Shown here piece after piece: positions 1 to 64,000 of a stretch of DNA of 64,000 nucleotides (its first letter is position 1; every line of letters starts with the position of its first letter). Under the pieces are notes generated by a model. The model did not search any database. It was not told where the DNA came from and saw nothing but the letters and a program-made list of their open reading frames with translations. This DNA is from Psychroserpens jangbogonensis (GTDB lineage: Bacteria; Bacteroidota; Bacteroidia; Flavobacteriales; Flavobacteriaceae), in the NCBI RefSeq assembly GCF_000797465.1, contig NZ_JSWG01000015.1, positions 310,001-374,000 of the forward strand, read 5' to 3'. The position numbers were made by a program, and so were the translations under genes.

Positions 1-271
1 AAATGTAAAATGAAGGTTTTTTATCCTGAATAAAAACACCATCTTCTTTAAATTCTAAGTAGCGATTTCTAACCAATTTGTAACGCTCTTCACCAGTAAT
101 CACTTGATCGTATTTATAACCAGGATTTACAATATGAAGAAAACTATACGGATTGTAGTCCATTCGAGATTCACGCTCATCAACTGTATAGCTTTGATAA
201 GGACGTGCAGCAACCAAGCCAACAATAGCTCTTGTTGGTCGTACCGCTTTAAATGGAATTACTTTTGCCAT
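1..271 (-). CDS. DUF1015 family protein, N-terminal part (runs off the window)
   Basis: An open frame runs from an ATG at 271 to the left edge of the window and gives the first 90 residues. The start MAKVIPFKAVRPT and the later ARPYQSYT and NPYSFLHIVNPG segments are typical of the DUF1015 family, which begins with a short strand and a conserved RP-containing loop. The family is widespread in Bacteroidota and has no settled biochemical role; it is often found near serine-biosynthesis genes, which cannot be checked here because the window ends. It is co-directional with the hydroxyacyl-CoA dehydrogenase gene, 60 bp away. The family call is fairly secure; the function is unknown. Confidence 0.8.
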   Translation of the reverse strand, partial: MAKVIPFKAVRPTRAIVGLVAARPYQSYTVDERESRMDYNPYSFLHIVNPGYKYDQVITGEERYKLVRNRYLEFKEDGVFIQDKKPSFYI

Positions 272-331
272 AGTTAAGTAATTAGTGATATTAGTATTAT
301 GGGAATAGTGACTGTTCTTTAATGTTAAGAG

Positions 332-1219
332 CTAGACGAATTGTTTAGACACCTTTTCTGCTTTTCTACTTTCAGAATAATCGTAAAAACCTTCACCAGA
401 TTTTATACCTAATTTACCTGCTCTTACCATATTTACTAATAATGGGCAAGGTGCATATTTTGGATTTTTAAATCCGTCGTACATCACATTCAGTATAGAT
501 AAACAAACATCAAGTCCTATGAAATCTGCTAATTGTAATGGTCCCATTGGATGTGCCATACCTAATTTCATAACAGTATCAATTTCTTGAACACCAGCCA
601 CACCATTGTATAAGGTTTCAACAGACTCGTTAATCATCGGTATTAATATACGATTAGCAACAAAACCAGGATAGTCATTTACTTCGGTAGGAATTTTACC
701 TAAAGTTTTTGACAATTCCATAATGGTATTAGTCACTTCATCACTTGTGTTATAACCACGAATAATCTCTACCAATTTCATGATTGGTACAGGATTCATA
801 AAGTGCATTCCAATAACCATTTCTGGACGAGAGGTTACTGCAGCTATTTGAGTAATTGATATAGAAGATGTATTAGTTGCCAATATCGTGTCATCTGGGC
901 AAGCTTCATCTAATTGCTTGAAAATCTTAAGTTTTAAATCGATATTTTCAGTGGCAGCTTCAACAACTAAGCCAGCATATTCAACACCTTCAGCTACACT
1001 AGTAAATGTTGTGATGTTACCTAAGGTGGTTTGTTTATCGGCTTCAGAAATTCTTTCTTTGGCCACCATACGATCTAAGTTTTTAGCTATAGTATCCATA
1101 CCTCGTTTTAAAGAGGCTTCACTGATGTCAATTAATTGTACTTTAAATCCAGATTGAGCAAACGTGTGGGCAATTCCATTACCCATAGTTCCTGCTCCAA
1201 TGACTGCTACATTTTTCAT
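332..1219 (-). CDS. 3-hydroxyacyl-CoA (3-hydroxybutyryl-CoA) dehydrogenase
   Basis: Cytosolic NAD(P)-dependent enzyme interconverting 3-hydroxyacyl-CoA and 3-oxoacyl-CoA, of the short stand-alone Hbd/PaaH type (295 aa, the usual length). The Rossmann nucleotide loop GAGTMG lies at residues 8-13, the catalytic histidine sits in HFMNPV at 139-144, the partner glutamate lies in the VEAATEN segment near 86-92, and NTSS at 116-119 is the substrate-side motif. The C-terminal helical dimerisation domain starts near PGFVANRI at about 184. The ATG at 1219 directly precedes the Rossmann strand, so the start is firm. It may act in fatty-acid or aromatic-acid degradation; no other beta-oxidation gene is next to it. 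Confidence 0.93.
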   Translation of the reverse strand: MKNVAVIGAGTMGNGIAHTFAQSGFKVQLIDISEASLKRGMDTIAKNLDRMVAKERISEADKQTTLGNITTFTSVAEGVEYAGLVVEAATENIDLKLKIFKQLDEACPDDTILATNTSSISITQIAAVTSRPEMVIGMHFMNPVPIMKLVEIIRGYNTSDEVTNTIMELSKTLGKIPTEVNDYPGFVANRILIPMINESVETLYNGVAGVQEIDTVMKLGMAHPMGPLQLADFIGLDVCLSILNVMYDGFKNPKYAPCPLLVNMVRAGKLGIKSGEGFYDYSESRKAEKVSKQFV

Positions 1220-1273
1220 TTTATATTTAATTTTTGTTTCCAGTAAAATAGAAACTAGTGTTATGTTTATTGT

Positions 1274-2233
1274 TTAAAATTGATCTATAATCATTGTTGC
1301 TACACGCAAAGCTTCAGTGCCATCATGAAGTGTGACAATAGGAGTAGTGTTGTTATTGATAGCATCTGCGAAGGTTTCTAATTCGTCTAAAATGGCGTTG
1401 TTATTCGCTATTTCAGGATTGTCGAAATAGATTTGCTTTTTGATACCTTCGGCATTTTGAAGTATCATATCAAAATCTCCAGGTTGCTCAGGTGCATCTT
1501 TCATTTTTACAACTTCACATTTCTTCTCTAAGAAATCTACTGAGATATAAGCATCCTTCTGAAAAAATCGAGTTTTACGCATGTTTTTTAATGAAATACG
1601 ACTTGCCGTTAGATTAGCAACGCAACCGTTTTCAAATTCTATACGAGCATTGGCAATATCAGGTGTATCACTAATTACTGAAACACCACTTGCTGACACA
1701 TGTTTCACTTTAGATTTTACCACGCTAAGGATAATATCAATATCATGAATCATTAAATCTAAAACTACAGGAACATCTGTACCACGAGGATTAAACTCTG
1801 CTAATCGATGTGTTTCAATGAACATTGGATTTTTTACTTGATCCCTTATAGCAATAAAAGCAGGATTAAATCGCTCTACGTGTCCAACTTGTCCACGAAT
1901 ATCATGTTTGGATAAAAGCTCTCTTATGTGTTCAGCTTCTTCAACTGTATTTGTGATGGGCTTTTCTATGAAAATATGTTTTCCCTTAGCGATTGCTTTT
2001 ATAGCACAATCATAGTGTGATAGTGTAGGAGTGACAATGTCTACCATGTCTACAGCATCAATAAGAGCTTCAATAGTATTAAAATATGTATAACCAAACT
2101 CCTCAACTACTTTTTTAGCATTGTTTTCATCTGCATCATAAAAACCTACGAGGTCATACTTTTCAGATTGATTAAGAAGTCTTAAATGAATTTTACCTAG
2201 GTGACCAGCACCAAGAACACCAGCTTTTAGCAT
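1274..2233 (-). CDS. Gfo/Idh/MocA family oxidoreductase
   Basis: NAD(P)-dependent sugar or cyclitol dehydrogenase-like protein, 319 aa. The N-terminal Rossmann domain carries GAGHLGKIH at residues 8-16, and the family signature EKP lies at 90-92 within a segment reading FIEKPITNT, which includes the lysine used in catalysis. The C-terminal alpha/beta domain contains HDIDIILS, matching the usual D-x-x-x-H-like active-site helix of the family. It is upstream of and co-directional with the hydroxyacyl-CoA dehydrogenase gene, 54 bp apart, so the two may be co-transcribed. The substrate cannot be read from sequence; many flavobacteria have this gene close to pcm. Confidence 0.88.
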   Translation of the reverse strand: MLKAGVLGAGHLGKIHLRLLNQSEKYDLVGFYDADENNAKKVVEEFGYTYFNTIEALIDAVDMVDIVTPTLSHYDCAIKAIAKGKHIFIEKPITNTVEEAEHIRELLSKHDIRGQVGHVERFNPAFIAIRDQVKNPMFIETHRLAEFNPRGTDVPVVLDLMIHDIDIILSVVKSKVKHVSASGVSVISDTPDIANARIEFENGCVANLTASRISLKNMRKTRFFQKDAYISVDFLEKKCEVVKMKDAPEQPGDFDMILQNAEGIKKQIYFDNPEIANNNAILDELETFADAINNNTTPIVTLHDGTEALRVATMIIDQF

Positions 2234-2389
2234 TGTATTACGTTTTCAACAAAAATAAGATTTTTCACAGTTTATTTAAGTGAAATTTCTAATAAATAAT
2301 GTCTGTTATTGTATAGTTGATAATTCTATGAGATTTAACTTTCAGTATAAAAATGTTTCAATTATTTTTACCTAGTAAACTTAACTACT

Positions 2390-3031
2390 TTGAAAGACAC
2401 ATTTAAACATCAAGGCTTACGTCAACAACTTGTTGCTACATTGGAAACAAAAGGCATAAAAGATGAGAAAGTTCTAGAAGCTATTGGGAAAATACCAAGG
2501 CATTTATTTATGGATTCTAGCTTTCTAGATCACGCTTATCAAGATAAAGCTTTTCCAATTGGTGCTGATCAAACAATTTCACAACCTTATACTGTGGCTT
2601 TTCAAAGTGAATTGTTACAGATTAATCCTGGTGATAAAGTTTTAGAAATTGGAACAGGAAGTGGATACCAAACTGCAGTATTATGTTTGTTAGGTGCTAA
2701 AGTCTTTAGTATTGAACGTCAGCATGAACTGTATAAGAAGGCAAGTAAGTTTTTACCCAAATTAGGTTATAGAGCAAAAAAACTCATTTTCGGAGATGGT
2801 TATATTGGTTTAGAAGATGAAGCACCTTTCGATAGCGTTATCGTTACTGCAGGAGCGCCTTTTGTTCCGAAACCATTATTGAGCCAGTTAAAAATTGGAG
2901 GACGTTTGGTGATTCCAGTTGGTAATGCTGTTCAAGTTATGACCTTATTCATCAGAAAAGGACCAAAAGAATTTGAACAACATGAATACGGAGAATTTAG
3001 ATTTGTTCCTTTATTAGAAGATAAAAATTAA
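2390..3031 (+). CDS. pcm: Protein-L-isoaspartate O-methyltransferase
   Basis: Repairs isoaspartyl residues in damaged proteins by SAM-dependent methylation. The SAM-binding motif LEIGTGSGYQTAVL lies at residues 85-98 and the PIMT substrate-side segment QTISQPYTVAF at 61-71; at 213 aa the length is normal. The start is a TTG at 2390: there is no in-frame ATG nearby, and the resulting MKDTFKHQGLR is the N terminus I would expect for flavobacterial PIMT. The S51 peptidase gene starts 3 bp after the stop, so the two are probably co-transcribed. A second, diverged copy of the last 25-30 codons occurs at 4325-4411. Confidence 0.93.
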   Translation: MKDTFKHQGLRQQLVATLETKGIKDEKVLEAIGKIPRHLFMDSSFLDHAYQDKAFPIGADQTISQPYTVAFQSELLQINPGDKVLEIGTGSGYQTAVLCLLGAKVFSIERQHELYKKASKFLPKLGYRAKKLIFGDGYIGLEDEAPFDSVIVTAGAPFVPKPLLSQLKIGGRLVIPVGNAVQVMTLFIRKGPKEFEQHEYGEFRFVPLLEDKN

Positions 3032-3034
3032 TTT

Positions 3035-4312
3035 ATGAAAAAAATTACATTCCTATTTGCATTATTAACACAAGTTTTAGTTGCTCAGAATTATATGGAG
3101 TATGCTACTGGTAGTTCTACAGATATTGATACCAATCATGAGTTTGGTATTTGTATGATGGGAGGAGCTAGCGAGAATGACGATGCAATGATTTGGTTTT
3201 TAAATAAAGCCAATGAAGGTGATGTTGTGGTTTTAAGAGCTTCAGGAAGTGATGGTTATAATGATTATTTCTATACAGATTTGGGAGTTACAATTAATTC
3301 TGTGACCACATTTGTAATTAATAACGAAGCTGGAGCAACTGATGCTTATGTGCTTCAAAAAGTTGCAAATGCCGAAGCTATTTGGTTTGCTGGAGGTGAT
3401 CAATTTGATTATGTGAGCTTCTTCAAGGACAATGCTATGGAAGACGCACTTAATAGTTTTATAAACACTAAACAAGGTGTAATTGGTGGTACAAGTGCAG
3501 GAATGGCAATCTTAGGAGGTGGTTATTTTTCTGCTGAAAATGGAACAGTAACCAACGCTCAAGCCTTGTCTAATCCGTATCATAATCGAATGACATTAGG
3601 TTATAACGACTTTTTAGATATTCCGTTTTTAGAACATGTAATAACAGACACACATTATGATGATCCAGATAGAAGAGGACGTCATGCAGCATTTTTAGCA
3701 CGTTATGCAACTGATAACAATACACGTGCCTTTGGGATTGCTTGTAATGAATATACAGCAGTTTGTATAGACGAATTGGGTAGAGCTTATGTGTATGGAG
3801 AATATCCTGATTATCCAGAGTTTGCATTTTTTTTACAGGCTAATTGTGTTGGTGATTCTATGCCAGAAACTTGTGTTGATGGACAACCACTAACATGGAA
3901 TCAAGGAGGAGAAGCAATTAAGGTTGCAAAAATCCCAGGACTCTATGGCGGTGAAAATTATATAGACTTAACAGATTGGTCAAATGAACAAGGAGCTATT
4001 TGGGAAGATTGGTCAGCAACGAATGGTTCGTTTTCTTCTTCATCTACAATTAATCCAGATTGTGATTTGTTGAGTGTAGTAGAAAATGAATCTCTTGATA
4101 TTTTTGTAGGTCCAAACCCGTTTCGTGATATGTTAACTATTGAATCTCAGTTAGCTGAATTTAATGTAAAACTCTATGATATCTTTGGAAAGCAAGTCGC
4201 TCAATTTCAAAATCAATCACAGATTGAAACTTCAAGTCTGTCTTCAGGATTATATTTTTTAAGTGTTCTCTCTGAAGGATTACAGGAAAATTTTAAACTG
4301 ATTAAAAACTAG
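3035..4312 (+). CDS. Secreted cyanophycinase-like S51 peptidase with T9SS sorting domain
   Basis: A signal peptide (residues 1-18, ending VLVAQ) is followed by an S51-type fold and a T9SS type A C-terminal domain (about 350-425, with GPNPFRDML and SGLYFL). The serine nucleophile is Ser154 in the GGTSAGMA motif, which matches the cyanophycinase/dipeptidase E family; FAGGDQF just before it is also typical. Family members cleave aspartyl peptides, including the beta-aspartyl links of cyanophycin. The protein should be exported to the periplasm and then to the surface by T9SS. It sits 3 bp behind pcm, which also deals with isoaspartyl bonds. Its tail is almost the same as the one encoded at 6929-7129. 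Substrate unknown. Confidence 0.85.
   Translation: MKKITFLFALLTQVLVAQNYMEYATGSSTDIDTNHEFGICMMGGASENDDAMIWFLNKANEGDVVVLRASGSDGYNDYFYTDLGVTINSVTTFVINNEAGATDAYVLQKVANAEAIWFAGGDQFDYVSFFKDNAMEDALNSFINTKQGVIGGTSAGMAILGGGYFSAENGTVTNAQALSNPYHNRMTLGYNDFLDIPFLEHVITDTHYDDPDRRGRHAAFLARYATDNNTRAFGIACNEYTAVCIDELGRAYVYGEYPDYPEFAFFLQANCVGDSMPETCVDGQPLTWNQGGEAIKVAKIPGLYGGENYIDLTDWSNEQGAIWEDWSATNGSFSSSSTINPDCDLLSVVENESLDIFVGPNPFRDMLTIESQLAEFNVKLYDIFGKQVAQFQNQSQIETSSLSSGLYFLSVLSEGLQENFKLIKN
4112..4312 (+). repeat. T9SS sorting-domain repeat, copy 1
   Basis: The last 201 bp of the S51 peptidase gene match 6929-7129 base for base in length, with no indel, and encode nearly the same tail (NPFRD, LTIESQ, DIFGKQVAQFQNQ, SGLYFL, EGLQE). 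The two copies lie in otherwise unrelated genes about 2.8 kb apart. Confidence 0.85.
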
Positions 4313-4629
4313 GTGTTAAAAATTGACTCTTTTAAAAGAACTTCAAACCAAATAAAACAGCATCACAATGGTGAGTTTCGATTTGTGCCTTTGTTTGAAG
4401 ATAAAAATTAGAAATATATTTAGTTATCATGAAAGGAGTTACTCAACATTTGATAAAAATCTACGAAGCAAATAATAAAACCCGATTGAATTACACCTCT
4501 CAGACTTAAAATAAATTTATAACAAGCAGTTAACTGCTTGTTGAATAGGATAATAAAACTTTTTTCACTATATTTAAGCAAAGAATTGCTAGGGTAAAGA
4601 TATTTTTAAATCATTTAAAACACGCAAAA
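4313..4629. other. Gap of 317 bp between genes
   Basis: Besides the pcm fragment at 4325-4411 it holds a 26-codon open frame at 4429-4509 (MKGVTQHLIKIYEANN...) that I do not recognise and do not call as a gene. The remainder (4510-4629) is AT-rich and probably carries the promoter for the beta-barrel gene; no clear operator or terminator is visible. Confidence 0.6.
4325..4411 (+). pseudogene. Diverged fragment of the pcm 3' end
   Basis: The reading frame ending at the TAG of 4409-4411 gives KQHHNGEFRFVPLFEDKN, against EQHEYGEFRFVPLLEDKN at the end of pcm (2390-3031). Similarity can be followed weakly further upstream to about 4325. No start codon or methyltransferase core is attached, so this is a gene remnant lying directly behind the S51 peptidase gene. 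The likely reading is that pcm plus the peptidase gene came in by recombination inside pcm, leaving the old 3' tail, or that pcm was duplicated and deleted. Confidence 0.75.
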
Positions 4630-5250
4630 ATGAAAAAAATATTAATCCTTTTATTGGCAATTTTCATTAGTTCTTCTTCTATTTGGTCTCAAAATGACAT
4701 TTATTTTGGAATAAAATCTGGGTTAAATTTATCAACTCAAGATGTAAATAATTCATTGACTAGTTATTCTAAACGGCCTGGTTTTACAGGAGGTGCATTC
4801 TTTCTATTTGATTTTTCTGATTTTTCAATTCAATCTGAATTTACTTTCTCTCAACAGGGAGCCGATATTACATTTGACAATGAAGACCTTTATGGAAAAT
4901 TCTCATATTTAAATGTACCCATACTTTTTAAGTATTCATTAAATTCTGGAATTAATTTTCAAGCTGGTCCACAAATTGGTTTTCTTTTATGTGCTAAATC
5001 AAATTATCATCCCATTTTAAAACAGAAATATAAAGAGCAATCTTATACTAAAGCCTATAAATCAGTAGATTTTTCGGCTTCATTTGGTGTAGGTTGGGAA
5101 TCAAAAAAGAATATTTTGATTGATGCTCGTTATAATTTGGGGCTATCTTCTATTAATGATAATGAAGGAGTTCCTGACACAAAAAACAATGTAATAAGTA
5201 TTACAATTGGTTATAAATTAATGAATTTAATAAATAAAATACCTAAATAA
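4630..5250 (+). CDS. Outer-membrane beta-barrel protein, PorT/OMP_b-brl_2 type
   Basis: A signal peptide (about residues 1-21, ending SIWSQ) is followed by a short barrel-like protein of 206 aa. The opening DIYFGIKSGLNLST and the later FQAGPQIGFLL and FSASFGVGWE strands with alternating hydrophobic residues are typical of the small outer-membrane barrel family common in Bacteroidota. Such proteins sit in the outer membrane and their roles are mostly unknown. The lipoprotein gene follows after 7 bp, so the two look like one transcription unit. This is a fold-level call only. Confidence 0.75.
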   Translation: MKKILILLLAIFISSSSIWSQNDIYFGIKSGLNLSTQDVNNSLTSYSKRPGFTGGAFFLFDFSDFSIQSEFTFSQQGADITFDNEDLYGKFSYLNVPILFKYSLNSGINFQAGPQIGFLLCAKSNYHPILKQKYKEQSYTKAYKSVDFSASFGVGWESKKNILIDARYNLGLSSINDNEGVPDTKNNVISITIGYKLMNLINKIPK

Positions 5251-5257
5251 TTAAGAC

Positions 5258-6286
5258 ATGAAGAAGTCGATATATAATATGTGCATATTTATTATAACTG
5301 TTTTTTTTACAGCAAGTTGCTGTAATGATGAATTCGAAACAATTATAAGTGAAATACCTGAAGCACAACTCCATGTGTTTGTTTCATGTGTGGACGCAGG
5401 TTTAGTTTCAGTAATAGATGCTAGTGATTTTAGTAATGTAATTGAATTAACTGGTTCTCAAATTGGTGCGAGTATAAATGAACCTCGTAATTTAGGAATC
5501 AGTTCAGATGGTAATTCTGTTTATGTTCCTGGTCGCTTCAGCAATAATGTATTAGTAATTGATGCTAATACACAAACTGTTACAAACGAGATTTATGATG
5601 ATTATAGTTTCCACGAGCCTTATGCTGTAGCTTTTACACTTAATAATAATGAGGTATGGGTTATAAATAAACAAGGAGTAGGTAGTTTTTCAGGTTCTAT
5701 CTCTATAATTGACACAAGTTCAAATACTATTGTAGACGAAATTCATAATCTTAATATCGTTTCACCTGAAGGTATTTGTGTTGCTAATGGTAAAGCATAT
5801 ATTGCAAATAGAGGGAATGGTACAGTTTCAGTTTTTAATGTAAATAGTAGAAATTTTATTACTAATATCGACGTAGGAGGAGAACCACGCTATGCTATTT
5901 CATCTATAGACGGAAATTTTGTATATATAACAGCTACAGGTGATAACTTAACTAAAATTAATACCAATACTAATACCATTGAATCTACTATAGATGCTTG
6001 GGGAAGAAATGCTGCTATATCTCCTGATGGCAATAAATTATTTGTAGCATCACATAGCTCTGTTATACATATGGTAGATACAGCTACTGAGGTGGTAACA
6101 GATATAGATATACCAAATGCTCAGTATATTTATGCGGTTGCCATATTGAGTGATGGTACAATGGGCTTTGCTACTGATGAAGGTAATGATGTTGTTTTTG
6201 TTTTTGATCCAACTAATGGGGCACTTTTAAATAATGGTGTAGGTATTCCAGTTCAAAGTACACCTAGGGGAATTGCTGCTCAATAA
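5258..6286 (+). CDS. Lipoprotein with YncE/YVTN-type beta-propeller
   Basis: The N terminus has a lipoprotein signal with lipobox TASC at about residues 18-21, so the protein should be lipidated in the cell envelope. The rest (342 aa) is made of repeated blades of the form SIIDTSSNTIVDEI, VFNVNSRNFITNI, KINTNTNTIEST and MVDTATEVVTDI, with interblade phrases such as SPEGICV and SPDGNKLFVA, the hallmark of seven-bladed YVTN propellers. These usually bind ligands or proteins and some carry cofactors; none is evident here. It lies 7 bp behind the barrel gene, suggesting a surface lipoprotein and outer-membrane barrel pair. Confidence 0.82.
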   Translation: MKKSIYNMCIFIITVFFTASCCNDEFETIISEIPEAQLHVFVSCVDAGLVSVIDASDFSNVIELTGSQIGASINEPRNLGISSDGNSVYVPGRFSNNVLVIDANTQTVTNEIYDDYSFHEPYAVAFTLNNNEVWVINKQGVGSFSGSISIIDTSSNTIVDEIHNLNIVSPEGICVANGKAYIANRGNGTVSVFNVNSRNFITNIDVGGEPRYAISSIDGNFVYITATGDNLTKINTNTNTIESTIDAWGRNAAISPDGNKLFVASHSSVIHMVDTATEVVTDIDIPNAQYIYAVAILSDGTMGFATDEGNDVVFVFDPTNGALLNNGVGIPVQSTPRGIAAQ

Positions 6287-6451
6287 ATTATCATCTGTTA
6301 TAAAAAAACCAGCAATTTTATCAATCCAAAATATACATCTGCTTAAGGTAATTACAGTGTTTTTATTTAATGATTTCGTTATTCAAAAGAGCTAGTTTTA
6401 ATTCGTTGCTTTCTCAAAAGCATCCTTTTCTCCATATACTAGGAGTTTTAA

Positions 6452-7129
6452 TGTCGTGTTGTGAACTCATTTGATCCAAATGATATTACTGTTTTAGAAG
6501 GAGAAGAAACTTATATCAATGATATTGATAAATATTTACACTACATCATTAGATTTCAAAATGCAGGTACATCTGAAGCTATTAATCTAAAAGGCACAAA
6601 TATTTTAGATGATAAATTAGATTGGAATACTTTAGAACTTAAGAGTAGTAGTCATGATAATAGAGTAGAGATTAATAATGGTAATACTATTTCATTTATT
6701 TTTAATTACATTAATTTGCCTGATAGCACTTTAGATGACCCAAATTCTCATGGATATATTGCATATAAAGTAAAACCAAAAAGCAATGTTATTGTTGATG
6801 ATGTTTTTTAAAATGAGGCAAATATTTTTTTCGATTTTAACAGCCATATAATTACTAACACGGTAATGACTCAGATTATTGATGCATTGTCAATTGATGA
6901 ATCTACGCATATAGATTTCTCTATATATCCAAACCCTTTTCGTGATGTTCTAACTATTGAATCTCAGTTTGCTGAATTTGATGTCAAGCTTTTTGATATC
7001 TTCGGAAAGCAAGTTGCTCAGTTTCAAAATCAGGCGCAGATAGAAACTTCAAATCTAGCCTCAGGATTATACTTTTTAAATGTTTCTTCTGAAGGATTAC
7101 AGGAAACGTTTAAACGAGTTAAACACTAA
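6452..7129 (+). pseudogene. Decayed C-terminal part of a large T9SS surface protein
   Basis: The frame starts after a stop at 6449-6451 with SFDPNDITVLEGEE, the beginning of the conserved module that precedes the sorting tail in many large flavobacterial adhesins (HYIIRFQNAGT, LDDKLDW, SHGYIAYKVKPK). It has no signal peptide and no upstream domains. An in-frame TAA at 6809-6811 falls in DVF-stop-NEANIFFDFN, where intact relatives read a sense codon; reading through gives a continuous module plus the T9SS tail at 6929-7129. So this is a 5'-truncated gene with one further nonsense codon, probably from a GAA to TAA change. It is unlikely to yield an exported protein. Confidence 0.8.
6929..7129 (+). 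repeat. T9SS sorting-domain repeat, copy 2
   Basis: Second copy of the 201-bp tail found at 4112-4312, here at the end of the decayed surface-protein gene. The encoded residues differ at a minority of positions and no gap is needed to align them. Confidence 0.85.
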
Positions 7130-7135
7130 CAGAAG

Positions 7136-7579
7136 CTAATTTTCTGAAACAATAGCAATAGTTTGTTTTTTGTCTTTTGGTTGCTTTACTCGAACAGTAA
7201 TTGTTTTATAAACCCATTCAGCATTTACCTTGTTTGCAATAATATCTAGTCTAGCTTTTCCTTTTGAGCCGATAATTCGAATGGATGATTTTACAGATGT
7301 GTTATTTTCAGAATAACTGACCTGACCTTCTAAAATGGCAAGTTTATCTATGGGTTTAATCTCTCCTAAAACAGCAATAGCAGCATTATTCGCTTTTACT
7401 TTTTCTAAAGCATCATTATATAACTCAGTATCTGAATACGCATTACTTAAGTCTGAAGCGACCTTATTCATTCCAGAAGAAAAGAATAGGATCAAAAACA
7501 CAATAACAGTGATTGTAGGAACAAACCATTTCCAATGATGTTGCAACCAGGTTCCTTGTCGTATCGAATTGTTTGTCAA
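7136..7579 (-). CDS. Cytochrome c oxidase assembly factor Coa1-like membrane protein
   Basis: 147 aa with a single N-terminal transmembrane helix at about residues 17-34 (WFVPTITVIVFLILFF) followed by a periplasmic Coa1-like domain (about 50-145, with SNAYSDTELYNDAL and SIRIIGSKGKARL). Coa1/Tim21-fold proteins help assemble cytochrome oxidase in mitochondria; the bacterial relatives are assigned only by similarity. It is co-directional with the DUF5686 gene, 13 bp downstream of it, so the two are likely co-transcribed. The family call is fairly good and the role uncertain. Confidence 0.72.
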   Translation of the reverse strand: MTNNSIRQGTWLQHHWKWFVPTITVIVFLILFFSSGMNKVASDLSNAYSDTELYNDALEKVKANNAAIAVLGEIKPIDKLAILEGQVSYSENNTSVKSSIRIIGSKGKARLDIIANKVNAEWVYKTITVRVKQPKDKKQTIAIVSEN

Positions 7580-7592
7580 AATTTAAGTTTTA

Positions 7593-10061
7593 TTAAAAGA
7601 ATTTTAAACCAAACACAATGGCATCGCTAGCAAAACCACTTTGGTAAGAACGTACGTAATCCACTCGTAAGAAACGCCATTTTCCCCAACCAATATTATC
7701 TAAACCAATAGAGTATTCTTGGTATGGTTTGTTATCTGGAGTTGATAACGCATGAGCACCAACTACTAAATTAAAATTCAGCTTTTTTAATAAGGGAATT
7801 CTACTTAAAATGAATCCGTTAAAATCATGTTCTGCATGCATTTCTAAATACGAATCATTGGTACTTAAATCGTAATAGCCTAAATTATTAAAGACATCGG
7901 TGTAGTTTCCTTTTTGACTTACATGAATTTGATTTCCATTAAAGTGTTGGAAATCTACGAACGAAATATCGTCACCATTAAAGAATTTACCAGCTCTAAT
8001 GTTATAGCTAAATCTACCTTTGTTTGACACGTTAAATGATTGATAGATTCTTGCTTTTACTTGATCAAAATTATAGTCATCAACTGTGGCTCCTAATCCC
8101 TTTTCGTAACCAACTAATAGGGTAGGATACTTGTCTTTTATAATATTGAATTTACTATCCGGATAACTCAAATATTCTTGTCCGAAATTAATTCGAGCTA
8201 ACACATTTAGCTTAACAATATTGTGAGTTTCAAAAGGTGCAATGTCATAAGCAGATTCACTTAATGGGTTATTACTTGTATAAACATCATCTCCTTCCGG
8301 AAAAAACACTTGCTCAGAGGTGTTAAATAAAGCTTTTCGCCTTTCATAGCTTAGCGTCGTATAAAATCTAAATCCATTAAATAACTCTTCAGAAAAGCTA
8401 GCCTGAGCGAAACTACGATCATAAAGTTTCATGTAGTTGTCTTCAAAAAACAAGGAACCAATAGAGTTTTCAAATCTTGAAATTGGTTCTGCCCCATTAA
8501 ACTGTGTGGCCTCAATTCCTCCAGAAATAGTTAGAAAAGGTCGACTTGTATTATTGAATTTATACGTTGTAGATAAAGTGCCTCGTAATCGATCGTCACT
8601 AAAACCATAATTGATATTACCATTTACCGAAAAATAACGTTTAAAATCATCAAAATTTTTCATGTAAAAACCACCAACGTTTCCATTCCAACCTTGTACA
8701 GTATTGAAACTAATAGCTTCAAGTGGAGATGTAATTCCTGCACTCCAATTTTCATAGGTATTACTAAATGTATAGCCACCAATGATGTTGCCAATTTTAA
8801 ACTTGTTATTCACATGATCAACAGAATCCTTATAGACTTTAGAATCTTTTACAATTTGAATACTGTCCTTTTTGATATAGTCTGTAATCTCTTCTGCGGT
8901 TAATGGAACAGGTCTAATAGACGTCCAAAATATAGAATCTTTTTTATTTGCTTCATCAGCAAAGGATACTATTTCTTTACTAAAATCTTTACGTGTAAGT
9001 CCTGGGTTAATTATGTAATTACTATAAACTGCAGTAAATCTACCATCTCCATTAATACCAAATAAACCATATTTAAAGTCGATATTTTGTGAAATTTTTG
9101 TCCAAATATCACCTTGTTCAGAGAATGAATAATTTTGAGTGATAGTTACTTTGTCAACTGCTGGAAGACGCGCTTGTACTCCAGTAATATCTAATTCGGC
9201 TGCATAAATCGTCCATTGATCTTCAACAATATACATGTATCCTTCAAAAACAGGATCGTTTTTACGTCGAGGAGTTGCTTTAATTTTATTGATGAGGTGA
9301 CCTTTATCATCATAAAAAACACCTTCTAATTTATAACGATAATAACCAAATGCATTATTGGCAATAGGAGAGATAATTTGGTTTCCAAGTTCTATAGTAT
9401 TGTAGTACAAATCAAATTCTACATCAATCGCATTATTGAAGCTAAAACCTTTATCATCACCACTTACCTTTGAGGCAACAATCTTTTCTTTAAGTTTTTT
9501 TGGACGTAAAAATTCAAGTTTAGAAATGGTTTCAGATAGGTAAATTACACCACTTCTAGTAGAATCCAAACCACCGCCAAGATCTCCAACTTCTTGTCCG
9601 AGAATTTTTTCTGGTGCATCTTTAATACGAATCAATCCACGAGAATAGAAATCTGCTTTATAACTCTTAATCTTTTCAAGATTTTCTTTTCGTTTAGCAA
9701 TGGCTTGCCTTATAATAATATTTGCTGGATTTTCACCTGCGGTAATAACCACTTCGTTTAACGAAATTTCTTCGTCAGCTAATTCAGCGTCAAGGTTGAA
9801 CGGGAACGATTCAATAGTAACCGTTTTCTTTACGGTTTTATAACCCAAGTATTGAAAAACAACAGTATAAGTATTTGGCTCTGTAATGTTGAGTTCATAA
9901 TTACCTTCTTCATTACTAGTTGTGCCTTTGTAGGTATTATCGATAAAAATATTTACAAATGGTAAGGGGTTGCTTTTAGAATCGGTAACCTTTCCTTTTA
10001 TTTGCGAAAATGAAGTGAATGCACATAATAATGCAATGGTAGAGAGTAATAGTGTTTTCAT
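7593..10061 (-). CDS. DUF5686 outer-membrane protein with CarboxypepD-regulatory-like N domain
   Basis: 822 aa. Signal peptide about 1-19 (ending TSFSQ), then a transthyretin-like domain at about 20-105 (IKGKVTDSKSNPLPFVNIFIDNTYKGT...), as in the N-terminal extension of TonB-dependent receptors, then the long DUF5686 region with many amphipathic strands and a terminal aromatic (GLKFF), which points to an outer-membrane beta-barrel. There is no TonB plug domain, so it is not a SusC-type transporter. Family members are common in Bacteroidota next to smpB; their function is not established. The upstream region holds inverted repeats at 10122-10152. Confidence 0.85.
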   Translation of the reverse strand: MKTLLLSTIALLCAFTSFSQIKGKVTDSKSNPLPFVNIFIDNTYKGTTSNEEGNYELNITEPNTYTVVFQYLGYKTVKKTVTIESFPFNLDAELADEEISLNEVVITAGENPANIIIRQAIAKRKENLEKIKSYKADFYSRGLIRIKDAPEKILGQEVGDLGGGLDSTRSGVIYLSETISKLEFLRPKKLKEKIVASKVSGDDKGFSFNNAIDVEFDLYYNTIELGNQIISPIANNAFGYYRYKLEGVFYDDKGHLINKIKATPRRKNDPVFEGYMYIVEDQWTIYAAELDITGVQARLPAVDKVTITQNYSFSEQGDIWTKISQNIDFKYGLFGINGDGRFTAVYSNYIINPGLTRKDFSKEIVSFADEANKKDSIFWTSIRPVPLTAEEITDYIKKDSIQIVKDSKVYKDSVDHVNNKFKIGNIIGGYTFSNTYENWSAGITSPLEAISFNTVQGWNGNVGGFYMKNFDDFKRYFSVNGNINYGFSDDRLRGTLSTTYKFNNTSRPFLTISGGIEATQFNGAEPISRFENSIGSLFFEDNYMKLYDRSFAQASFSEELFNGFRFYTTLSYERRKALFNTSEQVFFPEGDDVYTSNNPLSESAYDIAPFETHNIVKLNVLARINFGQEYLSYPDSKFNIIKDKYPTLLVGYEKGLGATVDDYNFDQVKARIYQSFNVSNKGRFSYNIRAGKFFNGDDISFVDFQHFNGNQIHVSQKGNYTDVFNNLGYYDLSTNDSYLEMHAEHDFNGFILSRIPLLKKLNFNLVVGAHALSTPDNKPYQEYSIGLDNIGWGKWRFLRVDYVRSYQSGFASDAIVFGLKFF

Positions 10062-10121
10062 AGAGTTGATTGATGGTATTTATTACATAGACGCACTTTT
10101 TATTGAAAAGGTTGCCTAGCG

Positions 10122-10152
10122 AATGTCAAACATAGACATTTAAATAAATGTC
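10122..10152. promoter_or_regulatory. Three alternating half-sites upstream of the DUF5686 gene
   Basis: The sequence reads AATGTC, then GACATT, then AATGTC, giving two overlapping inverted repeats; the inner pair forms 8-bp arms gacattta/taaatgtc around two bases (10135-10152). The position, 60-90 bp before the DUF5686 start on the minus strand, suits an operator. No regulator is assigned. Confidence 0.35.
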
Positions 10153-10229
10153 GGTTGTTAAACAATCATAAATAAAACTAATGTAATTGTTAAATGTTCT
10201 GCTACAATTATGATACCAAAAGATTTCTT

Positions 10230-10688
10230 TTAATTGTAAATTTTCTTGATACGATCTAAGTCTCTCTTATTTTCACGATCTTTAATTGTGTCACGCTTGT
10301 CGAACAATTTTTTACCTTTTCCTAAGGCAATATCGAGTTTTGCTAATCCTTTTTCATTTACAAATAGACGTAGTGGAATGATAGAATTACCTTTAACATT
10401 GACTTCTTTCTCAAGCTTTTTTAATTCACGCTTATTGAGTAATAATTTGCGTTCGGCTTTTGGCTTGTGATTGTAATAATTCCCATAGACATATTCTTGA
10501 ATGGTCATATTGATTACAAATAATTCACCTCGATCATTAAACTCACAAAAGCTTTCTGCAATAGAGGCTTGACTTTCCCTAATCGATTTAATTTCGGTTC
10601 CAGTTAATACAATACCAGCTGTATAAGTATCGAGAATTTCGTACTCAAACTTAGCTTTCTTGTTCTTTATGTTAACCGGTTTTTGCAT
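10230..10688 (-). CDS. smpB: SsrA-binding protein SmpB
   Basis: Binds tmRNA and brings it to stalled ribosomes for trans-translation in the cytosol. The sequence contains the SmpB core: NIKNKKAKFEYEI at the N terminus, GIVLTGTEIKSIRE, YEYGNYYNHKPK-like QEYVYGNYYNHKPK, and the basic C-terminal tail KGKKLFDKRDTIKDRENKRDLDR. I prefer the ATG at 10688 (MQKPVNIKNK) to the in-frame ATG three codons upstream at 10697, because family members begin at this residue. Length about 152 aa, normal. It is divergent from the DUF6503 gene. Confidence 0.95.
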   Translation of the reverse strand: MQKPVNIKNKKAKFEYEILDTYTAGIVLTGTEIKSIRESQASIAESFCEFNDRGELFVINMTIQEYVYGNYYNHKPKAERKLLLNKRELKKLEKEVNVKGNSIIPLRLFVNEKGLAKLDIALGKGKKLFDKRDTIKDRENKRDLDRIKKIYN

Positions 10689-10761
10689 AGAGAGCAAAGG
10701 TAATTATTTTTAACTGTTATTAAAGTATTAGTTTTACGACTTAAGTAGCAAATATGCTAAA

Positions 10762-11508
10762 ATGAAATATGTAATATTAAGTGTTCTATCTTTTTTTCTT
10801 CTGAATTGTAAAAACGTTGAAACCGAAAAACTTTCAGCCGAAACTATTGTAAACAAATCTATAGACGTCTCAGGAAGTGCTAAAGTAATATCTTCAATAA
10901 TTGATTTCGATTTTAGAGACAGGCATTATTCTGCACATAGAAATCTGGGAGATTTTTCATTAATGCGCATTACTATTGAAACTAATAACGATTCAGTTTT
11001 TGATGTTTTAAGTAATGATGAATTTGTTCGATATATAAATGATAACGAGACTATTTTTGTTGAAGATTCTATGAAAGTTAAATATTCAGCTTCTGTAAAC
11101 TCGGTACATTATTTCTCAGTATTGCCATATGGTTTAAATGATAAAGCTGTTAACAAAACACTTTTGGATGATGTGTCAATTAATAAGCAATGGTATCATA
11201 CTGTTAAAGTAACTTTTAATCAAGATGGAGGCGGAGAAGATTTTGAAGATGTATTTCTATATTGGATAAATGTAGAGACCTTTGAATTAGATTATCTCGC
11301 GTATTCTTATGTCGAAGATGATGGATTAGGCCTGCGTTTTAGAGAAGCCTATAATGAGCGATATATTAATGATATCCGTTTTGTAGACTACAATAATTAT
11401 AAACCGAAAGATGCTTCAATTGCACTTTCAGAACTACCAAACCTGTTTGAAACAGGAGAATTAAAACTGCTTTCTAAAATAGAATTAGAGAATGTAACCG
11501 TTAATTAA
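10762..11508 (+). CDS. DUF6503 family lipoprotein
   Basis: 248 aa with a lipoprotein signal ending at a cysteine about residue 16 (FFLLNC). The body contains IIDFDFRDRHYSAHR, LPYGLNDKAVNK, KVTFNQDGGGEDFEDVFLYW and RFVDYNNYKPKD, all phrases I associate with the DUF6503 family of Bacteroidota. It is predicted to be anchored in the envelope; no function is known. The 3' end overlaps the convergent histidine phosphatase gene by 8 bp (11501-11508). Confidence 0.8.
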   Translation: MKYVILSVLSFFLLNCKNVETEKLSAETIVNKSIDVSGSAKVISSIIDFDFRDRHYSAHRNLGDFSLMRITIETNNDSVFDVLSNDEFVRYINDNETIFVEDSMKVKYSASVNSVHYFSVLPYGLNDKAVNKTLLDDVSINKQWYHTVKVTFNQDGGGEDFEDVFLYWINVETFELDYLAYSYVEDDGLGLRFREAYNERYINDIRFVDYNNYKPKDASIALSELPNLFETGELKLLSKIELENVTVN

Positions 11509-12010
11509 TCTTTAGAACTTGATCAATTTTATGGTCTTCAGAAATAGTTACGATATATAGACTGCCATTATCATGGTCATCCATATTTTCATATTTTTTT
11601 TCTCCTAAAATAGCGTTTACAAAAACAGGAGTTGTATTGCTATGACCAACAACTAAGACCGTTTTTCCGAAAGTAGCTTTAGCGAATTCTTCAGAATATA
11701 AATTTCTAGGATCGTAAGATTGAATCTCTAATTCTTGCATTTTTGCAGTAGGTTGAGCAGTCTGCGTTGTACGATTATACTGTGTAGAATATACAGCATC
11801 AAAGTCTACGTTTTCAAACACTTTACTCCAGTTTACGGCTCTTTTATTTCCTTCCTCTTTTAAATTAGGGTCTTTATTCGTTTTATCACTTCTATCTTTT
11901 TCCGCATGTCGAATAAGATAATAGGTTGTTGTTGAAGGTTTAGTTTTTTCCTGTGCATTTACAGGTATAATAAAACTTAAAGCAAAGGCTACGATTAGAA
12001 AATATTTCAT
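11501..12010 (-). CDS. Secreted histidine phosphatase family protein (SixA/phosphoglycerate-mutase fold)
   Basis: 169 aa with a signal peptide (1-19, ending VNAQ), so it acts outside the cytoplasm. The catalytic histidine lies in YLIRHAEK at about residues 32-39 and the second active-site histidine in VVGHSNT near 122. Phosphatases of this fold remove phosphate from small molecules or phospho-histidine proteins; the substrate is not evident. Being in the periplasm argues against a SixA-like phosphorelay role. It converges with and overlaps the DUF6503 gene by 8 bp. Confidence 0.85.
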   Translation of the reverse strand: MKYFLIVAFALSFIIPVNAQEKTKPSTTTYYLIRHAEKDRSDKTNKDPNLKEEGNKRAVNWSKVFENVDFDAVYSTQYNRTTQTAQPTAKMQELEIQSYDPRNLYSEEFAKATFGKTVLVVGHSNTTPVFVNAILGEKKYENMDDHDNGSLYIVTISEDHKIDQVLKIN

Positions 12011-12127
12011 TTTAATTGAATTTTGTAAAAATCAAATATAATCAAATGATATACGACTGAAACTAAATGAAAGTTAAATATGAAGATTCTATAATCTTTT
12101 TAATACATTTATACTATGGCTGAGATT

Positions 12128-12135
12128 TACTTTTG
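12128..12135 (+). promoter_or_regulatory. Bacteroidota -7 box before the Crp-like gene
   Basis: TACTTTTG matches the TAnnTTTG consensus of the Bacteroidota housekeeping sigma factor, 23 bp before the ATG at 12159. No clear -33 TTG was found at the right distance. Confidence 0.45.
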
Positions 12136-12158
12136 ATTCGGCCATTTTTCCTATTAGA

Positions 12159-12758
12159 ATGCATCATAAAATGATAGATAACAAAGCGAATTTATTTATT
12201 GATTTCATAAACAAGTATGTCACTCTTAGTGAGCTTGAATCGAAACTTATTCTCGAAAGAGTTAATATAAGAAAATACTTGAAGGGCCAATATGTTGTGC
12301 AACAAGGAGACGTCTGTAGGTATAGTGGTTTCGTTATTTCGGGCTGTACACGAACGTTTTATGTTGACGATACTGGTGAAGAGCATATTGTTATGTTTTC
12401 AATTGAAAACTGGTGGGCTTCAGAAATTGGAAGTTTTGTGTCTCAAAAACCTTCAGATTATAATGTTCAATGTATTGAGAATACTGAGTTAATTCAATTA
12501 TCATTTGAAGATCAAGAAGTTCTGTTTAAGGAAATTCCTAAGCTAGAGCGCTTCTTCAGATTGATATTAGAACAAGCCTTTGTAGCTTCCCAAAAAAGAA
12601 TTGTTTCAAACTTTAGCCTTTCAGCCAAGGAGCAATATATTTTATTCACAAAGCAATATCCCGAAATTGAGAAACGTATTCCTCAATATATGGCAGCATC
12701 CTATTTAGGCATATCAAAAGAATTTCTGAGTAAGATTAAAAAACAGTTTAAGATGTGA
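12159..12758 (+). CDS. Crp/Fnr family transcriptional regulator
   Basis: 199 aa. The N-terminal cyclic-nucleotide-binding beta-roll is visible from about residue 25 to 130 (GQYVVQQGDVCRYSGFVISG), and the short C-terminal helix-turn-helix ends the protein (QYMAASYLGISKEFLSKIKK, about 175-196). The cAMP phosphate-cassette residues of true Crp are not obvious, as in most flavobacterial members of this group, so the ligand is unknown. An alternative ATG lies 12 bp downstream at 12171. A perfect 24-bp palindrome follows the gene. It is upstream of the nucleoside catabolism genes, and a regulatory link to them is possible but unproven. Confidence 0.87.
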   Translation: MHHKMIDNKANLFIDFINKYVTLSELESKLILERVNIRKYLKGQYVVQQGDVCRYSGFVISGCTRTFYVDDTGEEHIVMFSIENWWASEIGSFVSQKPSDYNVQCIENTELIQLSFEDQEVLFKEIPKLERFFRLILEQAFVASQKRIVSNFSLSAKEQYILFTKQYPEIEKRIPQYMAASYLGISKEFLSKIKKQFKM

Positions 12759-12762
12759 AGGG

Positions 12763-12790
12763 AAAAGTTAATCTAGATTAACTTTTTTAG
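12763..12790 (+). terminator. Palindromic hairpin after the Crp-like gene
   Basis: A perfect 24-bp palindrome (12763-12786) with half-site AAAAGTTAATCT, followed by more T residues, begins 4 bp after the stop codon at 12758. It can form a terminator hairpin, but a perfect palindrome could also be a regulator site. Confidence 0.6.
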
Positions 12791-12826
12791 ATAAACTACT
12801 TCATTTTATTTTAGACTTTTGTTCTT

Positions 12827-12834
12827 TAACTTTG
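12827..12834 (+). promoter_or_regulatory. -7 box before deoA
   Basis: TAACTTTG fits the TAnnTTTG consensus and lies 37 bp before the deoA start codon at 12872. It is the likely promoter of the nucleoside catabolism cluster. Confidence 0.45.
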
Positions 12835-12871
12835 TCTTCATGCTGCTTTCTAATAGTAGCAATAACATACT

Positions 12872-14170
12872 ATGGTAGATTTAATTGTCAAAAAAAGGAA
12901 TGGTCTTGAATTAAATAAGGAAGAACTTACGTCAATTATTGATGGTTTTATTTCTGGTGAAATTCCTGATTACCAAATTTCGGCATTTTTAATGGCTATT
13001 TATTTTAAAGGTATGAATAGTCTGGAGACTGCTATTTTAACTGATTTGATGATGAGATCTGGTGATTTGATTGACTTATCGGCTATTGAAGGTATTAAAG
13101 TAGATAAGCATAGTACAGGAGGCGTTGGTGATAAAACGACTCTAGTCTTAGCGCCATTGGTTGCGGCAGCAGGAGTTCCTGTTGCAAAAATGTCTGGTAG
13201 AGGTTTAGGCCATACTGGAGGAACTTTGGACAAGATGGAATCTATAAGTGGGCTTTCTGTTAATATGACAAAAGAACAATTTATCGATAATGTCAAATCT
13301 CACAATATTGCCGTGTGTGGTCAAAATGCAAATTTGGTACCTGCCGATAAAAAATTATATGCGCTTAGAGATGTTACAGGAACAGTAAATAATATTTCTT
13401 TAATTGCTTCAAGTATAATGAGTAAGAAATTAGCTTGTGGAGCAGATGCTATTGTTCTCGATTTAAAAGTCGGACATGGTGCATTTATGAAGACACTTGA
13501 AGATGCAGAGGAATTAGCACAAGTAATGATTAATATTGGTGCTAAAATGAATAGAGAAGTTATAGCTGTTATTACATCTATGAGTGAACCTTTAGGATAT
13601 ACTATCGGAAATGCTTTAGAAGTAAAAGAAGCAATAAATACCTTACAAGGTAACGGACCAGATGACTTGACAGAACTTTGCTTAGAATTAGGTGGTCATA
13701 TGCTTGTCTTAGGAAAAGTATCAGAAAGTCACGAACAGGCTGTTTTGAAATTAAAAGAATTGATTAACTCTGGAAAAGCATTTGATAAATTCAAAGAATT
13801 TGTAAAAGCTCAAGGAGGTGATGTTAATTCAATTGAACATACAGAAGAGCTTCCAACAACTGATCATAAAAGGATTTATTCTTCGAAAGAAGAAGGTTTT
13901 TTAAGTGACCTAAATGCTTTGGATGTTGGATTAGCTTCAGTAAAATTAGGTGCTGGTAGAGAAACAAAAGATAGTGTTATTGATTTTGGAGCTGGAATAC
14001 GATTGCTAAAGAAAACTGGTGATTATATTAAAAAAGGAGAGGCATTGGCCGAATTGTTTTCGAATGATGAATCCTCATTTAAAAAAGCTGAAGAGCTTTT
14101 GGATTTAGCGTATAAAATCAGTGAAGAAAAACCTATTGAAAAAACATTAATACTTAAAACTATGAGGTAA
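12872..14170 (+). CDS. deoA: Thymidine (pyrimidine-nucleoside) phosphorylase
   Basis: Cytosolic enzyme that splits thymidine or other pyrimidine nucleosides with phosphate into base and (deoxy)ribose-1-phosphate. The phosphate-binding KHSTGGVGDKT lies at residues 79-89 and the family signature SGRGLGHTGGTLDKMES at 108-124; 432 aa is the normal length. The C-terminal domain has the glycine-rich LGAGRETKD. It is the first gene of a co-directional cluster with deoC, an ALDH16 dehydrogenase and deoD, which supports a nucleoside-catabolic role. Whether it prefers thymidine or uridine cannot be read from the sequence. Confidence 0.93.
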   Translation: MVDLIVKKRNGLELNKEELTSIIDGFISGEIPDYQISAFLMAIYFKGMNSLETAILTDLMMRSGDLIDLSAIEGIKVDKHSTGGVGDKTTLVLAPLVAAAGVPVAKMSGRGLGHTGGTLDKMESISGLSVNMTKEQFIDNVKSHNIAVCGQNANLVPADKKLYALRDVTGTVNNISLIASSIMSKKLACGADAIVLDLKVGHGAFMKTLEDAEELAQVMINIGAKMNREVIAVITSMSEPLGYTIGNALEVKEAINTLQGNGPDDLTELCLELGGHMLVLGKVSESHEQAVLKLKELINSGKAFDKFKEFVKAQGGDVNSIEHTEELPTTDHKRIYSSKEEGFLSDLNALDVGLASVKLGAGRETKDSVIDFGAGIRLLKKTGDYIKKGEALAELFSNDESSFKKAEELLDLAYKISEEKPIEKTLILKTMR

Positions 14171-14233
14171 ATACTACCGAATTAGTTATTTTTAAAATAT
14201 AAAAAAGATATATGTTGTATTCTAAATGCAACA

Positions 14234-15226
14234 ATGAAGGTGAAACATATGAAGTCAAATAAAAACACACAACCGCATCATAAACGTAATGAAGGAATTC
14301 CATTCGATGCAAGTCTATTTGAAGATATAAATGTAAATAGAAGTGCTGTTGAAAGACGAGCAGCTACATTAAGCGGACGAAGATCTGTTAAGAAACAGTG
14401 GCAAGCGGCTTGGTTGTTAAAAGCCGTGAGTTGTATTGATTTAACAACTCTTGCTGGTGATGATACAGAAAGTAACGTATTGAGGCTTTGCGCTAAAGCA
14501 AAGTCACCAATTAGGTTAGATTTATTGGAGGCTATGGGAATGAAAGATGCTCATATCCAAACAGGTGCAATTTGCGTATATCACAACTTTATTAAGGATG
14601 CAAAAAAAGGTTTAACTGGAAGTTCTATACCTATTGCAGCCGTATCTACAGGATTTCCTGCAGGTAATATTCCGCTCAAAGAGAGATTAAAACAAATTGA
14701 ATTATCTGTGGCAGCAGGCGCAACAGAAATAGACATTGTTGTCAGTAGAGATTTAGTATTACGTTCAGATTGGAAGACCTTATATGATGAAGTATCTGCT
14801 TGTAGAAAAGCATGTGGAGATGCTCATATGAAAACCATATTAGCTACTGGAGAAATTCCAACATATACTAAAGTAGCAAAGGCAAGTTGGGTTAGCATGA
14901 TGGCTGGCTCAGATTTTATAAAAACGAGTACAGGTAAAGAACCTGTAAATGCTACTATTCCGGTTAGTCTAGTAATGATTAGAACCATTAGAGAATATCA
15001 TGAATTAACAGGCTACAAAGTTGGTTTTAAACCAGCAGGTGGTATCGGAAAAGCTAAACAAGCTATTAATTGGTTGGTATTAATCAAGGAAGAACTTGGT
15101 GACGATTGGTTAACCCCAGATTTATTTAGATTTGGAGCTAGTAGTCTACTAGGAGATATTGAAAGACAATTAGAACATTATGTGACAGGAAGGTATTCTG
15201 CATCATTTAGACACCCAATGGCATAA
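14234..15226 (+). CDS. deoC: Deoxyribose-phosphate aldolase, long form
   Basis: Cleaves 2-deoxyribose-5-phosphate to glyceraldehyde-3-phosphate and acetaldehyde in the cytosol. At 330 aa it is of the long, animal-like type. The Schiff-base lysine is Lys230 in FIKTSTG, and the second active-site lysine is Lys266 in GFKPAGG; both are intact. The aspartate of the EIDIV motif is also present. The start at 14234 is an ATG, with another ATG at codon 6. It sits between deoA and the ALDH gene (11 bp gap), fitting removal of its acetaldehyde product. A second, defective-looking DeoC homologue is encoded at 18388-19050. Confidence 0.93.
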   Translation: MKVKHMKSNKNTQPHHKRNEGIPFDASLFEDINVNRSAVERRAATLSGRRSVKKQWQAAWLLKAVSCIDLTTLAGDDTESNVLRLCAKAKSPIRLDLLEAMGMKDAHIQTGAICVYHNFIKDAKKGLTGSSIPIAAVSTGFPAGNIPLKERLKQIELSVAAGATEIDIVVSRDLVLRSDWKTLYDEVSACRKACGDAHMKTILATGEIPTYTKVAKASWVSMMAGSDFIKTSTGKEPVNATIPVSLVMIRTIREYHELTGYKVGFKPAGGIGKAKQAINWLVLIKEELGDDWLTPDLFRFGASSLLGDIERQLEHYVTGRYSASFRHPMA

Positions 15227-15237
15227 ATAAAAAACGC

Positions 15238-17628
15238 ATGGAAATTAAAGAAATATACAATTCAATGACTTACGGACCAGCACCAGAAAGTGCAGATGAA
15301 GCCATTCATTTTTTAGAAAGTCATAAAAGAAAATTCAAATTATTTATTAACGGAAAATGGGTTGCACCATCATCTGGAGAGTATTTTGACAGCATTGATC
15401 CTTCAAACAAGAAAAAATTGGCAAAAATTTCTGAAGCCAATGAAACTGATGTTAATAGGGCTGTTTTTGCTGCAAAAAAAGCATTACCAGAATGGGTGAA
15501 AATCGGTTCACATCAACGTGCTAGATTCCTTTATGCTTTAGCAAGACAAATCCAAAAACATTCTCGTCTATTTGCTGTTTTAGAGTCTATGGATAATGGA
15601 AAACCAATTAGAGAGACTAGAGATATTGATATTCCTATAGTAGCAAGACATTTTTATCATCATGCTGGTTGGGCACAATTAAGAGATTCAGAATTAAATG
15701 ATTATGAAGAACTTGGAGTAATTGGACAGATTATTCCATGGAACTTTCCTTTAATGATGTTAGCTTGGAAAATAGCACCTGCTATTGCAATGGGAAATAC
15801 TGTGGTTTTAAAGCCAGCGGAATCAACTTCATTAACAGCATTGCTTTTTGCAGAGATTTGTCAGCAAATAGGTTTGCCAAATGGTGTTGTAAATATTGTA
15901 ACAGGACATGGAAAAACAGGAGCAGATATTGTAAATCACAATGATATTAGTAAAATCGCTTTTACAGGTTCAACAGAAGTAGGCAAAATTATAAGAAGAG
16001 CAACTGCTGGTTCAGGAAAAAAATTGTCTTTAGAGCTTGGCGGTAAATCTCCTTTTATTGTTTTTGATGATGCAGATTTAGACAGTGTAGTGGAAGGTAT
16101 AGTTGATGCTATTTGGTTTAACCAAGGACAAGTTTGTTGTGCAGGTTCTCGATTATTAGTTCAAGAAAGTGTAGCCGAAAAGTTATATAAAAAGATTAAA
16201 GCCAGAATGGAAACCTTAAGAATCGGTAATCCATTAGATAAAAGTATTGATATAGGTGCAATTGTCGATAAAGCTCAGCTTGATACTATTACTAAAATGG
16301 TGAAATTGGGCGTTGATGAAGGTAATACTATTAATCAACCATCTTGGTCATGCCCAAAAGAAGGGTATTACTTTCCACCAACAATGTTTACTGAAGTTTC
16401 ACCATCTGCAACGATAGCACAAGAAGAAATTTTCGGTCCAGTTTTAGTCGCAATGACATTCAGATCTCATAAAGAAGCTGTAAAACTGGCCAATAATACT
16501 AGATTTGGCTTGGCATGCAGTATTTGGACAGAAAATATTAATCTGGCTTTAGATATAGCACCACAAATAAAAGCAGGTGTTGCTTGGATTAATTGCACAA
16601 ATGTGTTTGATGCTGCCGCTGGATTTGGAGGTTATCGTGAATCTGGATTTGGTAGAGAAGGTGGAAAGGAAGGATTAATGGAATATTTAAAACCAAAAAT
16701 CGAAGCGTCTTTTTCAGATCAACCAATTTCATTATCAAAGCATAAATCAAACGGAACTCTTAAAAAATCAAATACGAACTTAGGAATAGATAGAACTACT
16801 AAAATGTATATTGGCGGCAAACAATCTAGGCCAGATGGAGGCTATAGCGAAGTTGTTAGTGGTGTAAATGGTGAATATATAGGTGAAGTTTCAAAGGGTA
16901 ATCGTAAAGATATTAGAAACGCAGTAGAAGCCGCTCATTCTTGCAGCAAATGGACTAGTATGACTGGTCATGCAAGAGCGCAGGTATTGTATTATATGGC
17001 TGAGAATTTGGCAATTCGTAGAGATGAATTTGCGAGTAGAATTGTTCAAATGACCAATCAAAGTAAAGCTGACGGATTAAAAGAAGTTGATTTGTCGATT
17101 GAAAGGATTTATACTTATGCAGCTTTAGCAGATAAGTATGATGGTCACGTTCATCATACTATTCATAGAAATGTTACTTTGGCTATGCCAGAAGCGTTTG
17201 GTGTTATGGGAATTGTTTGTCCTGATGATTTTCCATTGTTAGGTTTTATTTCAACTGTAATTCCAGCGATATCTATGGGAAACAATGTCGTAGTTATACC
17301 GTCTGAGAAATCACCTTTTTCTGCAACTGATTTTTATCAAATTTTGGAAACATCAGATGTGCCAGGAAGTGCAATAAATATTGTTACAGGTCAAAAAGAT
17401 GAATTAGCTCAAGTATTGGCGAAACATGATGATGTAGATGCTATTTGGTATTTTGGTAGCAAAGAAAGCTGTAAGGATATGGAATTATTATCAGCGGATA
17501 ATATGAAACGAACTTGGGTAAATTATGGCAAGTATAGGAACTGGTTAGATAAGGCCCAAGGTGAAGGTGGAGAATTTCTTAAAAATGCAAGTCAGATAAA
17601 AAACATTTGGATTCCTTACGGAGCCTAG
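15238..17628 (+). CDS. ALDH16-type two-domain aldehyde dehydrogenase
   Basis: 796 aa. The first half is a complete aldehyde dehydrogenase: NPW-like IIPWNFPL, FTGSTEVG, the general base Glu266 in LELGGKSP and the nucleophile Cys300 in GQVCCAG, with the usual 34-residue spacing. The second half (about 513-796) repeats the NAD-binding part of the fold but stops short and has no catalytic cysteine. This is the layout of the ALDH16 family, whose bacterial members keep the active Cys. By context it probably oxidises the acetaldehyde released by deoC to acetate. The gene lies 11 bp behind deoC. Confidence 0.88.
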   Translation: MEIKEIYNSMTYGPAPESADEAIHFLESHKRKFKLFINGKWVAPSSGEYFDSIDPSNKKKLAKISEANETDVNRAVFAAKKALPEWVKIGSHQRARFLYALARQIQKHSRLFAVLESMDNGKPIRETRDIDIPIVARHFYHHAGWAQLRDSELNDYEELGVIGQIIPWNFPLMMLAWKIAPAIAMGNTVVLKPAESTSLTALLFAEICQQIGLPNGVVNIVTGHGKTGADIVNHNDISKIAFTGSTEVGKIIRRATAGSGKKLSLELGGKSPFIVFDDADLDSVVEGIVDAIWFNQGQVCCAGSRLLVQESVAEKLYKKIKARMETLRIGNPLDKSIDIGAIVDKAQLDTITKMVKLGVDEGNTINQPSWSCPKEGYYFPPTMFTEVSPSATIAQEEIFGPVLVAMTFRSHKEAVKLANNTRFGLACSIWTENINLALDIAPQIKAGVAWINCTNVFDAAAGFGGYRESGFGREGGKEGLMEYLKPKIEASFSDQPISLSKHKSNGTLKKSNTNLGIDRTTKMYIGGKQSRPDGGYSEVVSGVNGEYIGEVSKGNRKDIRNAVEAAHSCSKWTSMTGHARAQVLYYMAENLAIRRDEFASRIVQMTNQSKADGLKEVDLSIERIYTYAALADKYDGHVHHTIHRNVTLAMPEAFGVMGIVCPDDFPLLGFISTVIPAISMGNNVVVIPSEKSPFSATDFYQILETSDVPGSAINIVTGQKDELAQVLAKHDDVDAIWYFGSKESCKDMELLSADNMKRTWVNYGKYRNWLDKAQGEGGEFLKNASQIKNIWIPYGA

Positions 17629-17672
17629 TAGAATTAAATAAAAAGGAACCTTAATTGGTAAAAAATAAATTT

Positions 17673-18374
17673 ATGAGTAGTATACATATAGAAGCTAAAG
17701 TTGGAGATATTGCAGAAACTGTGTTGTTGCCTGGAGACCCTTTAAGAGCAAAACATGTTGCAGAAACCATGTTAGATGATGCCGTTTGTTATAACAAAGT
17801 AAGAGGAATGTTAGGTTATACAGGTTATTATAAAGGAAACAGAGTTTCTATTCAAGGTACAGGAATGGGAATGGGAAGTACTTCTATTTATGTGAATGAA
17901 CTCATTACTACATATAACGCGAAAAATTTGATTAGAGTAGGAACTTGTGGTTCAATTCAAGAAGATTTAAATTTAGGACAGGTGCTTTTAGCGATGAGTG
18001 CTTCTGGTGACTGCGATGCTAATAGCTTGTATTTTGAAGGCATGCAATATGCGGCCACTGCAGATTTTGATTTATTGTTAAAAGCATATAATGCCGCGAA
18101 AGATATGAATATCAAAACATATCAAGGTTCAGTTTTTAGTACTAATACCTTTTATGATACTAGAGAAAATCGTTGGGAAAAGTGGCAAAAACAAGGGATT
18201 CTAGGTGTAGAAATGGAAACACAAATCCTGTTTACTTTAGCCAAAAGATTTGGAGTTAAAGCGCTATCAGTACTTACTGTAAGTGATAATATAATTACAG
18301 GAGAATCTTCAAGCTCCATAGACCGAGAGCAATCTTATAATGATATGATGAAAATAGCCCTAGAACTCGCCTAA
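17673..18374 (+). CDS. deoD: Purine-nucleoside phosphorylase, DeoD type
   Basis: Phosphorolysis of purine (deoxy)nucleosides to base and (deoxy)ribose-1-phosphate. The sequence has IHIEAKVGDIAETVLLPGDP at the N terminus, RVGTCGSIQ for phosphate binding, VEMET for the sugar, and VSDN with the catalytic aspartate. I place the start at the ATG of 17673 (MSSIHIEAK), as in other DeoD proteins; an upstream in-frame TTG at 17655 would add six unlikely residues. About 233 aa. It closes the deoA-deoC-ALDH16-deoD cluster, so purine and pyrimidine deoxynucleosides both feed the same aldolase. Confidence 0.94.
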   Translation: MSSIHIEAKVGDIAETVLLPGDPLRAKHVAETMLDDAVCYNKVRGMLGYTGYYKGNRVSIQGTGMGMGSTSIYVNELITTYNAKNLIRVGTCGSIQEDLNLGQVLLAMSASGDCDANSLYFEGMQYAATADFDLLLKAYNAAKDMNIKTYQGSVFSTNTFYDTRENRWEKWQKQGILGVEMETQILFTLAKRFGVKALSVLTVSDNIITGESSSSIDREQSYNDMMKIALELA

Positions 18375-18387
18375 GGGATTAAAAACG

Positions 18388-19050
18388 TTACATTAGATTT
18401 TTAATCGAACTTCTTGATAAGATATTAATACTAGAAGTAGATCCTAAACGATTGACACCAACATCAAAATACTTTTGAGCTGTTTCTAAATCGTTAATAT
18501 CACCAAATGCCATTATTTTTGCACGATCTTTGACGCTTTTCTTCATTATTTTTACTGCAGTAAGTGTGGCGCCACTTTTTGAAAAACCAGTAGAAGTTTT
18601 AATGAAATCAGCTTTTGCATCTAAACAGATTTCACAAGCTTTAACAATATCGTTTTTTGATAATTCGCTTATTTCAATAATAACTTTAAGAGTTGTTCTC
18701 CCAATTGCAAATTTCACATCGCTAATATCTTTAAACACTTCAAGATAGTTTTTGCTCTTTAAAAAACCAATATTAATTACCATATCAATTTCATGAGCAC
18801 CAGCTTCAATAGCTTGCTTTGCTTCAAAAACTTTAGTATTTGTTGCAGTTGCTCCCAAAGGAAAACCCACAACAGTGCAAATCTTCACAGAAGATCCTTT
18901 TAATAATTGTTTTGCAAGAGGAATATAACTACTGTTTAAGCATACTGAGAAGAACCTGTGTTCTTTTGCTTCATTACACAGATCGATGATATCTCGTTCT
19001 GTGGCAGTAGACTTCAATAAAGTATGGTCTATATATCTATTTAATTCCAT
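18388..19050 (-). CDS. DeoC-like protein lacking the second catalytic lysine
   Basis: 220 aa, the short bacterial DeoC length, with IDHTLLK at the N terminus, the aspartate in EIDMVINIG, and the Schiff-base lysine Lys151 in FIKTSTG. The motif that normally reads VKASGG or KPAGG reads IMAFGD here: position 180, at the same spacing of 29 residues from Lys151 as the second lysine in short DeoC enzymes, is a methionine, and the phosphate-binding GG is changed to GD. It may be a weak or inactive aldolase, or have a new role. It converges with deoD, separated by 13 bp, while the fully equipped DeoC lies at 14234-15226. Confidence 0.85.
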   Translation of the reverse strand: MELNRYIDHTLLKSTATERDIIDLCNEAKEHRFFSVCLNSSYIPLAKQLLKGSSVKICTVVGFPLGATATNTKVFEAKQAIEAGAHEIDMVINIGFLKSKNYLEVFKDISDVKFAIGRTTLKVIIEISELSKNDIVKACEICLDAKADFIKTSTGFSKSGATLTAVKIMKKSVKDRAKIMAFGDINDLETAQKYFDVGVNRLGSTSSINILSRSSIKNLM

Positions 19051-19255
19051 GGTATTTTTAGTAGGTATTTGAAAAATAACTTTATAACTCTCTACAAGTA
19101 GAGGGATTTACTTGGACAAAATATAATTATTGTCGTAAGTTGTGTTGGAATTAATAGCAATTCAAAGTTAATATTTATATATTAATACTAATGTTAAATC
19201 TTTGCTTTTATTGTGCAGTTCATCGAATAATTTCTTGAAAAAATTATAACTAATT

Positions 19256-19282
19256 AGAAAAAAGCGAGTTGAGCTTTTCAAT
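19256..19282 (-). terminator. Weak terminator of the thioesterase gene
   Basis: Read on the minus strand, AAAAGC, a 7-base loop, GCTTTT and a run of T residues follow the thioesterase stop by about 70 bp. The stem is short (6 bp). The rest of 19051-19349 is AT-rich with no recognisable gene. Confidence 0.45.
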
Positions 19283-19349
19283 ATATATATAAATATTACT
19301 CTAAATTTTAATTATTATAAAAATGCCTAAATCAAGTATTATAAAAGTA

Positions 19350-19841
19350 TTAAACTATTGCTCTTTTATGTAATCTAAGGCGAGATATTCTTTTTTCAAA
19401 TTCTGATTCCTCAATTGGATTCAAAATTGAATTAAACAATTCTAAGAATTCTTCTGTGTGAACCTCTTTTTGTTGTTTCAATAGATTAAAATGGGTAAAT
19501 CCACACCATATTATAGCCTTTAGATGCGTTTTGTCAGCATTATACATGCGCATTTCTACTTTTAGATTGCTTTTATCAAATGCTATTAGTTGGGATTCAA
19601 TAATTACTTTTTCCATTAAGAATGCTGGTTTTATATAAGCAATTTGATTGCTATTTGAGACCCAACTTTTTCCTAACTTCCTTGCCATCTCATAGATATC
19701 TAGATTATAAACCTTAATCAGTTGATCTTCGCGATGATTCATAAAGTAATTTATATAACTCGCATTATTTAAGTGGTTAAAAGGATCACAATCTTGAAAT
19801 CTGATTGTAGCTAAACTAGATACGGTTTTTGGTAAATTCAT
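19350..19841 (-). CDS. Acyl-CoA thioesterase, 4HBT hotdog fold
   Basis: A hotdog-fold protein with the 4HBT active-site stretch FQDCDPFNHLNNASYINYF, where the aspartate and NHLNN segment form the catalytic loop; it should hydrolyse an acyl- or aryl-CoA in the cytosol. I place the start at the ATG of 19841 (MNLPKTVSS, 163 aa). A longer frame would begin with TTG at 19868 inside a regulatory palindrome and is unlikely. The palindrome at 19858-19879 lies right before this start and matches the one in front of the adjacent TetR gene, so this thioesterase is the probable TetR target. Substrate unknown. Confidence 0.8.
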   Translation of the reverse strand: MNLPKTVSSLATIRFQDCDPFNHLNNASYINYFMNHREDQLIKVYNLDIYEMARKLGKSWVSNSNQIAYIKPAFLMEKVIIESQLIAFDKSNLKVEMRMYNADKTHLKAIIWCGFTHFNLLKQQKEVHTEEFLELFNSILNPIEESEFEKRISRLRLHKRAIV

Positions 19842-19857
19842 GTTTTTTAGTGTTTTA

Positions 19858-19879
19858 AAATATACCAATCGGTATATTT
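19858..19879. promoter_or_regulatory. TetR operator copy in front of the thioesterase gene
   Basis: A 22-bp inverted repeat with half-site AAATATACCAA and a single mismatched pair, 17 bp upstream of the preferred thioesterase start. It matches the perfect palindrome at 20505-20526 in 21 of 22 positions. Confidence 0.75.
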
Positions 19880-19893
19880 TTGGTTAAATTTTT

Positions 19894-20490
19894 TTAAGCT
19901 TTCATTTCGTTTAATATCATATGATCAATTTGGTCCATTGTATCTTTCATATAAAATTCATCATTCATTGTATAGGTCATAAAAATAGCACCTTGGATTA
20001 AGGTGTCAAGTCTCTTCGCATATTGCATGGCATTTATTTCTGATGAAATTTCATCCAATTCAATACCATCTTCTATAATTGATGCAACCTGATCTTGGAT
20101 CTTTTCTACTACAATCCTAACATTTTGAAGTAAAAGCGTGCTTTGGTTATTCGCATCCACTCCAATATTAAGCACAGGACAACCACCAAGTTGTTTACTG
20201 AATTCATAATAGTTTCTATAAAAATCAGAGATTAAATAAAGTTTCTGGATAGGTGAGTTGCTTAAGGATAGATGTTCAGAAATTTTCGACATCATTAGTT
20301 TCACATTATACTTAAATGCAGATATAGATAAAGCTTCCTTATTTTTAAAGTGACCATAAATTGCGCCTTTGGTTAACTTTGTTGCATTTGTTATATCACT
20401 CATGCTTGTTGCCGCATATCCATTTTTATTAAAAATAGGAGCAACAGTCTGTAAAATATGAAGTTTTGTATGTTCTGATTTTGTTAACAC
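19894..20490 (-). CDS. TetR/AcrR family transcriptional repressor
   Basis: 198 aa. The N-terminal TetR helix-turn-helix is clear (about residues 10-55: ILQTVAPIFNKNGYAATSMSDI and TKGAIYGHFKNKEAL); the C-terminal ligand domain is not assigned. The gene is followed by the thioesterase gene, and 22-bp operator-like palindromes lie in front of both, at 20505-20526 and 19858-19879. This supports autoregulation plus control of the thioesterase. The inducer might be an acyl-CoA or fatty acid, but that is only inferred from the neighbour. Confidence 0.9.
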   Translation of the reverse strand: MLTKSEHTKLHILQTVAPIFNKNGYAATSMSDITNATKLTKGAIYGHFKNKEALSISAFKYNVKLMMSKISEHLSLSNSPIQKLYLISDFYRNYYEFSKQLGGCPVLNIGVDANNQSTLLLQNVRIVVEKIQDQVASIIEDGIELDEISSEINAMQYAKRLDTLIQGAIFMTYTMNDEFYMKDTMDQIDHMILNEMKA

Positions 20491-20504
20491 AAGTCAAATA
20501 TACA

Positions 20505-20526
20505 AAATATACCAATTGGTATATTT
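20505..20526. promoter_or_regulatory. TetR operator, perfect palindrome
   Basis: A perfect 22-bp palindrome with half-site AAATATACCAA, centred about 25 bp before the TetR start on the minus strand. A near-identical copy lies at 19858-19879. Confidence 0.8.
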
Positions 20527-20782
20527 CAATTTCAAATAATTTTGACTTTACTTTTTTATATTGTTAAATAAAAGCAATGTCTAAAACCTCAACACATAAC
20601 TCGAAAATTCAAAAAACCTATTGCGATTTTAGGTTATTTTGATAGATAGTCCTTCGGGTTTACTTTCGATATTCAACTTGCAATTTTCTTAATTTCAACA
20701 GTTTAAATTAATTAATAAAATCTGATAAAATCATAGTTATCAAACAATGATATTTATCAGTATTTAATGGTATTATGTGCAA

Positions 20783-20790
20783 TATTTTTG
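20783..20790 (+). promoter_or_regulatory. -7 box of the first OmpW gene
   Basis: TATTTTTG within GCAATATTTTTGCA fits TAnnTTTG and lies 26 bp before the ATG at 20816. The same GCAATA-TTTTGCA context occurs upstream of the second copy. Confidence 0.55.
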
Positions 20791-20815
20791 CATTAAATAA
20801 TAAAACATATATATC

Positions 20816-21448
20816 ATGAAAAAAATAATTTTTAGTGCAATTTTAGCTTGCTTATTTGTCTTTAACACTCAAGCCCAAGACGAACCAACTTCTAACGATG
20901 AAACAACATCTAATGAAGATTATAGTAAATGGCAAATTCGTTTCAGAATTCTTTCGGTAATTCCTTCGCCTAGTGATGATATCGATGGAGTAGATGTTGA
21001 TATTTCTACAACATTTACACCTGAATTTGATTTCACGTACTTTTTTAATAAAAATATTGCTGCAGAATTAATATTAGCTACTTCTAAACATGATGTGGAA
21101 ATTGAAAATGGAGCAGATTTAGGACACGTTTGGTTATTACCTCCAACTCTAAATTTACAATATCATTTCTATGCCGATGATTTTAAACCTTATGTAGGTG
21201 CAGGTATTAACTATACTATTTTTTATGGTGTAGACGGTGGAGATTTAGATGATATTGATTATGATAGTGCAGTTGGTTTCTCATTACAAGCTGGTGTAGA
21301 TTATAATTTAAATGAAAAATGGTTTTTAAACCTTGACGTTAAAAAGCTATTCCTTGAAACTGACGTAACGCCTAAAGGCGCATCAGAAAGCTCTAAAGTA
21401 GGAATTGATCCATTAATTGTTGGATTTGGATTAGGGATGAAATTCTAA
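20816..21448 (+). CDS. OmpW family outer-membrane protein, copy 1
   Basis: 210 aa. A signal peptide (1-20, ending NTQAQ) is followed by a short acidic linker and an eight-strand barrel typical of OmpW: KWQIRFRIL, FTPEFDFTYFF, LPPTLNLQYHF, KPYVGAGINYTIFY, KWFLNLDVKKLF and a terminal GMKF with a C-terminal phenylalanine. OmpW proteins form narrow channels for small hydrophobic molecules; the substrate here is unknown. The tandem copy at 21775-22434 shares the signal peptide almost residue for residue. A strong terminator follows at 21474-21512. Confidence 0.88.
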   Translation: MKKIIFSAILACLFVFNTQAQDEPTSNDETTSNEDYSKWQIRFRILSVIPSPSDDIDGVDVDISTTFTPEFDFTYFFNKNIAAELILATSKHDVEIENGADLGHVWLLPPTLNLQYHFYADDFKPYVGAGINYTIFYGVDGGDLDDIDYDSAVGFSLQAGVDYNLNEKWFLNLDVKKLFLETDVTPKGASESSKVGIDPLIVGFGLGMKF

Positions 21449-21473
21449 TCACGTCCTAGATTAAATTATCTTT

Positions 21474-21512
21474 AAAAAAAAGCGAGCCTATTTGGGCTCG
21501 CTTTTTTTTTAA
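21474..21512 (+). terminator. Rho-independent terminator of OmpW copy 1
   Basis: The stem AAAGCGAGCC/GGCTCGCTTT with a short loop at about 21489-21494 is followed by a run of T residues, about 25 bp after the stop codon. Confidence 0.9.
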
Positions 21513-21715
21513 ACAAATGACAATCAGTTAACAGAAGTAACTTTAAATACCGTTTTTCTTAGCAATTTATTTACTCCATTTAAGCTTTCTAGATATTTGG
21601 GACCTATGTTGAAAGCAAGTTCATTTTTTCATTAACTATAATAGAACAATGAAATCTTGGAAAACTATATTTAATAAATTGAAAATTTCGTCAACATTTA
21701 ACGGTATTTCCGCAA

Positions 21716-21723
21716 TACTTTTG
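21716..21723 (+). promoter_or_regulatory. -7 box of the second OmpW gene
   Basis: TACTTTTG in the context GCAATACTTTTGCAGTAAAT resembles the promoter of copy 1, so the promoter was duplicated with the gene. The leader of copy 2 is longer and repeats the TGCATTAAATAATAAA element. Confidence 0.55.
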
Positions 21724-21774
21724 CAGTAAATATTAAATCACATATATTGCATTAAATAATAAACCGCATATATC

Positions 21775-22434
21775 ATGAAAAAAATTATTCTTAGTGCAAT
21801 TTTAGCTTGCTTATTCGTCTTTAACACTCAAGCTCAAGATGAAACAACAACTAATGATGATACAACAACTAATGATGAGGCAGCTCTTGATGGAACTTAT
21901 AATAAATGGCAGGCTCGTTTTAGAGTGATAGCAGTGGCGCCTGAGCCTTATTTCTATGATAATGTTAATGGATTTGATCCTGATTTTTCTACTTCATTTG
22001 CTCCGGAAATAGATATTACTTACTTTTTAAGTAAAAACATATCTCTTGAATTGATGCTAACAACTTCTAAGCATGATGTTGAAGTTGAAGGAGGAATAGA
22101 TTTAGGATCTGTTTCGATATTACCACCAACCCTTAGTATGCAATACCATTTTTATGCTGATGATTTTAAACCTTATATTGGAGCTGGAATAAACTACACC
22201 ATTTTCTACGGAGAAGATTCAGGTGATATAGATTCTATCTCTTATAAAAACGAGATAGGTTATGCAGTACAAGCTGGACTTGATTATAATCTAAACGACA
22301 AATGGTTTTTAAATTTAGATTTCAAAAAAATGTTTATAAAGTCGGAAGTAACTCCTAATAATGATTCTACTTCAAAAGCTGAAGTGAATCTTGATCCAAT
22401 AATTATGGGATTAGGAATTGGAATGAAATTCTAA
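21775..22434 (+). CDS. OmpW family outer-membrane protein, copy 2
   Basis: 219 aa, tandem paralogue of the protein at 20816-21448: same signal peptide (ending NTQAQ), a slightly longer acidic linker after cleavage, then the OmpW barrel (KWQARFRVI, FAPEIDITYFL, LPPTLSMQYHF, KPYIGAGINYTIFY, KWFLNLDFKKMF, terminal GMKF). The extracellular segments differ more than the strands, suggesting divergence in ligand or surface exposure. It has its own promoter and terminator, so the two copies are independent units. Confidence 0.88.
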   Translation: MKKIILSAILACLFVFNTQAQDETTTNDDTTTNDEAALDGTYNKWQARFRVIAVAPEPYFYDNVNGFDPDFSTSFAPEIDITYFLSKNISLELMLTTSKHDVEVEGGIDLGSVSILPPTLSMQYHFYADDFKPYIGAGINYTIFYGEDSGDIDSISYKNEIGYAVQAGLDYNLNDKWFLNLDFKKMFIKSEVTPNNDSTSKAEVNLDPIIMGLGIGMKF

Positions 22435-22460
22435 TTGCATACTAGAGTAATTTATCATTA

Positions 22461-22492
22461 AAAAAACGAGCCTAATTTGGTTCGTTTTTTTT
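22461..22492 (+). terminator. Rho-independent terminator of OmpW copy 2
   Basis: AAAAAACGAGCC and GGTTCGTTTTTT form the stem around a 6-base loop, with one G-T pair, followed by a T run. It resembles the terminator of copy 1, so it was probably duplicated with the gene. Confidence 0.88.
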
Positions 22493-22550
22493 GTTTCAAA
22501 TGCAAATAAATTTGATGCATTATTAATTTAGATATCTATTTGTAAAAAAA

Positions 22551-22600
22551 GAAAAGCAACGCTTATTTTATTTCTAAAATTCACGTTGCTTTTCAACTAA
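22551..22600 (-). terminator. Terminator of clpB
   Basis: An 11-bp stem (GAAAAGCAACG with CGTTGCTTTTC, arms 22551-22561 and 22584-22594) and a run of T residues when read on the minus strand, about 50 bp after the clpB stop. Confidence 0.8.
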
Positions 22601-22647
22601 CCAACCACTATAAAGACTGTTATTCTGATGATTTGTTACAGCAAATT

Positions 22648-25257
22648 TTAAATTTCTTCAGAAACAAAACTCGCTTCGTTTCTAAATACTAGTTTATCAT
22701 CAAAGGCATCTAGTAATATAATACTATCTGTTGTTATTTTTCCTGATAGAATTTCTTTACTTAAAGCATTTAAGACTTCTTTCTGAATGACTCTTTTTAC
22801 AGGTCGTGCTCCATATTCAGGGTTATACCCTTTTACGGCCAAATATTCTATAGCCTCTGGCGTTGCATCAAATGTGATGCCTTGTTTGCCGATCATTTTC
22901 TGTACACCTTTTAATTGTAATCCAACAATAGCTTTAATGTCAGTTCTACTTAAAGGAGTGAACATAATCGTGTCATCAATTCGGTTTAAAAATTCTGGTC
23001 GAACATTTTGTTTTAATAAGGCTAAAACATCAACTTTTGCAGCTTCCATTGCTGAATCAATATCTTTTGTTGCTTCAAAACGTTCTTGTATAATATGGCT
23101 TCCCATATTTGAGGTCATGATTATTATGGTATTTTTAAAATCGGCTACACGACCTTTATTGTCTGTTAATCTACCTTCATCCAACACTTGTAATAATATA
23201 TTAAAAGTATCAGGATGTGCTTTTTCAATTTCATCGAGAAGAACTACCGAATATGGTTTGTTTCTAACCGCTTCAGTTAATTGTCCGCCTTCATCATAAC
23301 CAATATATCCTGGAGGAGCACCAACTAATCGACTGACACTGTGACTTTCTTGAAACTCACTCATATCAATTCTGGTCATGGCATTTTCGTCGTCAAACAA
23401 GTATTCAGCTAAAGCTTTTGCTAATTCTGTTTTACCAACACCAGTGGTTCCTAAAAACAAAAAGGTGCCAACTGGTTTCTGTGGGTTTTGTAATCCTGCT
23501 CTTGAGCGTCTTACAGCATCACTAACAGCAACTATCGCTTCTTCTTGTCCAACAACACGTTTGTGTAACTCATCTTCTAATTTTAGAAGTTTATCACGTT
23601 CACTCTGTAGCATTTTTGTTACAGGAATTCCTGTCCATTTGGCTACTACTTCAGCAATGTCATCATAAGTAACCTCCTCTTTAATTAGAGAACTTTCACT
23701 TTGATTATCTTGTAATTCTTTTTGAAAGGATTCTAATTGTTCTTGAGCTTCTTTAATCTTTCCGTAGCGAATTTCAGCTACTTTGCCATAATCTCCTTCA
23801 CGTTCAGCGCGTTCAGCTTCAAGTTTATAATCTTCTATATTTGATTTCGTACTTTGAATATTATCTACAACTTCTTTTTCGCTTTTCCATTTGGCATTAA
23901 GCTCGTTGCGTTCTTCTTTTAGATTTGCTAAATCAGCACGTAAGGATTTTAGTTTTATTTCATCTTTTTCGCGCTTGATGGCCTCAATCTCAATTTCCAG
24001 CTGCATTACTTTTCTGTCCAAAACATCTAACTCTTCTGGTTTTGAATTGATTTCCATACGTAACTTTGCAGCGGCTTCATCCATTAAATCAATAGCTTTA
24101 TCTGGAAGAAAGCGATTTGTTATATATCGTTCTGAAAGTTCTACTGCACCAATAATCGCTTCATCTTTAATACGGACTTTGTGATGAGTCTCGTACTTTT
24201 CTTTAATTCCTCTTAAGATCGAAATTGCACTTTCGGTATCTGGTTCATTAACCATTACCTTTTGGAAACGTCGTTCGAGAGCTTTGTCTTTTTCAAAATA
24301 TTTTTGATATTCATCGAGTGTCGTTGCACCAATAGCTCGTAACTCACCTCTAGCTAATGCAGGCTTTAAAATATTGGCAGCATCCATAGCACCTTGACCA
24401 CCTCCAGCACCAACTAGTGTGTGAATTTCGTCAATAAATAGAACGACGTCACCTTCACTTGAAGTGACCTCTTTGATAACGGCTTTTAGTCGTTCTTCAA
24501 ATTCACCTTTAAATTTAGCACCAGCAATAAGTGCTCCCATATCTAACGCATAGATTTGTTTGTCAATGAGGTTTTCTGGAATATCACCATCAATAATTCG
24601 GTGTGCTAATCCTTCGGCAATTGCTGTTTTACCTGTTCCAGGTTCTCCAACTAATATCGGGTTGTTTTTTGTTCTACGTGATAAAATTTGTAGAATTCGT
24701 CTGATTTCTTCATCACGACCAATCACAGGATCTAGTTTTCCATCTTTTGCTAATTGGTTTAAATTTTTCGCGTACTTGTTAAGTGAGTTATATGTGTCTT
24801 CCTGACTTTGAGACGTTACTCTATCACCTTTACGGAGTTCGTTAATACTGGCACTTAGAGCTTTCTCTGTCACACCTTGGTCTTTTAACATTTGAGCTAT
24901 TTTGCTCTTTGATTTGAAAACAGCAAGGATTAAATGTTCTACTGATACGTAATCATCATTCATTTTTTTAGCAATGATTGAAGCTTCATTAAGTGCTTTG
25001 CCAGCATCTTTCGAAAGCATAACATCTGCACCAGAAACTTTAGCAAAACTTTCTAATTGTTTATCTAATGCCAACTTTAAAATATCAATATTGACATTCA
25101 ATTTTTTTAGAATAAATGGCAATACGTTTTCATCAACTTCGAAAATAGCTTTAATAATATGTTCATTTTCTATTTGTTGATGCCCCAAGCTTTGAGCAAG
25201 TTGTTGGGCTTGCTGGATTGCCTCCTGAGATTTTATGGTATAATTATTAAAATTCAT
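22648..25257 (-). CDS. clpB: ATP-dependent disaggregase ClpB
   Basis: Hexameric cytosolic chaperone that pulls proteins out of aggregates together with DnaK. 869 aa, normal for ClpB. Clp N domain at 1-145, first AAA+ with GEPGTGKTA at about 204-212 and VLFIDEIH, the long coiled-coil M domain at about 400-525, which separates ClpB from ClpA/ClpC, and second AAA+ with GTTGVGKTE at about 606 and VVLLDEIEKAHPD. There is no tripeptide motif for ClpP binding, as expected. It is a single-gene unit with its own terminator at 22551-22600. Confidence 0.97.
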   Translation of the reverse strand: MNFNNYTIKSQEAIQQAQQLAQSLGHQQIENEHIIKAIFEVDENVLPFILKKLNVNIDILKLALDKQLESFAKVSGADVMLSKDAGKALNEASIIAKKMNDDYVSVEHLILAVFKSKSKIAQMLKDQGVTEKALSASINELRKGDRVTSQSQEDTYNSLNKYAKNLNQLAKDGKLDPVIGRDEEIRRILQILSRRTKNNPILVGEPGTGKTAIAEGLAHRIIDGDIPENLIDKQIYALDMGALIAGAKFKGEFEERLKAVIKEVTSSEGDVVLFIDEIHTLVGAGGGQGAMDAANILKPALARGELRAIGATTLDEYQKYFEKDKALERRFQKVMVNEPDTESAISILRGIKEKYETHHKVRIKDEAIIGAVELSERYITNRFLPDKAIDLMDEAAAKLRMEINSKPEELDVLDRKVMQLEIEIEAIKREKDEIKLKSLRADLANLKEERNELNAKWKSEKEVVDNIQSTKSNIEDYKLEAERAEREGDYGKVAEIRYGKIKEAQEQLESFQKELQDNQSESSLIKEEVTYDDIAEVVAKWTGIPVTKMLQSERDKLLKLEDELHKRVVGQEEAIVAVSDAVRRSRAGLQNPQKPVGTFLFLGTTGVGKTELAKALAEYLFDDENAMTRIDMSEFQESHSVSRLVGAPPGYIGYDEGGQLTEAVRNKPYSVVLLDEIEKAHPDTFNILLQVLDEGRLTDNKGRVADFKNTIIIMTSNMGSHIIQERFEATKDIDSAMEAAKVDVLALLKQNVRPEFLNRIDDTIMFTPLSRTDIKAIVGLQLKGVQKMIGKQGITFDATPEAIEYLAVKGYNPEYGARPVKRVIQKEVLNALSKEILSGKITTDSIILLDAFDDKLVFRNEASFVSEEI

Positions 25258-25464
25258 AGGTATATAATAGTATTTTTATTAGTATTTTACGATAGCATAA
25301 TGTCAATAACCTTACCAATCGTGATCAGTTATAATTAAACGACAAAATGGCTGATATCGTGTGTGGTAGCGTGACTTTTCGTCAGTTTGTAAGATTGAAA
25401 TAAAGATACGACTTATACAGTTGAAAGAAGTTCTGCATATTGTGTAGGATGAAAAAAGAAAACT

Positions 25465-25848
25465 ATGGGATTTTTAAAAAACATATTTGGTTCGTCTGAA
25501 CCAAAAGAAGAAAAAATACTGCCTTGGCTGCCTTTAACTGATGTGTCGCAATTAGTTGCCATAGAAAAACACTCAAAAACTAAGACGCAAGTTATTTTTA
25601 AACATTCGACGCGTTGTGGTATAAGTAGTATGGTCATGAATCAATTTGTAAGTATGTATGATTTAGATTCTAATTTAGATTTATACTATTTGGATTTATT
25701 AAGTCACAGAGATGTGTCTAATGAAGTAGGTTATAAGTTTCAAGTGATGCATCAATCACCTCAATTACTCATAGTCAAAAATGGTACTACCGTTGCACAT
25801 GCGTCACATGGAGGTATTAATGAGATAGATTTAAGTAGATTTATCTAA
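25465..25848 (+). CDS. ytxJ: YtxJ-type monothiol thioredoxin-fold protein
   Basis: 127 aa with the DUF2847/YtxJ signature KHSTRCGISSMV: a single cysteine in a thioredoxin fold, followed by HQSPQLLIVKNG where the cis-proline lies. YtxJ proteins co-occur with bacillithiol biosynthesis and are thought to remove bacillithiol from proteins, as monothiol bacilliredoxins. No bacillithiol biosynthesis gene lies in this window, so the thiol chemistry is inferred. It is divergent from clpB across a 207-bp gap. Confidence 0.85.
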   Translation: MGFLKNIFGSSEPKEEKILPWLPLTDVSQLVAIEKHSKTKTQVIFKHSTRCGISSMVMNQFVSMYDLDSNLDLYYLDLLSHRDVSNEVGYKFQVMHQSPQLLIVKNGTTVAHASHGGINEIDLSRFI

Positions 25849-25923
25849 ATATACGACATTCTACGTATTTACATGACAGTCTCTTAGTTGTAGTTTTATA
25901 CTATAATTTAAAATAGAGAAATC

Positions 25924-28794
25924 ATGCGAAAAATTACACTTTTATTCCTATTTATTTGTCACTTGACTGCAGAAGCACAAGTACAACTTGTTAAAGATAT
26001 ATACAACTCTACTGGTAATAGTGTTAATTCGAATGCTAATAATGTATATAATGATGATGGTTTTGTTGCCGCAAATAATGGTATTTTAGGTTCAGAGCTA
26101 TATGTGATTAACAATTCTAATTCTGCAATTACATTTATTAAAGACATTCGTATTGGTTGTGAATCAAGTACTCCAAGTAATTTTGTTAAACTATCTAATG
26201 GGTTATCAGTTTTTGTTGCTGATGATGGTATTATTGGTAAAGAACTTTGGGTTACTGATGGAACAGAACTAGGTACACAAGTTTTAAAGGATATTAGATT
26301 AGCTTCCTCTTCAAGTAATCCTAATGATTTTCTTTTATATAATGATGTATTATACTTTTCTGCAAATGATGGTATTAATGGTCAAGAATTGTGGCAAACA
26401 GATGGGACAATTGGAGGTACAATAATGCTTAAGGATGTATATAATGGCTCTTCCAATGGGTTTGTTAGGTATCTAACGCTTTATAATAATGAAATCTATT
26501 TTTCTGCTAATTCTTCATCTGGAACAGAACTTTGGAAAAGTGATGGAACAGAAGTTGGAACTGTTTTAGTGAAAGACATAAGAGCTGGAAGTTCTGGTAG
26601 TAACCCTTCAAATCTTACAGAAAGCAATGGGTTGCTTTTTTTTAGTGCGAATGATGGTTCTAATGGAACTGAACTATGGAAAAGTGATGGTACGACTTCA
26701 GGAACAGTAATGGTGAGAAATATTACTTCTGGAAGCGGAAGCTCTAGCATAAATTGGTTTACAAATGGAAATAACACTTTGTTTTTTAATAAATCTGGTG
26801 ACTTGTGGAAAAGTGATGGTACATCTTCAGGAACTGTATTAGTAAAAGATGTTAATGGCTCAACAAATTTCTCTTTGTTTTCAAATTTAAAAGCTTTTGG
26901 AAGTAATATTTGTTTTTCTGCTAATGATGGTATAAATGGTAATGAACTATGGATAAGCGATGGAACTACAGCAGGAACTATTATTCTAAAGGATATTAAT
27001 CCTAATGAAGAAAGTTCAAGCCCCAGAGGACTCTATGTTTTTAACAACGTATTATTTTTTACCGCTGAAGATATAATTAATGGTAGTGAACTTTGGGTAA
27101 CCGATGGAACTGAAATTGGTACAACATTATTTAAAGATATTTTTGTTGGTAAAAGTAATAGTAGTCCTTCAAAACTTTTTGAACTTAATGGCGAATTAGT
27201 TTTTTCAGCAGATAATGGCATTTCAGGAACTGAGTTATGGAAAACTGACGGAACAGAAATGGGAACATTACTTATTTCAGATATAAATACAATTACAAAA
27301 GATAGCACACCAATCATTCACAATACTATTAATGGACATATTTATTTTTCTGCAGTTGATGGTAATTTTAATGACGAGTTATGGAAAACAGATGGCACAG
27401 AATCTGGAACAATACGATTATTTGGAACCGATAATTCTTATGGAGATCGCTATATAACTTCTGTAGAAGAAATAAATGGAAGAATAGTCTTTAATGCCAG
27501 ACAGTTTCAAAATAATGATGAACTTTGGGTGAGTGATGGTATTGTAGATGACGCAGTGTTGTTAAAAGATATAAATCCTGGAGATTTAGCTGGAGCCTAT
27601 GCGCCTTTAGTTAAGTTTAATAACGAACTGTATTTTACAGGAAATGATGGAATCAATGGGTTTGAGTTATGGAAAACAGATGGAACCGAGTCAGGTACAG
27701 AGATGTTTATTGATATTAGTGTTGGTAGCGGATCTTCAACAGCTAAACCAATTTTAGTTTTTAATAACGAACTTTATTTTAGTGCTTTAAGTACACTTTA
27801 TAAAACAGATGGGACTGCTGGAGGAACTGTAGTTGTAAGTCCATCAAATAACTTAGTTTATCCTAGTGAATTAACAATTGTTAATGGGAACCTTTATTTT
27901 GTTGCAAATGACGGAATTAATGGAGGTGAAGTATGGAAAACCGATGGAACAGATGCTGGTACTATGATGGTAAAAGATGTAAGGTCAGGAAGCATTTCTT
28001 CTTATCCAATATATTTAAAAGAGATGAATGGTGAACTTTATTTTAGAGCAGATGATGGTACAGGAATAGAGTTATGGAAAACTGATGGTACAGAAGTAGG
28101 AACAATAATGGTTAAAAACATAAATACTTCTGGAGGTTATAATGGTTTGAGTAGTTTACATGTCTATAATAATGAATTGTATTTTAATGCCAATGACGCT
28201 TCTAATAATTACGAGTTATGGAAGACAGATGGTACTGATAGTGGTACTGTAAAAGTAAAAGAGATTAACACTAACGGTAGTTCTAACGTGTCTAAAATGC
28301 AAGTGTTTGATAATAAATTATTCTTCAGTGCTACAGATTCAGATGATGATACTGAATTATGGATTACTGATGGTACAGAAAATGGCACACAACGTTTATA
28401 TGATATCTATCCTGGAATAGAGAAAAGTAGTTTCCCTTCAAGTTTAACAGTATTTAATAATGAATTATATTTTGGAGCTACTGATGGTGTATATGGTACA
28501 GAATTAAGAAAGCTTAATTCAGCTACTTTAGGAACTAACGAATTTAATAAGGCAGATTTTACTCTGAAATTGTATCCAAATCCAGCAAACTCCTACTTTT
28601 CATTGAAGAATAACAATTCAGAAAAGGTTGAAGGTGTAACTCTATATAATATAGAAGGGAAGCAATTATTAAGTTTTTCTAATGGAAACATTTTGAATAA
28701 TCGTTATAACATTGGAAATTTATCAAACGGAATTTACTTAGTAGCGATAAGAACTAATCAAGGAGTAATTTCAAAACGACTAATTAAAAATTAG
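25924..28794 (+). CDS. T9SS surface protein with ELWxxDGT repeats
   Basis: 956 aa. Signal peptide 1-19 (ending AEAQ), then about 16 repeats of the form ELW-x-x-DGT-x-x-GT every 45-55 residues, with phrases such as LYFSANDGINGxELW between them, then a T9SS type A tail (about 880-956: LYPNPANSYF, SNGIYLVAI). The repeat (ELWxxDGT, hyalin-like) forms a beta-propeller or beta-solenoid scaffold in secreted proteins of Bacteroidota and its ligand is unknown. A few repeats are worn, such as one reading DLW and one reading ELWVSDGIVDD. It probably ends at the terminator at 28841-28876. Confidence 0.9.
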   Translation: MRKITLLFLFICHLTAEAQVQLVKDIYNSTGNSVNSNANNVYNDDGFVAANNGILGSELYVINNSNSAITFIKDIRIGCESSTPSNFVKLSNGLSVFVADDGIIGKELWVTDGTELGTQVLKDIRLASSSSNPNDFLLYNDVLYFSANDGINGQELWQTDGTIGGTIMLKDVYNGSSNGFVRYLTLYNNEIYFSANSSSGTELWKSDGTEVGTVLVKDIRAGSSGSNPSNLTESNGLLFFSANDGSNGTELWKSDGTTSGTVMVRNITSGSGSSSINWFTNGNNTLFFNKSGDLWKSDGTSSGTVLVKDVNGSTNFSLFSNLKAFGSNICFSANDGINGNELWISDGTTAGTIILKDINPNEESSSPRGLYVFNNVLFFTAEDIINGSELWVTDGTEIGTTLFKDIFVGKSNSSPSKLFELNGELVFSADNGISGTELWKTDGTEMGTLLISDINTITKDSTPIIHNTINGHIYFSAVDGNFNDELWKTDGTESGTIRLFGTDNSYGDRYITSVEEINGRIVFNARQFQNNDELWVSDGIVDDAVLLKDINPGDLAGAYAPLVKFNNELYFTGNDGINGFELWKTDGTESGTEMFIDISVGSGSSTAKPILVFNNELYFSALSTLYKTDGTAGGTVVVSPSNNLVYPSELTIVNGNLYFVANDGINGGEVWKTDGTDAGTMMVKDVRSGSISSYPIYLKEMNGELYFRADDGTGIELWKTDGTEVGTIMVKNINTSGGYNGLSSLHVYNNELYFNANDASNNYELWKTDGTDSGTVKVKEINTNGSSNVSKMQVFDNKLFFSATDSDDDTELWITDGTENGTQRLYDIYPGIEKSSFPSSLTVFNNELYFGATDGVYGTELRKLNSATLGTNEFNKADFTLKLYPNPANSYFSLKNNNSEKVEGVTLYNIEGKQLLSFSNGNILNNRYNIGNLSNGIYLVAIRTNQGVISKRLIKN

Positions 28795-28840
28795 TAATCA
28801 AAGAAATATATTAAATTGACGATAGTGTTAGTTATAAAAC

Positions 28841-28876
28841 AAAACTCTCAAATGGTCATCACTTGGGAGTTTTTTT
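28841..28876 (+). terminator. Terminator of the ELWxxDGT gene
   Basis: Stem AACTCTCAA/TTGGGAGTT with an 11-base loop and a run of T residues, about 50 bp after the stop. The rest of the gap to 29060 has no clear feature. Confidence 0.85.
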
Positions 28877-29060
28877 GTTAGGCATATATATGCGATTATT
28901 TTTTTTGAAATTTATACGCCTGAGTTATGATTAAAAAGAAGCAACTTATTTGTCAGATTAGGATTACTTATTATATAGATGTATTTTTATAAAAGTCAAG
29001 ACTATTATTCGTCAACCAATTAGAATTCCAACTCTACCTATATTTTAATTTGCAATTGTT

Positions 29061-32000
29061 ATGATTAAGCTATTAATCACTATGACAATTACTAATTTAT
29101 TTCGTGCACAACTGTTTTGTTTGTGTTTCCTATTCATATCTTGTGTTCAAGCACAGGATGAAAACCATACTTCATGGGAAGCCAGTTACAATGAAGGTTT
29201 GAAAGCATTTGAAGCTAAAGATTATGAAAACGCTAAAAAAGCTTTAATAGATGCCATTACAATATCTGAACAATTCTCTGAAACTTACAAACTAGAAAAG
29301 GCAAATACAGCTTATTATTTAGGCCAAACTTTTGCTGAATTGAACTTAAATGCTCAAGCCATTTCCTTAATTGAAGAAGCCATCCTAGTATCTAAAGACA
29401 GCACGTCTAATGATTATATAGAAAAAGCGAGGTACTTAGGCAATATCTATGATACAGAATCGCAATATAAAAAAGCACTAAAGCATTTTTTAGGCGCATT
29501 AAATGCACTAAAAATAAATGATCAAAATCAATCATTAGATTATGCAAGAGGCTTAAGTCGTGTTGGAAGTATTTACAGAATTGAAGGTGATTTTGATAAA
29601 GCAGAAATGACTTTAAAAGAAAGTCTTGCCATAATTGAAGAAACGGAAGATAAAACTCATTTAGATTACGGAACAACATTATCAAGTTTAAGTATCGTTT
29701 ATAAAAAGAAAGGTTCATATAAACAAGCAGCAACAATTGCTGAAAAGGCATTAAAAACTATAAAAGATGCTGCAGGGAATAAGAGTTCAGAATATGCTTC
29801 AGCAGTAACAAATCTAACGCAAATTTATAGTGAAACAGGAGAATACGATAAGGCTATTGAAATGCAAAAAGAAGCTTTGACCTTATACGATAGCATCGGA
29901 AGAAAATCTATTAATTACGCAGGAGCTTTTTTTACATTATCTAACTTATATCATAATGTAGAAGAGTATCAGAAGGAAATACCAATTCTAAATGAAATTC
30001 AAGGCATACTTAGTGAAACGCATTCAGCTCAAGCGGCAGTTAATAATAATTTAGGGCAAGCTTATGATAGAATGGGTGATTACGAAAAAGCATTGTATTA
30101 CACGCAAATAGCAATTAGTAAGACAAAGCCAGAACATTCCAGTTACGGAACAAGGCTTCAAAATCTAGCCTTTATTTATGTCAAGTTGGGAGAAATGCAA
30201 AAAGCCCTTGAAACTTATGATTTATCTAAAACCGCAATGGAAGAAAAGTTTGGTACATCTCATCCTCTATATGGTAGATTAGTCAACAATATTGGGAAGT
30301 TGCATTACACTTTAGGAAACTATACAGATGCAAAAGACAATTTTAAAGAAGCTTTAGATAATTTCTTAAATAATTTTGATGAGAACCATCCTAATTATGG
30401 TTATTATTTAAATGATTATGCAAGAACTTTATTAGCCTTAGGGCAAAGTGAAGAAGCTGTTGACCTAATGAAGAACAATCTAAAATTAGCTGAAGATAAT
30501 TCAAGACGAGATACAGAAGCCTATTTTAATAGACAGTATAATCTAGCAAAAGCTTACAATAGTTTAGGTCGCTATGAAGAAGCTCTACCATTGCTTTTAA
30601 ATTCAACTGAAAACTTAAAACTTAAACTAGGGAATGATCATCCAGATTATGGAAGAATGCTAAAAAGTTTAAGTGATGCCTATATTGGCTTAGGTGATTA
30701 TGATAAAGCATTTCCTTTAATGGAAACTACAAATGAGGTAGTCATTAAGCAATTGGATAAGATCTTTAAATTCCGAAGTGAAACAGAGAAAAAAGCATTT
30801 CTAAAAGTAGTTACTCAAAACTTTGATGACATGCAATCTATTCCACTTTCTTCATCTGATGAAATGGATTCTTGGAATGCTTTAAACTTAAATAATCAAT
30901 TAATGCTTAAGGGTTTACTTTTGAATAATTCTAAAGATGTTTTAAGTCAGTTGCAAACATTAAACGATACTGAAATTCAGTTAAAAGTTGACAATTATAA
31001 TATTTTAAAACGTCAATTGGCAAAAGTTCTAAGTCAGCCATTATTAGATCGTGAAATAGATACAGATAGCCTAAAAACAGTTATTAATACTGAAGAAGCA
31101 CAATTGGTAAAATTATACAGTTCAAATTTTAGTAATGAGTTAACCTTATCAAAGGACTGGAAATTATCACAAGCAGAATTAAAGAAAGATGAGATTGCTA
31201 TTGAGTTTTCAAATTTTAGATACTCAAATAAAAATAAGTCAACAGATAGTATTGTTTATGTAGCATATGTTTATAAACAAAAATGGAAATATCCAAAAAT
31301 GATTTCTTTGTTTGAGCAAAGTCAATTGGAAGCTATTCTAAAAAGCACAAACCCAAACAAACTATATAAGTCTCAAGATTTATATGATTTAATTTGGAGT
31401 CCAATTCAAAAGCTTACAGATAATAACTCTACAGTCTATTTCTCACCAAGCGGATTGTTAAATCAAATTCAATTTGCTGCAATTTCTAAGACCAATGATT
31501 TTTCAATTGGTCAACTCTATAATTTAGTACAATTAAGTAGTACAGCAATTTTAGCAAGTAAACCTACAGAACCAATCTCTGATAGCACTTTATTTATTGG
31601 AGGCATTGATTATGAATATTCTGAAACAGCATCAAATACAAGTTTAAACGAAGACTATGCCTATTTAGATACAGAAACTCTAAGAAACACTAAAGCAACA
31701 CGAAGTAGAGGTGAGACTTGGACGTATTTGGAAGGAACACTTGTGGAGATTAATAATTTGCAATCAATATTTAAGACTTATAATAAGGACTACTTTGTGC
31801 TTTCAGAATCGGAAGCAACAGAGACTAATTTAAAAAAATTAAGCGGAAATTCTCCAAACGTAATTCATATTGCGACACACGGCTTTTTTTATGAAAATTT
31901 AGAATCAGATTATTCCAACCAATTTAATTTAAGTACTGAAGATCAATACCGACTGGCTGAAGACCCTTTATTGCGTTCAGGACTCATATTGGCTGGTGCT

Positions 32001-32378
32001 AATTACGCCTGGAAAAACGGAAGCAATCCAAATGAAGTGGATGATGGTATTCTTTCGGCATTAGAAATTTCTAATATGGATTTATCTAATACAGATATTG
32101 TTGTATTAAGTGCTTGTGAAACGGGCTTAGGTGACATAGATGGGAGTGAAGGTGTGTATGGTTTGCAACGTGCTTTTAAAATGGCAGGAGTCGATATTAT
32201 TGTAATGAGTTTATGGCAAGTACCAGATGCTGAAACAGCTGAGTTTATGAACCTTTTCTATGAAAATTGGATGAGAGATAGTCAGGTTAGAAAAGCGTTT
32301 ACGATTGCACAACGAACTATGCAAGAAAAGTATCAAGATGAACCACTCAAATGGGCCGCATTTGTATTATTTGAATAA
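29061..32378 (+). CDS. Secreted TPR-CHAT caspase-like protease
   Basis: 1105 aa. An N-terminal signal (hydrophobic segment about 15-32, ending VQAQ; a cysteine in ISC could be a lipobox) sends it out of the cytoplasm. About twelve tetratricopeptide repeats span 35-590 with the usual GDYDKA and LGxYxxA phrases and HPxYG spacers. The CHAT domain fills the C terminus: the catalytic dyad is His940 in ATHGFF and Cys1019 in LSACETGLGD, both intact, followed by LWQVPD. CHAT is a caspase-fold peptidase. Its neighbours are giant secreted proteins, so one of them may be the substrate. There is no T9SS tail. Confidence 0.9.
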   Translation: MIKLLITMTITNLFRAQLFCLCFLFISCVQAQDENHTSWEASYNEGLKAFEAKDYENAKKALIDAITISEQFSETYKLEKANTAYYLGQTFAELNLNAQAISLIEEAILVSKDSTSNDYIEKARYLGNIYDTESQYKKALKHFLGALNALKINDQNQSLDYARGLSRVGSIYRIEGDFDKAEMTLKESLAIIEETEDKTHLDYGTTLSSLSIVYKKKGSYKQAATIAEKALKTIKDAAGNKSSEYASAVTNLTQIYSETGEYDKAIEMQKEALTLYDSIGRKSINYAGAFFTLSNLYHNVEEYQKEIPILNEIQGILSETHSAQAAVNNNLGQAYDRMGDYEKALYYTQIAISKTKPEHSSYGTRLQNLAFIYVKLGEMQKALETYDLSKTAMEEKFGTSHPLYGRLVNNIGKLHYTLGNYTDAKDNFKEALDNFLNNFDENHPNYGYYLNDYARTLLALGQSEEAVDLMKNNLKLAEDNSRRDTEAYFNRQYNLAKAYNSLGRYEEALPLLLNSTENLKLKLGNDHPDYGRMLKSLSDAYIGLGDYDKAFPLMETTNEVVIKQLDKIFKFRSETEKKAFLKVVTQNFDDMQSIPLSSSDEMDSWNALNLNNQLMLKGLLLNNSKDVLSQLQTLNDTEIQLKVDNYNILKRQLAKVLSQPLLDREIDTDSLKTVINTEEAQLVKLYSSNFSNELTLSKDWKLSQAELKKDEIAIEFSNFRYSNKNKSTDSIVYVAYVYKQKWKYPKMISLFEQSQLEAILKSTNPNKLYKSQDLYDLIWSPIQKLTDNNSTVYFSPSGLLNQIQFAAISKTNDFSIGQLYNLVQLSSTAILASKPTEPISDSTLFIGGIDYEYSETASNTSLNEDYAYLDTETLRNTKATRSRGETWTYLEGTLVEINNLQSIFKTYNKDYFVLSESEATETNLKKLSGNSPNVIHIATHGFFYENLESDYSNQFNLSTEDQYRLAEDPLLRSGLILAGANYAWKNGSNPNEVDDGILSALEISNMDLSNTDIVVLSACETGLGDIDGSEGVYGLQRAFKMAGVDIIVMSLWQVPDAETAEFMNLFYENWMRDSQVRKAFTIAQRTMQEKYQDEPLKWAAFVLFE

Positions 32379-32439
32379 GGTCTAAAATTCTGTTTTTCAG
32401 CAGCTTAGTTGAGTTTATGAACATTAAAAAGTTCATGTT

Positions 32440-32620
32440 ATTTTGTAGGAACAGTTTATTTTAATATATTTAATACCCTTATATTTTGAATTGGAGCTTA
32501 ATAAGCAATCAATTTAAGTAATTTAATAGCACGAGTCCCATTTTACTGAATTCTTAATCATGTATGGTTTAAAACCAATCAACATGATAATACGTGCTAT
32601 AGATTATATGTCCTTGACTA
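32440..32620 (+). repeat. Cassette leader repeat, copy 1
   Basis: Non-coding leader plus the first codons of the giant gene at 32560. It matches 41467-41640: a TGTAG...GTTTATTTTAATAT block, then TAGCACGAGTCCCA, then TTACT and TTCTTAATCATGTATGG at the start codon. The middle giant gene (37558) does not carry it. Confidence 0.7.
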
Positions 32621-35600
32621 TAATTTCAAAAAATATTAAATGCTTTTTAATAGCTTCTATTCTTTTAGTAAGCTTTAATTTAAAAGCACAAATCACGTCA
32701 TTTCCATATACTGAAGATTTTGAAAGCGGATCAGCAGGTTGGTTTGCTCAAGGAAATACATCTTGGGAATTAGGAATTCCTTCTACACCCATCATAAATT
32801 CTCCTGCATCTGGATCTAATGCTTGGGTTACCAATTTAAATGGTAATTATTTAAACGTTGAGGATGGATGGTTACAAAGTCCAGTATTTGATTTTTCAGC
32901 ATTATCAATCCCTGAAATTCAATTTGCCATTTGGTGGAATTGCGAAGAACTTTACGATGGTGTCGTTCTACAGTCTTCGGTGAATTCTGGTTCAACCTGG
33001 GAAAGGGTAGGTAATTATGGTGATTTTAATTGGTATACTCATCAGTTAATTGATGCAAATCCTGGAGGTCAAGGTGAAGGTTGGAGTGGGCATGAAGAAA
33101 ATTTTACTGGTTCTGGAGGTTGGAATATAGTTGCTCAAGGATTGCCAAATCTGATTGGTCAATCTAATGTGATATTTCGTTTAGCCTTTGGGACAGATGT
33201 ATCTGTCACAGACGAAGGCATTGGTTTTGATTTAATAAAAATATATGATGGTGACTGTAATGCTGGTGATGATCAAAACCTCGCAGAATGTTATTCTAAT
33301 GCAGATATTATCAATTTGAATGATTTTTTAAGTTTTGATGCGTCTACAACTGGCTCATGGAATGTTGTTGATGGAGTGGCTGTAATTAGTGGCAATGAAG
33401 TTGACATGGTTAATGTTGACGCTGGAAATTATATTTTTGAATATAGTGTTACAAATGAAAGCTGTACAGATTATGCATATATTTTTATAACTATTGAGAA
33501 ATCTCTCGATGCTGGAGAAGATGGAGATCTTACTACGTGTTCTGCATTTACCAATGACGATTTATTTAATGCACTTAATGGATCTCCAGATTTAGGTGGT
33601 GTTTGGACGCAAGTATCCTTTGAGAATCCAATTGCATTCATGTATACACATGCTTCAACAGGATCTTGTTCAGAAAGTACCGCAATAGTTACTATTTTCT
33701 CTATTCTATCTATTGATGCTAGTGAAGGTACAGAAGCTGAGCCATGTTATATTTTTGAAACTGTAAGTTTAAATGACTATCTACCTGATACTATTCCTGT
33801 GACAGGTGGTACTTGGACGTTTAGACCATCAACTGAAGAGCCAGATCAGGATGTGCCTATTTCTGAAGGTGATGATGTTGATTTTCCAGATACTGGAGCA
33901 GGACAAGTTGCATATAGTTTTGATTATGGTGTCACAGAAGATTGTATTAATTTTACGTATGACCTTACTGTTAATGTAACTATTGACCCTTTTCCATATG
34001 CTGGAGAAGACAAAACAATTACCTTTTATTGCTATAATTATGTACCTATCAATCTGAATCAACTTGTTGAACCTAACCTTATCTCTACGCATATTACTAA
34101 TTGGGAAAGCTTAGATGGTTTAACAGTTCAAGAAACTGGTGAGGTGAATTTCCCAGATAATGGACTAGGTCAATTTTTATATACGTTTAATTATACCTTA
34201 ACAAATTCTTGTGGACAAGAAGACACTTCTGAATTAGTAATTTATTTAGATTTACTTGAACAAGCAATCTCTATTCCAGATAGTGAATTTGAACGTTATC
34301 TTATCGATGATGGTATAGATAGTAATCCAATTCCAAATGGTGAAATAGCACTTTCAGATATTTGTGGAGTGAGCTTTTTAGGAATAGACGTATACAATAT
34401 TTCTAATTTTGAGGGTATCCAATTTTTCACAGATCTTACTGATTTTTATATGGCTGATAATAACGCAGCATTTATAGATGTAATAGATTTTAGTGGAAAC
34501 CCCTTATTAGAAGATATTGAAATTTATATTTCCCCAAACTTTACAGGACTTGATATTAATGAGAATTTAGCTTTACAGAACTTAAGAATTTATGATATAA
34601 GCAATGCTCTGATTACAGTTGACCTTTCTAATAATTATAATTTAAAGTTTCTGAATCTTGAGAACACAGGGTTAAATAGCATTGATGTATCAAACAATTT
34701 ATTACTAACAGATGTGTTTGTTTTATATAATCCTATTAACGAAATTGATGTATCAGGTTTAGTAAACCTTAGAACTCTTCATACGTCTAACACTCAAATC
34801 GAGTTTTTAGACTTGTCTAACAATACTCAACTAAACACTGTTTTTGCTGTTAACGGAGTACTAACTTCAGTAAATGTTCAAAATGGGTTTAATGAAAATT
34901 TAGATTTACTCCGTTTAACTAATAACCCAAACCTAAATTGTATTTTGGTTGATGATGTCGCTAATGCTGAAACCGAACCAGGTTGGACAAAAGACGCAAC
35001 AGCAACATATGCTGAATCTTCTATTAGTATTGATATTGAAGCGCAAAATGAATCCTCTAGTTTTTATGTGTCTTCGGATTTCCCTGTAAATTTAGATTTA
35101 GATGCTTTTAATAATTGGTTAAACTCAAATGGTGGTGCAGTGGCTTCATCTGGTTGTGGCAATGTCACTTGGTCGTATTCATATGATGTCAGTTACAGTG
35201 ATAGTGAAAATACTGTTACATATATAACCACATTTGTAGCAAACGATGGACTTGAATCTGTTGTAACAATTGGGACGTTTACTTTTGAAAATGTTTTAGT
35301 TACTGCTGGTAGCGATTTTATTTTTCAATCTGATGCTGGAATTAATGGTGGAACTCGTTGTGGAAATGACGATTTTAGCCTTGGAATAATAGATGGTTTT
35401 TACATTTTTTATGATGGTACTGATGCTACTTATGAGTTTGTGCAGACCGCTGGACCTCCAGGAACAGCGTTTACAGCTTCAATTGTAGATTTTCCCGATA
35501 CAGGAGCTGGACAGTTTCTATATTCTTTTGATTTTAATAGAGAGTTAGATGTGAGTTTCCCAGGGATAGAATTACAATTATTTGATCAAGCTATAGTAAC

Positions 35601-36546
35601 TTTTTGGGTGGTTGTACCATTTGATGTTGGAGAAGATGGAACTTTAGAAGTTTGTGAAGGTCAAGATGTTACACTTGATGATTTGTATAATGCTTTAGAA
35701 GGCACACCAGATTTAGAAGGAAGTAATTTCGATATGGAAGATCTATGGACTCCGTCAGTATATCAAGGTCCAAGAGAATATACTTTTGATTTTTCACAAG
35801 TAGCACCTGATTGTAATTTTGGTTCTTCTATAGTTACTGTAAGTGAAACGCCTTGTGCTAGTACAGAATTGAATCTAAAGGTCTTTTTAGAAGGTGCGTA
35901 TGATACAAATACTGGACTTATGAGAGATGATATGAGAAGTTCAGGTATTTTGCCAACAACTAGTCCTTATGTTGATGCTAAAAGCTGTGATATTTCAGTT
36001 TTTAATGTAACAGGAAGTAGCGCTATTGTGGACTGGATTTGGCTTGAATTAAGAGATATCACTGATCAAACATTAGTAATCGAATCTAGATCTGCCTTCT
36101 TAAGAGCAGATGGAACAGTCGTTGATGTTGATGGTGTTTCTCCTTTATTTATTGATGTTCCAGAGAACGACTATTACCTTATGTTAAGTCATAGAAATCA
36201 TTTAGGTGTGCTTACTCTTGATTCATATACTTTCGACGGAACGACATTGAATATAGATTTAACGACTTCTAATCTTTCAGTACAAGGTGGGAATAATGCC
36301 ATTGCTAGCTTTAGTGATGGTACATTCGGACTTTATGCTGGAGACTTTAATGGCGACGGACAAATTCAGAATACAGATAGAAATGGAGTCACGCCGTTAC
36401 GAGGAATTAGTGGCTACAATAACGCAGATATTAATTTAAATGGACAAGTGCAAAATAGCGATATCAATGGAATCCTTACACCCAATATTGGAAAAGGAGA
36501 ACAGTTTATGAGTCGAAACCTTTTTGCACCACGTCGTCAAAACTAA
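32560..36546 (+). CDS. Giant secreted multidomain protein 1 (MAM-like, Ig-like, LRR-like, dockerin-like end)
   Basis: 1328 aa. A long N-terminal extension ends in a signal peptide (about residues 27-45, SFNLKAQ). Then a MAM/jelly-roll domain (about 46-225: FPYTEDFESG, WLQSPVFDF, GFDLIKIYD), several Ig-like modules with AGEDG and DLFNALNGSPDLGG phrases and the VDFPDTGAG motif, an LRR-like block (about 575-805, LDLSNNTQL), more modules, and a 225-residue end module from about 1104. That module has two Asp/Asn loops, DFNGDGQIQNTDRN and DINLNGQVQNSDIN, that look like dockerin calcium sites, and ends NLFAPRRQN. No ordinary T9SS tail. Probably a surface or extracellular adhesive protein. Confidence 0.82.
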   Translation: MYGLKPINMIIRAIDYMSLTIISKNIKCFLIASILLVSFNLKAQITSFPYTEDFESGSAGWFAQGNTSWELGIPSTPIINSPASGSNAWVTNLNGNYLNVEDGWLQSPVFDFSALSIPEIQFAIWWNCEELYDGVVLQSSVNSGSTWERVGNYGDFNWYTHQLIDANPGGQGEGWSGHEENFTGSGGWNIVAQGLPNLIGQSNVIFRLAFGTDVSVTDEGIGFDLIKIYDGDCNAGDDQNLAECYSNADIINLNDFLSFDASTTGSWNVVDGVAVISGNEVDMVNVDAGNYIFEYSVTNESCTDYAYIFITIEKSLDAGEDGDLTTCSAFTNDDLFNALNGSPDLGGVWTQVSFENPIAFMYTHASTGSCSESTAIVTIFSILSIDASEGTEAEPCYIFETVSLNDYLPDTIPVTGGTWTFRPSTEEPDQDVPISEGDDVDFPDTGAGQVAYSFDYGVTEDCINFTYDLTVNVTIDPFPYAGEDKTITFYCYNYVPINLNQLVEPNLISTHITNWESLDGLTVQETGEVNFPDNGLGQFLYTFNYTLTNSCGQEDTSELVIYLDLLEQAISIPDSEFERYLIDDGIDSNPIPNGEIALSDICGVSFLGIDVYNISNFEGIQFFTDLTDFYMADNNAAFIDVIDFSGNPLLEDIEIYISPNFTGLDINENLALQNLRIYDISNALITVDLSNNYNLKFLNLENTGLNSIDVSNNLLLTDVFVLYNPINEIDVSGLVNLRTLHTSNTQIEFLDLSNNTQLNTVFAVNGVLTSVNVQNGFNENLDLLRLTNNPNLNCILVDDVANAETEPGWTKDATATYAESSISIDIEAQNESSSFYVSSDFPVNLDLDAFNNWLNSNGGAVASSGCGNVTWSYSYDVSYSDSENTVTYITTFVANDGLESVVTIGTFTFENVLVTAGSDFIFQSDAGINGGTRCGNDDFSLGIIDGFYIFYDGTDATYEFVQTAGPPGTAFTASIVDFPDTGAGQFLYSFDFNRELDVSFPGIELQLFDQAIVTFWVVVPFDVGEDGTLEVCEGQDVTLDDLYNALEGTPDLEGSNFDMEDLWTPSVYQGPREYTFDFSQVAPDCNFGSSIVTVSETPCASTELNLKVFLEGAYDTNTGLMRDDMRSSGILPTTSPYVDAKSCDISVFNVTGSSAIVDWIWLELRDITDQTLVIESRSAFLRADGTVVDVDGVSPLFIDVPENDYYLMLSHRNHLGVLTLDSYTFDGTTLNIDLTTSNLSVQGGNNAIASFSDGTFGLYAGDFNGDGQIQNTDRNGVTPLRGISGYNNADINLNGQVQNSDINGILTPNIGKGEQFMSRNLFAPRRQN

Positions 36547-37473
36547 TTTTAAAACCAACCCAATAATAAACGAAATACTATGAAAAATAATTACTCACTA
36601 CTTATGAAAAAAATGGCAACACTTTTTGTTATCCTTTGTGCATTTTCAATTAATGCTCAGGATATAGAATTTACATTTGAGAATCCACAAAACACAAATG
36701 AAGGCGGTTTTGATTATTATGAAGTAGATGTAATGATTGCAACTGTAAACGCATCTGGAAGTTTTAAATTAGGATCAGGACAATTGTATTTCAACTACAA
36801 TACAGCAGCATTTGGTTTAAGTGTTTTTGATAATTCAAACATTGAGGTTTCTCAAGATAATGCTCAAGGATATATTGCAGGACAAAATATTGATGCAGCT
36901 GCAGCCGCAATCTATAGTAGTTTCACTACTAATGATAATACCGATTCTAGAGTGTCATGGTCTTTTTCACAGTTTTTTAGTTCAAATACGTTTGCGGCCG
37001 ACAATGTAACTTCGGTTCCAACAAAATTGTGCCATCTTAAATTTAAATATTCTAATGTAAATGAAATGCCTATGGTAATGTTCGAAGATGGAGTAGTATT
37101 TGACGACCAATTTGAAACAGCATGCGGAGGAACAGCAGGAGGTCCTTTTGAAGCAGCAGATTGTGGAGCACAACCAGGAGTAGAAATACTAAATGATAGT
37201 TTTGATAGTAGTGGACATACCTTATCAAATTCTGAATTTGACTTGCAATCAGCAATAAGAATATATCCTAATCCAGTAAAAGACATCCTAACTATTGAAG
37301 GTGATTTGCAGAACGCAATATCCCTAAAGTTATATGGATTATCAGGACAACTTATCCTAGAATTAAAAGACAATTTTAATACAATAGATATGAGTCAAAT
37401 TGAGACTGGCATCTACTTTGTACAGCTTAACACAGGAAAAGACACTTCTACCTTTAGAGTCATAAAAGAGTAA
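35868..37473 (+). repeat. 1606-bp direct repeat, copy 1
   Basis: From the start of the end module of giant protein 1 through the whole of the small T9SS gene. It aligns without gaps to 44110-45715 (constant offset 8242); the encoded proteins differ at 4 of about 225 and 7 of 297 residues. Confidence 0.95.
36580..37473 (+). CDS. Small T9SS protein with cohesin-like domain, copy 1
   Basis: 297 aa. Signal peptide ends SINAQ at about residue 27; a second ATG at codon 9 or 12 could also serve. Residues 28-175 look like a cohesin-type beta sandwich: YYEVDVMIATV, a GSGQLYFNYNTAAFG strand pair, a VSWSFSQFF centre and a late KLCHLKFKY strand. A cysteine pair (ETACGG and AADCGA) lies before a linker and a T9SS type A tail (about 225-297: IYPNPVKDILTIEG, GIYFVQL). 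It lies 33 bp behind giant gene 1, so the two are made together. The cohesin call rests on pattern only. Confidence 0.75.
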   Translation: MKNNYSLLMKKMATLFVILCAFSINAQDIEFTFENPQNTNEGGFDYYEVDVMIATVNASGSFKLGSGQLYFNYNTAAFGLSVFDNSNIEVSQDNAQGYIAGQNIDAAAAAIYSSFTTNDNTDSRVSWSFSQFFSSNTFAADNVTSVPTKLCHLKFKYSNVNEMPMVMFEDGVVFDDQFETACGGTAGGPFEAADCGAQPGVEILNDSFDSSGHTLSNSEFDLQSAIRIYPNPVKDILTIEGDLQNAISLKLYGLSGQLILELKDNFNTIDMSQIETGIYFVQLNTGKDTSTFRVIKE

Positions 37474-37557
37474 TTCTATTTATATGGTTTTCTATATATA
37501 GAATTAATAATACATTTGATTAAATGCATAATCAAGCTAAATAAATAATTAATTAAT

Positions 37558-40500
37558 ATGAAAAGGTCAGCTGTCGATTATATATCTTTTAACCTATCAT
37601 CTAAAAATCTTAGATGGTTACTTGTAGTTTGTATACTGTTTTTGAGCTATAGTTCAAAAGCTCAAATCACCTCATTTCCATATATAGAAGACTTCGAGGC
37701 AGGTCCTGCAGGATGGACTAGTCAAGGAACAAATAACTTATGGGAGCTTGGTGAGCCTCAAGGTCTGATTATCAATTCATCCGCATCTGGGACAAATTCT
37801 TGGGTAACAAACTTAACTGGAAATTACGATATTCTAGAAGTAGGTCTCTTGCAAAGTCCTTCATTTGATTTAACTAGTTTGACCAACCCTATGATTTCGT
37901 TAAGTGTTTGGTGGGATTCAGAATATAATAGGGATGGAGCCATATTGGAATATTCTACAGATAATCAAGTAACATGGCAAAGGGTTGGTCAACAAGGTAG
38001 TGGTTTTAATTGGTACAATTCTAATAGTATTTGGAGTTTTCCGATCGGAGAAGCCGAAGGTTGGTCTGGAACAGTAAGTAGTAGTAGTGTTATGGAAAAT
38101 AATAATACAGGATCAGGTGGTTGGATTACTGCTGGACACCCTTTAAATAATTTGATTGGAGATTTAAGCAATATTTTTTTTAGAATAAGATTTAAATCCA
38201 ATATATATAATGTAAATGAGGATGAATACGAAGGGTTTGGCATTGATAATATAACAATTCGGGAAATACCATGTCAAGCATTAGGATTAATTAATCCGGA
38301 AGCTCAGGATGAAACATACTTTTATGATGACTCATTTAATTTTGAATATGAAGAAGCTTTAGATACATGGATTTCCTTGAATGGTAATGCTGAATCAATT
38401 GATTGTAATCCATCAGAAATCACTTGGTCTTACGATTACACAGTATCATCTGATAATGGAGATTTGATTTATGATTTTACATTTACTGCAACTCATGATT
38501 TTGGAATTGCTGAGAGTACCAGTGCAACTTTTACAGTTGATGGTTTAGGTCATTTTACCGATGAATTGTATGGTACTGGAGAAACTATATGTGATGATAT
38601 ATTTGATCTGAATACAGTGATTATAAATATAGAATCAGATGCTGATTTAACAGATACTGATATTATGAATTTTAACTTCTCAAGAGTTCAAAATTTCGAA
38701 TCTAATGAAGGTCCATCAGGTGCAGTCTTTTTGGGTACTAATGTTGATTTTCCAGATACAGGAGCAGGTTCTTACTCCTATCTTTTCAAAGTAGAAGTTG
38801 AAAAAGAATTTTTTAGATATGCTCCTGAAACACAATCAACTCAATTTTTTGCGATAAATGATGAAGCCCTTATAACTCTAAATGACAAAACCGTGGCTTT
38901 TGAGGCGACTGCTGTGAGCCATATTTCGGTTTGCGAAAACACTCTAAGTATCCAAGATCTTACTGATTTATTAGTGATATCTCCAAACCCTTACGATCCT
39001 GAAACAACTCCACAGAATCCTATTGATTTAAATAATTTCTGGACGCCTTCTACTTACACAGGACCAGGTGCCTATGTTTTTAATCCCACAGCCGCATTTC
39101 CCGCTTGTCCTTCTAATGCAGTTTCGATTAATGTGTCTGAGTATGACCCAAATGAAATGCTTGTAATTCCTGATGATTTATTTGAAGATTATTTAATTGG
39201 TGAAGGAATTGATTCTAATCCTATACCTGATAATCAGATTTTAAGATCTGATGTTTGTGGTGTTCAAAGTTTGGATATCATAAGTTTCGATATTGAAAAC
39301 TTTGAAGGGCTTCAGTTTTTTGATGATATCACAAGTTTTTCACTAATAAACAACCAAGCACTGTCAATTAATAGTATAGATTTTGCTGGTAATCCTTTAT
39401 TGTCAAGTATTACAATAATTAGTTGTCCTCAAGTGCCATCAGTAAATATTTCTCAAAATATAGGATTAATAGATTTGAGTATAGTAACTAGAGGTAGTGT
39501 CTTTAATTCAATAGATATAAGTAATAATATTAATTTAATCACTTTGTCACTTGCAGATAATGAGATTACTAGTGTTGATTTATCTCAGAATCCTAATATA
39601 GATTATTTGAGTATAGCAATAAACCCAATACTTGAAATTGATGTATCAAATTTGACACAATTAACAAGTTTTAATTCATATGAGTCTCAATTGGAAGAAT
39701 TAGATTTATCTAATAATACACTTTTGGAGACTGTAAATAGTGATGATGGAGCTTTGAAATGGGTGAATTTAAATAACGAAAACAATATACTTCTTACAAG
39801 TGTTGAACTAAATGGAAATCCAGATTTAGGTTGTGTTTTAGTTGATGATGTTGTTTATTCAGAGTCTCAATTAAATTGGATCAAAGATAATACAGCTACT
39901 TATGTATCCAACTCTTCAAGTCTAACAGTTATTCAAGAGCCTCAGCCATTAATGGTTGTGTACAATCCTAATGGAAATGATTCAGAAATAGATACTTGGT
40001 TAAACAACAATGGAGGTGCTCAGGTTTCAAGTTGTGGTGATGTCATTTGGACCTATGAATTATATGATTATGAAACTAATTATTTTGACTTTGGCGACTC
40101 ATTAATATGTAATATGATTTTTACTGCAATAGATATTTTCGGAAATCAAGAATCATTCCCAGTGATTTTGGAATTTGAAAATTTCGCTGTAGCTGGTGAA
40201 TCGAATCAAGGAGATGGTGTTATTTGCGGTAAAAACTATAACATGAATGGCATTAATGGTATTGATTTTGAATCAAGTACTTATGATAATTCAACCGTTA
40301 TTCTTTCTGGTCCAGGAACTATTAGTAGTTTTAGTGTTGATTTTCCAGATACTGGTGCTGGTAGTTTCTTTTATGTCTATATATTCTCTGTGCGTACAAA
40401 TATAAGTATTGGATCTATAGATACTGAAGTGCACGATGGTGCAAGTTGGTCATTACCCAACGTAGTTATTCCTTTTGATCCAGGTGAGGATAAACAAATT

Positions 40501-41397
40501 GATATTTGTGAAGGTGATGTGCTAACACTTGAAGATTTATACAATACTTTAGATATTATTGATGGAACAGAAGACCCATTGTTTATTCAAAATGATTACT
40601 GGACACCAAGTTCATATCAAGGTCCTGGAATTTATACTTTTGACGCTGGAGATTTCTTGCCAGATTGCGGTGGTATACCTTCAACTGTTACAGTAATTGA
40701 AACTAATTGTGATACTTCATTGAGTCTAAAGGTCTTTTTAGAAGGCGCGTATGATACTAACACTGGGCTTATGAGAGATGATATGAGAGACTCAGGGGTT
40801 TTGCCAACGACTAGTCCTTATGTTGATGCTATAAGTTGTGATGTTTCAGTTTTTAATGTGACTGGAAGTAATGCTATTATAGACTGGATTTGGTTGGAAA
40901 TAAGAGATAGTAATGATCAAACACTTGTAATTGAATCTAGATCTGCACTTTTATCAGCAGATGGAACTATTGTAGATGTTGATGGAATTTCTCCTTTATT
41001 TATTGATGTTCTAGAAGACGACTACTACCTTATGCTAAGTCATCGAAATCATTTAGGAGTGCTTACTCTTGATTCTTATACTTTCGACGGAACTACCTTG
41101 AATATCGATTTAACGACTTCTAATCTTTCAGTACAAGGCGGAAATAATGCCATTGCAAGTTTTAGTGATGGTACTTATGGACTTTACGCTGGAGACTTTA
41201 ATGGAGATGGTCAAATTCAGAATTCAGATAGGAACGGAGTCATTCCGTTAAGAGGAATAAGTGGCTACAATAACGCAGATATAAATTTAAACGGACAAGT
41301 TCAAAATAGCGATATCAATGGAATCCTTACACCTAATATTGGAAAAGGAGAACAGTTTATGAGTCGAAACTTATTTGCACCACGTCGTCAAAATTGA
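37558..41397 (+). CDS. Giant secreted multidomain protein 2
   Basis: 1279 aa, same plan as giant protein 1: signal peptide ending SSKAQ at about residue 36, MAM-like domain (FPYIEDFEAG, GLLQSPSFDL, GFGIDNITI) to about 235, Ig-like modules with VDFPDTGAG at about 400 and 925, an LRR-like block at about 545-760 (VDLSQNPNIDYL, LDLSNNTLLETV), then the end module from about 1055 with DFNGDGQIQNSDRN and DINLNGQVQNSDIN and the same NLFAPRRQN ending. It is the most diverged member of the set and has no small cohesin-like gene behind it; a 3' trace of one may lie near 41440-41460. Confidence 0.82.
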   Translation: MKRSAVDYISFNLSSKNLRWLLVVCILFLSYSSKAQITSFPYIEDFEAGPAGWTSQGTNNLWELGEPQGLIINSSASGTNSWVTNLTGNYDILEVGLLQSPSFDLTSLTNPMISLSVWWDSEYNRDGAILEYSTDNQVTWQRVGQQGSGFNWYNSNSIWSFPIGEAEGWSGTVSSSSVMENNNTGSGGWITAGHPLNNLIGDLSNIFFRIRFKSNIYNVNEDEYEGFGIDNITIREIPCQALGLINPEAQDETYFYDDSFNFEYEEALDTWISLNGNAESIDCNPSEITWSYDYTVSSDNGDLIYDFTFTATHDFGIAESTSATFTVDGLGHFTDELYGTGETICDDIFDLNTVIINIESDADLTDTDIMNFNFSRVQNFESNEGPSGAVFLGTNVDFPDTGAGSYSYLFKVEVEKEFFRYAPETQSTQFFAINDEALITLNDKTVAFEATAVSHISVCENTLSIQDLTDLLVISPNPYDPETTPQNPIDLNNFWTPSTYTGPGAYVFNPTAAFPACPSNAVSINVSEYDPNEMLVIPDDLFEDYLIGEGIDSNPIPDNQILRSDVCGVQSLDIISFDIENFEGLQFFDDITSFSLINNQALSINSIDFAGNPLLSSITIISCPQVPSVNISQNIGLIDLSIVTRGSVFNSIDISNNINLITLSLADNEITSVDLSQNPNIDYLSIAINPILEIDVSNLTQLTSFNSYESQLEELDLSNNTLLETVNSDDGALKWVNLNNENNILLTSVELNGNPDLGCVLVDDVVYSESQLNWIKDNTATYVSNSSSLTVIQEPQPLMVVYNPNGNDSEIDTWLNNNGGAQVSSCGDVIWTYELYDYETNYFDFGDSLICNMIFTAIDIFGNQESFPVILEFENFAVAGESNQGDGVICGKNYNMNGINGIDFESSTYDNSTVILSGPGTISSFSVDFPDTGAGSFFYVYIFSVRTNISIGSIDTEVHDGASWSLPNVVIPFDPGEDKQIDICEGDVLTLEDLYNTLDIIDGTEDPLFIQNDYWTPSSYQGPGIYTFDAGDFLPDCGGIPSTVTVIETNCDTSLSLKVFLEGAYDTNTGLMRDDMRDSGVLPTTSPYVDAISCDVSVFNVTGSNAIIDWIWLEIRDSNDQTLVIESRSALLSADGTIVDVDGISPLFIDVLEDDYYLMLSHRNHLGVLTLDSYTFDGTTLNIDLTTSNLSVQGGNNAIASFSDGTYGLYAGDFNGDGQIQNSDRNGVIPLRGISGYNNADINLNGQVQNSDINGILTPNIGKGEQFMSRNLFAPRRQN
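40719..41394 (+). repeat. Third, diverged copy of the end-module repeat
   Basis: Matches the first about 676 bp of the 1606-bp repeat (35868 and 44110) with many more substitutions, again without gaps in the coding frame. The similarity stops at the end of the giant gene. Confidence 0.85.
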
Positions 41398-41466
41398 ATT
41401 TATTTCTATCCTAGTTTAATACAGAAAACAAGATTTTTACTTTTAAAGTAAAAGAGTAATTAATTA

Positions 41467-41640
41467 TTGTAGCTGGTTTATTTTAATATCTTTGGATTCC
41501 CTATTACTAAATTGAAATTATTAATGACAATTCAATTTAGATTCTTTTTAGCACGAGTCCCAATTTACTAATTTCTTAATCATGTATGGTATAAACCAAT
41601 CGTCCATGATATTACGTGCTATCGATTATGTGTCTTTGAC
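41467..41640 (+). repeat. Cassette leader repeat with promoter, copy 2
   Basis: Counterpart of 32440-32620. A TTG at 41467-41469 and TATCTTTG at 41487-41494 (17-bp spacing) make a good Bacteroidota promoter; transcription from about 41500 would give a leader of about 80 nt that contains the shared TAGCACGAGTCCCA element. Confidence 0.65.
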
Positions 41641-44600
41641 CATAATTTCAAAAAACATTAAGAGCAGTCTTATAGTTACTATTATTCTTATGAGCTTCAA
41701 TTTAGAAGCTCAAATCACTTCTTTTCCATATACTGAAGATTTTGAAAGTGGAGCAGGTGGTTGGTCCGCTCAAGGAACTAATACATCATGGGAATTGGGA
41801 AGTCCTTCTGGAGAACTCATAGGTTTTCCTGTATCTGGATCTAATGCTTGGGTTACTAATTTAAGTGGTGATTATTCTGATAATGAAAATGGCTGGATTC
41901 AAAGTCCTATATTTGATTTTACGTCACTAGCCAGTCCAGAGATTCAATTTTTTATCTGGAGGAATTGTGAAGCGGAATATGATGGCGTAGTTTTACAATC
42001 TTCTGTGAATTCTGGTGCAACTTGGGAGAATGTTGGTTCGTTCAACGATCCAAACAATTGGTATAATTTTGAAAATATTGTTGGAACTCCTGGTGGTCAA
42101 GGTGTTGGGTGGAGTGGAAGAGAAGAAACAAACAATGGGTCTGGTGGTTGGTCATTGGTGTCTCATGGTCTTCCAAATTTGATTGGCCAATCTAATGTTG
42201 TATTTCGATTAGCTTTTGGAACTGATACATCTGTGACAGATGAAGGTATTGGTTTTGATTTAATAAGAATCTATGCTACTAGTGAATTTTGTGTTTTTCC
42301 TGACCCAAATGCAGGAGAAGATAGTACACATTTGTTCTGCCAAGAATTAGGTACAGAAGTAGATTTAGATTTCTTTTTAACTGTAAGCCCTTCAGTTTCT
42401 CGCTCCTGGACGAGTTTAGATGGTGTTCCAATAGATTTTCAGCCTTTTGTTAATTTTGAAGGAATTGGTCCAGGCGTTTATAGGTTTCTATATCAAACTA
42501 ATCCTACTTCATCATTTGTTTGTGAAGATACAGCTGTAATAACTATTGAAATAACTGATGAATTTTTATCACCCGGATTAAATGGAGAAATAACAGCTTG
42601 TCAATTCTATACTGAAGCAGATCTATTTGCTGCTCTTGAAGGTTCACCAGATCCTGGTGGCAATTGGTTTCCAGAAATAAATCAAGTAGATTTAGTAAGT
42701 GGTGTTTTTACGTATTCACATCCATCCTCACCTTGTACGGCAGAGGTTAATGTGACGATTATTCTTTTAAATGACGAAGGTGAAATCGATGATGCTGAAG
42801 AAACGTGTTATGTTTTTGAAAGTATAAACTTAAATGATTATTTAGATGTGGATGCACCATTTGGTGGTAGTTGGGTTAGTATTGGTGTTGGAGGTGATAC
42901 AACAAAAGAGGTGCCCATTTCTGAAGGTGACGATGTTGATTTTCCAGATACTGGAGCAGGTAAAACTTCATATAATTTCACCTATAGTCAAGAAGAAAAT
43001 TGTGTGAACTATTCAAGATCTCTAGGTATTGAAGTGACTATAGATCCTAACCCAGTTGCAGAGGATGATAAAAGGATTACTTACCATTGTTTTAGTTTTG
43101 ACACAGTTAATTTAAACCAATATATAGCTCGTATTTATCCTAATCATACGGTTTCTTGGGTAAGCCAAGAAGGTCTAACCATTGTACAAGGTATTGATCC
43201 AGTAACAGATGAAGAAACAAATGAAGTTGATCTTCCAAATAATGGTCAATTCTTATATACTTTTAATTATACAATTCAAAATTCTTGTGGTACTGGAGAT
43301 TCTGGAGTATTAGAAATCTTTTTAGATTTATCAAACCAAGCAATCCCTATTCCAGATCTACAATTTGAAAACTTTCTTATTGATGAAGGAATAGATCTTA
43401 ATTCAGTTCCAAATGGTGAAATTGAACGTTCACGACTTTGTGATGTGACCGCATTGGATATTTTTAATTATGATATTTCAAATTTTTCAGGATTGGAATA
43501 CTTTACCGAATTGACAAGTTTTTATATGGAGAACAATCAGGCAGGAAGTCTGATTCCAATAGATTTTTCAGGAAACACTTTACTTAAGTATGTATATGTT
43601 TATGATGCACCTAATCTTATAGGAGTCAATATCAATCAAAATCCAGCCTTACTCGCATTAGATATTAATACTTTAAGTAATTTGTTTAATTCTGTTAACA
43701 TTTCTAATAATATTAATATAGAATATCTAAACATTAGTAATTCAGGATTAACAGCCCTTGATTTAACAAATAATAAACTATTAGATAATCTAATTATTGA
43801 ATTTAATCCAATTAATGTAATCGATGTTTCAGATCTAATATATCTTAAAACCCTAGAAACAAGTAATACTCAAATTGAGAGATTAGATGTATCTAACAAT
43901 ACGCTTTTGACTTCATTTATTGCTAATGATGGACAATTAAAATCTGTAAATCTACGAAGTAGCTTTAATCAAAACCTTGAAACACTTTCTTTAATTAACA
44001 ACCCTAATCTTGACTGCATATTTGTAGATGATGTTGATGATGCTCTTGCAGCCATAGATTGGTCTATAGATCCAACAGCCTCCTATACTATTATGCCTTG
44101 TGGAGCTCCATTGAATCTAAAGGTCTTTTTAGAAGGTGCGTATGATACAAATTCTGGACTTATGAGAGATGATATGAGAAGTTCAGGTATTTTGCCAACA
44201 ACTAGTCCTTATGTTGATGCTAAAAGCTGTGATATTTCAGTTTTTAATGTAACAGGAAGTAGCGCTATTGTGGACTGGATTTGGCTTGAATTAAGAGATA
44301 TCACTGATCAAACATTAGTAATCGAATCTAGATCTGCCTTCTTAAGAGCAGATGGAACAGTCGTTGATGTTGATGGTGTTTCTCCTTTATTTATTGATGT
44401 TCCAGAGAACGACTATTACCTTATGCTAAGTCATAGAAATCATTTAGGCGTGCTTACTCTTGATTCATTTACTTTCGACGGAACGACTTTGAATATAGAT
44501 TTAACGACTTCTAATCTTTCAGTACAAGGTGGGAATAATGCCATTGCTGGCTTTAGTGATGGAGCATTCGGACTTTATGCTGGAGACTTTAATGGCGATG

Positions 44601-44788
44601 GACAAATTCAGAATACAGACAGAAATGGAGTCACGCCGTTACGAGGAATTAGTGGCTACAATAACGCAGATATTAATTTAAATGGACAAGTGCAAAATAG
44701 CGATATCAATGGAATCCTTACACCCAATATTGGAAAAGGAGAACAGTTTATGAGTCGAAACCTTTTTGCACCACGTCGTCAAAACTAA
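41582..44788 (+). CDS. Giant secreted multidomain protein 3
   Basis: 1068 aa. N terminus and leader are close to those of giant protein 1 (RAIDYVSLTIISKNI, signal ending NLEAQ at about residue 45). MAM-like domain (about 46-230), Ig-like modules with AGEDS, GEITACQFYTEADLF and VDFPDTGAGK, an LRR-like block at about 600-815 (LDLTNNKLL, LDVSNNTLLTS), then directly the 225-residue end module from about 844 with both dockerin-like loops. Compared with protein 1 it lacks the module between the LRR block and the end module. The small cohesin-like gene follows after 33 bp, exactly as in cassette 1. Confidence 0.82.
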   Translation: MYGINQSSMILRAIDYVSLTIISKNIKSSLIVTIILMSFNLEAQITSFPYTEDFESGAGGWSAQGTNTSWELGSPSGELIGFPVSGSNAWVTNLSGDYSDNENGWIQSPIFDFTSLASPEIQFFIWRNCEAEYDGVVLQSSVNSGATWENVGSFNDPNNWYNFENIVGTPGGQGVGWSGREETNNGSGGWSLVSHGLPNLIGQSNVVFRLAFGTDTSVTDEGIGFDLIRIYATSEFCVFPDPNAGEDSTHLFCQELGTEVDLDFFLTVSPSVSRSWTSLDGVPIDFQPFVNFEGIGPGVYRFLYQTNPTSSFVCEDTAVITIEITDEFLSPGLNGEITACQFYTEADLFAALEGSPDPGGNWFPEINQVDLVSGVFTYSHPSSPCTAEVNVTIILLNDEGEIDDAEETCYVFESINLNDYLDVDAPFGGSWVSIGVGGDTTKEVPISEGDDVDFPDTGAGKTSYNFTYSQEENCVNYSRSLGIEVTIDPNPVAEDDKRITYHCFSFDTVNLNQYIARIYPNHTVSWVSQEGLTIVQGIDPVTDEETNEVDLPNNGQFLYTFNYTIQNSCGTGDSGVLEIFLDLSNQAIPIPDLQFENFLIDEGIDLNSVPNGEIERSRLCDVTALDIFNYDISNFSGLEYFTELTSFYMENNQAGSLIPIDFSGNTLLKYVYVYDAPNLIGVNINQNPALLALDINTLSNLFNSVNISNNINIEYLNISNSGLTALDLTNNKLLDNLIIEFNPINVIDVSDLIYLKTLETSNTQIERLDVSNNTLLTSFIANDGQLKSVNLRSSFNQNLETLSLINNPNLDCIFVDDVDDALAAIDWSIDPTASYTIMPCGAPLNLKVFLEGAYDTNSGLMRDDMRSSGILPTTSPYVDAKSCDISVFNVTGSSAIVDWIWLELRDITDQTLVIESRSAFLRADGTVVDVDGVSPLFIDVPENDYYLMLSHRNHLGVLTLDSFTFDGTTLNIDLTTSNLSVQGGNNAIAGFSDGAFGLYAGDFNGDGQIQNTDRNGVTPLRGISGYNNADINLNGQVQNSDINGILTPNIGKGEQFMSRNLFAPRRQN

Positions 44789-45715
44789 TTTTAAAACCAA
44801 CCCAATAATAAACGAAATACTATGAAAAATAATTACTCACTACTTATGAAAAAAATGGCAAGCCTTTTTGTTATCCTTTGTGCATTTTCAATTAATGCTC
44901 AGGATATAGAATTTACATTTGAGAATCCACAAAACACAAATGAAGGCGGTTTTGATTATTATGAGGTAGATGTAATGATTGCAACTGTAAACGCATCAGG
45001 AAGTTTTAAATTGGGATCAGGACAATTGTATTTCAACTACAATACAGCAGCATTTGGTTTGAGTGTATTTGATAATTCAAACATTGAGGTTTCTCAAGAT
45101 AATGCTCAAGGATATATTGCAGGACAAAATATTGATGCAGCTGCAGCCGCAATCTATAGTAGTTTCACTACTAATGATAATACCGATTCTAGAGTGTCAT
45201 GGTCTTTTTCACAGTTTTTTAGTTCAAATACGTTTGCGGCCGACAATGTAACTTCGGTTCCAACAAAACTGTGCCATCTTAAATTTAAATACACTGATGT
45301 AAATGAAATGCCTATGGTAATGTTCGAAGATGGAGTAGTATTTGACGACCAATTTGAAACAGCATGCGGAGGAACAGCAGGAGGTCCTTTTGAAGCAGCA
45401 GATTGTGGAGCACAACCAGGAGTAGAAATATTAAATGATAGTTTTGATAGTAGTGGACATACTTTATCAAATTCTGAATTTAACTTGCAATCAGCAATAA
45501 GAATATATCCTAATCCAGTAAAAGACATCCTAACTATTGAAGGTGATTTGCAAAACGCAATATCCCTAAAGTTATATGGATTATCAGGACAACTGATCCT
45601 AGAATTAAAAGATGATTTTAATACAATAGATATGAGCCAAATAGAGACTGGTATCTACTTTGTAAAGCTTAACACAGGAAAAGACACTTCTACATTTAAA
45701 GTTATAAAAGAGTAA
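44110..45715 (+). repeat. 1606-bp direct repeat, copy 2
   Basis: Second copy of 35868-37473. The few differences are single-base changes scattered over the whole length, which points to recent duplication or ongoing gene conversion. Recombination between the copies would delete 8.2 kb including giant gene 2. Confidence 0.95.
44822..45715 (+). CDS. Small T9SS protein with cohesin-like domain, copy 2
   Basis: 297 aa, differing from the copy at 36580-37473 at only 7 residues, all of them conservative or single-charge changes. Same signal peptide, cohesin-like beta sandwich, two-cysteine segment and T9SS type A tail. As with copy 1, it directly follows a giant gene (33 bp). If the cohesin reading is right, the protein would be fixed to the cell surface by T9SS and hold the dockerin-like end of the giant protein. 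Its stop is only 6 bp from the end of the convergent FecR-like gene. Confidence 0.75.
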   Translation: MKNNYSLLMKKMASLFVILCAFSINAQDIEFTFENPQNTNEGGFDYYEVDVMIATVNASGSFKLGSGQLYFNYNTAAFGLSVFDNSNIEVSQDNAQGYIAGQNIDAAAAAIYSSFTTNDNTDSRVSWSFSQFFSSNTFAADNVTSVPTKLCHLKFKYTDVNEMPMVMFEDGVVFDDQFETACGGTAGGPFEAADCGAQPGVEILNDSFDSSGHTLSNSEFNLQSAIRIYPNPVKDILTIEGDLQNAISLKLYGLSGQLILELKDDFNTIDMSQIETGIYFVKLNTGKDTSTFKVIKE

Positions 45716-45721
45716 CTAAAA

Positions 45722-46534
45722 TTAGAAACAAAGTTTAAAGTCTTGGCAAATTGCTGTCTGTACCTCTAAACTAGTGAAACCCATATTTTTTAAGTCAGCA
45801 CTAAGTAACGATAGGTCTTTTTTGACATTTTTAAATTCATCGTTACTTAGTATATGAAATGAATAAAATGGAGTTTTATTCATATTTGGGTACTTGGTTT
45901 CAGTTATAGCCCATTCGTAGTTATTACCTTGTTTTAATAATGTACCATCAATCATAAGTGAAATTGTGTTGACTGGAGTTCCAATAGTAGTAATGGCTTT
46001 AGTCTCTTTATTTCTAATCACGAAATAATAGTCTTTTTCTTTATTTGGAATGCGATCCCATTCAAAGCGAATTTCATTATTATAAATTTTAATACTGTCA
46101 GCTGGATAACGCATCAAAATAATATCATCTCCTCTGTAGACGACACCACTTTTATCTCTTCGCAAAACATCAGTATTTGTGAATTCTTTCCATACGTATG
46201 AAAAATAGGTTTTAGCGAAAGATGAGTTGGTCGTAATAGGCTCTAATGCCAATAATTCTTTATGGTTAAAGGTGCCAGTTTGAAATAATTTAAAAACGTC
46301 ACCATTATCATTTACCATATAAATAACATCTTCTCGGTGCATTATTAATTTGGTGTTTTTATCCAACAAAGAACCTTTCTTTACAATTTTCACCGAATCA
46401 TTAACTTCTATTTTAGGCGAACCTTCATATTTGTAAACAAATAATTTGTTTTTTTCTGCAAAGCTCAATTGAAATGTTAGGAATAAAAAAACTAACAAAA
46501 CATAGCCTTTATTTACTTTAAGTAAGTTTTCCAT
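45722..46534 (-). CDS. Periplasmic FecR-like protein
   Basis: 270 aa with a signal peptide (about 1-26, ending LSFAE). Residues about 40-100 resemble a FecR-type beta domain (VKIVKKGSLLDKNTKLIMHREDVIYMVNDNGDVFKL). The C-terminal part (about 150-225) is a beta-rich segment with IRFEWDRIPNKEKDYYFVIRNK and YEWAITE, like domains used to present statements to a membrane partner. The start overlaps the CHASE2 gene end by 22 bp, so the two are translationally coupled. No function can be assigned with certainty. Confidence 0.6.
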   Translation of the reverse strand: MENLLKVNKGYVLLVFLFLTFQLSFAEKNKLFVYKYEGSPKIEVNDSVKIVKKGSLLDKNTKLIMHREDVIYMVNDNGDVFKLFQTGTFNHKELLALEPITTNSSFAKTYFSYVWKEFTNTDVLRRDKSGVVYRGDDIILMRYPADSIKIYNNEIRFEWDRIPNKEKDYYFVIRNKETKAITTIGTPVNTISLMIDGTLLKQGNNYEWAITETKYPNMNKTPFYSFHILSNDEFKNVKKDLSLLSADLKNMGFTSLEVQTAICQDFKLCF

Positions 46535-47691
46535 TTTCTTTTAGTGTTTATATAACGTGTTAAATGCTTATAATATTTAAAATAGCTTCCAGCGATGATT
46601 ACTCCAATAACAATTGGAAACGGATTAATAACAATGTCATTTTTAAAAAACCAAACGACTATAGCAAAAAGTACAACAGAAAAAACAAGTTGATAGGTCT
46701 GTTTTCTTGTACGATAACTAATCTTATACTTTTTGTTCCATTTCATGTATAAAATGGTGGATAAATACATACAAATAAATGTAATTACACACATCCAAAA
46801 GAATGATACTCTATTCATTAAATCGTTCTTAATTAACATGTTTGTTATGTTTCCATGTACAACAGATCCGAACATATCTGAATCGCTTTTACCAGCACTA
46901 GTAGGATTTAATGGTGTGAAAAATTTATCTAGGATATCATTTTTATTTCCTGTTGGAGAGCCAATGTAACCCATAATGACGATCTTGTCTTTTAAAATAG
47001 GCTTGTCTTCATTAAGAAAAAAGTCATCTAGACTTAAATAGGGGAAAGCAGTATAGTTCCCAGAATATTTTATGGTCTGAAGCTTGGTTAATCTTTCATC
47101 GTAATTATATTTTTCCCATTGCTTTTTACTGAGATATTTCTGAGCTAGTAGTGTAGCGAATGAAGAATGACTTTTTTCGTTAAATTCCTTTTTACCAATA
47201 AACTCTCTAATAACCGCAGTATTTGTTTTAAAGTTAAATTCTGCAAAACCAGATCGATGTCTTGTTTTAAAGAAAGGATCACTAAAAATTAAACTATCAT
47301 TTGAAGTCTCAAAGGTTGTAACTACTTTTTTGTTCAGAAGTAATTTAGCCAAAAATGTATCGGTTTTTGTTTTTTCTGGACGATTTTCTAAAATGATATC
47401 AAAGCCAACTGCTTTAGGATCTTCTTTTAATATAGAATTTAAAAGATTTGCAATAACTTCTCTATCGTGGTTTTCTATATTGACTAATATGATGTCACTA
47501 TTAACCTTATCTGTATTGTGAAACTTTTCAGAATAGAATATATCTAAAAAGCTAAAATCTGAAAAAGCCTTATGCAGTGGGTTGAAAAAACGAATATTGA
47601 TAAATGCAATTGAAAGTATTAATAAGAGAATACTTGAAAGAATTGTAGACAAAAATGCATCTCTAATTAATAGCTTAGTCTTTTTTTTCAT
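46513..47691 (-). CDS. CHASE2-domain membrane sensor protein
   Basis: 392 aa. One transmembrane helix at about 12-33, a periplasmic CHASE2 domain (about 55-275: DIILVNIENHDREVI, DPKAVGFDIILE, KDKIVIMGYIGSPTG, FGSVVHGNITNML), then transmembrane helices at about 285-375 and a short basic tail. CHASE2 is an extracytoplasmic sensing domain, normally joined to a kinase, cyclase or other output domain; here there is none, so the signal must pass to a separate partner. It overlaps the FecR-like gene by 22 bp. I recall CHASE2 and CHAT domains occurring in the same proteins in cyanobacteria, which would fit the CHAT protein here. Confidence 0.85.
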   Translation of the reverse strand: MKKKTKLLIRDAFLSTILSSILLLILSIAFINIRFFNPLHKAFSDFSFLDIFYSEKFHNTDKVNSDIILVNIENHDREVIANLLNSILKEDPKAVGFDIILENRPEKTKTDTFLAKLLLNKKVVTTFETSNDSLIFSDPFFKTRHRSGFAEFNFKTNTAVIREFIGKKEFNEKSHSSFATLLAQKYLSKKQWEKYNYDERLTKLQTIKYSGNYTAFPYLSLDDFFLNEDKPILKDKIVIMGYIGSPTGNKNDILDKFFTPLNPTSAGKSDSDMFGSVVHGNITNMLIKNDLMNRVSFFWMCVITFICMYLSTILYMKWNKKYKISYRTRKQTYQLVFSVVLFAIVVWFFKNDIVINPFPIVIGVIIAGSYFKYYKHLTRYINTKRKWKTYLK

Positions 47692-47807
47692 GGGTTGGTT
47701 ATGTCACTTCAATATACATATTAATAATTTAAAGTACAATACCCAAAAGAGGGTAGATGTTATGGTATAACTGATTGCGCATAAATAATTGTAAATGTTG
47801 CGGTTGC

Positions 47808-47850
47808 ACAAAAAAAGCTCCATAACGTTTTTAGTTATGGAGCTTCTTAT
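47808..47850 (-). terminator. Terminator of the lipoprotein gene at 47861
   Basis: An 11-bp stem AGCTCCATAAC/GTTATGGAGCT with a 7-base loop; on the minus strand it is followed by a long T run, 11 bp after the stop of the gene. Confidence 0.88.
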
Positions 47851-47860
47851 TTTGATGTAA

Positions 47861-49045
47861 TTAACTTCTTCTTATTCTATAAGAATTGATAACATCTTTT
47901 AATCTTAATTTTAGGTCTTCACCTGTATCATAAACCATTTGCGAATCGGTAGGAAAATATAGAGGTCTATATGTTGTCAATTCAAACTCTCTTTTGTTTA
48001 ATGCTCTTTTATCACCTCTAAATGAAGCATAAACATGTTCGAAAATAAACTCACTGTCAATAGGAAACACATCTAATATCTGGTTTGCTTTTAAATCTGT
48101 ATAGACAACATCTGCTATAACATGTGTTGATTTAAATTGATTTACTTCAAAGTATCTTGCTCTAACATTGATAATCTTATCCACTTTTATTTTGTTTCCA
48201 AGACTGTCTGTTATAAAATTACCATCTCTATCTTTTTTAAATTTCCAACCATCTATTATTTTCTTTTGTTTCAACTCTTGTCTTCTATTAACTTGTTCCG
48301 GTGAAATATTGATTTGCTTTAACTGCAATTGCATAGCATAATCATAGCTGATATCTTGAGCAGCATTTGCATGGTACTCAGTCCAAAATTTATTTAAACC
48401 ATAGGTGTTAAAGTTTAATAAATCTGCTTCTAATTGCTGAGGAATGATTTGGTATGTTTGGTTTTCAATAGACACCTTAACATAATCAATTCCTTTTTCA
48501 TGCGCTTCAGTCATCAAGCTTCTTGTTTCTTCAAAATTTGGATTGATACGTTCTATATAACTAAAAATATCATAAGCTTTTCTAGCCTTATATTTATCTT
48601 CAGAGTCTAATAGCGTAATGCCTTCATCAATTAAATACTCAGAGGTTTTATATCTATAATCTACAATTTCAGTTGAATAGTCAGTGAATTTTAGATTCAG
48701 TGTTTTGCCATTTATTTTTAGAGGCAATACTCGCTTTATAGCATTTTGTCTTGCTTCTAAGTCTAAATAGATCTCATAAATAGTTTTGAATTGCTCAGGA
48801 TTTCCATCCTTTTTAAGATGTTTGAGGTCCTGTAAGTTTTCCTCCAGAACTTTGTAGTAGGCATCTTCAAGCATAACAATATAATCTTGCTTACGCTTTT
48901 TGTCTTTATTGTTATCTAGTTTTCGTAACGCGTCATTGATTGCTAAGTCATAGTTTCCATGACTAATTGCTTTTTCAATTTGTTTTCTTCCGCTACATGA
49001 TGTTAGTGCCAGAAGAAGTACTGTTGTAAGTAGTAATTGCTTCAT
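47861..49045 (-). CDS. TPR-like envelope lipoprotein of unknown function
   Basis: 394 aa with a lipoprotein signal (lipobox LTSC at about 14-17). The first part (about 20-190) is helical with TPR-like repeats (HGNYDLAINDALRKLD, ALKAYDIF-like KARKAYDIFSYIERINP); the rest mixes helix and strand and is rich in charged residues. I do not recognise a named family. It is predicted to be lipid-anchored in the periplasm or outer membrane. It stands alone between two terminators, so it is probably a single-gene unit. Confidence 0.7.
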   Translation of the reverse strand: MKQLLLTTVLLLALTSCSGRKQIEKAISHGNYDLAINDALRKLDNNKDKKRKQDYIVMLEDAYYKVLEENLQDLKHLKKDGNPEQFKTIYEIYLDLEARQNAIKRVLPLKINGKTLNLKFTDYSTEIVDYRYKTSEYLIDEGITLLDSEDKYKARKAYDIFSYIERINPNFEETRSLMTEAHEKGIDYVKVSIENQTYQIIPQQLEADLLNFNTYGLNKFWTEYHANAAQDISYDYAMQLQLKQINISPEQVNRRQELKQKKIIDGWKFKKDRDGNFITDSLGNKIKVDKIINVRARYFEVNQFKSTHVIADVVYTDLKANQILDVFPIDSEFIFEHVYASFRGDKRALNKREFELTTYRPLYFPTDSQMVYDTGEDLKLRLKDVINSYRIRRS

Positions 49046-49097
49046 AATTCTGGTTTTTAATTATTATTTCTATATAGAATCCAAATATGATGCCAAA

Positions 49098-49140
49098 TAA
49101 AAAACTCGAAGACAAATCATTGATTTGCTTCGAGTTATAT
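49098..49140 (-). terminator. Terminator of fahA
   Basis: AACTCGAAG/CTTCGAGTT arms (49103-49111 and 49128-49136) with inner CAAATCA/TGATTTG arms; the T run follows on the minus strand. It lies about 25 bp after the fahA stop. Confidence 0.85.
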
Positions 49141-49159
49141 ATATTAAGTAGTATTGTAT

Positions 49160-50452
49160 TTACTTCTTTTTCTTCGGATTGTAAATTGGTAATAATTCTG
49201 TAGAAACTTCACCAAAACCAATTCTGGTATCATCCTTTTCGCAATAGCCACGCATAATCACTTTATCATGATCATTGATGAATTTACGTTCTGTACCATC
49301 CTTCATTTTGATAGGCTTTTCACCTTTCCAAGTTATCTCTAACATAGAACCATAAGAATCTGGTGTTGGACCAGAAATCGTTCCACTTCCCATCATGTCA
49401 CCAGAGTTTACTGGACATCCATTTACGGTATGATGTGCTAACTGCTGAGACATATTCCAATACATATGTTTGAAATTTGACTTACTTACAGTCGTTTCTT
49501 TAGCGCCATCTGGTTTGATAGCTACTTCAAGATTAATATCAAAACCTTTCTTTCCTTTATATTGTAAATACGGTAATTGTGGTTTTAATGGTTTCGGACT
49601 TTCAACTCTAAATGGATCAAGAGCATCAAGTGTTACAATCCATGGAGACATGCTAGATGCAAAACTCTTGGCTAAGAAAGGTCCTAATGGAACATATTCC
49701 CATTTTTGAATATCTCTTGCAGACCAGTCGTTAAATAAAACTAAACCAAAAATATACTCTTCAGCTTCATCAATTGGAATTGGTTCACCTAAATCATTAG
49801 CATCAGTAGTAATAAATGCCATTTCTAATTCGAAATCGACCAATTTTGAAGGACCAAATATAGGTTGGTCACTGCCAGCAGGCATTGTTTGCCCTTGTGG
49901 TCTGTGTATCGGAATTCCTGAAGGAATAATAGAACTACTTCTTCCGTGGTAACCTACAGGAATGTGAAGCCAATTTGGTAATAATGCATTGTCTGGATCC
50001 CTAAACATTGTACCAACATTTGTAGCATGTTCTATACTTGAATAGAAATCTGTATAATCACCAATTTGAACTGGTAATTGCATCTCAATTTCGTCTAATC
50101 GAAATAAAACAATCTCTTTATGCTTTGTGTTATTTTTTAAACTCGTGTTATTGCTATCAAATATTTCAGCAATACGGTTACGCACTAAACGCCACGTTTT
50201 TCTTCCATCTGCTATAAAATCGTTAAGTGTATCTTGTAAGAAAATATCATCTGTTAACGGGATTCCATGAAAATATCCTAATTGGTGTAATGCACCAAGG
50301 TCAATTGCTGTATCTCCAATTCGAGTACCAATAGTAATGATATCATCGCGAGTTAAAAAAACACCGAAAGGAATATTTTGAACAGGAAAATCAGAATTCT
50401 TCCCAACATGTAACCATGAGCTACGATCAGGATTATTTGCAGATAAAGGCAT
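49160..50452 (-). CDS. fahA: Fumarylacetoacetase
   Basis: Last step of tyrosine degradation: fumarylacetoacetate to fumarate and acetoacetate, in the cytosol. 430 aa with the N-terminal SH3-like part (MPLSANNPDRSSWLHV) and the FAH domain: YTDFYSSIEHATNVG with metal and substrate ligands, WLHIPVGYHGRSSSI, VDFELEMAFIT with the metal-binding acidic residues, NDWSARDIQKWEY and GDMMGSGTISGP. All the hallmark segments are intact. It is divergent from glyA across 200 bp. No other tyrosine degradation gene is in the window. Confidence 0.96.
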   Translation of the reverse strand: MPLSANNPDRSSWLHVGKNSDFPVQNIPFGVFLTRDDIITIGTRIGDTAIDLGALHQLGYFHGIPLTDDIFLQDTLNDFIADGRKTWRLVRNRIAEIFDSNNTSLKNNTKHKEIVLFRLDEIEMQLPVQIGDYTDFYSSIEHATNVGTMFRDPDNALLPNWLHIPVGYHGRSSSIIPSGIPIHRPQGQTMPAGSDQPIFGPSKLVDFELEMAFITTDANDLGEPIPIDEAEEYIFGLVLFNDWSARDIQKWEYVPLGPFLAKSFASSMSPWIVTLDALDPFRVESPKPLKPQLPYLQYKGKKGFDINLEVAIKPDGAKETTVSKSNFKHMYWNMSQQLAHHTVNGCPVNSGDMMGSGTISGPTPDSYGSMLEITWKGEKPIKMKDGTERKFINDHDKVIMRGYCEKDDTRIGFGEVSTELLPIYNPKKKK

Positions 50453-50619
50453 AATCTTTAATATTAAATTGTTATTGTTTTCTATTCAAACGTACATATT
50501 TTTTTTTGTTTTAATTGCATAAATCCCTAAAAAATAGATTAAAAAATAATGTTAATAACCTGCTCATAAAACATTGAGTTAAACTGGCTTTTTTAAATCT
50601 ATTTAAGAAGATGATTTCT

Positions 50620-50627
50620 TATTTTTG
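50620..50627 (+). promoter_or_regulatory. -7 box of glyA
   Basis: TATTTTTG fits TAnnTTTG, 26 bp before the ATG at 50653. Confidence 0.45.
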
Positions 50628-50652
50628 ATAAATTTTAATTCTCATATTACTT

Positions 50653-51924
50653 ATGCAACGCGATCAACAAATATTCGAACTCATAGAAGCTGAAAAGCAA
50701 AGACAAATCAATGGTTTAGAGCTTATTGCTTCAGAAAATTTTGTAAGTGACCAAGTTATGGAAGCTGCAGGTTCTGTTTTAACCAACAAATATGCTGAAG
50801 GATATCCTGGCAAGCGTTATTATGGAGGTTGTGAAATTGTTGATGAAGTAGAACAGCTTGCAATTGATAGAGCGAAAACCTTATTTGGTGCCGCTTATGC
50901 AAATGTCCAGCCACATTCTGGAAGTCAAGCCAATACTGCTGTTTTTGCAGCTTGTTTAAATCCTGGTGATAAAATATTAGGTTTTGATTTATCTCATGGA
51001 GGTCATTTAACACATGGTTCTCCAGTAAATTTCTCTGGTAAATTATACAATCCAGTATTTTACGGAGTAGATGAAGAAACAGGAGTTCTTAACTATGATA
51101 AAATTCAAGAAATAGCTACTCGTGAAAAACCTCAATTGATTATTGCTGGTGCTTCTGCCTATTCTCGTGATATGGATTTTAAACGTTTTCGTGTTATTGC
51201 AGATAGCGTTGGCGCTTTATTGTTTGCAGATATTTCTCATCCTTCTGGATTAATTGCTAAGGGTATTCTGAATGATCCAATTCCGCATTGTCATGTTGTA
51301 ACCACTACAACACATAAAACATTACGTGGTCCTCGAGGAGGTTTGATTTTAATGGGGCAAGATTTTGATAACCCATTTGGATTAAAGTTAAAAAGCGGAA
51401 ACCTCAAAAAAATGTCCTCGCTGTTTAATTCTGCAGTATTCCCTGGAAATCAAGGCGGACCGTTAGAACATATTATTGCTGCTAAAGCGATTGCATTTGG
51501 TGAAGCATTGACAGATGAATTTATGCAGTATATGTTGCAAGTGAAAGCGAATGCAGAAGCAATGGCTAAAGCTTTTGTAGATAGAGGTTACCATATTATT
51601 TCAGGAGGAACAGATAACCACATGATGCTTATTGATTTACGTAATAAAGATATCACTGGAAAAGCTGCTGAAGAGGCACTTGGGAAAGCTGATATTACTG
51701 TAAATAAAAACATGGTACCATTTGATGATAAAAGTCCGTTTGTGACTTCTGGTATTCGTATTGGAACTCCAGCTGTGACTACAAGAGGATTAATTGAAAC
51801 TGATATGGACGTTATTGTTGGTTTTATTGATGATGTCATTAAAAATCACGAAAATGATGAGAAGTTAGAAACTATTGCTGAAAATGTTAATGAAATGATG
51901 AGCAATAAGCCATTATTTTTATAA
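50653..51924 (+). CDS. glyA: Serine hydroxymethyltransferase
   Basis: PLP enzyme that converts serine and tetrahydrofolate to glycine and methylene-tetrahydrofolate. 423 aa, normal length. The N-terminal [26 protein letters not shown], the PLP aspartate region [11 protein letters not shown] and the PLP lysine in [12 protein letters not shown] are all present, as is [11 protein letters not shown] near the C terminus. It is a stand-alone gene with a clear ATG. It supplies one-carbon units for purine, thymidylate and methionine synthesis. Confidence 0.97.
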
Positions 51925-52004
51925 TTACGTTGTTTTAGTAGTTACTGTTTTTCTATTGAAATAGGAGAAAATTGATGAGGTCTAAAAATTTAGTTTACTT
52001 TTAG

Positions 52005-53762
52005 ATGACTTATATAACCATTGCTATGTTATTTTTCAAAAAAAGAAGATTGCTTAAAGTACTTGTCATGACTAGTGTTTTGCTGTTTTCTTTCAGTACA
52101 TATTCACAAGCTTTCTTTCAAAATAATGCCATTCCTTTAGGTTTGGTAAACAATACATCTACAGGGACCAATTTAGGAGGCATTAGTTTTTTTGATTACG
52201 ATAACGATGGTTGGGACGATATTACTATTGCTTGTAAAGGGAGTGATCCAGTTCGTTTTTTTAAGAACAATTCAGGACAACTTGTTGAAGAGTTTTATGG
52301 AATGACAATTACAGGTCATTCAAAACAAGTCATTTGGGTAGACTATGATAATGACGATGATAACGATTTGTTTGTCACCAGATTGGATGGTATTAATTTG
52401 CTATATCAAAATGATGGTAATTTTAATTTTACTGATGTAACAGTTGCCGCAGGATTTTCAAACTTCAATATTTTATATACCTATGGTGCTACTTTTGGAG
52501 ATATTGATAATGATGGGCATTTAGATTTATTTTTATCCAATAAGGATGTGAGTGGTACTGTACCGAATAAATTGTATCATAATAATGGAAATGGAACCTT
52601 TTCTGATATTTCTTTCGCAGCAGGAATTAGTTTAACAGGTCACTTAACCTTTTGTGCTTCCTTTTTCGATTATGATAAAGATGGGTTTCAGGACATCTAC
52701 ATGTCTAATGATAGATTCGTAAATACTAATATTCTATATAGAAATAATGGAGATAATACGTTTACAGATGTAAGTGTTGCTTCTGGTACAGATATCGCTG
52801 CTAATGCTATGTCTACAACAATTGAAGATTTTAATTACGATGGTTGGCTTGATATTTATATTACAAATACAGTCGAAGGCAACCATTTGCTGAAAAATAA
52901 TGGAGACGGAACATTCGATGATATTGCTGTGACTAACGGATTGAGTTTTAATAGTATTGGTTGGGGAGCAAACTTTTTTGATGCCGACAATGATTCAGAT
53001 TTGGATTTGTACATAAGTAGTATGATTGATGATCCAAGTTCATCATTGCTTACTACAGCATTTTACGAATGTCAAAATGATTTCACCTATACCTTATCTA
53101 CAACTTCCGGTTTTGATAATGATGAATTTAAAAGCTTTGCGAATGCTATTGGTGATATAGATAATGATGGCTTTCAAGATTTTATAGTTGCTAATCAAGC
53201 TCCTGATAATCACTCGCTTTGGCAAAACCAAAATGATACTAATAATTGGCTTAAAGTCAAATTGAAAGGAGAACAGAGTAATAAAAATGGCATTGGTTCT
53301 TGGATTGAAGTGTATGCCAACAATGAAGTGATGTATCGCTATACGATTTGTGGTGAAGGATTTTTAGGTCAGAATTCTGCCACTGAAATTTTTGGAATTG
53401 GTAATGCTACAACTATTGATTACGTAAAGGTAACTTGGTTAAGTGGAGTAGAAGATGTCGTAACGAATGTAGTTCCTAATCAGACCTTGTTAGTGCAAGA
53501 AGGAAGCACTTTATCAACTTCAGAATTTAATGTGAATCCTATTATAGTTTCTCCAAATCCTACTAACGGAATAGTTACAATTAAAAACATAACCGAATCT
53601 TTAGAAGTGCACGTATTGGATTATTTGGGTCGACTAGTTTTATCTAAACAAATATCACAAGAAAGCAATATCATTGACCTTAGAAATAATTCTAATGGTA
53701 TTTATTTACTGCGTTTTAAAGGAAAAACTACCGAAGTAATTAAAAAGATTGTGTTGAATTAG
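52005..53762 (+). CDS. CRTAC1-like FG-GAP/UnbV surface protein with T9SS tail
   Basis: 585 aa. The signal peptide region suggests the real start is the ATG at 52026 (MLFFKKRRLLKVLV..., cleavage near STYSQ) rather than 52005. Then FG-GAP/VCBS repeats with calcium-loop phrases DYDNDGWDD, DIDNDGHLDL, DYDKDGFQD and DADNDSDLDL (about 55-400), an ASPIC/UnbV domain (about 415-500: LKGEQSNKNGIGSWIEVY, VTWLSG) and a T9SS type A tail (about 510-585: VSPNPTNGIVTI, SNGIYLL). It forms a calcium-bound beta-propeller at the cell surface; its ligand is unknown. The last 4 bp overlap the convergent lipoprotein gene. Confidence 0.88.
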   Translation: MTYITIAMLFFKKRRLLKVLVMTSVLLFSFSTYSQAFFQNNAIPLGLVNNTSTGTNLGGISFFDYDNDGWDDITIACKGSDPVRFFKNNSGQLVEEFYGMTITGHSKQVIWVDYDNDDDNDLFVTRLDGINLLYQNDGNFNFTDVTVAAGFSNFNILYTYGATFGDIDNDGHLDLFLSNKDVSGTVPNKLYHNNGNGTFSDISFAAGISLTGHLTFCASFFDYDKDGFQDIYMSNDRFVNTNILYRNNGDNTFTDVSVASGTDIAANAMSTTIEDFNYDGWLDIYITNTVEGNHLLKNNGDGTFDDIAVTNGLSFNSIGWGANFFDADNDSDLDLYISSMIDDPSSSLLTTAFYECQNDFTYTLSTTSGFDNDEFKSFANAIGDIDNDGFQDFIVANQAPDNHSLWQNQNDTNNWLKVKLKGEQSNKNGIGSWIEVYANNEVMYRYTICGEGFLGQNSATEIFGIGNATTIDYVKVTWLSGVEDVVTNVVPNQTLLVQEGSTLSTSEFNVNPIIVSPNPTNGIVTIKNITESLEVHVLDYLGRLVLSKQISQESNIIDLRNNSNGIYLLRFKGKTTEVIKKIVLN

Positions 53763-55303
53763 TCTTCTGAAGGCACAAATTGATAAGCACCTAAATCGGT
53801 AATCATCGTTCTCCCATTCCCTAAAATATCAAAAGGAACTTGACCAGCAAAAATCGGATTACCAATTCCTCTTGCTTCTGAATCTTCATCAAGTCTTAAA
53901 TCATTATCAAATGGGAATTTAAACTCTGGGTCATCGTTTAGTGTGATGTTTTCAAAGTGATCAATTTCATCAAAATCTATTGGGTCGCCAATTACATCAA
54001 AACGAATCAAACAATCTGTAAACTTATAGAACAAATCACTTGTGTTTTCACCTGAAATATCTATTTCTGCATTGTCATTTCCGTAGATGATACAATTGTT
54101 GAAATTAGCTTCTTCAAGATTATTTGAGGTCACTGAATTGTCTTCGTTTATAATAAAGTTATTCAGTAAAACTGAAGGGAATTGCCTGAAACTTGAATTC
54201 CAATAATTAGCAATTGTACAATGTGTGAAATTATATTTTCCACCTAGAGTTCCAGCAATAGAAGACTGACCAGAATTATTAATCACTAGGTTTTCTCCTC
54301 GAATTGAAGTCGCTCTACCTAATATCCCGAAATTACTAGAGTTATAAATTTTTGAATTGGTAATGGTTAATTTATCGTTTGGAGCATCTTGGTTAAGCTC
54401 ACATAACACACCAACAGTACTGTTTTTTATAGTGGCATAATTGATTACATTATCAACACTTCCATCAAACAAATAAATAGTAGACCATTGTCCAGGAATA
54501 TCTTCATAAAGAGGTTCTAAACGGTCGCCTTCAAAAATGACTTCATTCTCCAATAACTCTTGATCATTGCTTAAGGCTCCATTAACTTTTAAAGAAGCAT
54601 TATTGGTGACTAGCAATCCAGAATTTGCATGAAAATGTACACGAGCTCCTGCTTCAATAGTAAGTACGTCTCCTTCATCAACTGCAGCAAAACCATATAT
54701 CACATATGGTTTTTCATTCGTAAATGTGAGTTCGCTATTATCTAAAAATCGACCTTGCAATGAAGTTTCATCAGGTGTTCCGTCTCCATCAACATCAAAA
54801 GTTAGTGTTTCAATAATCCCAGTATTATTATCTCTGTCTGGAAATATAAAGATTGCATCTTTAACTAAAGTTACCAATTCTACTTTTTGGAGATTCCCGC
54901 CACTATCAAATTCAATAGCATCAGTATATAAAAACTGATTGTCAGCTGCGACTATAGATTGTATGTCAAATGTAGTTTCTACAAAAATAAAGAGACTGTC
55001 TTTTGCAAGAAGTTCTACATTTTCAAAAACTTTTCCAGCCATTCCATCTACATTTAATCTGTAATTAGAACTTTCACCTTGTGTTAATCTCACACTTGGT
55101 ATAGAAATATCATTATCACTTCTGTTATAGACTTTTAAATTGTATGTGCTAGAACCAATATTGGTAAAAACTGTATCAAGATATATTGTGTCTTTAGAAA
55201 ATGAAAGATCTCCAGTGCTCGGAGAAAAATCGAAGTCTTTACGACAAGAACTCCAAAGCATTACAAATGATATTGTTAATAGAAAGTATAATATTCTTTT
55301 CAT
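53759..55303 (-). CDS. Lipoprotein with parallel beta-helix-like body
   Basis: 514 aa with a lipobox at about residues 17-20 (WSSC). An N-terminal Ig-like part (about 25-130: KDTIYLDTVFTNIGSSTYNLKVYNRS) is followed by a repetitive strand-turn region (about 190-470) with phrases such as IYNSSNFGILGR, IRGENLVINNS and NFNNCIIYGND, as in right-handed beta-helices. A calcium-loop-like DVDGDGTPD occurs near 175. The family is common in flavobacteria without known function. The stop overlaps the end of the CRTAC1-like gene by 4 bp. Confidence 0.72.
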   Translation of the reverse strand: MKRILYFLLTISFVMLWSSCRKDFDFSPSTGDLSFSKDTIYLDTVFTNIGSSTYNLKVYNRSDNDISIPSVRLTQGESSNYRLNVDGMAGKVFENVELLAKDSLFIFVETTFDIQSIVAADNQFLYTDAIEFDSGGNLQKVELVTLVKDAIFIFPDRDNNTGIIETLTFDVDGDGTPDETSLQGRFLDNSELTFTNEKPYVIYGFAAVDEGDVLTIEAGARVHFHANSGLLVTNNASLKVNGALSNDQELLENEVIFEGDRLEPLYEDIPGQWSTIYLFDGSVDNVINYATIKNSTVGVLCELNQDAPNDKLTITNSKIYNSSNFGILGRATSIRGENLVINNSGQSSIAGTLGGKYNFTHCTIANYWNSSFRQFPSVLLNNFIINEDNSVTSNNLEEANFNNCIIYGNDNAEIDISGENTSDLFYKFTDCLIRFDVIGDPIDFDEIDHFENITLNDDPEFKFPFDNDLRLDEDSEARGIGNPIFAGQVPFDILGNGRTMITDLGAYQFVPSED

Positions 55304-55421
55304 AGTTGTTTTAATGTCTACAGCGCAAGAGTGAAAAACCCAATACGTTTATGTGCTAAAAATAAAACTTTTGGAGCCAATTTGTAGTATAAAAACTAAA
55401 TTTTAGTGCAATTCGTATAAT

Positions 55422-56171
55422 TTAATTAGCTTTTTTTGATTCCTCTATAATCTTTTGAAATTCTTGACTACATATTACGAGTTCTTCCAGTAAAAAGACT
55501 TGCTTGTTTTTGGCTAATAATTTAGAATCGATTCCTTTAGAATCGCAGTAATCAAAGAAGAGAGCTTGATATTCTTTCGGAATGTTTAAATCGAAGGAAA
55601 GTAAAGCGTCATTAAAAAAACGATCTTTATTAAAGAGTGAATTAAATTCCTTGTAAGTAATAGGAACTATTGGTTCTTCTTTAGGTTTTTTGCTTTTGAA
55701 AAGACGACCAATCATACCAGCTATAGCAATAAAATCGATATTTCCGCTTGGTGCTGGAGTATATTGAATGGGATTACGTTTAATATCTTCTTTGAGTTGC
55801 TCATTGACCTGTGAAGCCATTTTAATAGAATCAAATTTTCGTTCACGCTCATCTCTTAAAAGCACAGCATCAAGTTCATTGATGGTTTTTTTAACTTCGA
55901 TGACGACAATGTCCTCAAAATCTTGTTCTTTAATTGCAATAAATGTTTTAGTATGAAAAAGCGAACTAACATATAATGTGTCTTTTACTTTAGCTTGAAT
56001 TTTAAAATCACCTTTGTCGTTGGTGTATGTCATGATATTTTGTGTGACATTAATAACTAAAGCACCTTTAACTGTCGTTTCTGCATCGTAAACTTTTCCA
56101 TTAATATTTTGAGATAAAATACTAATTGGTAAGAGTAGTAGAAGTAGAATAACTAGTCTTTTAACGAACAT
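55422..56171 (-). CDS. Envelope protein with CarboxypepD-regulatory-like domain
   Basis: 249 aa with a signal peptide (about 1-20, ending ILSQ). Residues about 21-105 form a transthyretin-like domain (INGKVYDAETTVKGALVINVTQ, MTYTNDKGDFKIQ), the same fold as the N domain of the DUF5686 protein at 7593. The C-terminal half is helical with basic segments and is not assigned. There is no barrel or TonB box, so it is probably a periplasmic protein. Function unknown. It lies 88 bp downstream of the thioesterase gene. Confidence 0.72.
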   Translation of the reverse strand: MFVKRLVILLLLLLPISILSQNINGKVYDAETTVKGALVINVTQNIMTYTNDKGDFKIQAKVKDTLYVSSLFHTKTFIAIKEQDFEDIVVIEVKKTINELDAVLLRDERERKFDSIKMASQVNEQLKEDIKRNPIQYTPAPSGNIDFIAIAGMIGRLFKSKKPKEEPIVPITYKEFNSLFNKDRFFNDALLSFDLNIPKEYQALFFDYCDSKGIDSKLLAKNKQVFLLEELVICSQEFQKIIEESKKAN

Positions 56172-56258
56172 AGATAAATTGGTTAGCTATTCAAATTAAG
56201 ATAATTTGAACGACAACAAATACAAGATTATGATATTTTAACACTGATTGAGGTTGAA

Positions 56259-56648
56259 CTATCTAAATAATTCAACAATCTCTTGAGTAATTCGAGTCGG
56301 TTTATTGGTTTCGTGTGACATTAAACACCAGATCGTTTCTGATGAACTCAGTAATTTACTTGTGTTTTGATTGTAAATTTCAACAATCCGAGTAGATCTA
56401 AGGCCTTCAGATTTAGTGACAAATGTCTTTAAGAGTAAACCATCACCTAAAATAGCTTCGGCTTTATATTGGATATGGTGACTTAGCATGACCCAGTAAT
56501 AGTTGTCTCTAATAGTAGTTGACGTATTATCAATCCAGTTTTCTTCAGCAATATTTTGAACCCACTGTACATACGTGACGTTATTTACATGATTTCGAGC
56601 ATCTAAATCTTCTGTTTTAACTGTGATTTTCTTTTCAAATATTAGCAT
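56259..56648 (-). CDS. Acyl-CoA thioesterase, 4HBT hotdog fold
   Basis: A hotdog-fold protein with DLDARNHVNNVTYVQWVQ, the 4HBT catalytic loop, and GLRSTRIVEIYNQ further on. The true start is the ATG at 56648 (MLIFEKKITV, 129 aa); the in-frame ATG at 56750 would read through the end of the glutaminyl cyclase gene. With that start, the gene begins 1 bp after the glutaminyl cyclase stop, so the two are co-transcribed. It probably removes acyl groups from CoA; the substrate is unknown. A different 4HBT protein is encoded at 19350-19841. Confidence 0.83.
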   Translation of the reverse strand: MLIFEKKITVKTEDLDARNHVNNVTYVQWVQNIAEENWIDNTSTTIRDNYYWVMLSHHIQYKAEAILGDGLLLKTFVTKSEGLRSTRIVEIYNQNTSKLLSSSETIWCLMSHETNKPTRITQEIVELFR

Positions 56649-56649
56649 A

Positions 56650-57681
56650 TTATTTTTCAAATACTTCAACCTCAAATAGCTTATCCCAACGTTTACCTGT
56701 AACAAAAATCGTTTTGGTTTCTGGATTATATGCAATGCCATTAAGGACATCTAAACCTTGATGTTGGGTCACTAATTTACGCAAAGGCGAAAAGTCTATT
56801 ACACCCTCTACAGCACCATTTTTTGGACTAATAATAGCGACACCATTTTTCTGATAACGATTGGCATAGATTTTACCGTTGATCCATTCCATTTCATTAA
56901 TGCCTATAATTTTACCTCTATTAGTGTAAACTTGAAGTTTTGAATCTTCAGTAAGAGTTTCAGGATTTAGTAACCAGATGCTTTCTGTTCCGTCAGATTT
57001 GTAAAGCGTTATTCCGTCATTACAAATTCCCCATCCTTCTTTACTTTGACCATATTTAAAACTACTAGTTCTTTCAAAAGTATCAACATCATATACAAGT
57101 CCAGTATTTTCTCTCCACGTCAATTGGTAAATATTGTTATTTAATATACTTAGCCCTTCACCAAAATACTGCTGATTTAAATCTACATTTTTTAAGACTT
57201 CACCAGTTTTATAGTCAACTTTTCTAAGTTTAGATTCTCCATATTGACCAGTACTTTCATATAACTCACCATTATGAAATTCTAGACCTTGCGTATATGA
57301 TGTAATATCGTGAGGATACTCGTTAACAATCTTATAGCTATATATTTTTGGGAGTTGGTTATTCAGGATTGTGATTTTGGAAGACACGTCCTCCTGTAAA
57401 TCATCATATTTAATTGTAGCAGTAATATTTTGAACACCCAACCTTTGGTTATTTAAATCAAAAGATTCATTTACAGGGGTTCCATTTAGTTTGTAACTAA
57501 CAGAAGAAATGTCAACCTTGTTTGGATTATTAATCGAAAGTTTAATAGTTTCTCCCAGTTTAGTAACATTATCTTTTGCATTTGTGGTAATCGAAAAGCT
57601 ATTTGTTTTGCTTTCTGAATTTCCGCAATTGATTAATAATAGGGATAAAGCTATGAGAATGAAAGATTTAAATACCTGCAT
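56650..57681 (-). CDS. Glutaminyl-peptide cyclotransferase, plant-type five-bladed propeller
   Basis: 343 aa with a lipobox at about 16-19 (LINC), so it is lipid-anchored in the envelope. After an Ig-like N part (about 25-115), the propeller has the family phrases HDITSYTQGLEFHNGELYESTGQYG, GEGLSILNNNIYQLTWREN and NEMEWINGKIYANRYQ. Enzymes of this group form N-terminal pyroglutamate on secreted proteins from glutamine. Proteins cleaved after signal peptides ending AQ, which this organism makes in number (several in this window), are the natural substrates. It is followed by the thioesterase gene with 1 bp spacing. Confidence 0.9.
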   Translation of the reverse strand: MQVFKSFILIALSLLLINCGNSESKTNSFSITTNAKDNVTKLGETIKLSINNPNKVDISSVSYKLNGTPVNESFDLNNQRLGVQNITATIKYDDLQEDVSSKITILNNQLPKIYSYKIVNEYPHDITSYTQGLEFHNGELYESTGQYGESKLRKVDYKTGEVLKNVDLNQQYFGEGLSILNNNIYQLTWRENTGLVYDVDTFERTSSFKYGQSKEGWGICNDGITLYKSDGTESIWLLNPETLTEDSKLQVYTNRGKIIGINEMEWINGKIYANRYQKNGVAIISPKNGAVEGVIDFSPLRKLVTQHQGLDVLNGIAYNPETKTIFVTGKRWDKLFEVEVFEK

Positions 57682-57734
57682 TTTTTATCGAATTTTGACG
57701 CAAGTTATTTAATAAAATTCGGTTTAAAAAATCA

Positions 57735-57764
57735 TTGCAGAAGTATTAAAAGATTGTATCTTTG
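57735..57764 (+). promoter_or_regulatory. Promoter of the SRP RNA
   Basis: A -33 TTG at 57735-57737 and a -7 TATCTTTG at 57757-57764 with 19-bp spacing match the Bacteroidota consensus. Transcription would start at about 57770, the first base of the RNA. Confidence 0.75.
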
Positions 57765-57769
57765 CAGTC

Positions 57770-57863
57770 GGCAAGTCCTACACAACCAGCTCCTGCTTAA
57801 TCCTCCAGGTCGGGAACGAAGCAAAGGTACGTGGTCGTAGCGGTGTGATGTAGGTAGCTTGCC
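57770..57863 (+). ncRNA. ffs: Signal recognition particle RNA (4.5S type)
   Basis: A 94-nt stable RNA with closing stem GGCAAG/CTTGCC, the SRP apical loop region around CCAGGTCGGGAACGAAGC, and the matching lower stem (AGTCCTACAC with GTGATGTAGGTAG). A promoter lies directly before it and a T run directly after the closing stem terminates it. It binds Ffh and targets membrane and secreted proteins; the high number of exported proteins nearby is consistent but not diagnostic. Confidence 0.95.
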
Positions 57864-57928
57864 TTTTTTTGTGCGCTATACTTTCCTAATTATATTGTAT
57901 TTTTAACTCCAAATAGCTTATTTAATTT

Positions 57929-58732
57929 ATGTCAAAAGTTGTATTAATAACTGGAGGTTCTTCTGGTATTGGAAAATCTATAGGTGAATTTCTAACTACT
58001 AAAGGTTATGAAGTTTTTGGCACTAGCAGGAATCCAGATCGTTATCCAGCATCTAAATTCAGACTTCTAGCCTTAGATGTTGCTGATATCACTTCTATAG
58101 AAAATGCAATCAAAACTGTAGTTGAAACTTCTGGTAGGATAGATGTCCTTATAAATAATGCAGGTGCCGGAATTACTGGTCCTATTGAAGAAACTCCTGA
58201 TGTAGAAATCAAGCGTAATTTTGAGACCAATCTTTTTGGACCAATCAATGTTATTAAAGCAGTTTTACCTCAAATGCGCCAACAAAATTCTGGTTTGATT
58301 ATAAATATAACCTCTATTGCAGGTTATATGGGATTGCCATATCGCGGAATTTACAGCGCGAGCAAAGGTGCTTTAGAATTGATTACTGAAGCTTTTAGAA
58401 TGGAAATTAAAGATTTCAGTATCCAAATGACCAATTTAGCTCCAGGTGATTTTGCGACTAATATTGCTGCAGGTCGCTTTCATGCACCAGTTACAAAAGG
58501 GTCACCTTATGAAACAAAATATGGTTCAGTTTTAAAAGCTATTGATGAAGACGTTGATAAAGGGAATGATCCATCATTAGTTGCAAATGCAGTTTACAAA
58601 ATTATTAATACATCAAACCCAAAGATTCATTATAAGGTTGGTGCTTTTATGCAAAAGTTTTCTGTGGTATTAAAACGAATTCTACCAGACAAGGTTTATG
58701 AGAAATTACTTCTAAGTCATTATAAAATTTAA
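57929..58732 (+). CDS. Short-chain dehydrogenase/reductase
   Basis: 267 aa classical SDR. The cofactor loop TGGSSGIGKS lies at residues 8-17, NNAG near 83-86, the catalytic serine in NITSIAGY, and the YxxxK pair in YSASKGALE near 151-155. Binding of NAD or NADP is indicated by TSR in the second strand, favouring NADP. The C-terminal part is slightly long and carries a basic helix (KFSVVLKRILPDKVYEKLL), as in membrane-associated relatives. The substrate is unknown. The next gene starts 44 bp after it. Confidence 0.9.
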   Translation: MSKVVLITGGSSGIGKSIGEFLTTKGYEVFGTSRNPDRYPASKFRLLALDVADITSIENAIKTVVETSGRIDVLINNAGAGITGPIEETPDVEIKRNFETNLFGPINVIKAVLPQMRQQNSGLIINITSIAGYMGLPYRGIYSASKGALELITEAFRMEIKDFSIQMTNLAPGDFATNIAAGRFHAPVTKGSPYETKYGSVLKAIDEDVDKGNDPSLVANAVYKIINTSNPKIHYKVGAFMQKFSVVLKRILPDKVYEKLLLSHYKI

Positions 58733-58776
58733 GTATTGGTATGTTTTTTGATGATAGGTTGCAAAACATAATCATC

Positions 58777-59193
58777 ATGAAAAAACAATTATCTCTTCTG
58801 TTATTTTTATCATTTTTTATGTTCTCAGGTTGCGAAGATCTTTTAGATTGCATCCTGAATAGACGTCCAGAAATTCATGACAAAACATTTAAAGACGGGA
58901 CAATTGATGTATACTATTACCAAGAAGTAACTACCGAAATCAAAAATGAACCTAGAGATGATGATTATGGGTATAATTATGATATTTATGGAGATTTACC
59001 AGACGGTTTACAAATGGTCGTAAACTATAGAACAGTATCTTTTGAAGGAATTCCAGAAGTAGATGGTAAATTCACTTTTACTTTATTGCTATATGTTGAT
59101 CCACCATTAAATTACGATCATGATACTGATGAATATGAAGATGTAATGTGCTCTGAGTCGACTTCAAAAGAATTTACAATTACTATTAATTAA
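58777..59193 (+). CDS. Small lipoprotein with Ig-like fold, unknown
   Basis: 138 aa from the ATG at 58777, which gives a lipoprotein signal with lipobox FSGC at about residues 15-18; an in-frame ATG at 58741 would add 12 residues before it and is less likely. The rest reads like a short putative Ig domain (KTFKDGTIDVYYYQEV, LPDGLQMVVNYRTVSFEGIPEVDGKFTFTL), the cadherin-like pattern found in many envelope proteins. No enzymatic motif. I do not recognise a family. Confidence 0.6.
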   Translation: MKKQLSLLLFLSFFMFSGCEDLLDCILNRRPEIHDKTFKDGTIDVYYYQEVTTEIKNEPRDDDYGYNYDIYGDLPDGLQMVVNYRTVSFEGIPEVDGKFTFTLLLYVDPPLNYDHDTDEYEDVMCSESTSKEFTITIN

Positions 59194-59337
59194 TTATTAT
59201 GTTGATATGTTTTGAAAAAAAGATATCATTTAACCTGTGTTAAAGTTGTAATTTCGTGGCTAGAAATAATCACAACTACGTTTCTTCTTTTCTGATATTA
59301 ATTCAGAATAAATGTAGGAAATAAAAACACAGTTTAT

Positions 59338-59991
59338 ATGAAATTTTTTATTGATACAGCTAATCTTGATCAAATTAAAGAAGCTCAAGATATGGGTATT
59401 TTAGATGGAGTTACCACAAACCCATCATTAATGGCTAAGGAAGGAATTACTGGCCATGACAATATTATGAAGCATTATGTTAATATCTGCAATATTGTAG
59501 ATGGTGATGTTTCTGCAGAAGTGATAGCTACAGATTTTGAAGGTATGGTTAGAGAAGGAGAAGCACTAGCAGAACTTCATGACCAAATTGTTGTTAAATT
59601 ACCAATGATTAAAGACGGTATTAAAGCTTGTAAGTATTTTAATGATAAGGGTATTAAAACTAATGTCACATTAGTTTTTTCAGCAGGACAAGCTTTGTTA
59701 GCTGCTAAAGCTGGTGCAACTTATGTGTCTCCTTTTATTGGTCGTTTAGATGATATTTCAACTGACGGTTTAAACCTTATTGCAGAAATAAGAATGATTT
59801 ATGATAATTACGGTTTTGAAACTGAAATTCTTGCAGCTTCTGTTCGCCATACAATGCATATTATAGATTGTGCAAAACTAGGAGCAGATGTTATGACTGG
59901 ACCTTTAAGTTCAATTGTTGGATTATTGAAACATCCATTAACTGATCTAGGTTTAGAAAAGTTTTTAGCAGATTATAATAAAGGAAACTAA
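59338..59991 (+). CDS. Transaldolase, small (fructose-6-phosphate aldolase-like) type
   Basis: 217 aa. N terminus MKFFIDTANLDQI, TTNPSLMAKEG, the Schiff-base lysine in VVKLPM, and SPFIGRLDD are the family hallmarks. The length matches the TalC/Fsa group of short transaldolases used in the pentose phosphate pathway. Transaldolase and F6P aldolase cannot be told apart with confidence from sequence alone. A terminator follows at 60016-60048. Confidence 0.92.
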   Translation: MKFFIDTANLDQIKEAQDMGILDGVTTNPSLMAKEGITGHDNIMKHYVNICNIVDGDVSAEVIATDFEGMVREGEALAELHDQIVVKLPMIKDGIKACKYFNDKGIKTNVTLVFSAGQALLAAKAGATYVSPFIGRLDDISTDGLNLIAEIRMIYDNYGFETEILAASVRHTMHIIDCAKLGADVMTGPLSSIVGLLKHPLTDLGLEKFLADYNKGN

Positions 59992-60015
59992 ACGATACGT
60001 TTTTAGAATATTAGG

Positions 60016-60048
60016 CACTCTTGAATATTAATATTTAAGAGTGTTTTT
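60016..60048. terminator. Shared terminator between the transaldolase and the thioredoxin-fold gene
   Basis: A 28-bp near-perfect palindrome (60016-60043, arms CACTCTTGAATATT/AATATTTAAGAGTG) followed by T residues on the plus strand; on the minus strand it touches the end of the gene at 60047. Confidence 0.75.
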
Positions 60049-61486
60049 ATTTTAAGGTTGATGATTTAGATGAAGCCGTTTGTTTCTCTAAGCATTTAGT
60101 CATCTCTTCACTAAAAAGACCAATATTAGAGTTTACGATTTCCATTTGTTCATCAACTACAATTATTTTGTGGTTAAATGTAATTACAAACTTCTTTATA
60201 GCCTCAGAAGGATTAGCAAACTTATATTCGTATGCAGTAGGATAATGTAAAGACCTCACAGTCTTTTTCCAAAAGTGAAAATCATTATCACTAAAGTTAA
60301 TGGCAATAAAATTTATTTCAGGAAATTTGGCTTTTAACTCCTTAATTTTAAAATGACTATTTCTTGAATGCATTTTAAAATTAGTTGACCAACAATAAAT
60401 AACAGTTGGCGAATCAACAAGTGAGCTTAGTTCTATAGCATTACCGTTGTAATCAATTATGGCTGCATCTGAAAGCATATTCCCAGGTCTTAACTTATTT
60501 GCACCTGCAACAAGCGCTTTTAAATAGACTTTATCTTTAGGATTTGAACTTCTTTCAAGATAATAGTCAATCATCTCTCTTGTAGCATCCCGGTCATCTG
60601 TATTTAATACAAAATCTCTTATGGTATGTTTCAATAAATAATTTTTGATTTTTTCACTAGTAATAGTACTATTAATAAGTCTTAATTTTTCAATATTGTA
60701 GTCTAGGGCCATTCTGTCAAAAGCTTCATGATTCCTATCACTATAATATTGTTTTAAGGCAATGTTATTAAAATGCCAAAATAAGAATCTATTATAGACA
60801 TACAATTCACTTAAACTTTCATTGTTAAGATCTACTTCATTTCTGTAATCATAAAAGCCTTCAGGTAAATCCTTAAAGTGAATCAATTTATTATTTCCGT
60901 AGTAACCAAACGGAAACATTTCAAAATATGCGTAATGGTTATAATCAATGCTAGATTTTACAATACTTTTAAATAAATCAGATGCAGGTTTATTTGCAAA
61001 AAACTCTTCAAAATAAGCTAACTTTTGTTTTCTGAGCTTGTTCATATGCTCTACAAAAACTTCAGGTTCTAAATGACTAGTATTCATGAACTCCTTATTT
61101 TCAATTTCGTCATCTAGAAACGATCTTATAAGGTAATTGTTCTTTTTCGAACCAGAACCAGTATAAACTAAGGACTCATCGAAATCATTGGTGTTTAATC
61201 TAAAAAACAGACTATCATTAGATTCCAATAAAATAGTTTGAAATTCTCCTCCATGCGTAAACGAAAACAATCCAGGTTTTAGACTGTCAATTTTATGAAT
61301 AAATCTGTTGCGTTTATCAAGGTAAATAGTGTCTTTGCTTCCAAGTGTATTACTAAGTGTAATGTAGTTGTTACTTGGGTTAATAATTTCACCACCAAAA
61401 TATGCGCAATCTCCTCGTTTGGAGCTAGAGTTTTCACAGCTAAAAACAAGTAATACGCTAAGAAATGAATAAAAATAAAATTTCAT
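60047..61486 (-). CDS. Lipoprotein with TlpA-like fold but no CXXC
   Basis: 479 aa with a lipobox at about 14-17 (VFSC). An N-terminal beta domain (about 25-125) as in TlpA-type proteins of Bacteroidota is followed by a long helical region and a thioredoxin-like end (about 355-470: LVDSPTVIYCWSTNF, EINFIAINFSDN, HKIIVVDE). In active TlpA or resA proteins the segment after YCWS carries CXXC; here it reads STNFKMHSRN, with no cysteine pair. So it is unlikely to be a disulfide exchanger and may act as a binding or scaffold lipoprotein. Confidence 0.72.
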   Translation of the reverse strand: MKFYFYSFLSVLLVFSCENSSSKRGDCAYFGGEIINPSNNYITLSNTLGSKDTIYLDKRNRFIHKIDSLKPGLFSFTHGGEFQTILLESNDSLFFRLNTNDFDESLVYTGSGSKKNNYLIRSFLDDEIENKEFMNTSHLEPEVFVEHMNKLRKQKLAYFEEFFANKPASDLFKSIVKSSIDYNHYAYFEMFPFGYYGNNKLIHFKDLPEGFYDYRNEVDLNNESLSELYVYNRFLFWHFNNIALKQYYSDRNHEAFDRMALDYNIEKLRLINSTITSEKIKNYLLKHTIRDFVLNTDDRDATREMIDYYLERSSNPKDKVYLKALVAGANKLRPGNMLSDAAIIDYNGNAIELSSLVDSPTVIYCWSTNFKMHSRNSHFKIKELKAKFPEINFIAINFSDNDFHFWKKTVRSLHYPTAYEYKFANPSEAIKKFVITFNHKIIVVDEQMEIVNSNIGLFSEEMTKCLEKQTASSKSSTLK

Positions 61487-61644
61487 AAATATATTGTAGG
61501 TCGTTCAATAACGAAACAAAAATAGAGTTTGCAAATAGTAACTCTTGTTAATACGCTGTTAAATCTTGTGTATCCAATGTTTTCAAACAATTTGTTTCAA
61601 AAATAAATTAGTGCTAGTTGTTTCTTACAATGGATTGATTTTTC

Positions 61645-61652
61645 TACTTTTG
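61645..61652 (+). promoter_or_regulatory. -7 box of the ABC-F gene
   Basis: TACTTTTG fits TAnnTTTG, 22 bp before the preferred ATG at 61674. It lies inside the longer open frame that begins at 61566, another reason to reject that earlier start. Confidence 0.55.
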
Positions 61653-61673
61653 CAAAAATTTAATACACAATAT

Positions 61674-63299
61674 ATGTTATCAGTTTCTAATCTTTCAGTT
61701 CAATTTGGTAAGCGTGTTCTATTTGATGAAGTAAATACTACTTTTAATAATGGGAATTGCTACGGAATTATAGGAGCCAATGGTGCAGGTAAATCGACTT
61801 TTTTAAAGATTATCGCAGGAAAACAGGATCCTACTTCTGGACATGTTCATTTAGAGCCAGGTAAGCGTATGTCTGTTTTAGAACAAAATCACAACCTATA
61901 TGATGAGCATACAGTTTTAGAAACAATCATTATGGGTAATAAGCCATTGTTTAAACTCAAATCTGAAATTGATGCATTATATGCAGATTATACTGATGAG
62001 AATGCCGAAAAAATAGGAGAACTTCAAGTAGAATTTGAAGAAATGAATGGATGGAATGCAGACAGTGATGCTGCTTCGATGCTGTCAAACCTAGGAATTA
62101 AAGAAGGTTTTCATTATACTTTAATGAAAGACCTAGATGGTAAACAAAAAGTACGTGTGCTTTTAGCGCAAGCACTTTTTGGTAATCCTGATTTGTTAAT
62201 AATGGATGAGCCTACCAATGATTTGGATTATGAAACTATTTCTTGGTTAGAGAATTTTTTGGCTAATTATGACAGTTGTGTTATAGTCGTTTCACACGAT
62301 AGACACTTTCTAGATTCAGTATGTACACATATTTCTGATATTGACTTCGGAAAAATAAATCATTTCTCAGGTAACTATACATTCTGGTATGAGTCATCGC
62401 AATTAGCAGCTAGACAACATGCTCAGCAAAATAAAAAAGCTGAAGAGAAGAAAAAGGAATTAGAAGAATTTATAAGACGTTTCTCTGCAAATGTTGCCAA
62501 ATCTAAGCAAGCAACAAGTAGAAAGAAAATGATTGAGAAATTAAATATTTCAGAAATTAGGCGTTCTAGTCGACGTTATCCTGCAATTATTTTTGAACGT
62601 GATCGTGAAGCTGGAGATCAAATTTTAAATATTGAAGGTTTAGCAGCTTCTATTGAAGGTGATACTCTATTTAGAGACATTGACATAAATCTTAATAAAG
62701 GAGATAAGGTTGTTGTGTTTTCTAAAGACTCTAGAGCAACAAGTGCATTTTATCAAATTATTAATGGTAAGGAAATGGCAGATGCTGGTAAATATTCTTG
62801 GGGAATTACAACATCTCAATCGTATTTACCTTTAGATAATAGTGAATACTTTGATAATAACTTAACACTTGTAGATTGGTTACGTCAATGGGCAACTACT
62901 GAAGAAGAGCGTGAAGAAGTATTTATTCGTGGTTTCTTAGGGAAAATGATCTTTAGCGGAGAAGAAGCACTTAAAACATCTAATGTTCTTTCAGGAGGAG
63001 AGAAGGTACGTTGTATGTTAAGTCGTATGATGATGGTTAGAGCAAATGTTTTAATGCTAGATGAACCAACAAACCATTTAGACTTAGAAACTATTACAGC
63101 ATTTAATAATTCACTTAAAAACTTTAAGGGTACTGTTATGTTTACTTCGCATGATCACGAATTTTCTCAAACTGTTGCAAACAGAGTTATTGAATTAACA
63201 CCAAGTGGGATTATAGATCGTTATATGACATTTGATGATTATATGAGAGATAAAAAGATAAAAGAACTACGTGATAAAATGTACGCGGTTACAGTTTAA
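61674..63299 (+). CDS. ABC-F family ATPase
   Basis: About 541 aa from the ATG at 61674 (MLSVSNLSVQFGKRV); the longer frame from 61566 is not used. Two ABC domains without membrane spans: NBD1 has a good Walker A (GANGAGKSTF), DEPTNDLD Walker B, but a degraded signature (LDGKQKV); NBD2 has LSGGEKV and DEPTNHLD but lacks a Walker A (SKDSRATSAF at the spot). The linker between them is helical and basic. ABC-F proteins act on the ribosome in translation. The uneven pair of ATP sites seems usual for this group in Bacteroidota. Confidence 0.92.
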   Translation: MLSVSNLSVQFGKRVLFDEVNTTFNNGNCYGIIGANGAGKSTFLKIIAGKQDPTSGHVHLEPGKRMSVLEQNHNLYDEHTVLETIIMGNKPLFKLKSEIDALYADYTDENAEKIGELQVEFEEMNGWNADSDAASMLSNLGIKEGFHYTLMKDLDGKQKVRVLLAQALFGNPDLLIMDEPTNDLDYETISWLENFLANYDSCVIVVSHDRHFLDSVCTHISDIDFGKINHFSGNYTFWYESSQLAARQHAQQNKKAEEKKKELEEFIRRFSANVAKSKQATSRKKMIEKLNISEIRRSSRRYPAIIFERDREAGDQILNIEGLAASIEGDTLFRDIDINLNKGDKVVVFSKDSRATSAFYQIINGKEMADAGKYSWGITTSQSYLPLDNSEYFDNNLTLVDWLRQWATTEEEREEVFIRGFLGKMIFSGEEALKTSNVLSGGEKVRCMLSRMMMVRANVLMLDEPTNHLDLETITAFNNSLKNFKGTVMFTSHDHEFSQTVANRVIELTPSGIIDRYMTFDDYMRDKKIKELRDKMYAVTV

Positions 63300-63336
63300 A
63301 AAAAAAAGTCCTGAAGAAATTCAGGACTTTTTTTAT
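63299..63336. terminator. Shared terminator between the ABC-F and DUF2007 genes
   Basis: Stem AAAAAAAGTCCTGA/TCAGGACTTTTTTT with loop AGAAAT, usable in both directions; it lies between the two convergent stop codons. Confidence 0.92.
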
Positions 63337-63569
63337 ATTTTAAGTTCTTCATTTACTTCGTTTAATATCGCGTTAGCTTTTTTTTCTTCTTCGTTGCTAA
63401 CATACAACTCCTGAAATCCTTGTATAGATGCTCCAAAGCCAGCTAAACGACCAGATTCAGATTCATCTTTTACAATAGGAGTAATACCAGCGATTTCAAG
63501 TCGGTCTCTCAACATTTGGACAACGATAAAGTTCCCAGAGAATAATTTTGTATAATTTGTATCAGTCAT
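63333..63569 (-). CDS. DUF2007 family protein
   Basis: 78 aa; the sequence (YTKLFSGNFIVVQMLRDRLEIAGITP, ESGRLAGFGASIQGFQELYVSNEEE) matches the small DUF2007 proteins, which have an alpha-beta fold and are usually annotated as putative signal-transducing. Its function is unknown. It converges on the ABC-F gene over a shared terminator. Confidence 0.8.
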   Translation of the reverse strand: MTDTNYTKLFSGNFIVVQMLRDRLEIAGITPIVKDESESGRLAGFGASIQGFQELYVSNEEEKKANAILNEVNEELKI

Positions 63570-63691
63570 AATTATGTGCTTTTAGTTCAATAGTTAAGTT
63601 ACAAAAAATATGCCATTTTATTTAATTATTGCTCTACATATTAAAATGTTAAATATTTTATAATTAGTTGTTATTTTGTTTAATCTTTTTG

Positions 63692-63699
63692 TATATTTG
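63692..63699 (+). promoter_or_regulatory. -7 box of a possible small transcript
   Basis: TATATTTG fits TAnnTTTG; a TTG at 63668-63670 lies 21 bp upstream. No coding frame follows before the hairpin at 63759. Confidence 0.4.
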
Positions 63700-63705
63700 T
63701 TAAAC

Positions 63706-63789
63706 ATTAAAGATATTTATCGCTTGATAATATTTTGATTGATTTAGTTAGGTTGTTGAAAAGCCATGTTTTTAAAGCATGGCTTTTTT
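63706..63789 (+). ncRNA. Candidate small RNA
   Basis: The stretch between the -7 box at 63692-63699 and the hairpin ending at 63788 has a promoter-like start and a terminator-like end and no reading frame. It resembles no RNA family I know. The call rests on signals alone. Confidence 0.3.
63759..63789 (+). terminator. Orphan terminator hairpin
   Basis: Stem AAAGCCATG/CATGGCTTT with a 9-base loop and a T run, far from any annotated stop on the plus strand (the ABC-F gene already has its own terminator). Confidence 0.75.
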
Positions 63790-63899
63790 AGTTTACCTGT
63801 ATTACATTCTCCATTTCACTTTTATTAAAAATAACTTTTATCAATTTAATGATAGCATATAAAAATAAGTTAATGCCATGTTTTTGGTTTGTAAATTTT

Positions 63900-63907
63900 T
63901 AACTTTG
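63900..63907 (+). promoter_or_regulatory. -7 box of katG
   Basis: TAACTTTG fits TAnnTTTG, 27 bp before the ATG at 63934. Confidence 0.5.
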
Positions 63908-63933
63908 AGAAGAAACAAATTAAAACTAATACT

Positions 63934-64000
63934 ATGGATAACTCTAATATTAAAAATGATTCAAGTCAATGCCCATTTTTGAGTGGGACTCAAAAAAAGA
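63934..64000 (+). CDS. katG: Catalase-peroxidase, first 22 codons (runs off the window)
   Basis: The ATG at 63934 gives MDNSNIKNDSSQCPFLSGTQKK. The CPFLSG segment after a short polar N terminus is the typical start of flavobacterial KatG, a haem enzyme that destroys hydrogen peroxide. Only 67 bp are visible, so the call rests on this short motif plus the presence of a promoter box directly upstream. Confidence 0.7.
   Translation, partial: MDNSNIKNDSSQCPFLSGTQKK

Follow-up and report, generated by a model that had tools for sequence, protein, structure and literature searches.

The window analysed here is a 64,000-nucleotide stretch of Psychroserpens jangbogonensis (assembly GCF_000797465.1, contig NZ_JSWG01000015.1, positions 310,001–374,000, forward strand), and all coordinates are window positions. 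The eight genes named in an earlier note on this DNA were all found as open frames (Table 1): a TPR-CHAT protein, three giant proteins, two small proteins, a FecR-like protein and a CHASE2 protein. This block is flanked by clpB and a lipoprotein-like gene, both core genes, and is missing at that site in all 20 congeners examined. Small protein 1 is encoded behind giant 1 and small protein 2 behind giant 3, in both cases after a gap of 33 bp; no small gene follows giant 2, whose next gene is that of giant 3.

Table 1. Genes and sequence features of the block (window positions)
Feature	Position	Strand	Description
Secreted TPR-CHAT peptidase-like protein	29061–32378	+	Open frame; Pfam CHAT; His940/Cys1019 intact
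Giant 1, 1328 aa	32560–36546	+	Signal peptide-like start, MAM/reelin-like N part, LRR-like part, end module
End module of giant 1	35878–36507	+	X-module-like part and dockerin-like unit (dockerin about 36340–36507)
Small protein 1, 297 aa	36580–37473	+	Signal peptide-like start, cohesin-like domain, T9SS type A tail
Cohesin-like domain of small protein 1	36658–37260	+	Modelled
T9SS type A tail of small protein 1	37261–37470	+	
Giant 2, 1279 aa	37558–41397	+	End module 40729–41358
Giant 3, 1068 aa	41582–44788	+	End module 44120–44749
Small protein 2	44822–45715	+	T9SS type A tail; cohesin domain shares 99% identity with its counterpart in small protein 1
FecR-like exported protein	45722–46534	-	Second gene of the CHASE2/FecR-like pair
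CHASE2 membrane protein, no output domain matched	46513–47691	-	First gene of the CHASE2/FecR-like pair

The small proteins both match the T9SS type A sorting domain above its cut-off of 27 bits (49.3 and 50.3 bits; Pfam E-values of 5.9e-13 and 3e-13). The AlphaFold model of the N-domain (pLDDT 90.4, pTM 0.86) was compared with the PDB, and ranks 1–28 were all cohesin entries, with moderate TM-scores of 0.26–0.61 depending on the target. The 19 matches at E ≤ 0.001 were all cohesins, the best being 5lxv (E = 3.6e-6), and for a second predicted model 24 of the 27 matches at the same threshold were cohesins. The resemblance came from fold comparison alone, as the sequence searches were unhelpful: none of the 55 members of the domain family matched a Pfam cohesin model at E ≤ 0.1, and the PDB returned by sequence nothing beyond two Pgp2 chains (E = 0.2–0.3). 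The domain is therefore classed as cohesin-like by fold and not as a member of PF00963, the Pfam cohesin family. These results indicate that the small-protein N-domain has, by its predicted structure, the cohesin jelly-roll fold. The tail, the fold model and the spacing thus agree with the earlier description of two T9SS-anchored proteins with a cohesin-like sandwich, 33 bp behind a giant.

The last ~210 residues of the giants are common to all three at 90–98% identity (98% between giants 1 and 3). This end module closes with two calcium-loop-like repeats, as the earlier note had read them, in which D156, D167, D184 and D195 (numbering of the first sequence) are invariant in the 69 module-family members. 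The module therefore contains the two calcium-type loops with conserved Asp at the first and twelfth places that characterize dockerin type I (PF00404). Dockerin_1 matched 44 of the 69 members at E ≤ 0.1 (best, 5.1e-5), and the first window copy scored 13.7 bits, below the curated cut-off of 22.9. The best PDB match of the module profile was 2jnk/2ozn, a hyaluronidase chain (E = 0.0019) that is presumably a dockerin module, and further matches were two serine-protease chains, several cellulosomal dockerins and, more weakly, calmodulins. No T9SS tail of either type was matched in the giants at E ≤ 0.1 (Pfam, NCBIfam). No glycosidase or CBM was matched in the three giants, none of their matches to enzyme domains exceeded the cut-off, and the domain matches inside giant 1 were all weak and under cut-off.

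The relation between module and cohesin-domain genes was counted for frames of 80 or more codons, in the window and in 67 named loci whose flanks extended to at most 10 kb. Modules that fell short of profile position 205, or were not longer than 150 positions, were left out, and merging identical modules reduced 114 to 107. All 58 distinct cohesin-domain frames lay directly behind a module gene (44), were fused to a module (7) or lay directly behind another cohesin gene (7), although the named loci were picked by the module, so that adjacency there is in part by design. The neighbourhood counts, here and in the genome survey below, exceed what chance would give. For 31 of the 107 modules, the next gene was neither a cohesin nor a module gene. 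The T9SS tail, searched with a profile built for this analysis, was matched by 50 of the 52 complete cohesin-domain frames.

A survey of 299 family genomes was not picked by the module; 10–11 candidates per genome were scored, and the profile rows included the window and G082 and G323 (both profiles) and G317 (module profile). A module reaching the dockerin end was found in nine genomes, and a cohesin domain in all nine of these, compared with 2 of the other 290 (Fisher p = 1.2e-15). Each of the nine carries at least one adjacent or fused module–cohesin pair. The cohesin genomes without a module match are G106 and G329 (contig end); in addition, one contig piece of G323 (L110) holds two cohesin frames and no module, whereas G142 (L104) and G317 (L107, L113) have modules with no cohesin neighbour. 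Distant relatives of the cohesin domain were found in 12 of 396 genomes of other Bacteroidia, not counting G000 and G317. In the loci read for six of these genomes, all seven cohesin-domain frames also matched the T9SS tail, and no end module was found in these six short loci.

The module, the cohesin domain and the T9SS tail are joined in one frame in at least eight natural fusions (seven distinct ones in the named loci and one in G258), and also in G002. The model of a fusion protein had a pLDDT of 91.4 and a pTM of 0.75, without an inter-domain error map. G258 also encodes a four-cohesin protein with a T9SS tail. Distance matrices were built from 47 adjacent or fused pairs, and the correlations for dockerin–cohesin (r = 0.44), X-part–cohesin (r = 0.25) and X-part–dockerin (r = 0.44) were each above all 2000 permutations. 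The partial correlation was 0.38 for dockerin–cohesin, as against 0.07 for X-part–cohesin.

Another type of partner sits behind all 20 type-2 modules, with gaps measured from the open-frame start rather than the start codon, and has no detectable similarity to the cohesin profile. A cohesin assignment was considered for its A5 group (17 of the 20) and rejected: the hhalign probability against the cohesin profile was 0.6, no Pfam match was obtained at E ≤ 0.1, and PDB profile hits all had E > 0.1. Because neither alignment with the cohesin profile nor Pfam or PDB support was obtained, this second partner type is not called a cohesin.

The CHAT protein matches its Pfam model strongly (183 bits, cut-off 24; E = 1.1e-53), and the His940/Cys1019 dyad is intact at the positions previously given, with both motifs kept in three relatives. 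With two candidates scored per genome, so that remoter members may be missed, the window type of CHAT was found in 4 of the 299 genomes. It adjoins giant or cohesin genes in three of these four: in G000 and G090 it immediately precedes giant and cohesin genes, and in G106 a cohesin gene. In G098, another CHAT gene is separated by 4.6 kb from a module gene downstream of it. In contrast, a query with the CHAT domain matched once in the 67 named loci (E = 2.3e-8), at a distance of 7 kb from the module. These results suggest that the CHAT protein is a putative exported cysteine-peptidase-like partner that only some of these clusters possess.

For the remaining two genes, the CHASE2 assignment held (E = 2.4e-19; 70.3 bits against a cut-off of 26.3), with no kinase, output or other domain matched in Pfam, whereas neither Pfam nor NCBIfam matched a FecR domain in the supposed FecR-like protein (E ≤ 0.1). 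The two genes, previously described as convergent, are co-directional and overlap by 22 bp; convergence applies with the small gene only. They form a same-strand pair in 10 of 10 genomes and elsewhere lie mostly near papain-like or M48/Sel1 genes. Of the nine other genomes with window-type CHASE2, eight gave no match to the cohesin domain; the remaining one, G142, has the cohesin pair and the CHASE2/FecR-like pair 1.6 Mb apart. In G120, CHAT, FecR-like and CHASE2 genes adjoin, with no giants among the genes read. Judged from gene content and order, the CHASE2/FecR-like pair is a unit separate from the cohesin–dockerin core.

The earlier note had proposed that all parts form one machine, in which CHAT processes and CHASE2/FecR senses the assembly, and the shared block, missing from the congeners, is in line with this. 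So are the adjacencies of the window-type CHAT with giant or cohesin genes and, in G120, with CHASE2/FecR, as well as the associations by genome of CHAT with cohesin (Fisher p = 1.5e-4) and of CHAT with CHASE2 (p = 0.006), both counted after the data had been seen. However, apart from the one CHAT, no CHAT, CHASE2 or FecR-like match at E ≤ 1e-4 occurs in the 67 named loci, and the settings of the CHASE2/FecR-like pair elsewhere, its distance from the cohesin pair in G142 and the giant-free G120 cluster argue against a single machine, which we consider unlikely. Of that proposal the anchor part is strongly supported, the CHAT part is supported in a subset and the monitoring role of CHASE2/FecR is not borne out.

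The end module could instead be an unrecognised T9SS C-terminal export signal, the neighbour then being simply a further T9SS substrate of the operon that does not bind it. Of 100 distinct non-fused modules (two of them at contig ends), 82 have nothing beyond the aligned region, the module end carries a conserved GxGxQF as in an export signal, and the giants look secreted yet have no known tail. In all eight distinct fusions, however, the module lies inside the chain and is followed by a T9SS tail, matched with the profile built for this analysis; moreover, a dockerin-like unit closes the module, and the predicted fold of the partner's domain is that of a cohesin, which makes this explanation quite improbable. 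CHAT proteases occur in defence systems, and the block varies between congeners, so that the giants, small proteins and CHAT might be read as a defence or toxin-like island in which the cohesin resemblance is that of a generic beta sandwich. Yet the fold matches are specifically cohesins, to rank 28, and of the five proteins scanned with PADLOC, CHAT alone gave a hit, to a TPR model; on the PADLOC result this reading, a very improbable one, was dropped.

Thus, the core of the locus is very probably a cohesin–dockerin display pair, in which a small T9SS-tailed protein anchors the tail-less giants, with CHAT and CHASE2/FecR-like outside the core. With their own C-terminal tail, the small proteins would use the type IX secretion system to cross the outer membrane and would then serve as surface anchors, and their cohesin domain would grip the calcium-loop dockerin at the end of giants that are probably adhesin-like and lack a T9SS tail of their own. 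We infer physical binding, calcium dependence, surface location and the outer-membrane crossing of the tail-less giant. The role of the small protein as the surface anchor of its neighbouring giant, which the earlier note had suggested, is strongly supported at the level of sequences and models because of the cohesin fold, the dockerin matches, the adjacency, the matching distribution and the natural fusions.

More tentatively, the sorting tail might act in trans: a periplasmic giant would bind the cohesin-tail protein by its dockerin and cross the outer membrane as a passenger. One small tailed adaptor could then export and anchor several giants, the fusions, with the tail in cis, would represent the same complex in one chain, and the second partner type behind type-2 modules would be a parallel adaptor. 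In Tat hitchhiker export, a partner without an export signal crosses the membrane bound to one having it; the likeness is an analogy only, as Tat is another machine, of the inner membrane. A search of the accessible literature on T9SS co-secretion showed, in titles and opening lines of abstracts, no T9SS passenger export.

Overall, a cellulosome-like cohesin–dockerin pair appears to hold very large secreted proteins on the surface of some flavobacteria. If true, a T9SS-anchored pair would explain the surface retention of large tail-less exported flavobacterial proteins, provide a case in which the action of a T9SS tail in trans can be tested, and supply new, possibly orthogonal, binding pairs. 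Within the literature searched, outside which most subscription journals lie, no cohesin or dockerin system with T9SS or in flavobacteria was found, nor any paper combining the CHAT domain and CHASE2. In two articles, cellulosomal cohesins, dockerins or scaffoldins are stated to be lacking from Bacteroidetes genomes (PMC5831590) and from two cellulolytic Bacteroidetes species (PMC6247017).

The pair resembles cellulosome type II pairs with an X-module, as in clostridial anchoring scaffoldins, in the two-calcium-loop dockerin-like end preceded by a further module and in the cohesin fold on the anchor, with several cohesins in the four-cohesin protein of one relative. It differs in that the anchor has a T9SS tail, the partners look adhesin-like and the cohesin sequence is not recognised by Pfam. 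A cellulosome combines a polycohesin scaffoldin with dockerin-bearing polysaccharide enzymes, whereas each small protein here has one cohesin and the giants show no enzyme domain over cut-off, so that the locus does not qualify as a cellulosome. The earlier statement that no such system had been described was too strong, since there are two partial precedents. In the BiofilmReg operon, a CHASE2 sensor histidine kinase is encoded beside a LysM-FecR-domain protein (PMC5192318), and the window similarly encodes a CHASE2 membrane protein beside an exported protein described as FecR-type; unlike in BiofilmReg, no kinase or output domain is matched in the former and no FecR domain in the latter. For Candidatus Stygibacter (Cloacimonadota), a scaffoldin has been proposed with tandem cohesins and a C-terminal domain for direct cell-surface attachment (PMC8542988). 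Here too, cohesins are joined to a putative surface-attachment domain and dockerins are borne by other exported proteins. The proposed Stygibacter complex comprises glycoside hydrolase and peptidase enzymes with recognised cohesin and dockerin domains, whereas the flavobacterial anchors are small one-cohesin proteins beside adhesin-like giants, with natural dockerin–cohesin–tail fusions. As cohesins with a surface C-terminal domain had already been suggested in Cloacimonadota, the flavobacterial pair would be a variant of a kind of system that is itself known.

On the plus strand of the window, the gene of a secreted TPR-CHAT protein is followed by that of giant 1 and a small-protein gene, then by the genes of giants 2 and 3 and another small-protein gene, the giants being large secreted proteins that share a C-terminal end module. 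The CHAT protein proposed in the earlier note matched Pfam CHAT with 183 bits (cut-off, 24), and His940 and Cys1019 were found at the positions given there. Pfam also found a T9SS tail on each small protein and confirmed the domain identity of CHASE2. The FecR-like protein had no FecR match in Pfam or NCBIfam, and the proposed convergence of its gene with CHASE2 did not hold, since on the minus strand CHASE2 and then the FecR-like gene run in the same direction and overlap by 22 bp. Genome-wide, there are three copies of the end module and two of the small-protein domain, every one inside the block. A protein made up of ELWxTDGT repeats and bearing a T9SS tail adjoins the block and has a match at the same site in the congener G002.

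Locations of the genes and sites described in the text
Feature	Location	Strand
Variable spot, clpB to lipoprotein-like gene	window 22648-49045	
ELWxTDGT-repeat protein	window 25924-28794	
TPR-CHAT	window 29061-32378	+
Giant 1	window 32560-36546	+
Small protein 1	window 36580-37473	+
Giant 2	window 37558-41397	+
Giant 3	window 41582-44788	+
Small protein 2	window 44822-45715	+
FecR-like	window 45722-46534	-
CHASE2	window 46513-47691	-
Four-cohesin frame, G258	L105:2320-10185	-
Caspase gene, G090	L099:1496-3472	
Gene upstream of CHAT, G106	L101:14277-16247	

The N-domain of the small proteins had no Pfam sequence match, and a PDB sequence search returned nothing beyond two Pgp2 chains (E 0.2-0.3). 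A structure model built from 55 aligned sequences (pLDDT 90.4, pTM 0.86) gave 19 Foldseek matches to solved structures at E <= 0.001, all 19 of them cohesin entries, and ranks 1-28 were all cohesins. A second model, of a natural 405-residue module-cohesin fusion at locus L066 (pLDDT 91.4, pTM 0.75), which describes the fold of the parts and not their docking, matched cohesins in 24 of 27 cases at the same threshold, the remainder being one pilin and two integrins.

The end modules align over their full length (69 sequences); D156, D167, D184, and D195 are invariant and occupy positions 1 and 12 in each of two loops. Pfam Dockerin_1 matched 44 of the 69 at E <= 0.1 (best, 5.1e-5), and the first window copy scored 13.7 bits, below the cut-off of 22.9. 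In a profile search of the PDB, the top match was the 2jnk/2ozn hyaluronidase chain (E 0.0019), followed by two serine-protease chains and several cellulosomal dockerins and, more weakly, by calmodulins and a few acyltransferases. The aligned module forms the end of the protein in 82 of 100 distinct non-fused modules.

A scan with one genome per species found at least 536 module relatives, the best of which yielded 67 loci from Aquimarina, Tenacibaculum, Polaribacter, Winogradskyella, and others. Of the 107 distinct modules of the window type (those of the window included), the next gene encoded a cohesin domain in 40 cases and another module in 27, and seven modules were fused to a cohesin domain; the rest were followed by another T9SS-tail gene (3), an unrelated same-strand gene (23), an opposite-strand gene (5), or the contig end (2). 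Conversely, all 58 distinct cohesin-domain frames stood after a module gene (44), in a fusion (7), or after another cohesin gene (7), and 50 of the 52 complete frames matched the T9SS-tail profile, six more running off the contig. Module, cohesin, and T9SS tail share a single frame in seven distinct cases at these loci, in G258, and in G002 (tail judged by eye); in G258, the fusion gene is directly followed by a frame of 2622 codons, which encodes four near-equal cohesin-like domains together with a T9SS tail. In a comparison of 47 pairs that are adjacent or fused, the cohesin was tracked more closely by the dockerin part of the module (r 0.44, partial 0.38) than by the part preceding it (r 0.25, partial 0.07); between the two parts, r was 0.44.

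Because these loci had been sampled by module, 299 family genomes were also surveyed with each profile. Cohesin was found in 11, the module in 32, and a module reaching the dockerin end in nine, all nine of which also had a cohesin domain (Fisher p 1.2e-15). The 23 genomes whose modules were all of other types had no cohesin match. As 10 or 11 candidates were scored per genome, module-rich genomes may hide some, and the surveyed genomes include sources of the profiles themselves: G082 and G323 for both, G317 for that of the module, and also the window's own genome. Cohesin occurred without a dockerin-end module in G106, where its gene directly follows CHAT and no module was found, and in G329, at a contig end. 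Among the nine, G323 has one contig piece (L110) whose cohesin frames are not accompanied by a module, and some modules of G142 and G317 have no adjoining cohesin (L104, L107, L113).

A second module type, with an altered dockerin end that bears an insert, was seen at L004-L014, L019-L024, and L028-L030. In 20 of 20 cases its gene was followed by a same-strand, T9SS-tailed frame of 266-308 codons, none matching the cohesin profile, which suggests a parallel partner pair.

The earlier note placed CHAT and the CHASE2/FecR-like genes in one surface-assembly system with these pairs. With two candidates scored per genome, window-type CHAT (E <= 1e-100) was found in four of the 299 genomes: the window's own; G090, where it is directly upstream of a giant and a cohesin gene; G106, where it is directly upstream of a cohesin gene; and G120, where it is convergent with a CHASE2/FecR-like pair and the neighbouring genes read gave neither a giant nor a cohesin match. 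The 67 loci held one CHAT-domain match (E 2.3e-8) and no CHASE2 or FecR-like match; in G098, a different CHAT gene ends 4.6 kb before a module gene. CHAT genes in general are frequent: a search of 21 genomes found 43, spread over 18 of them. A caspase gene (C14, Pfam) lies directly upstream of CHAT in G090, and the gene at that position in G106 has a similar sequence start, as judged by eye. CHASE2 was adjoined by a same-strand FecR-like gene in all ten CHASE2 genomes, in reversed order in one (L117). In the eight (L115-L122) besides the window and G120, the neighbours shown included a papain-like (C1) gene, recognized by its sequence start, in seven and an M48/Sel1-type gene in the eighth; a Pfam check of such neighbours identified one C1 and three M48/Sel1 proteins. 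Such output-less pairs and peptidase genes possibly form an unnamed peptidase-linked unit. It is plausible that CHAT serves the assembly as a peptidase in some of the genomes; the CHASE2/FecR-like genes are more probably neighbours of the assembly that serve a separate function.

The flanks of the block, clpB and a lipoprotein-like gene, were found in all 23 genus genomes searched, including its own. In the 20 of 22 congeners fetched (the flanks of the other two being split over contigs), a short stretch contains both flanks and, between them, a small gene shared by all 20. No match to CHAT, giant, cohesin, FecR-like, or CHASE2 was found there; one L132 frame matched the small protein weakly (E 5e-6) and had a T9SS-tail match but no cohesin-profile match. 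Within the genus the site varies: 18 of the 20 have further open frames, and L133 and L143 have the shared small gene alone.

In the proposed mechanism, the T9SS tail would export and anchor the small proteins, which most likely hold the giants via cohesin-dockerin contact. According to one account, PorV carries type A substrates away, and they are released or become linked to lipopolysaccharide on the surface (PMC10994853). In the boldest reading, the tail-less giants would cross the outer membrane as passengers of their tailed partner.

Cohesin-dockerin pairs with T9SS or in flavobacteria were not found in the literature searched on both topics. For Cloacimonadota, a cohesin scaffoldin has already been proposed that would attach to the surface through a C-terminal domain (PMC8542988), and CHASE2 beside a FecR protein has been described (PMC5192318). 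Judged against these accounts, the system is therefore of a known kind, and its flavobacterial, T9SS-tailed form appears to be a new variant.
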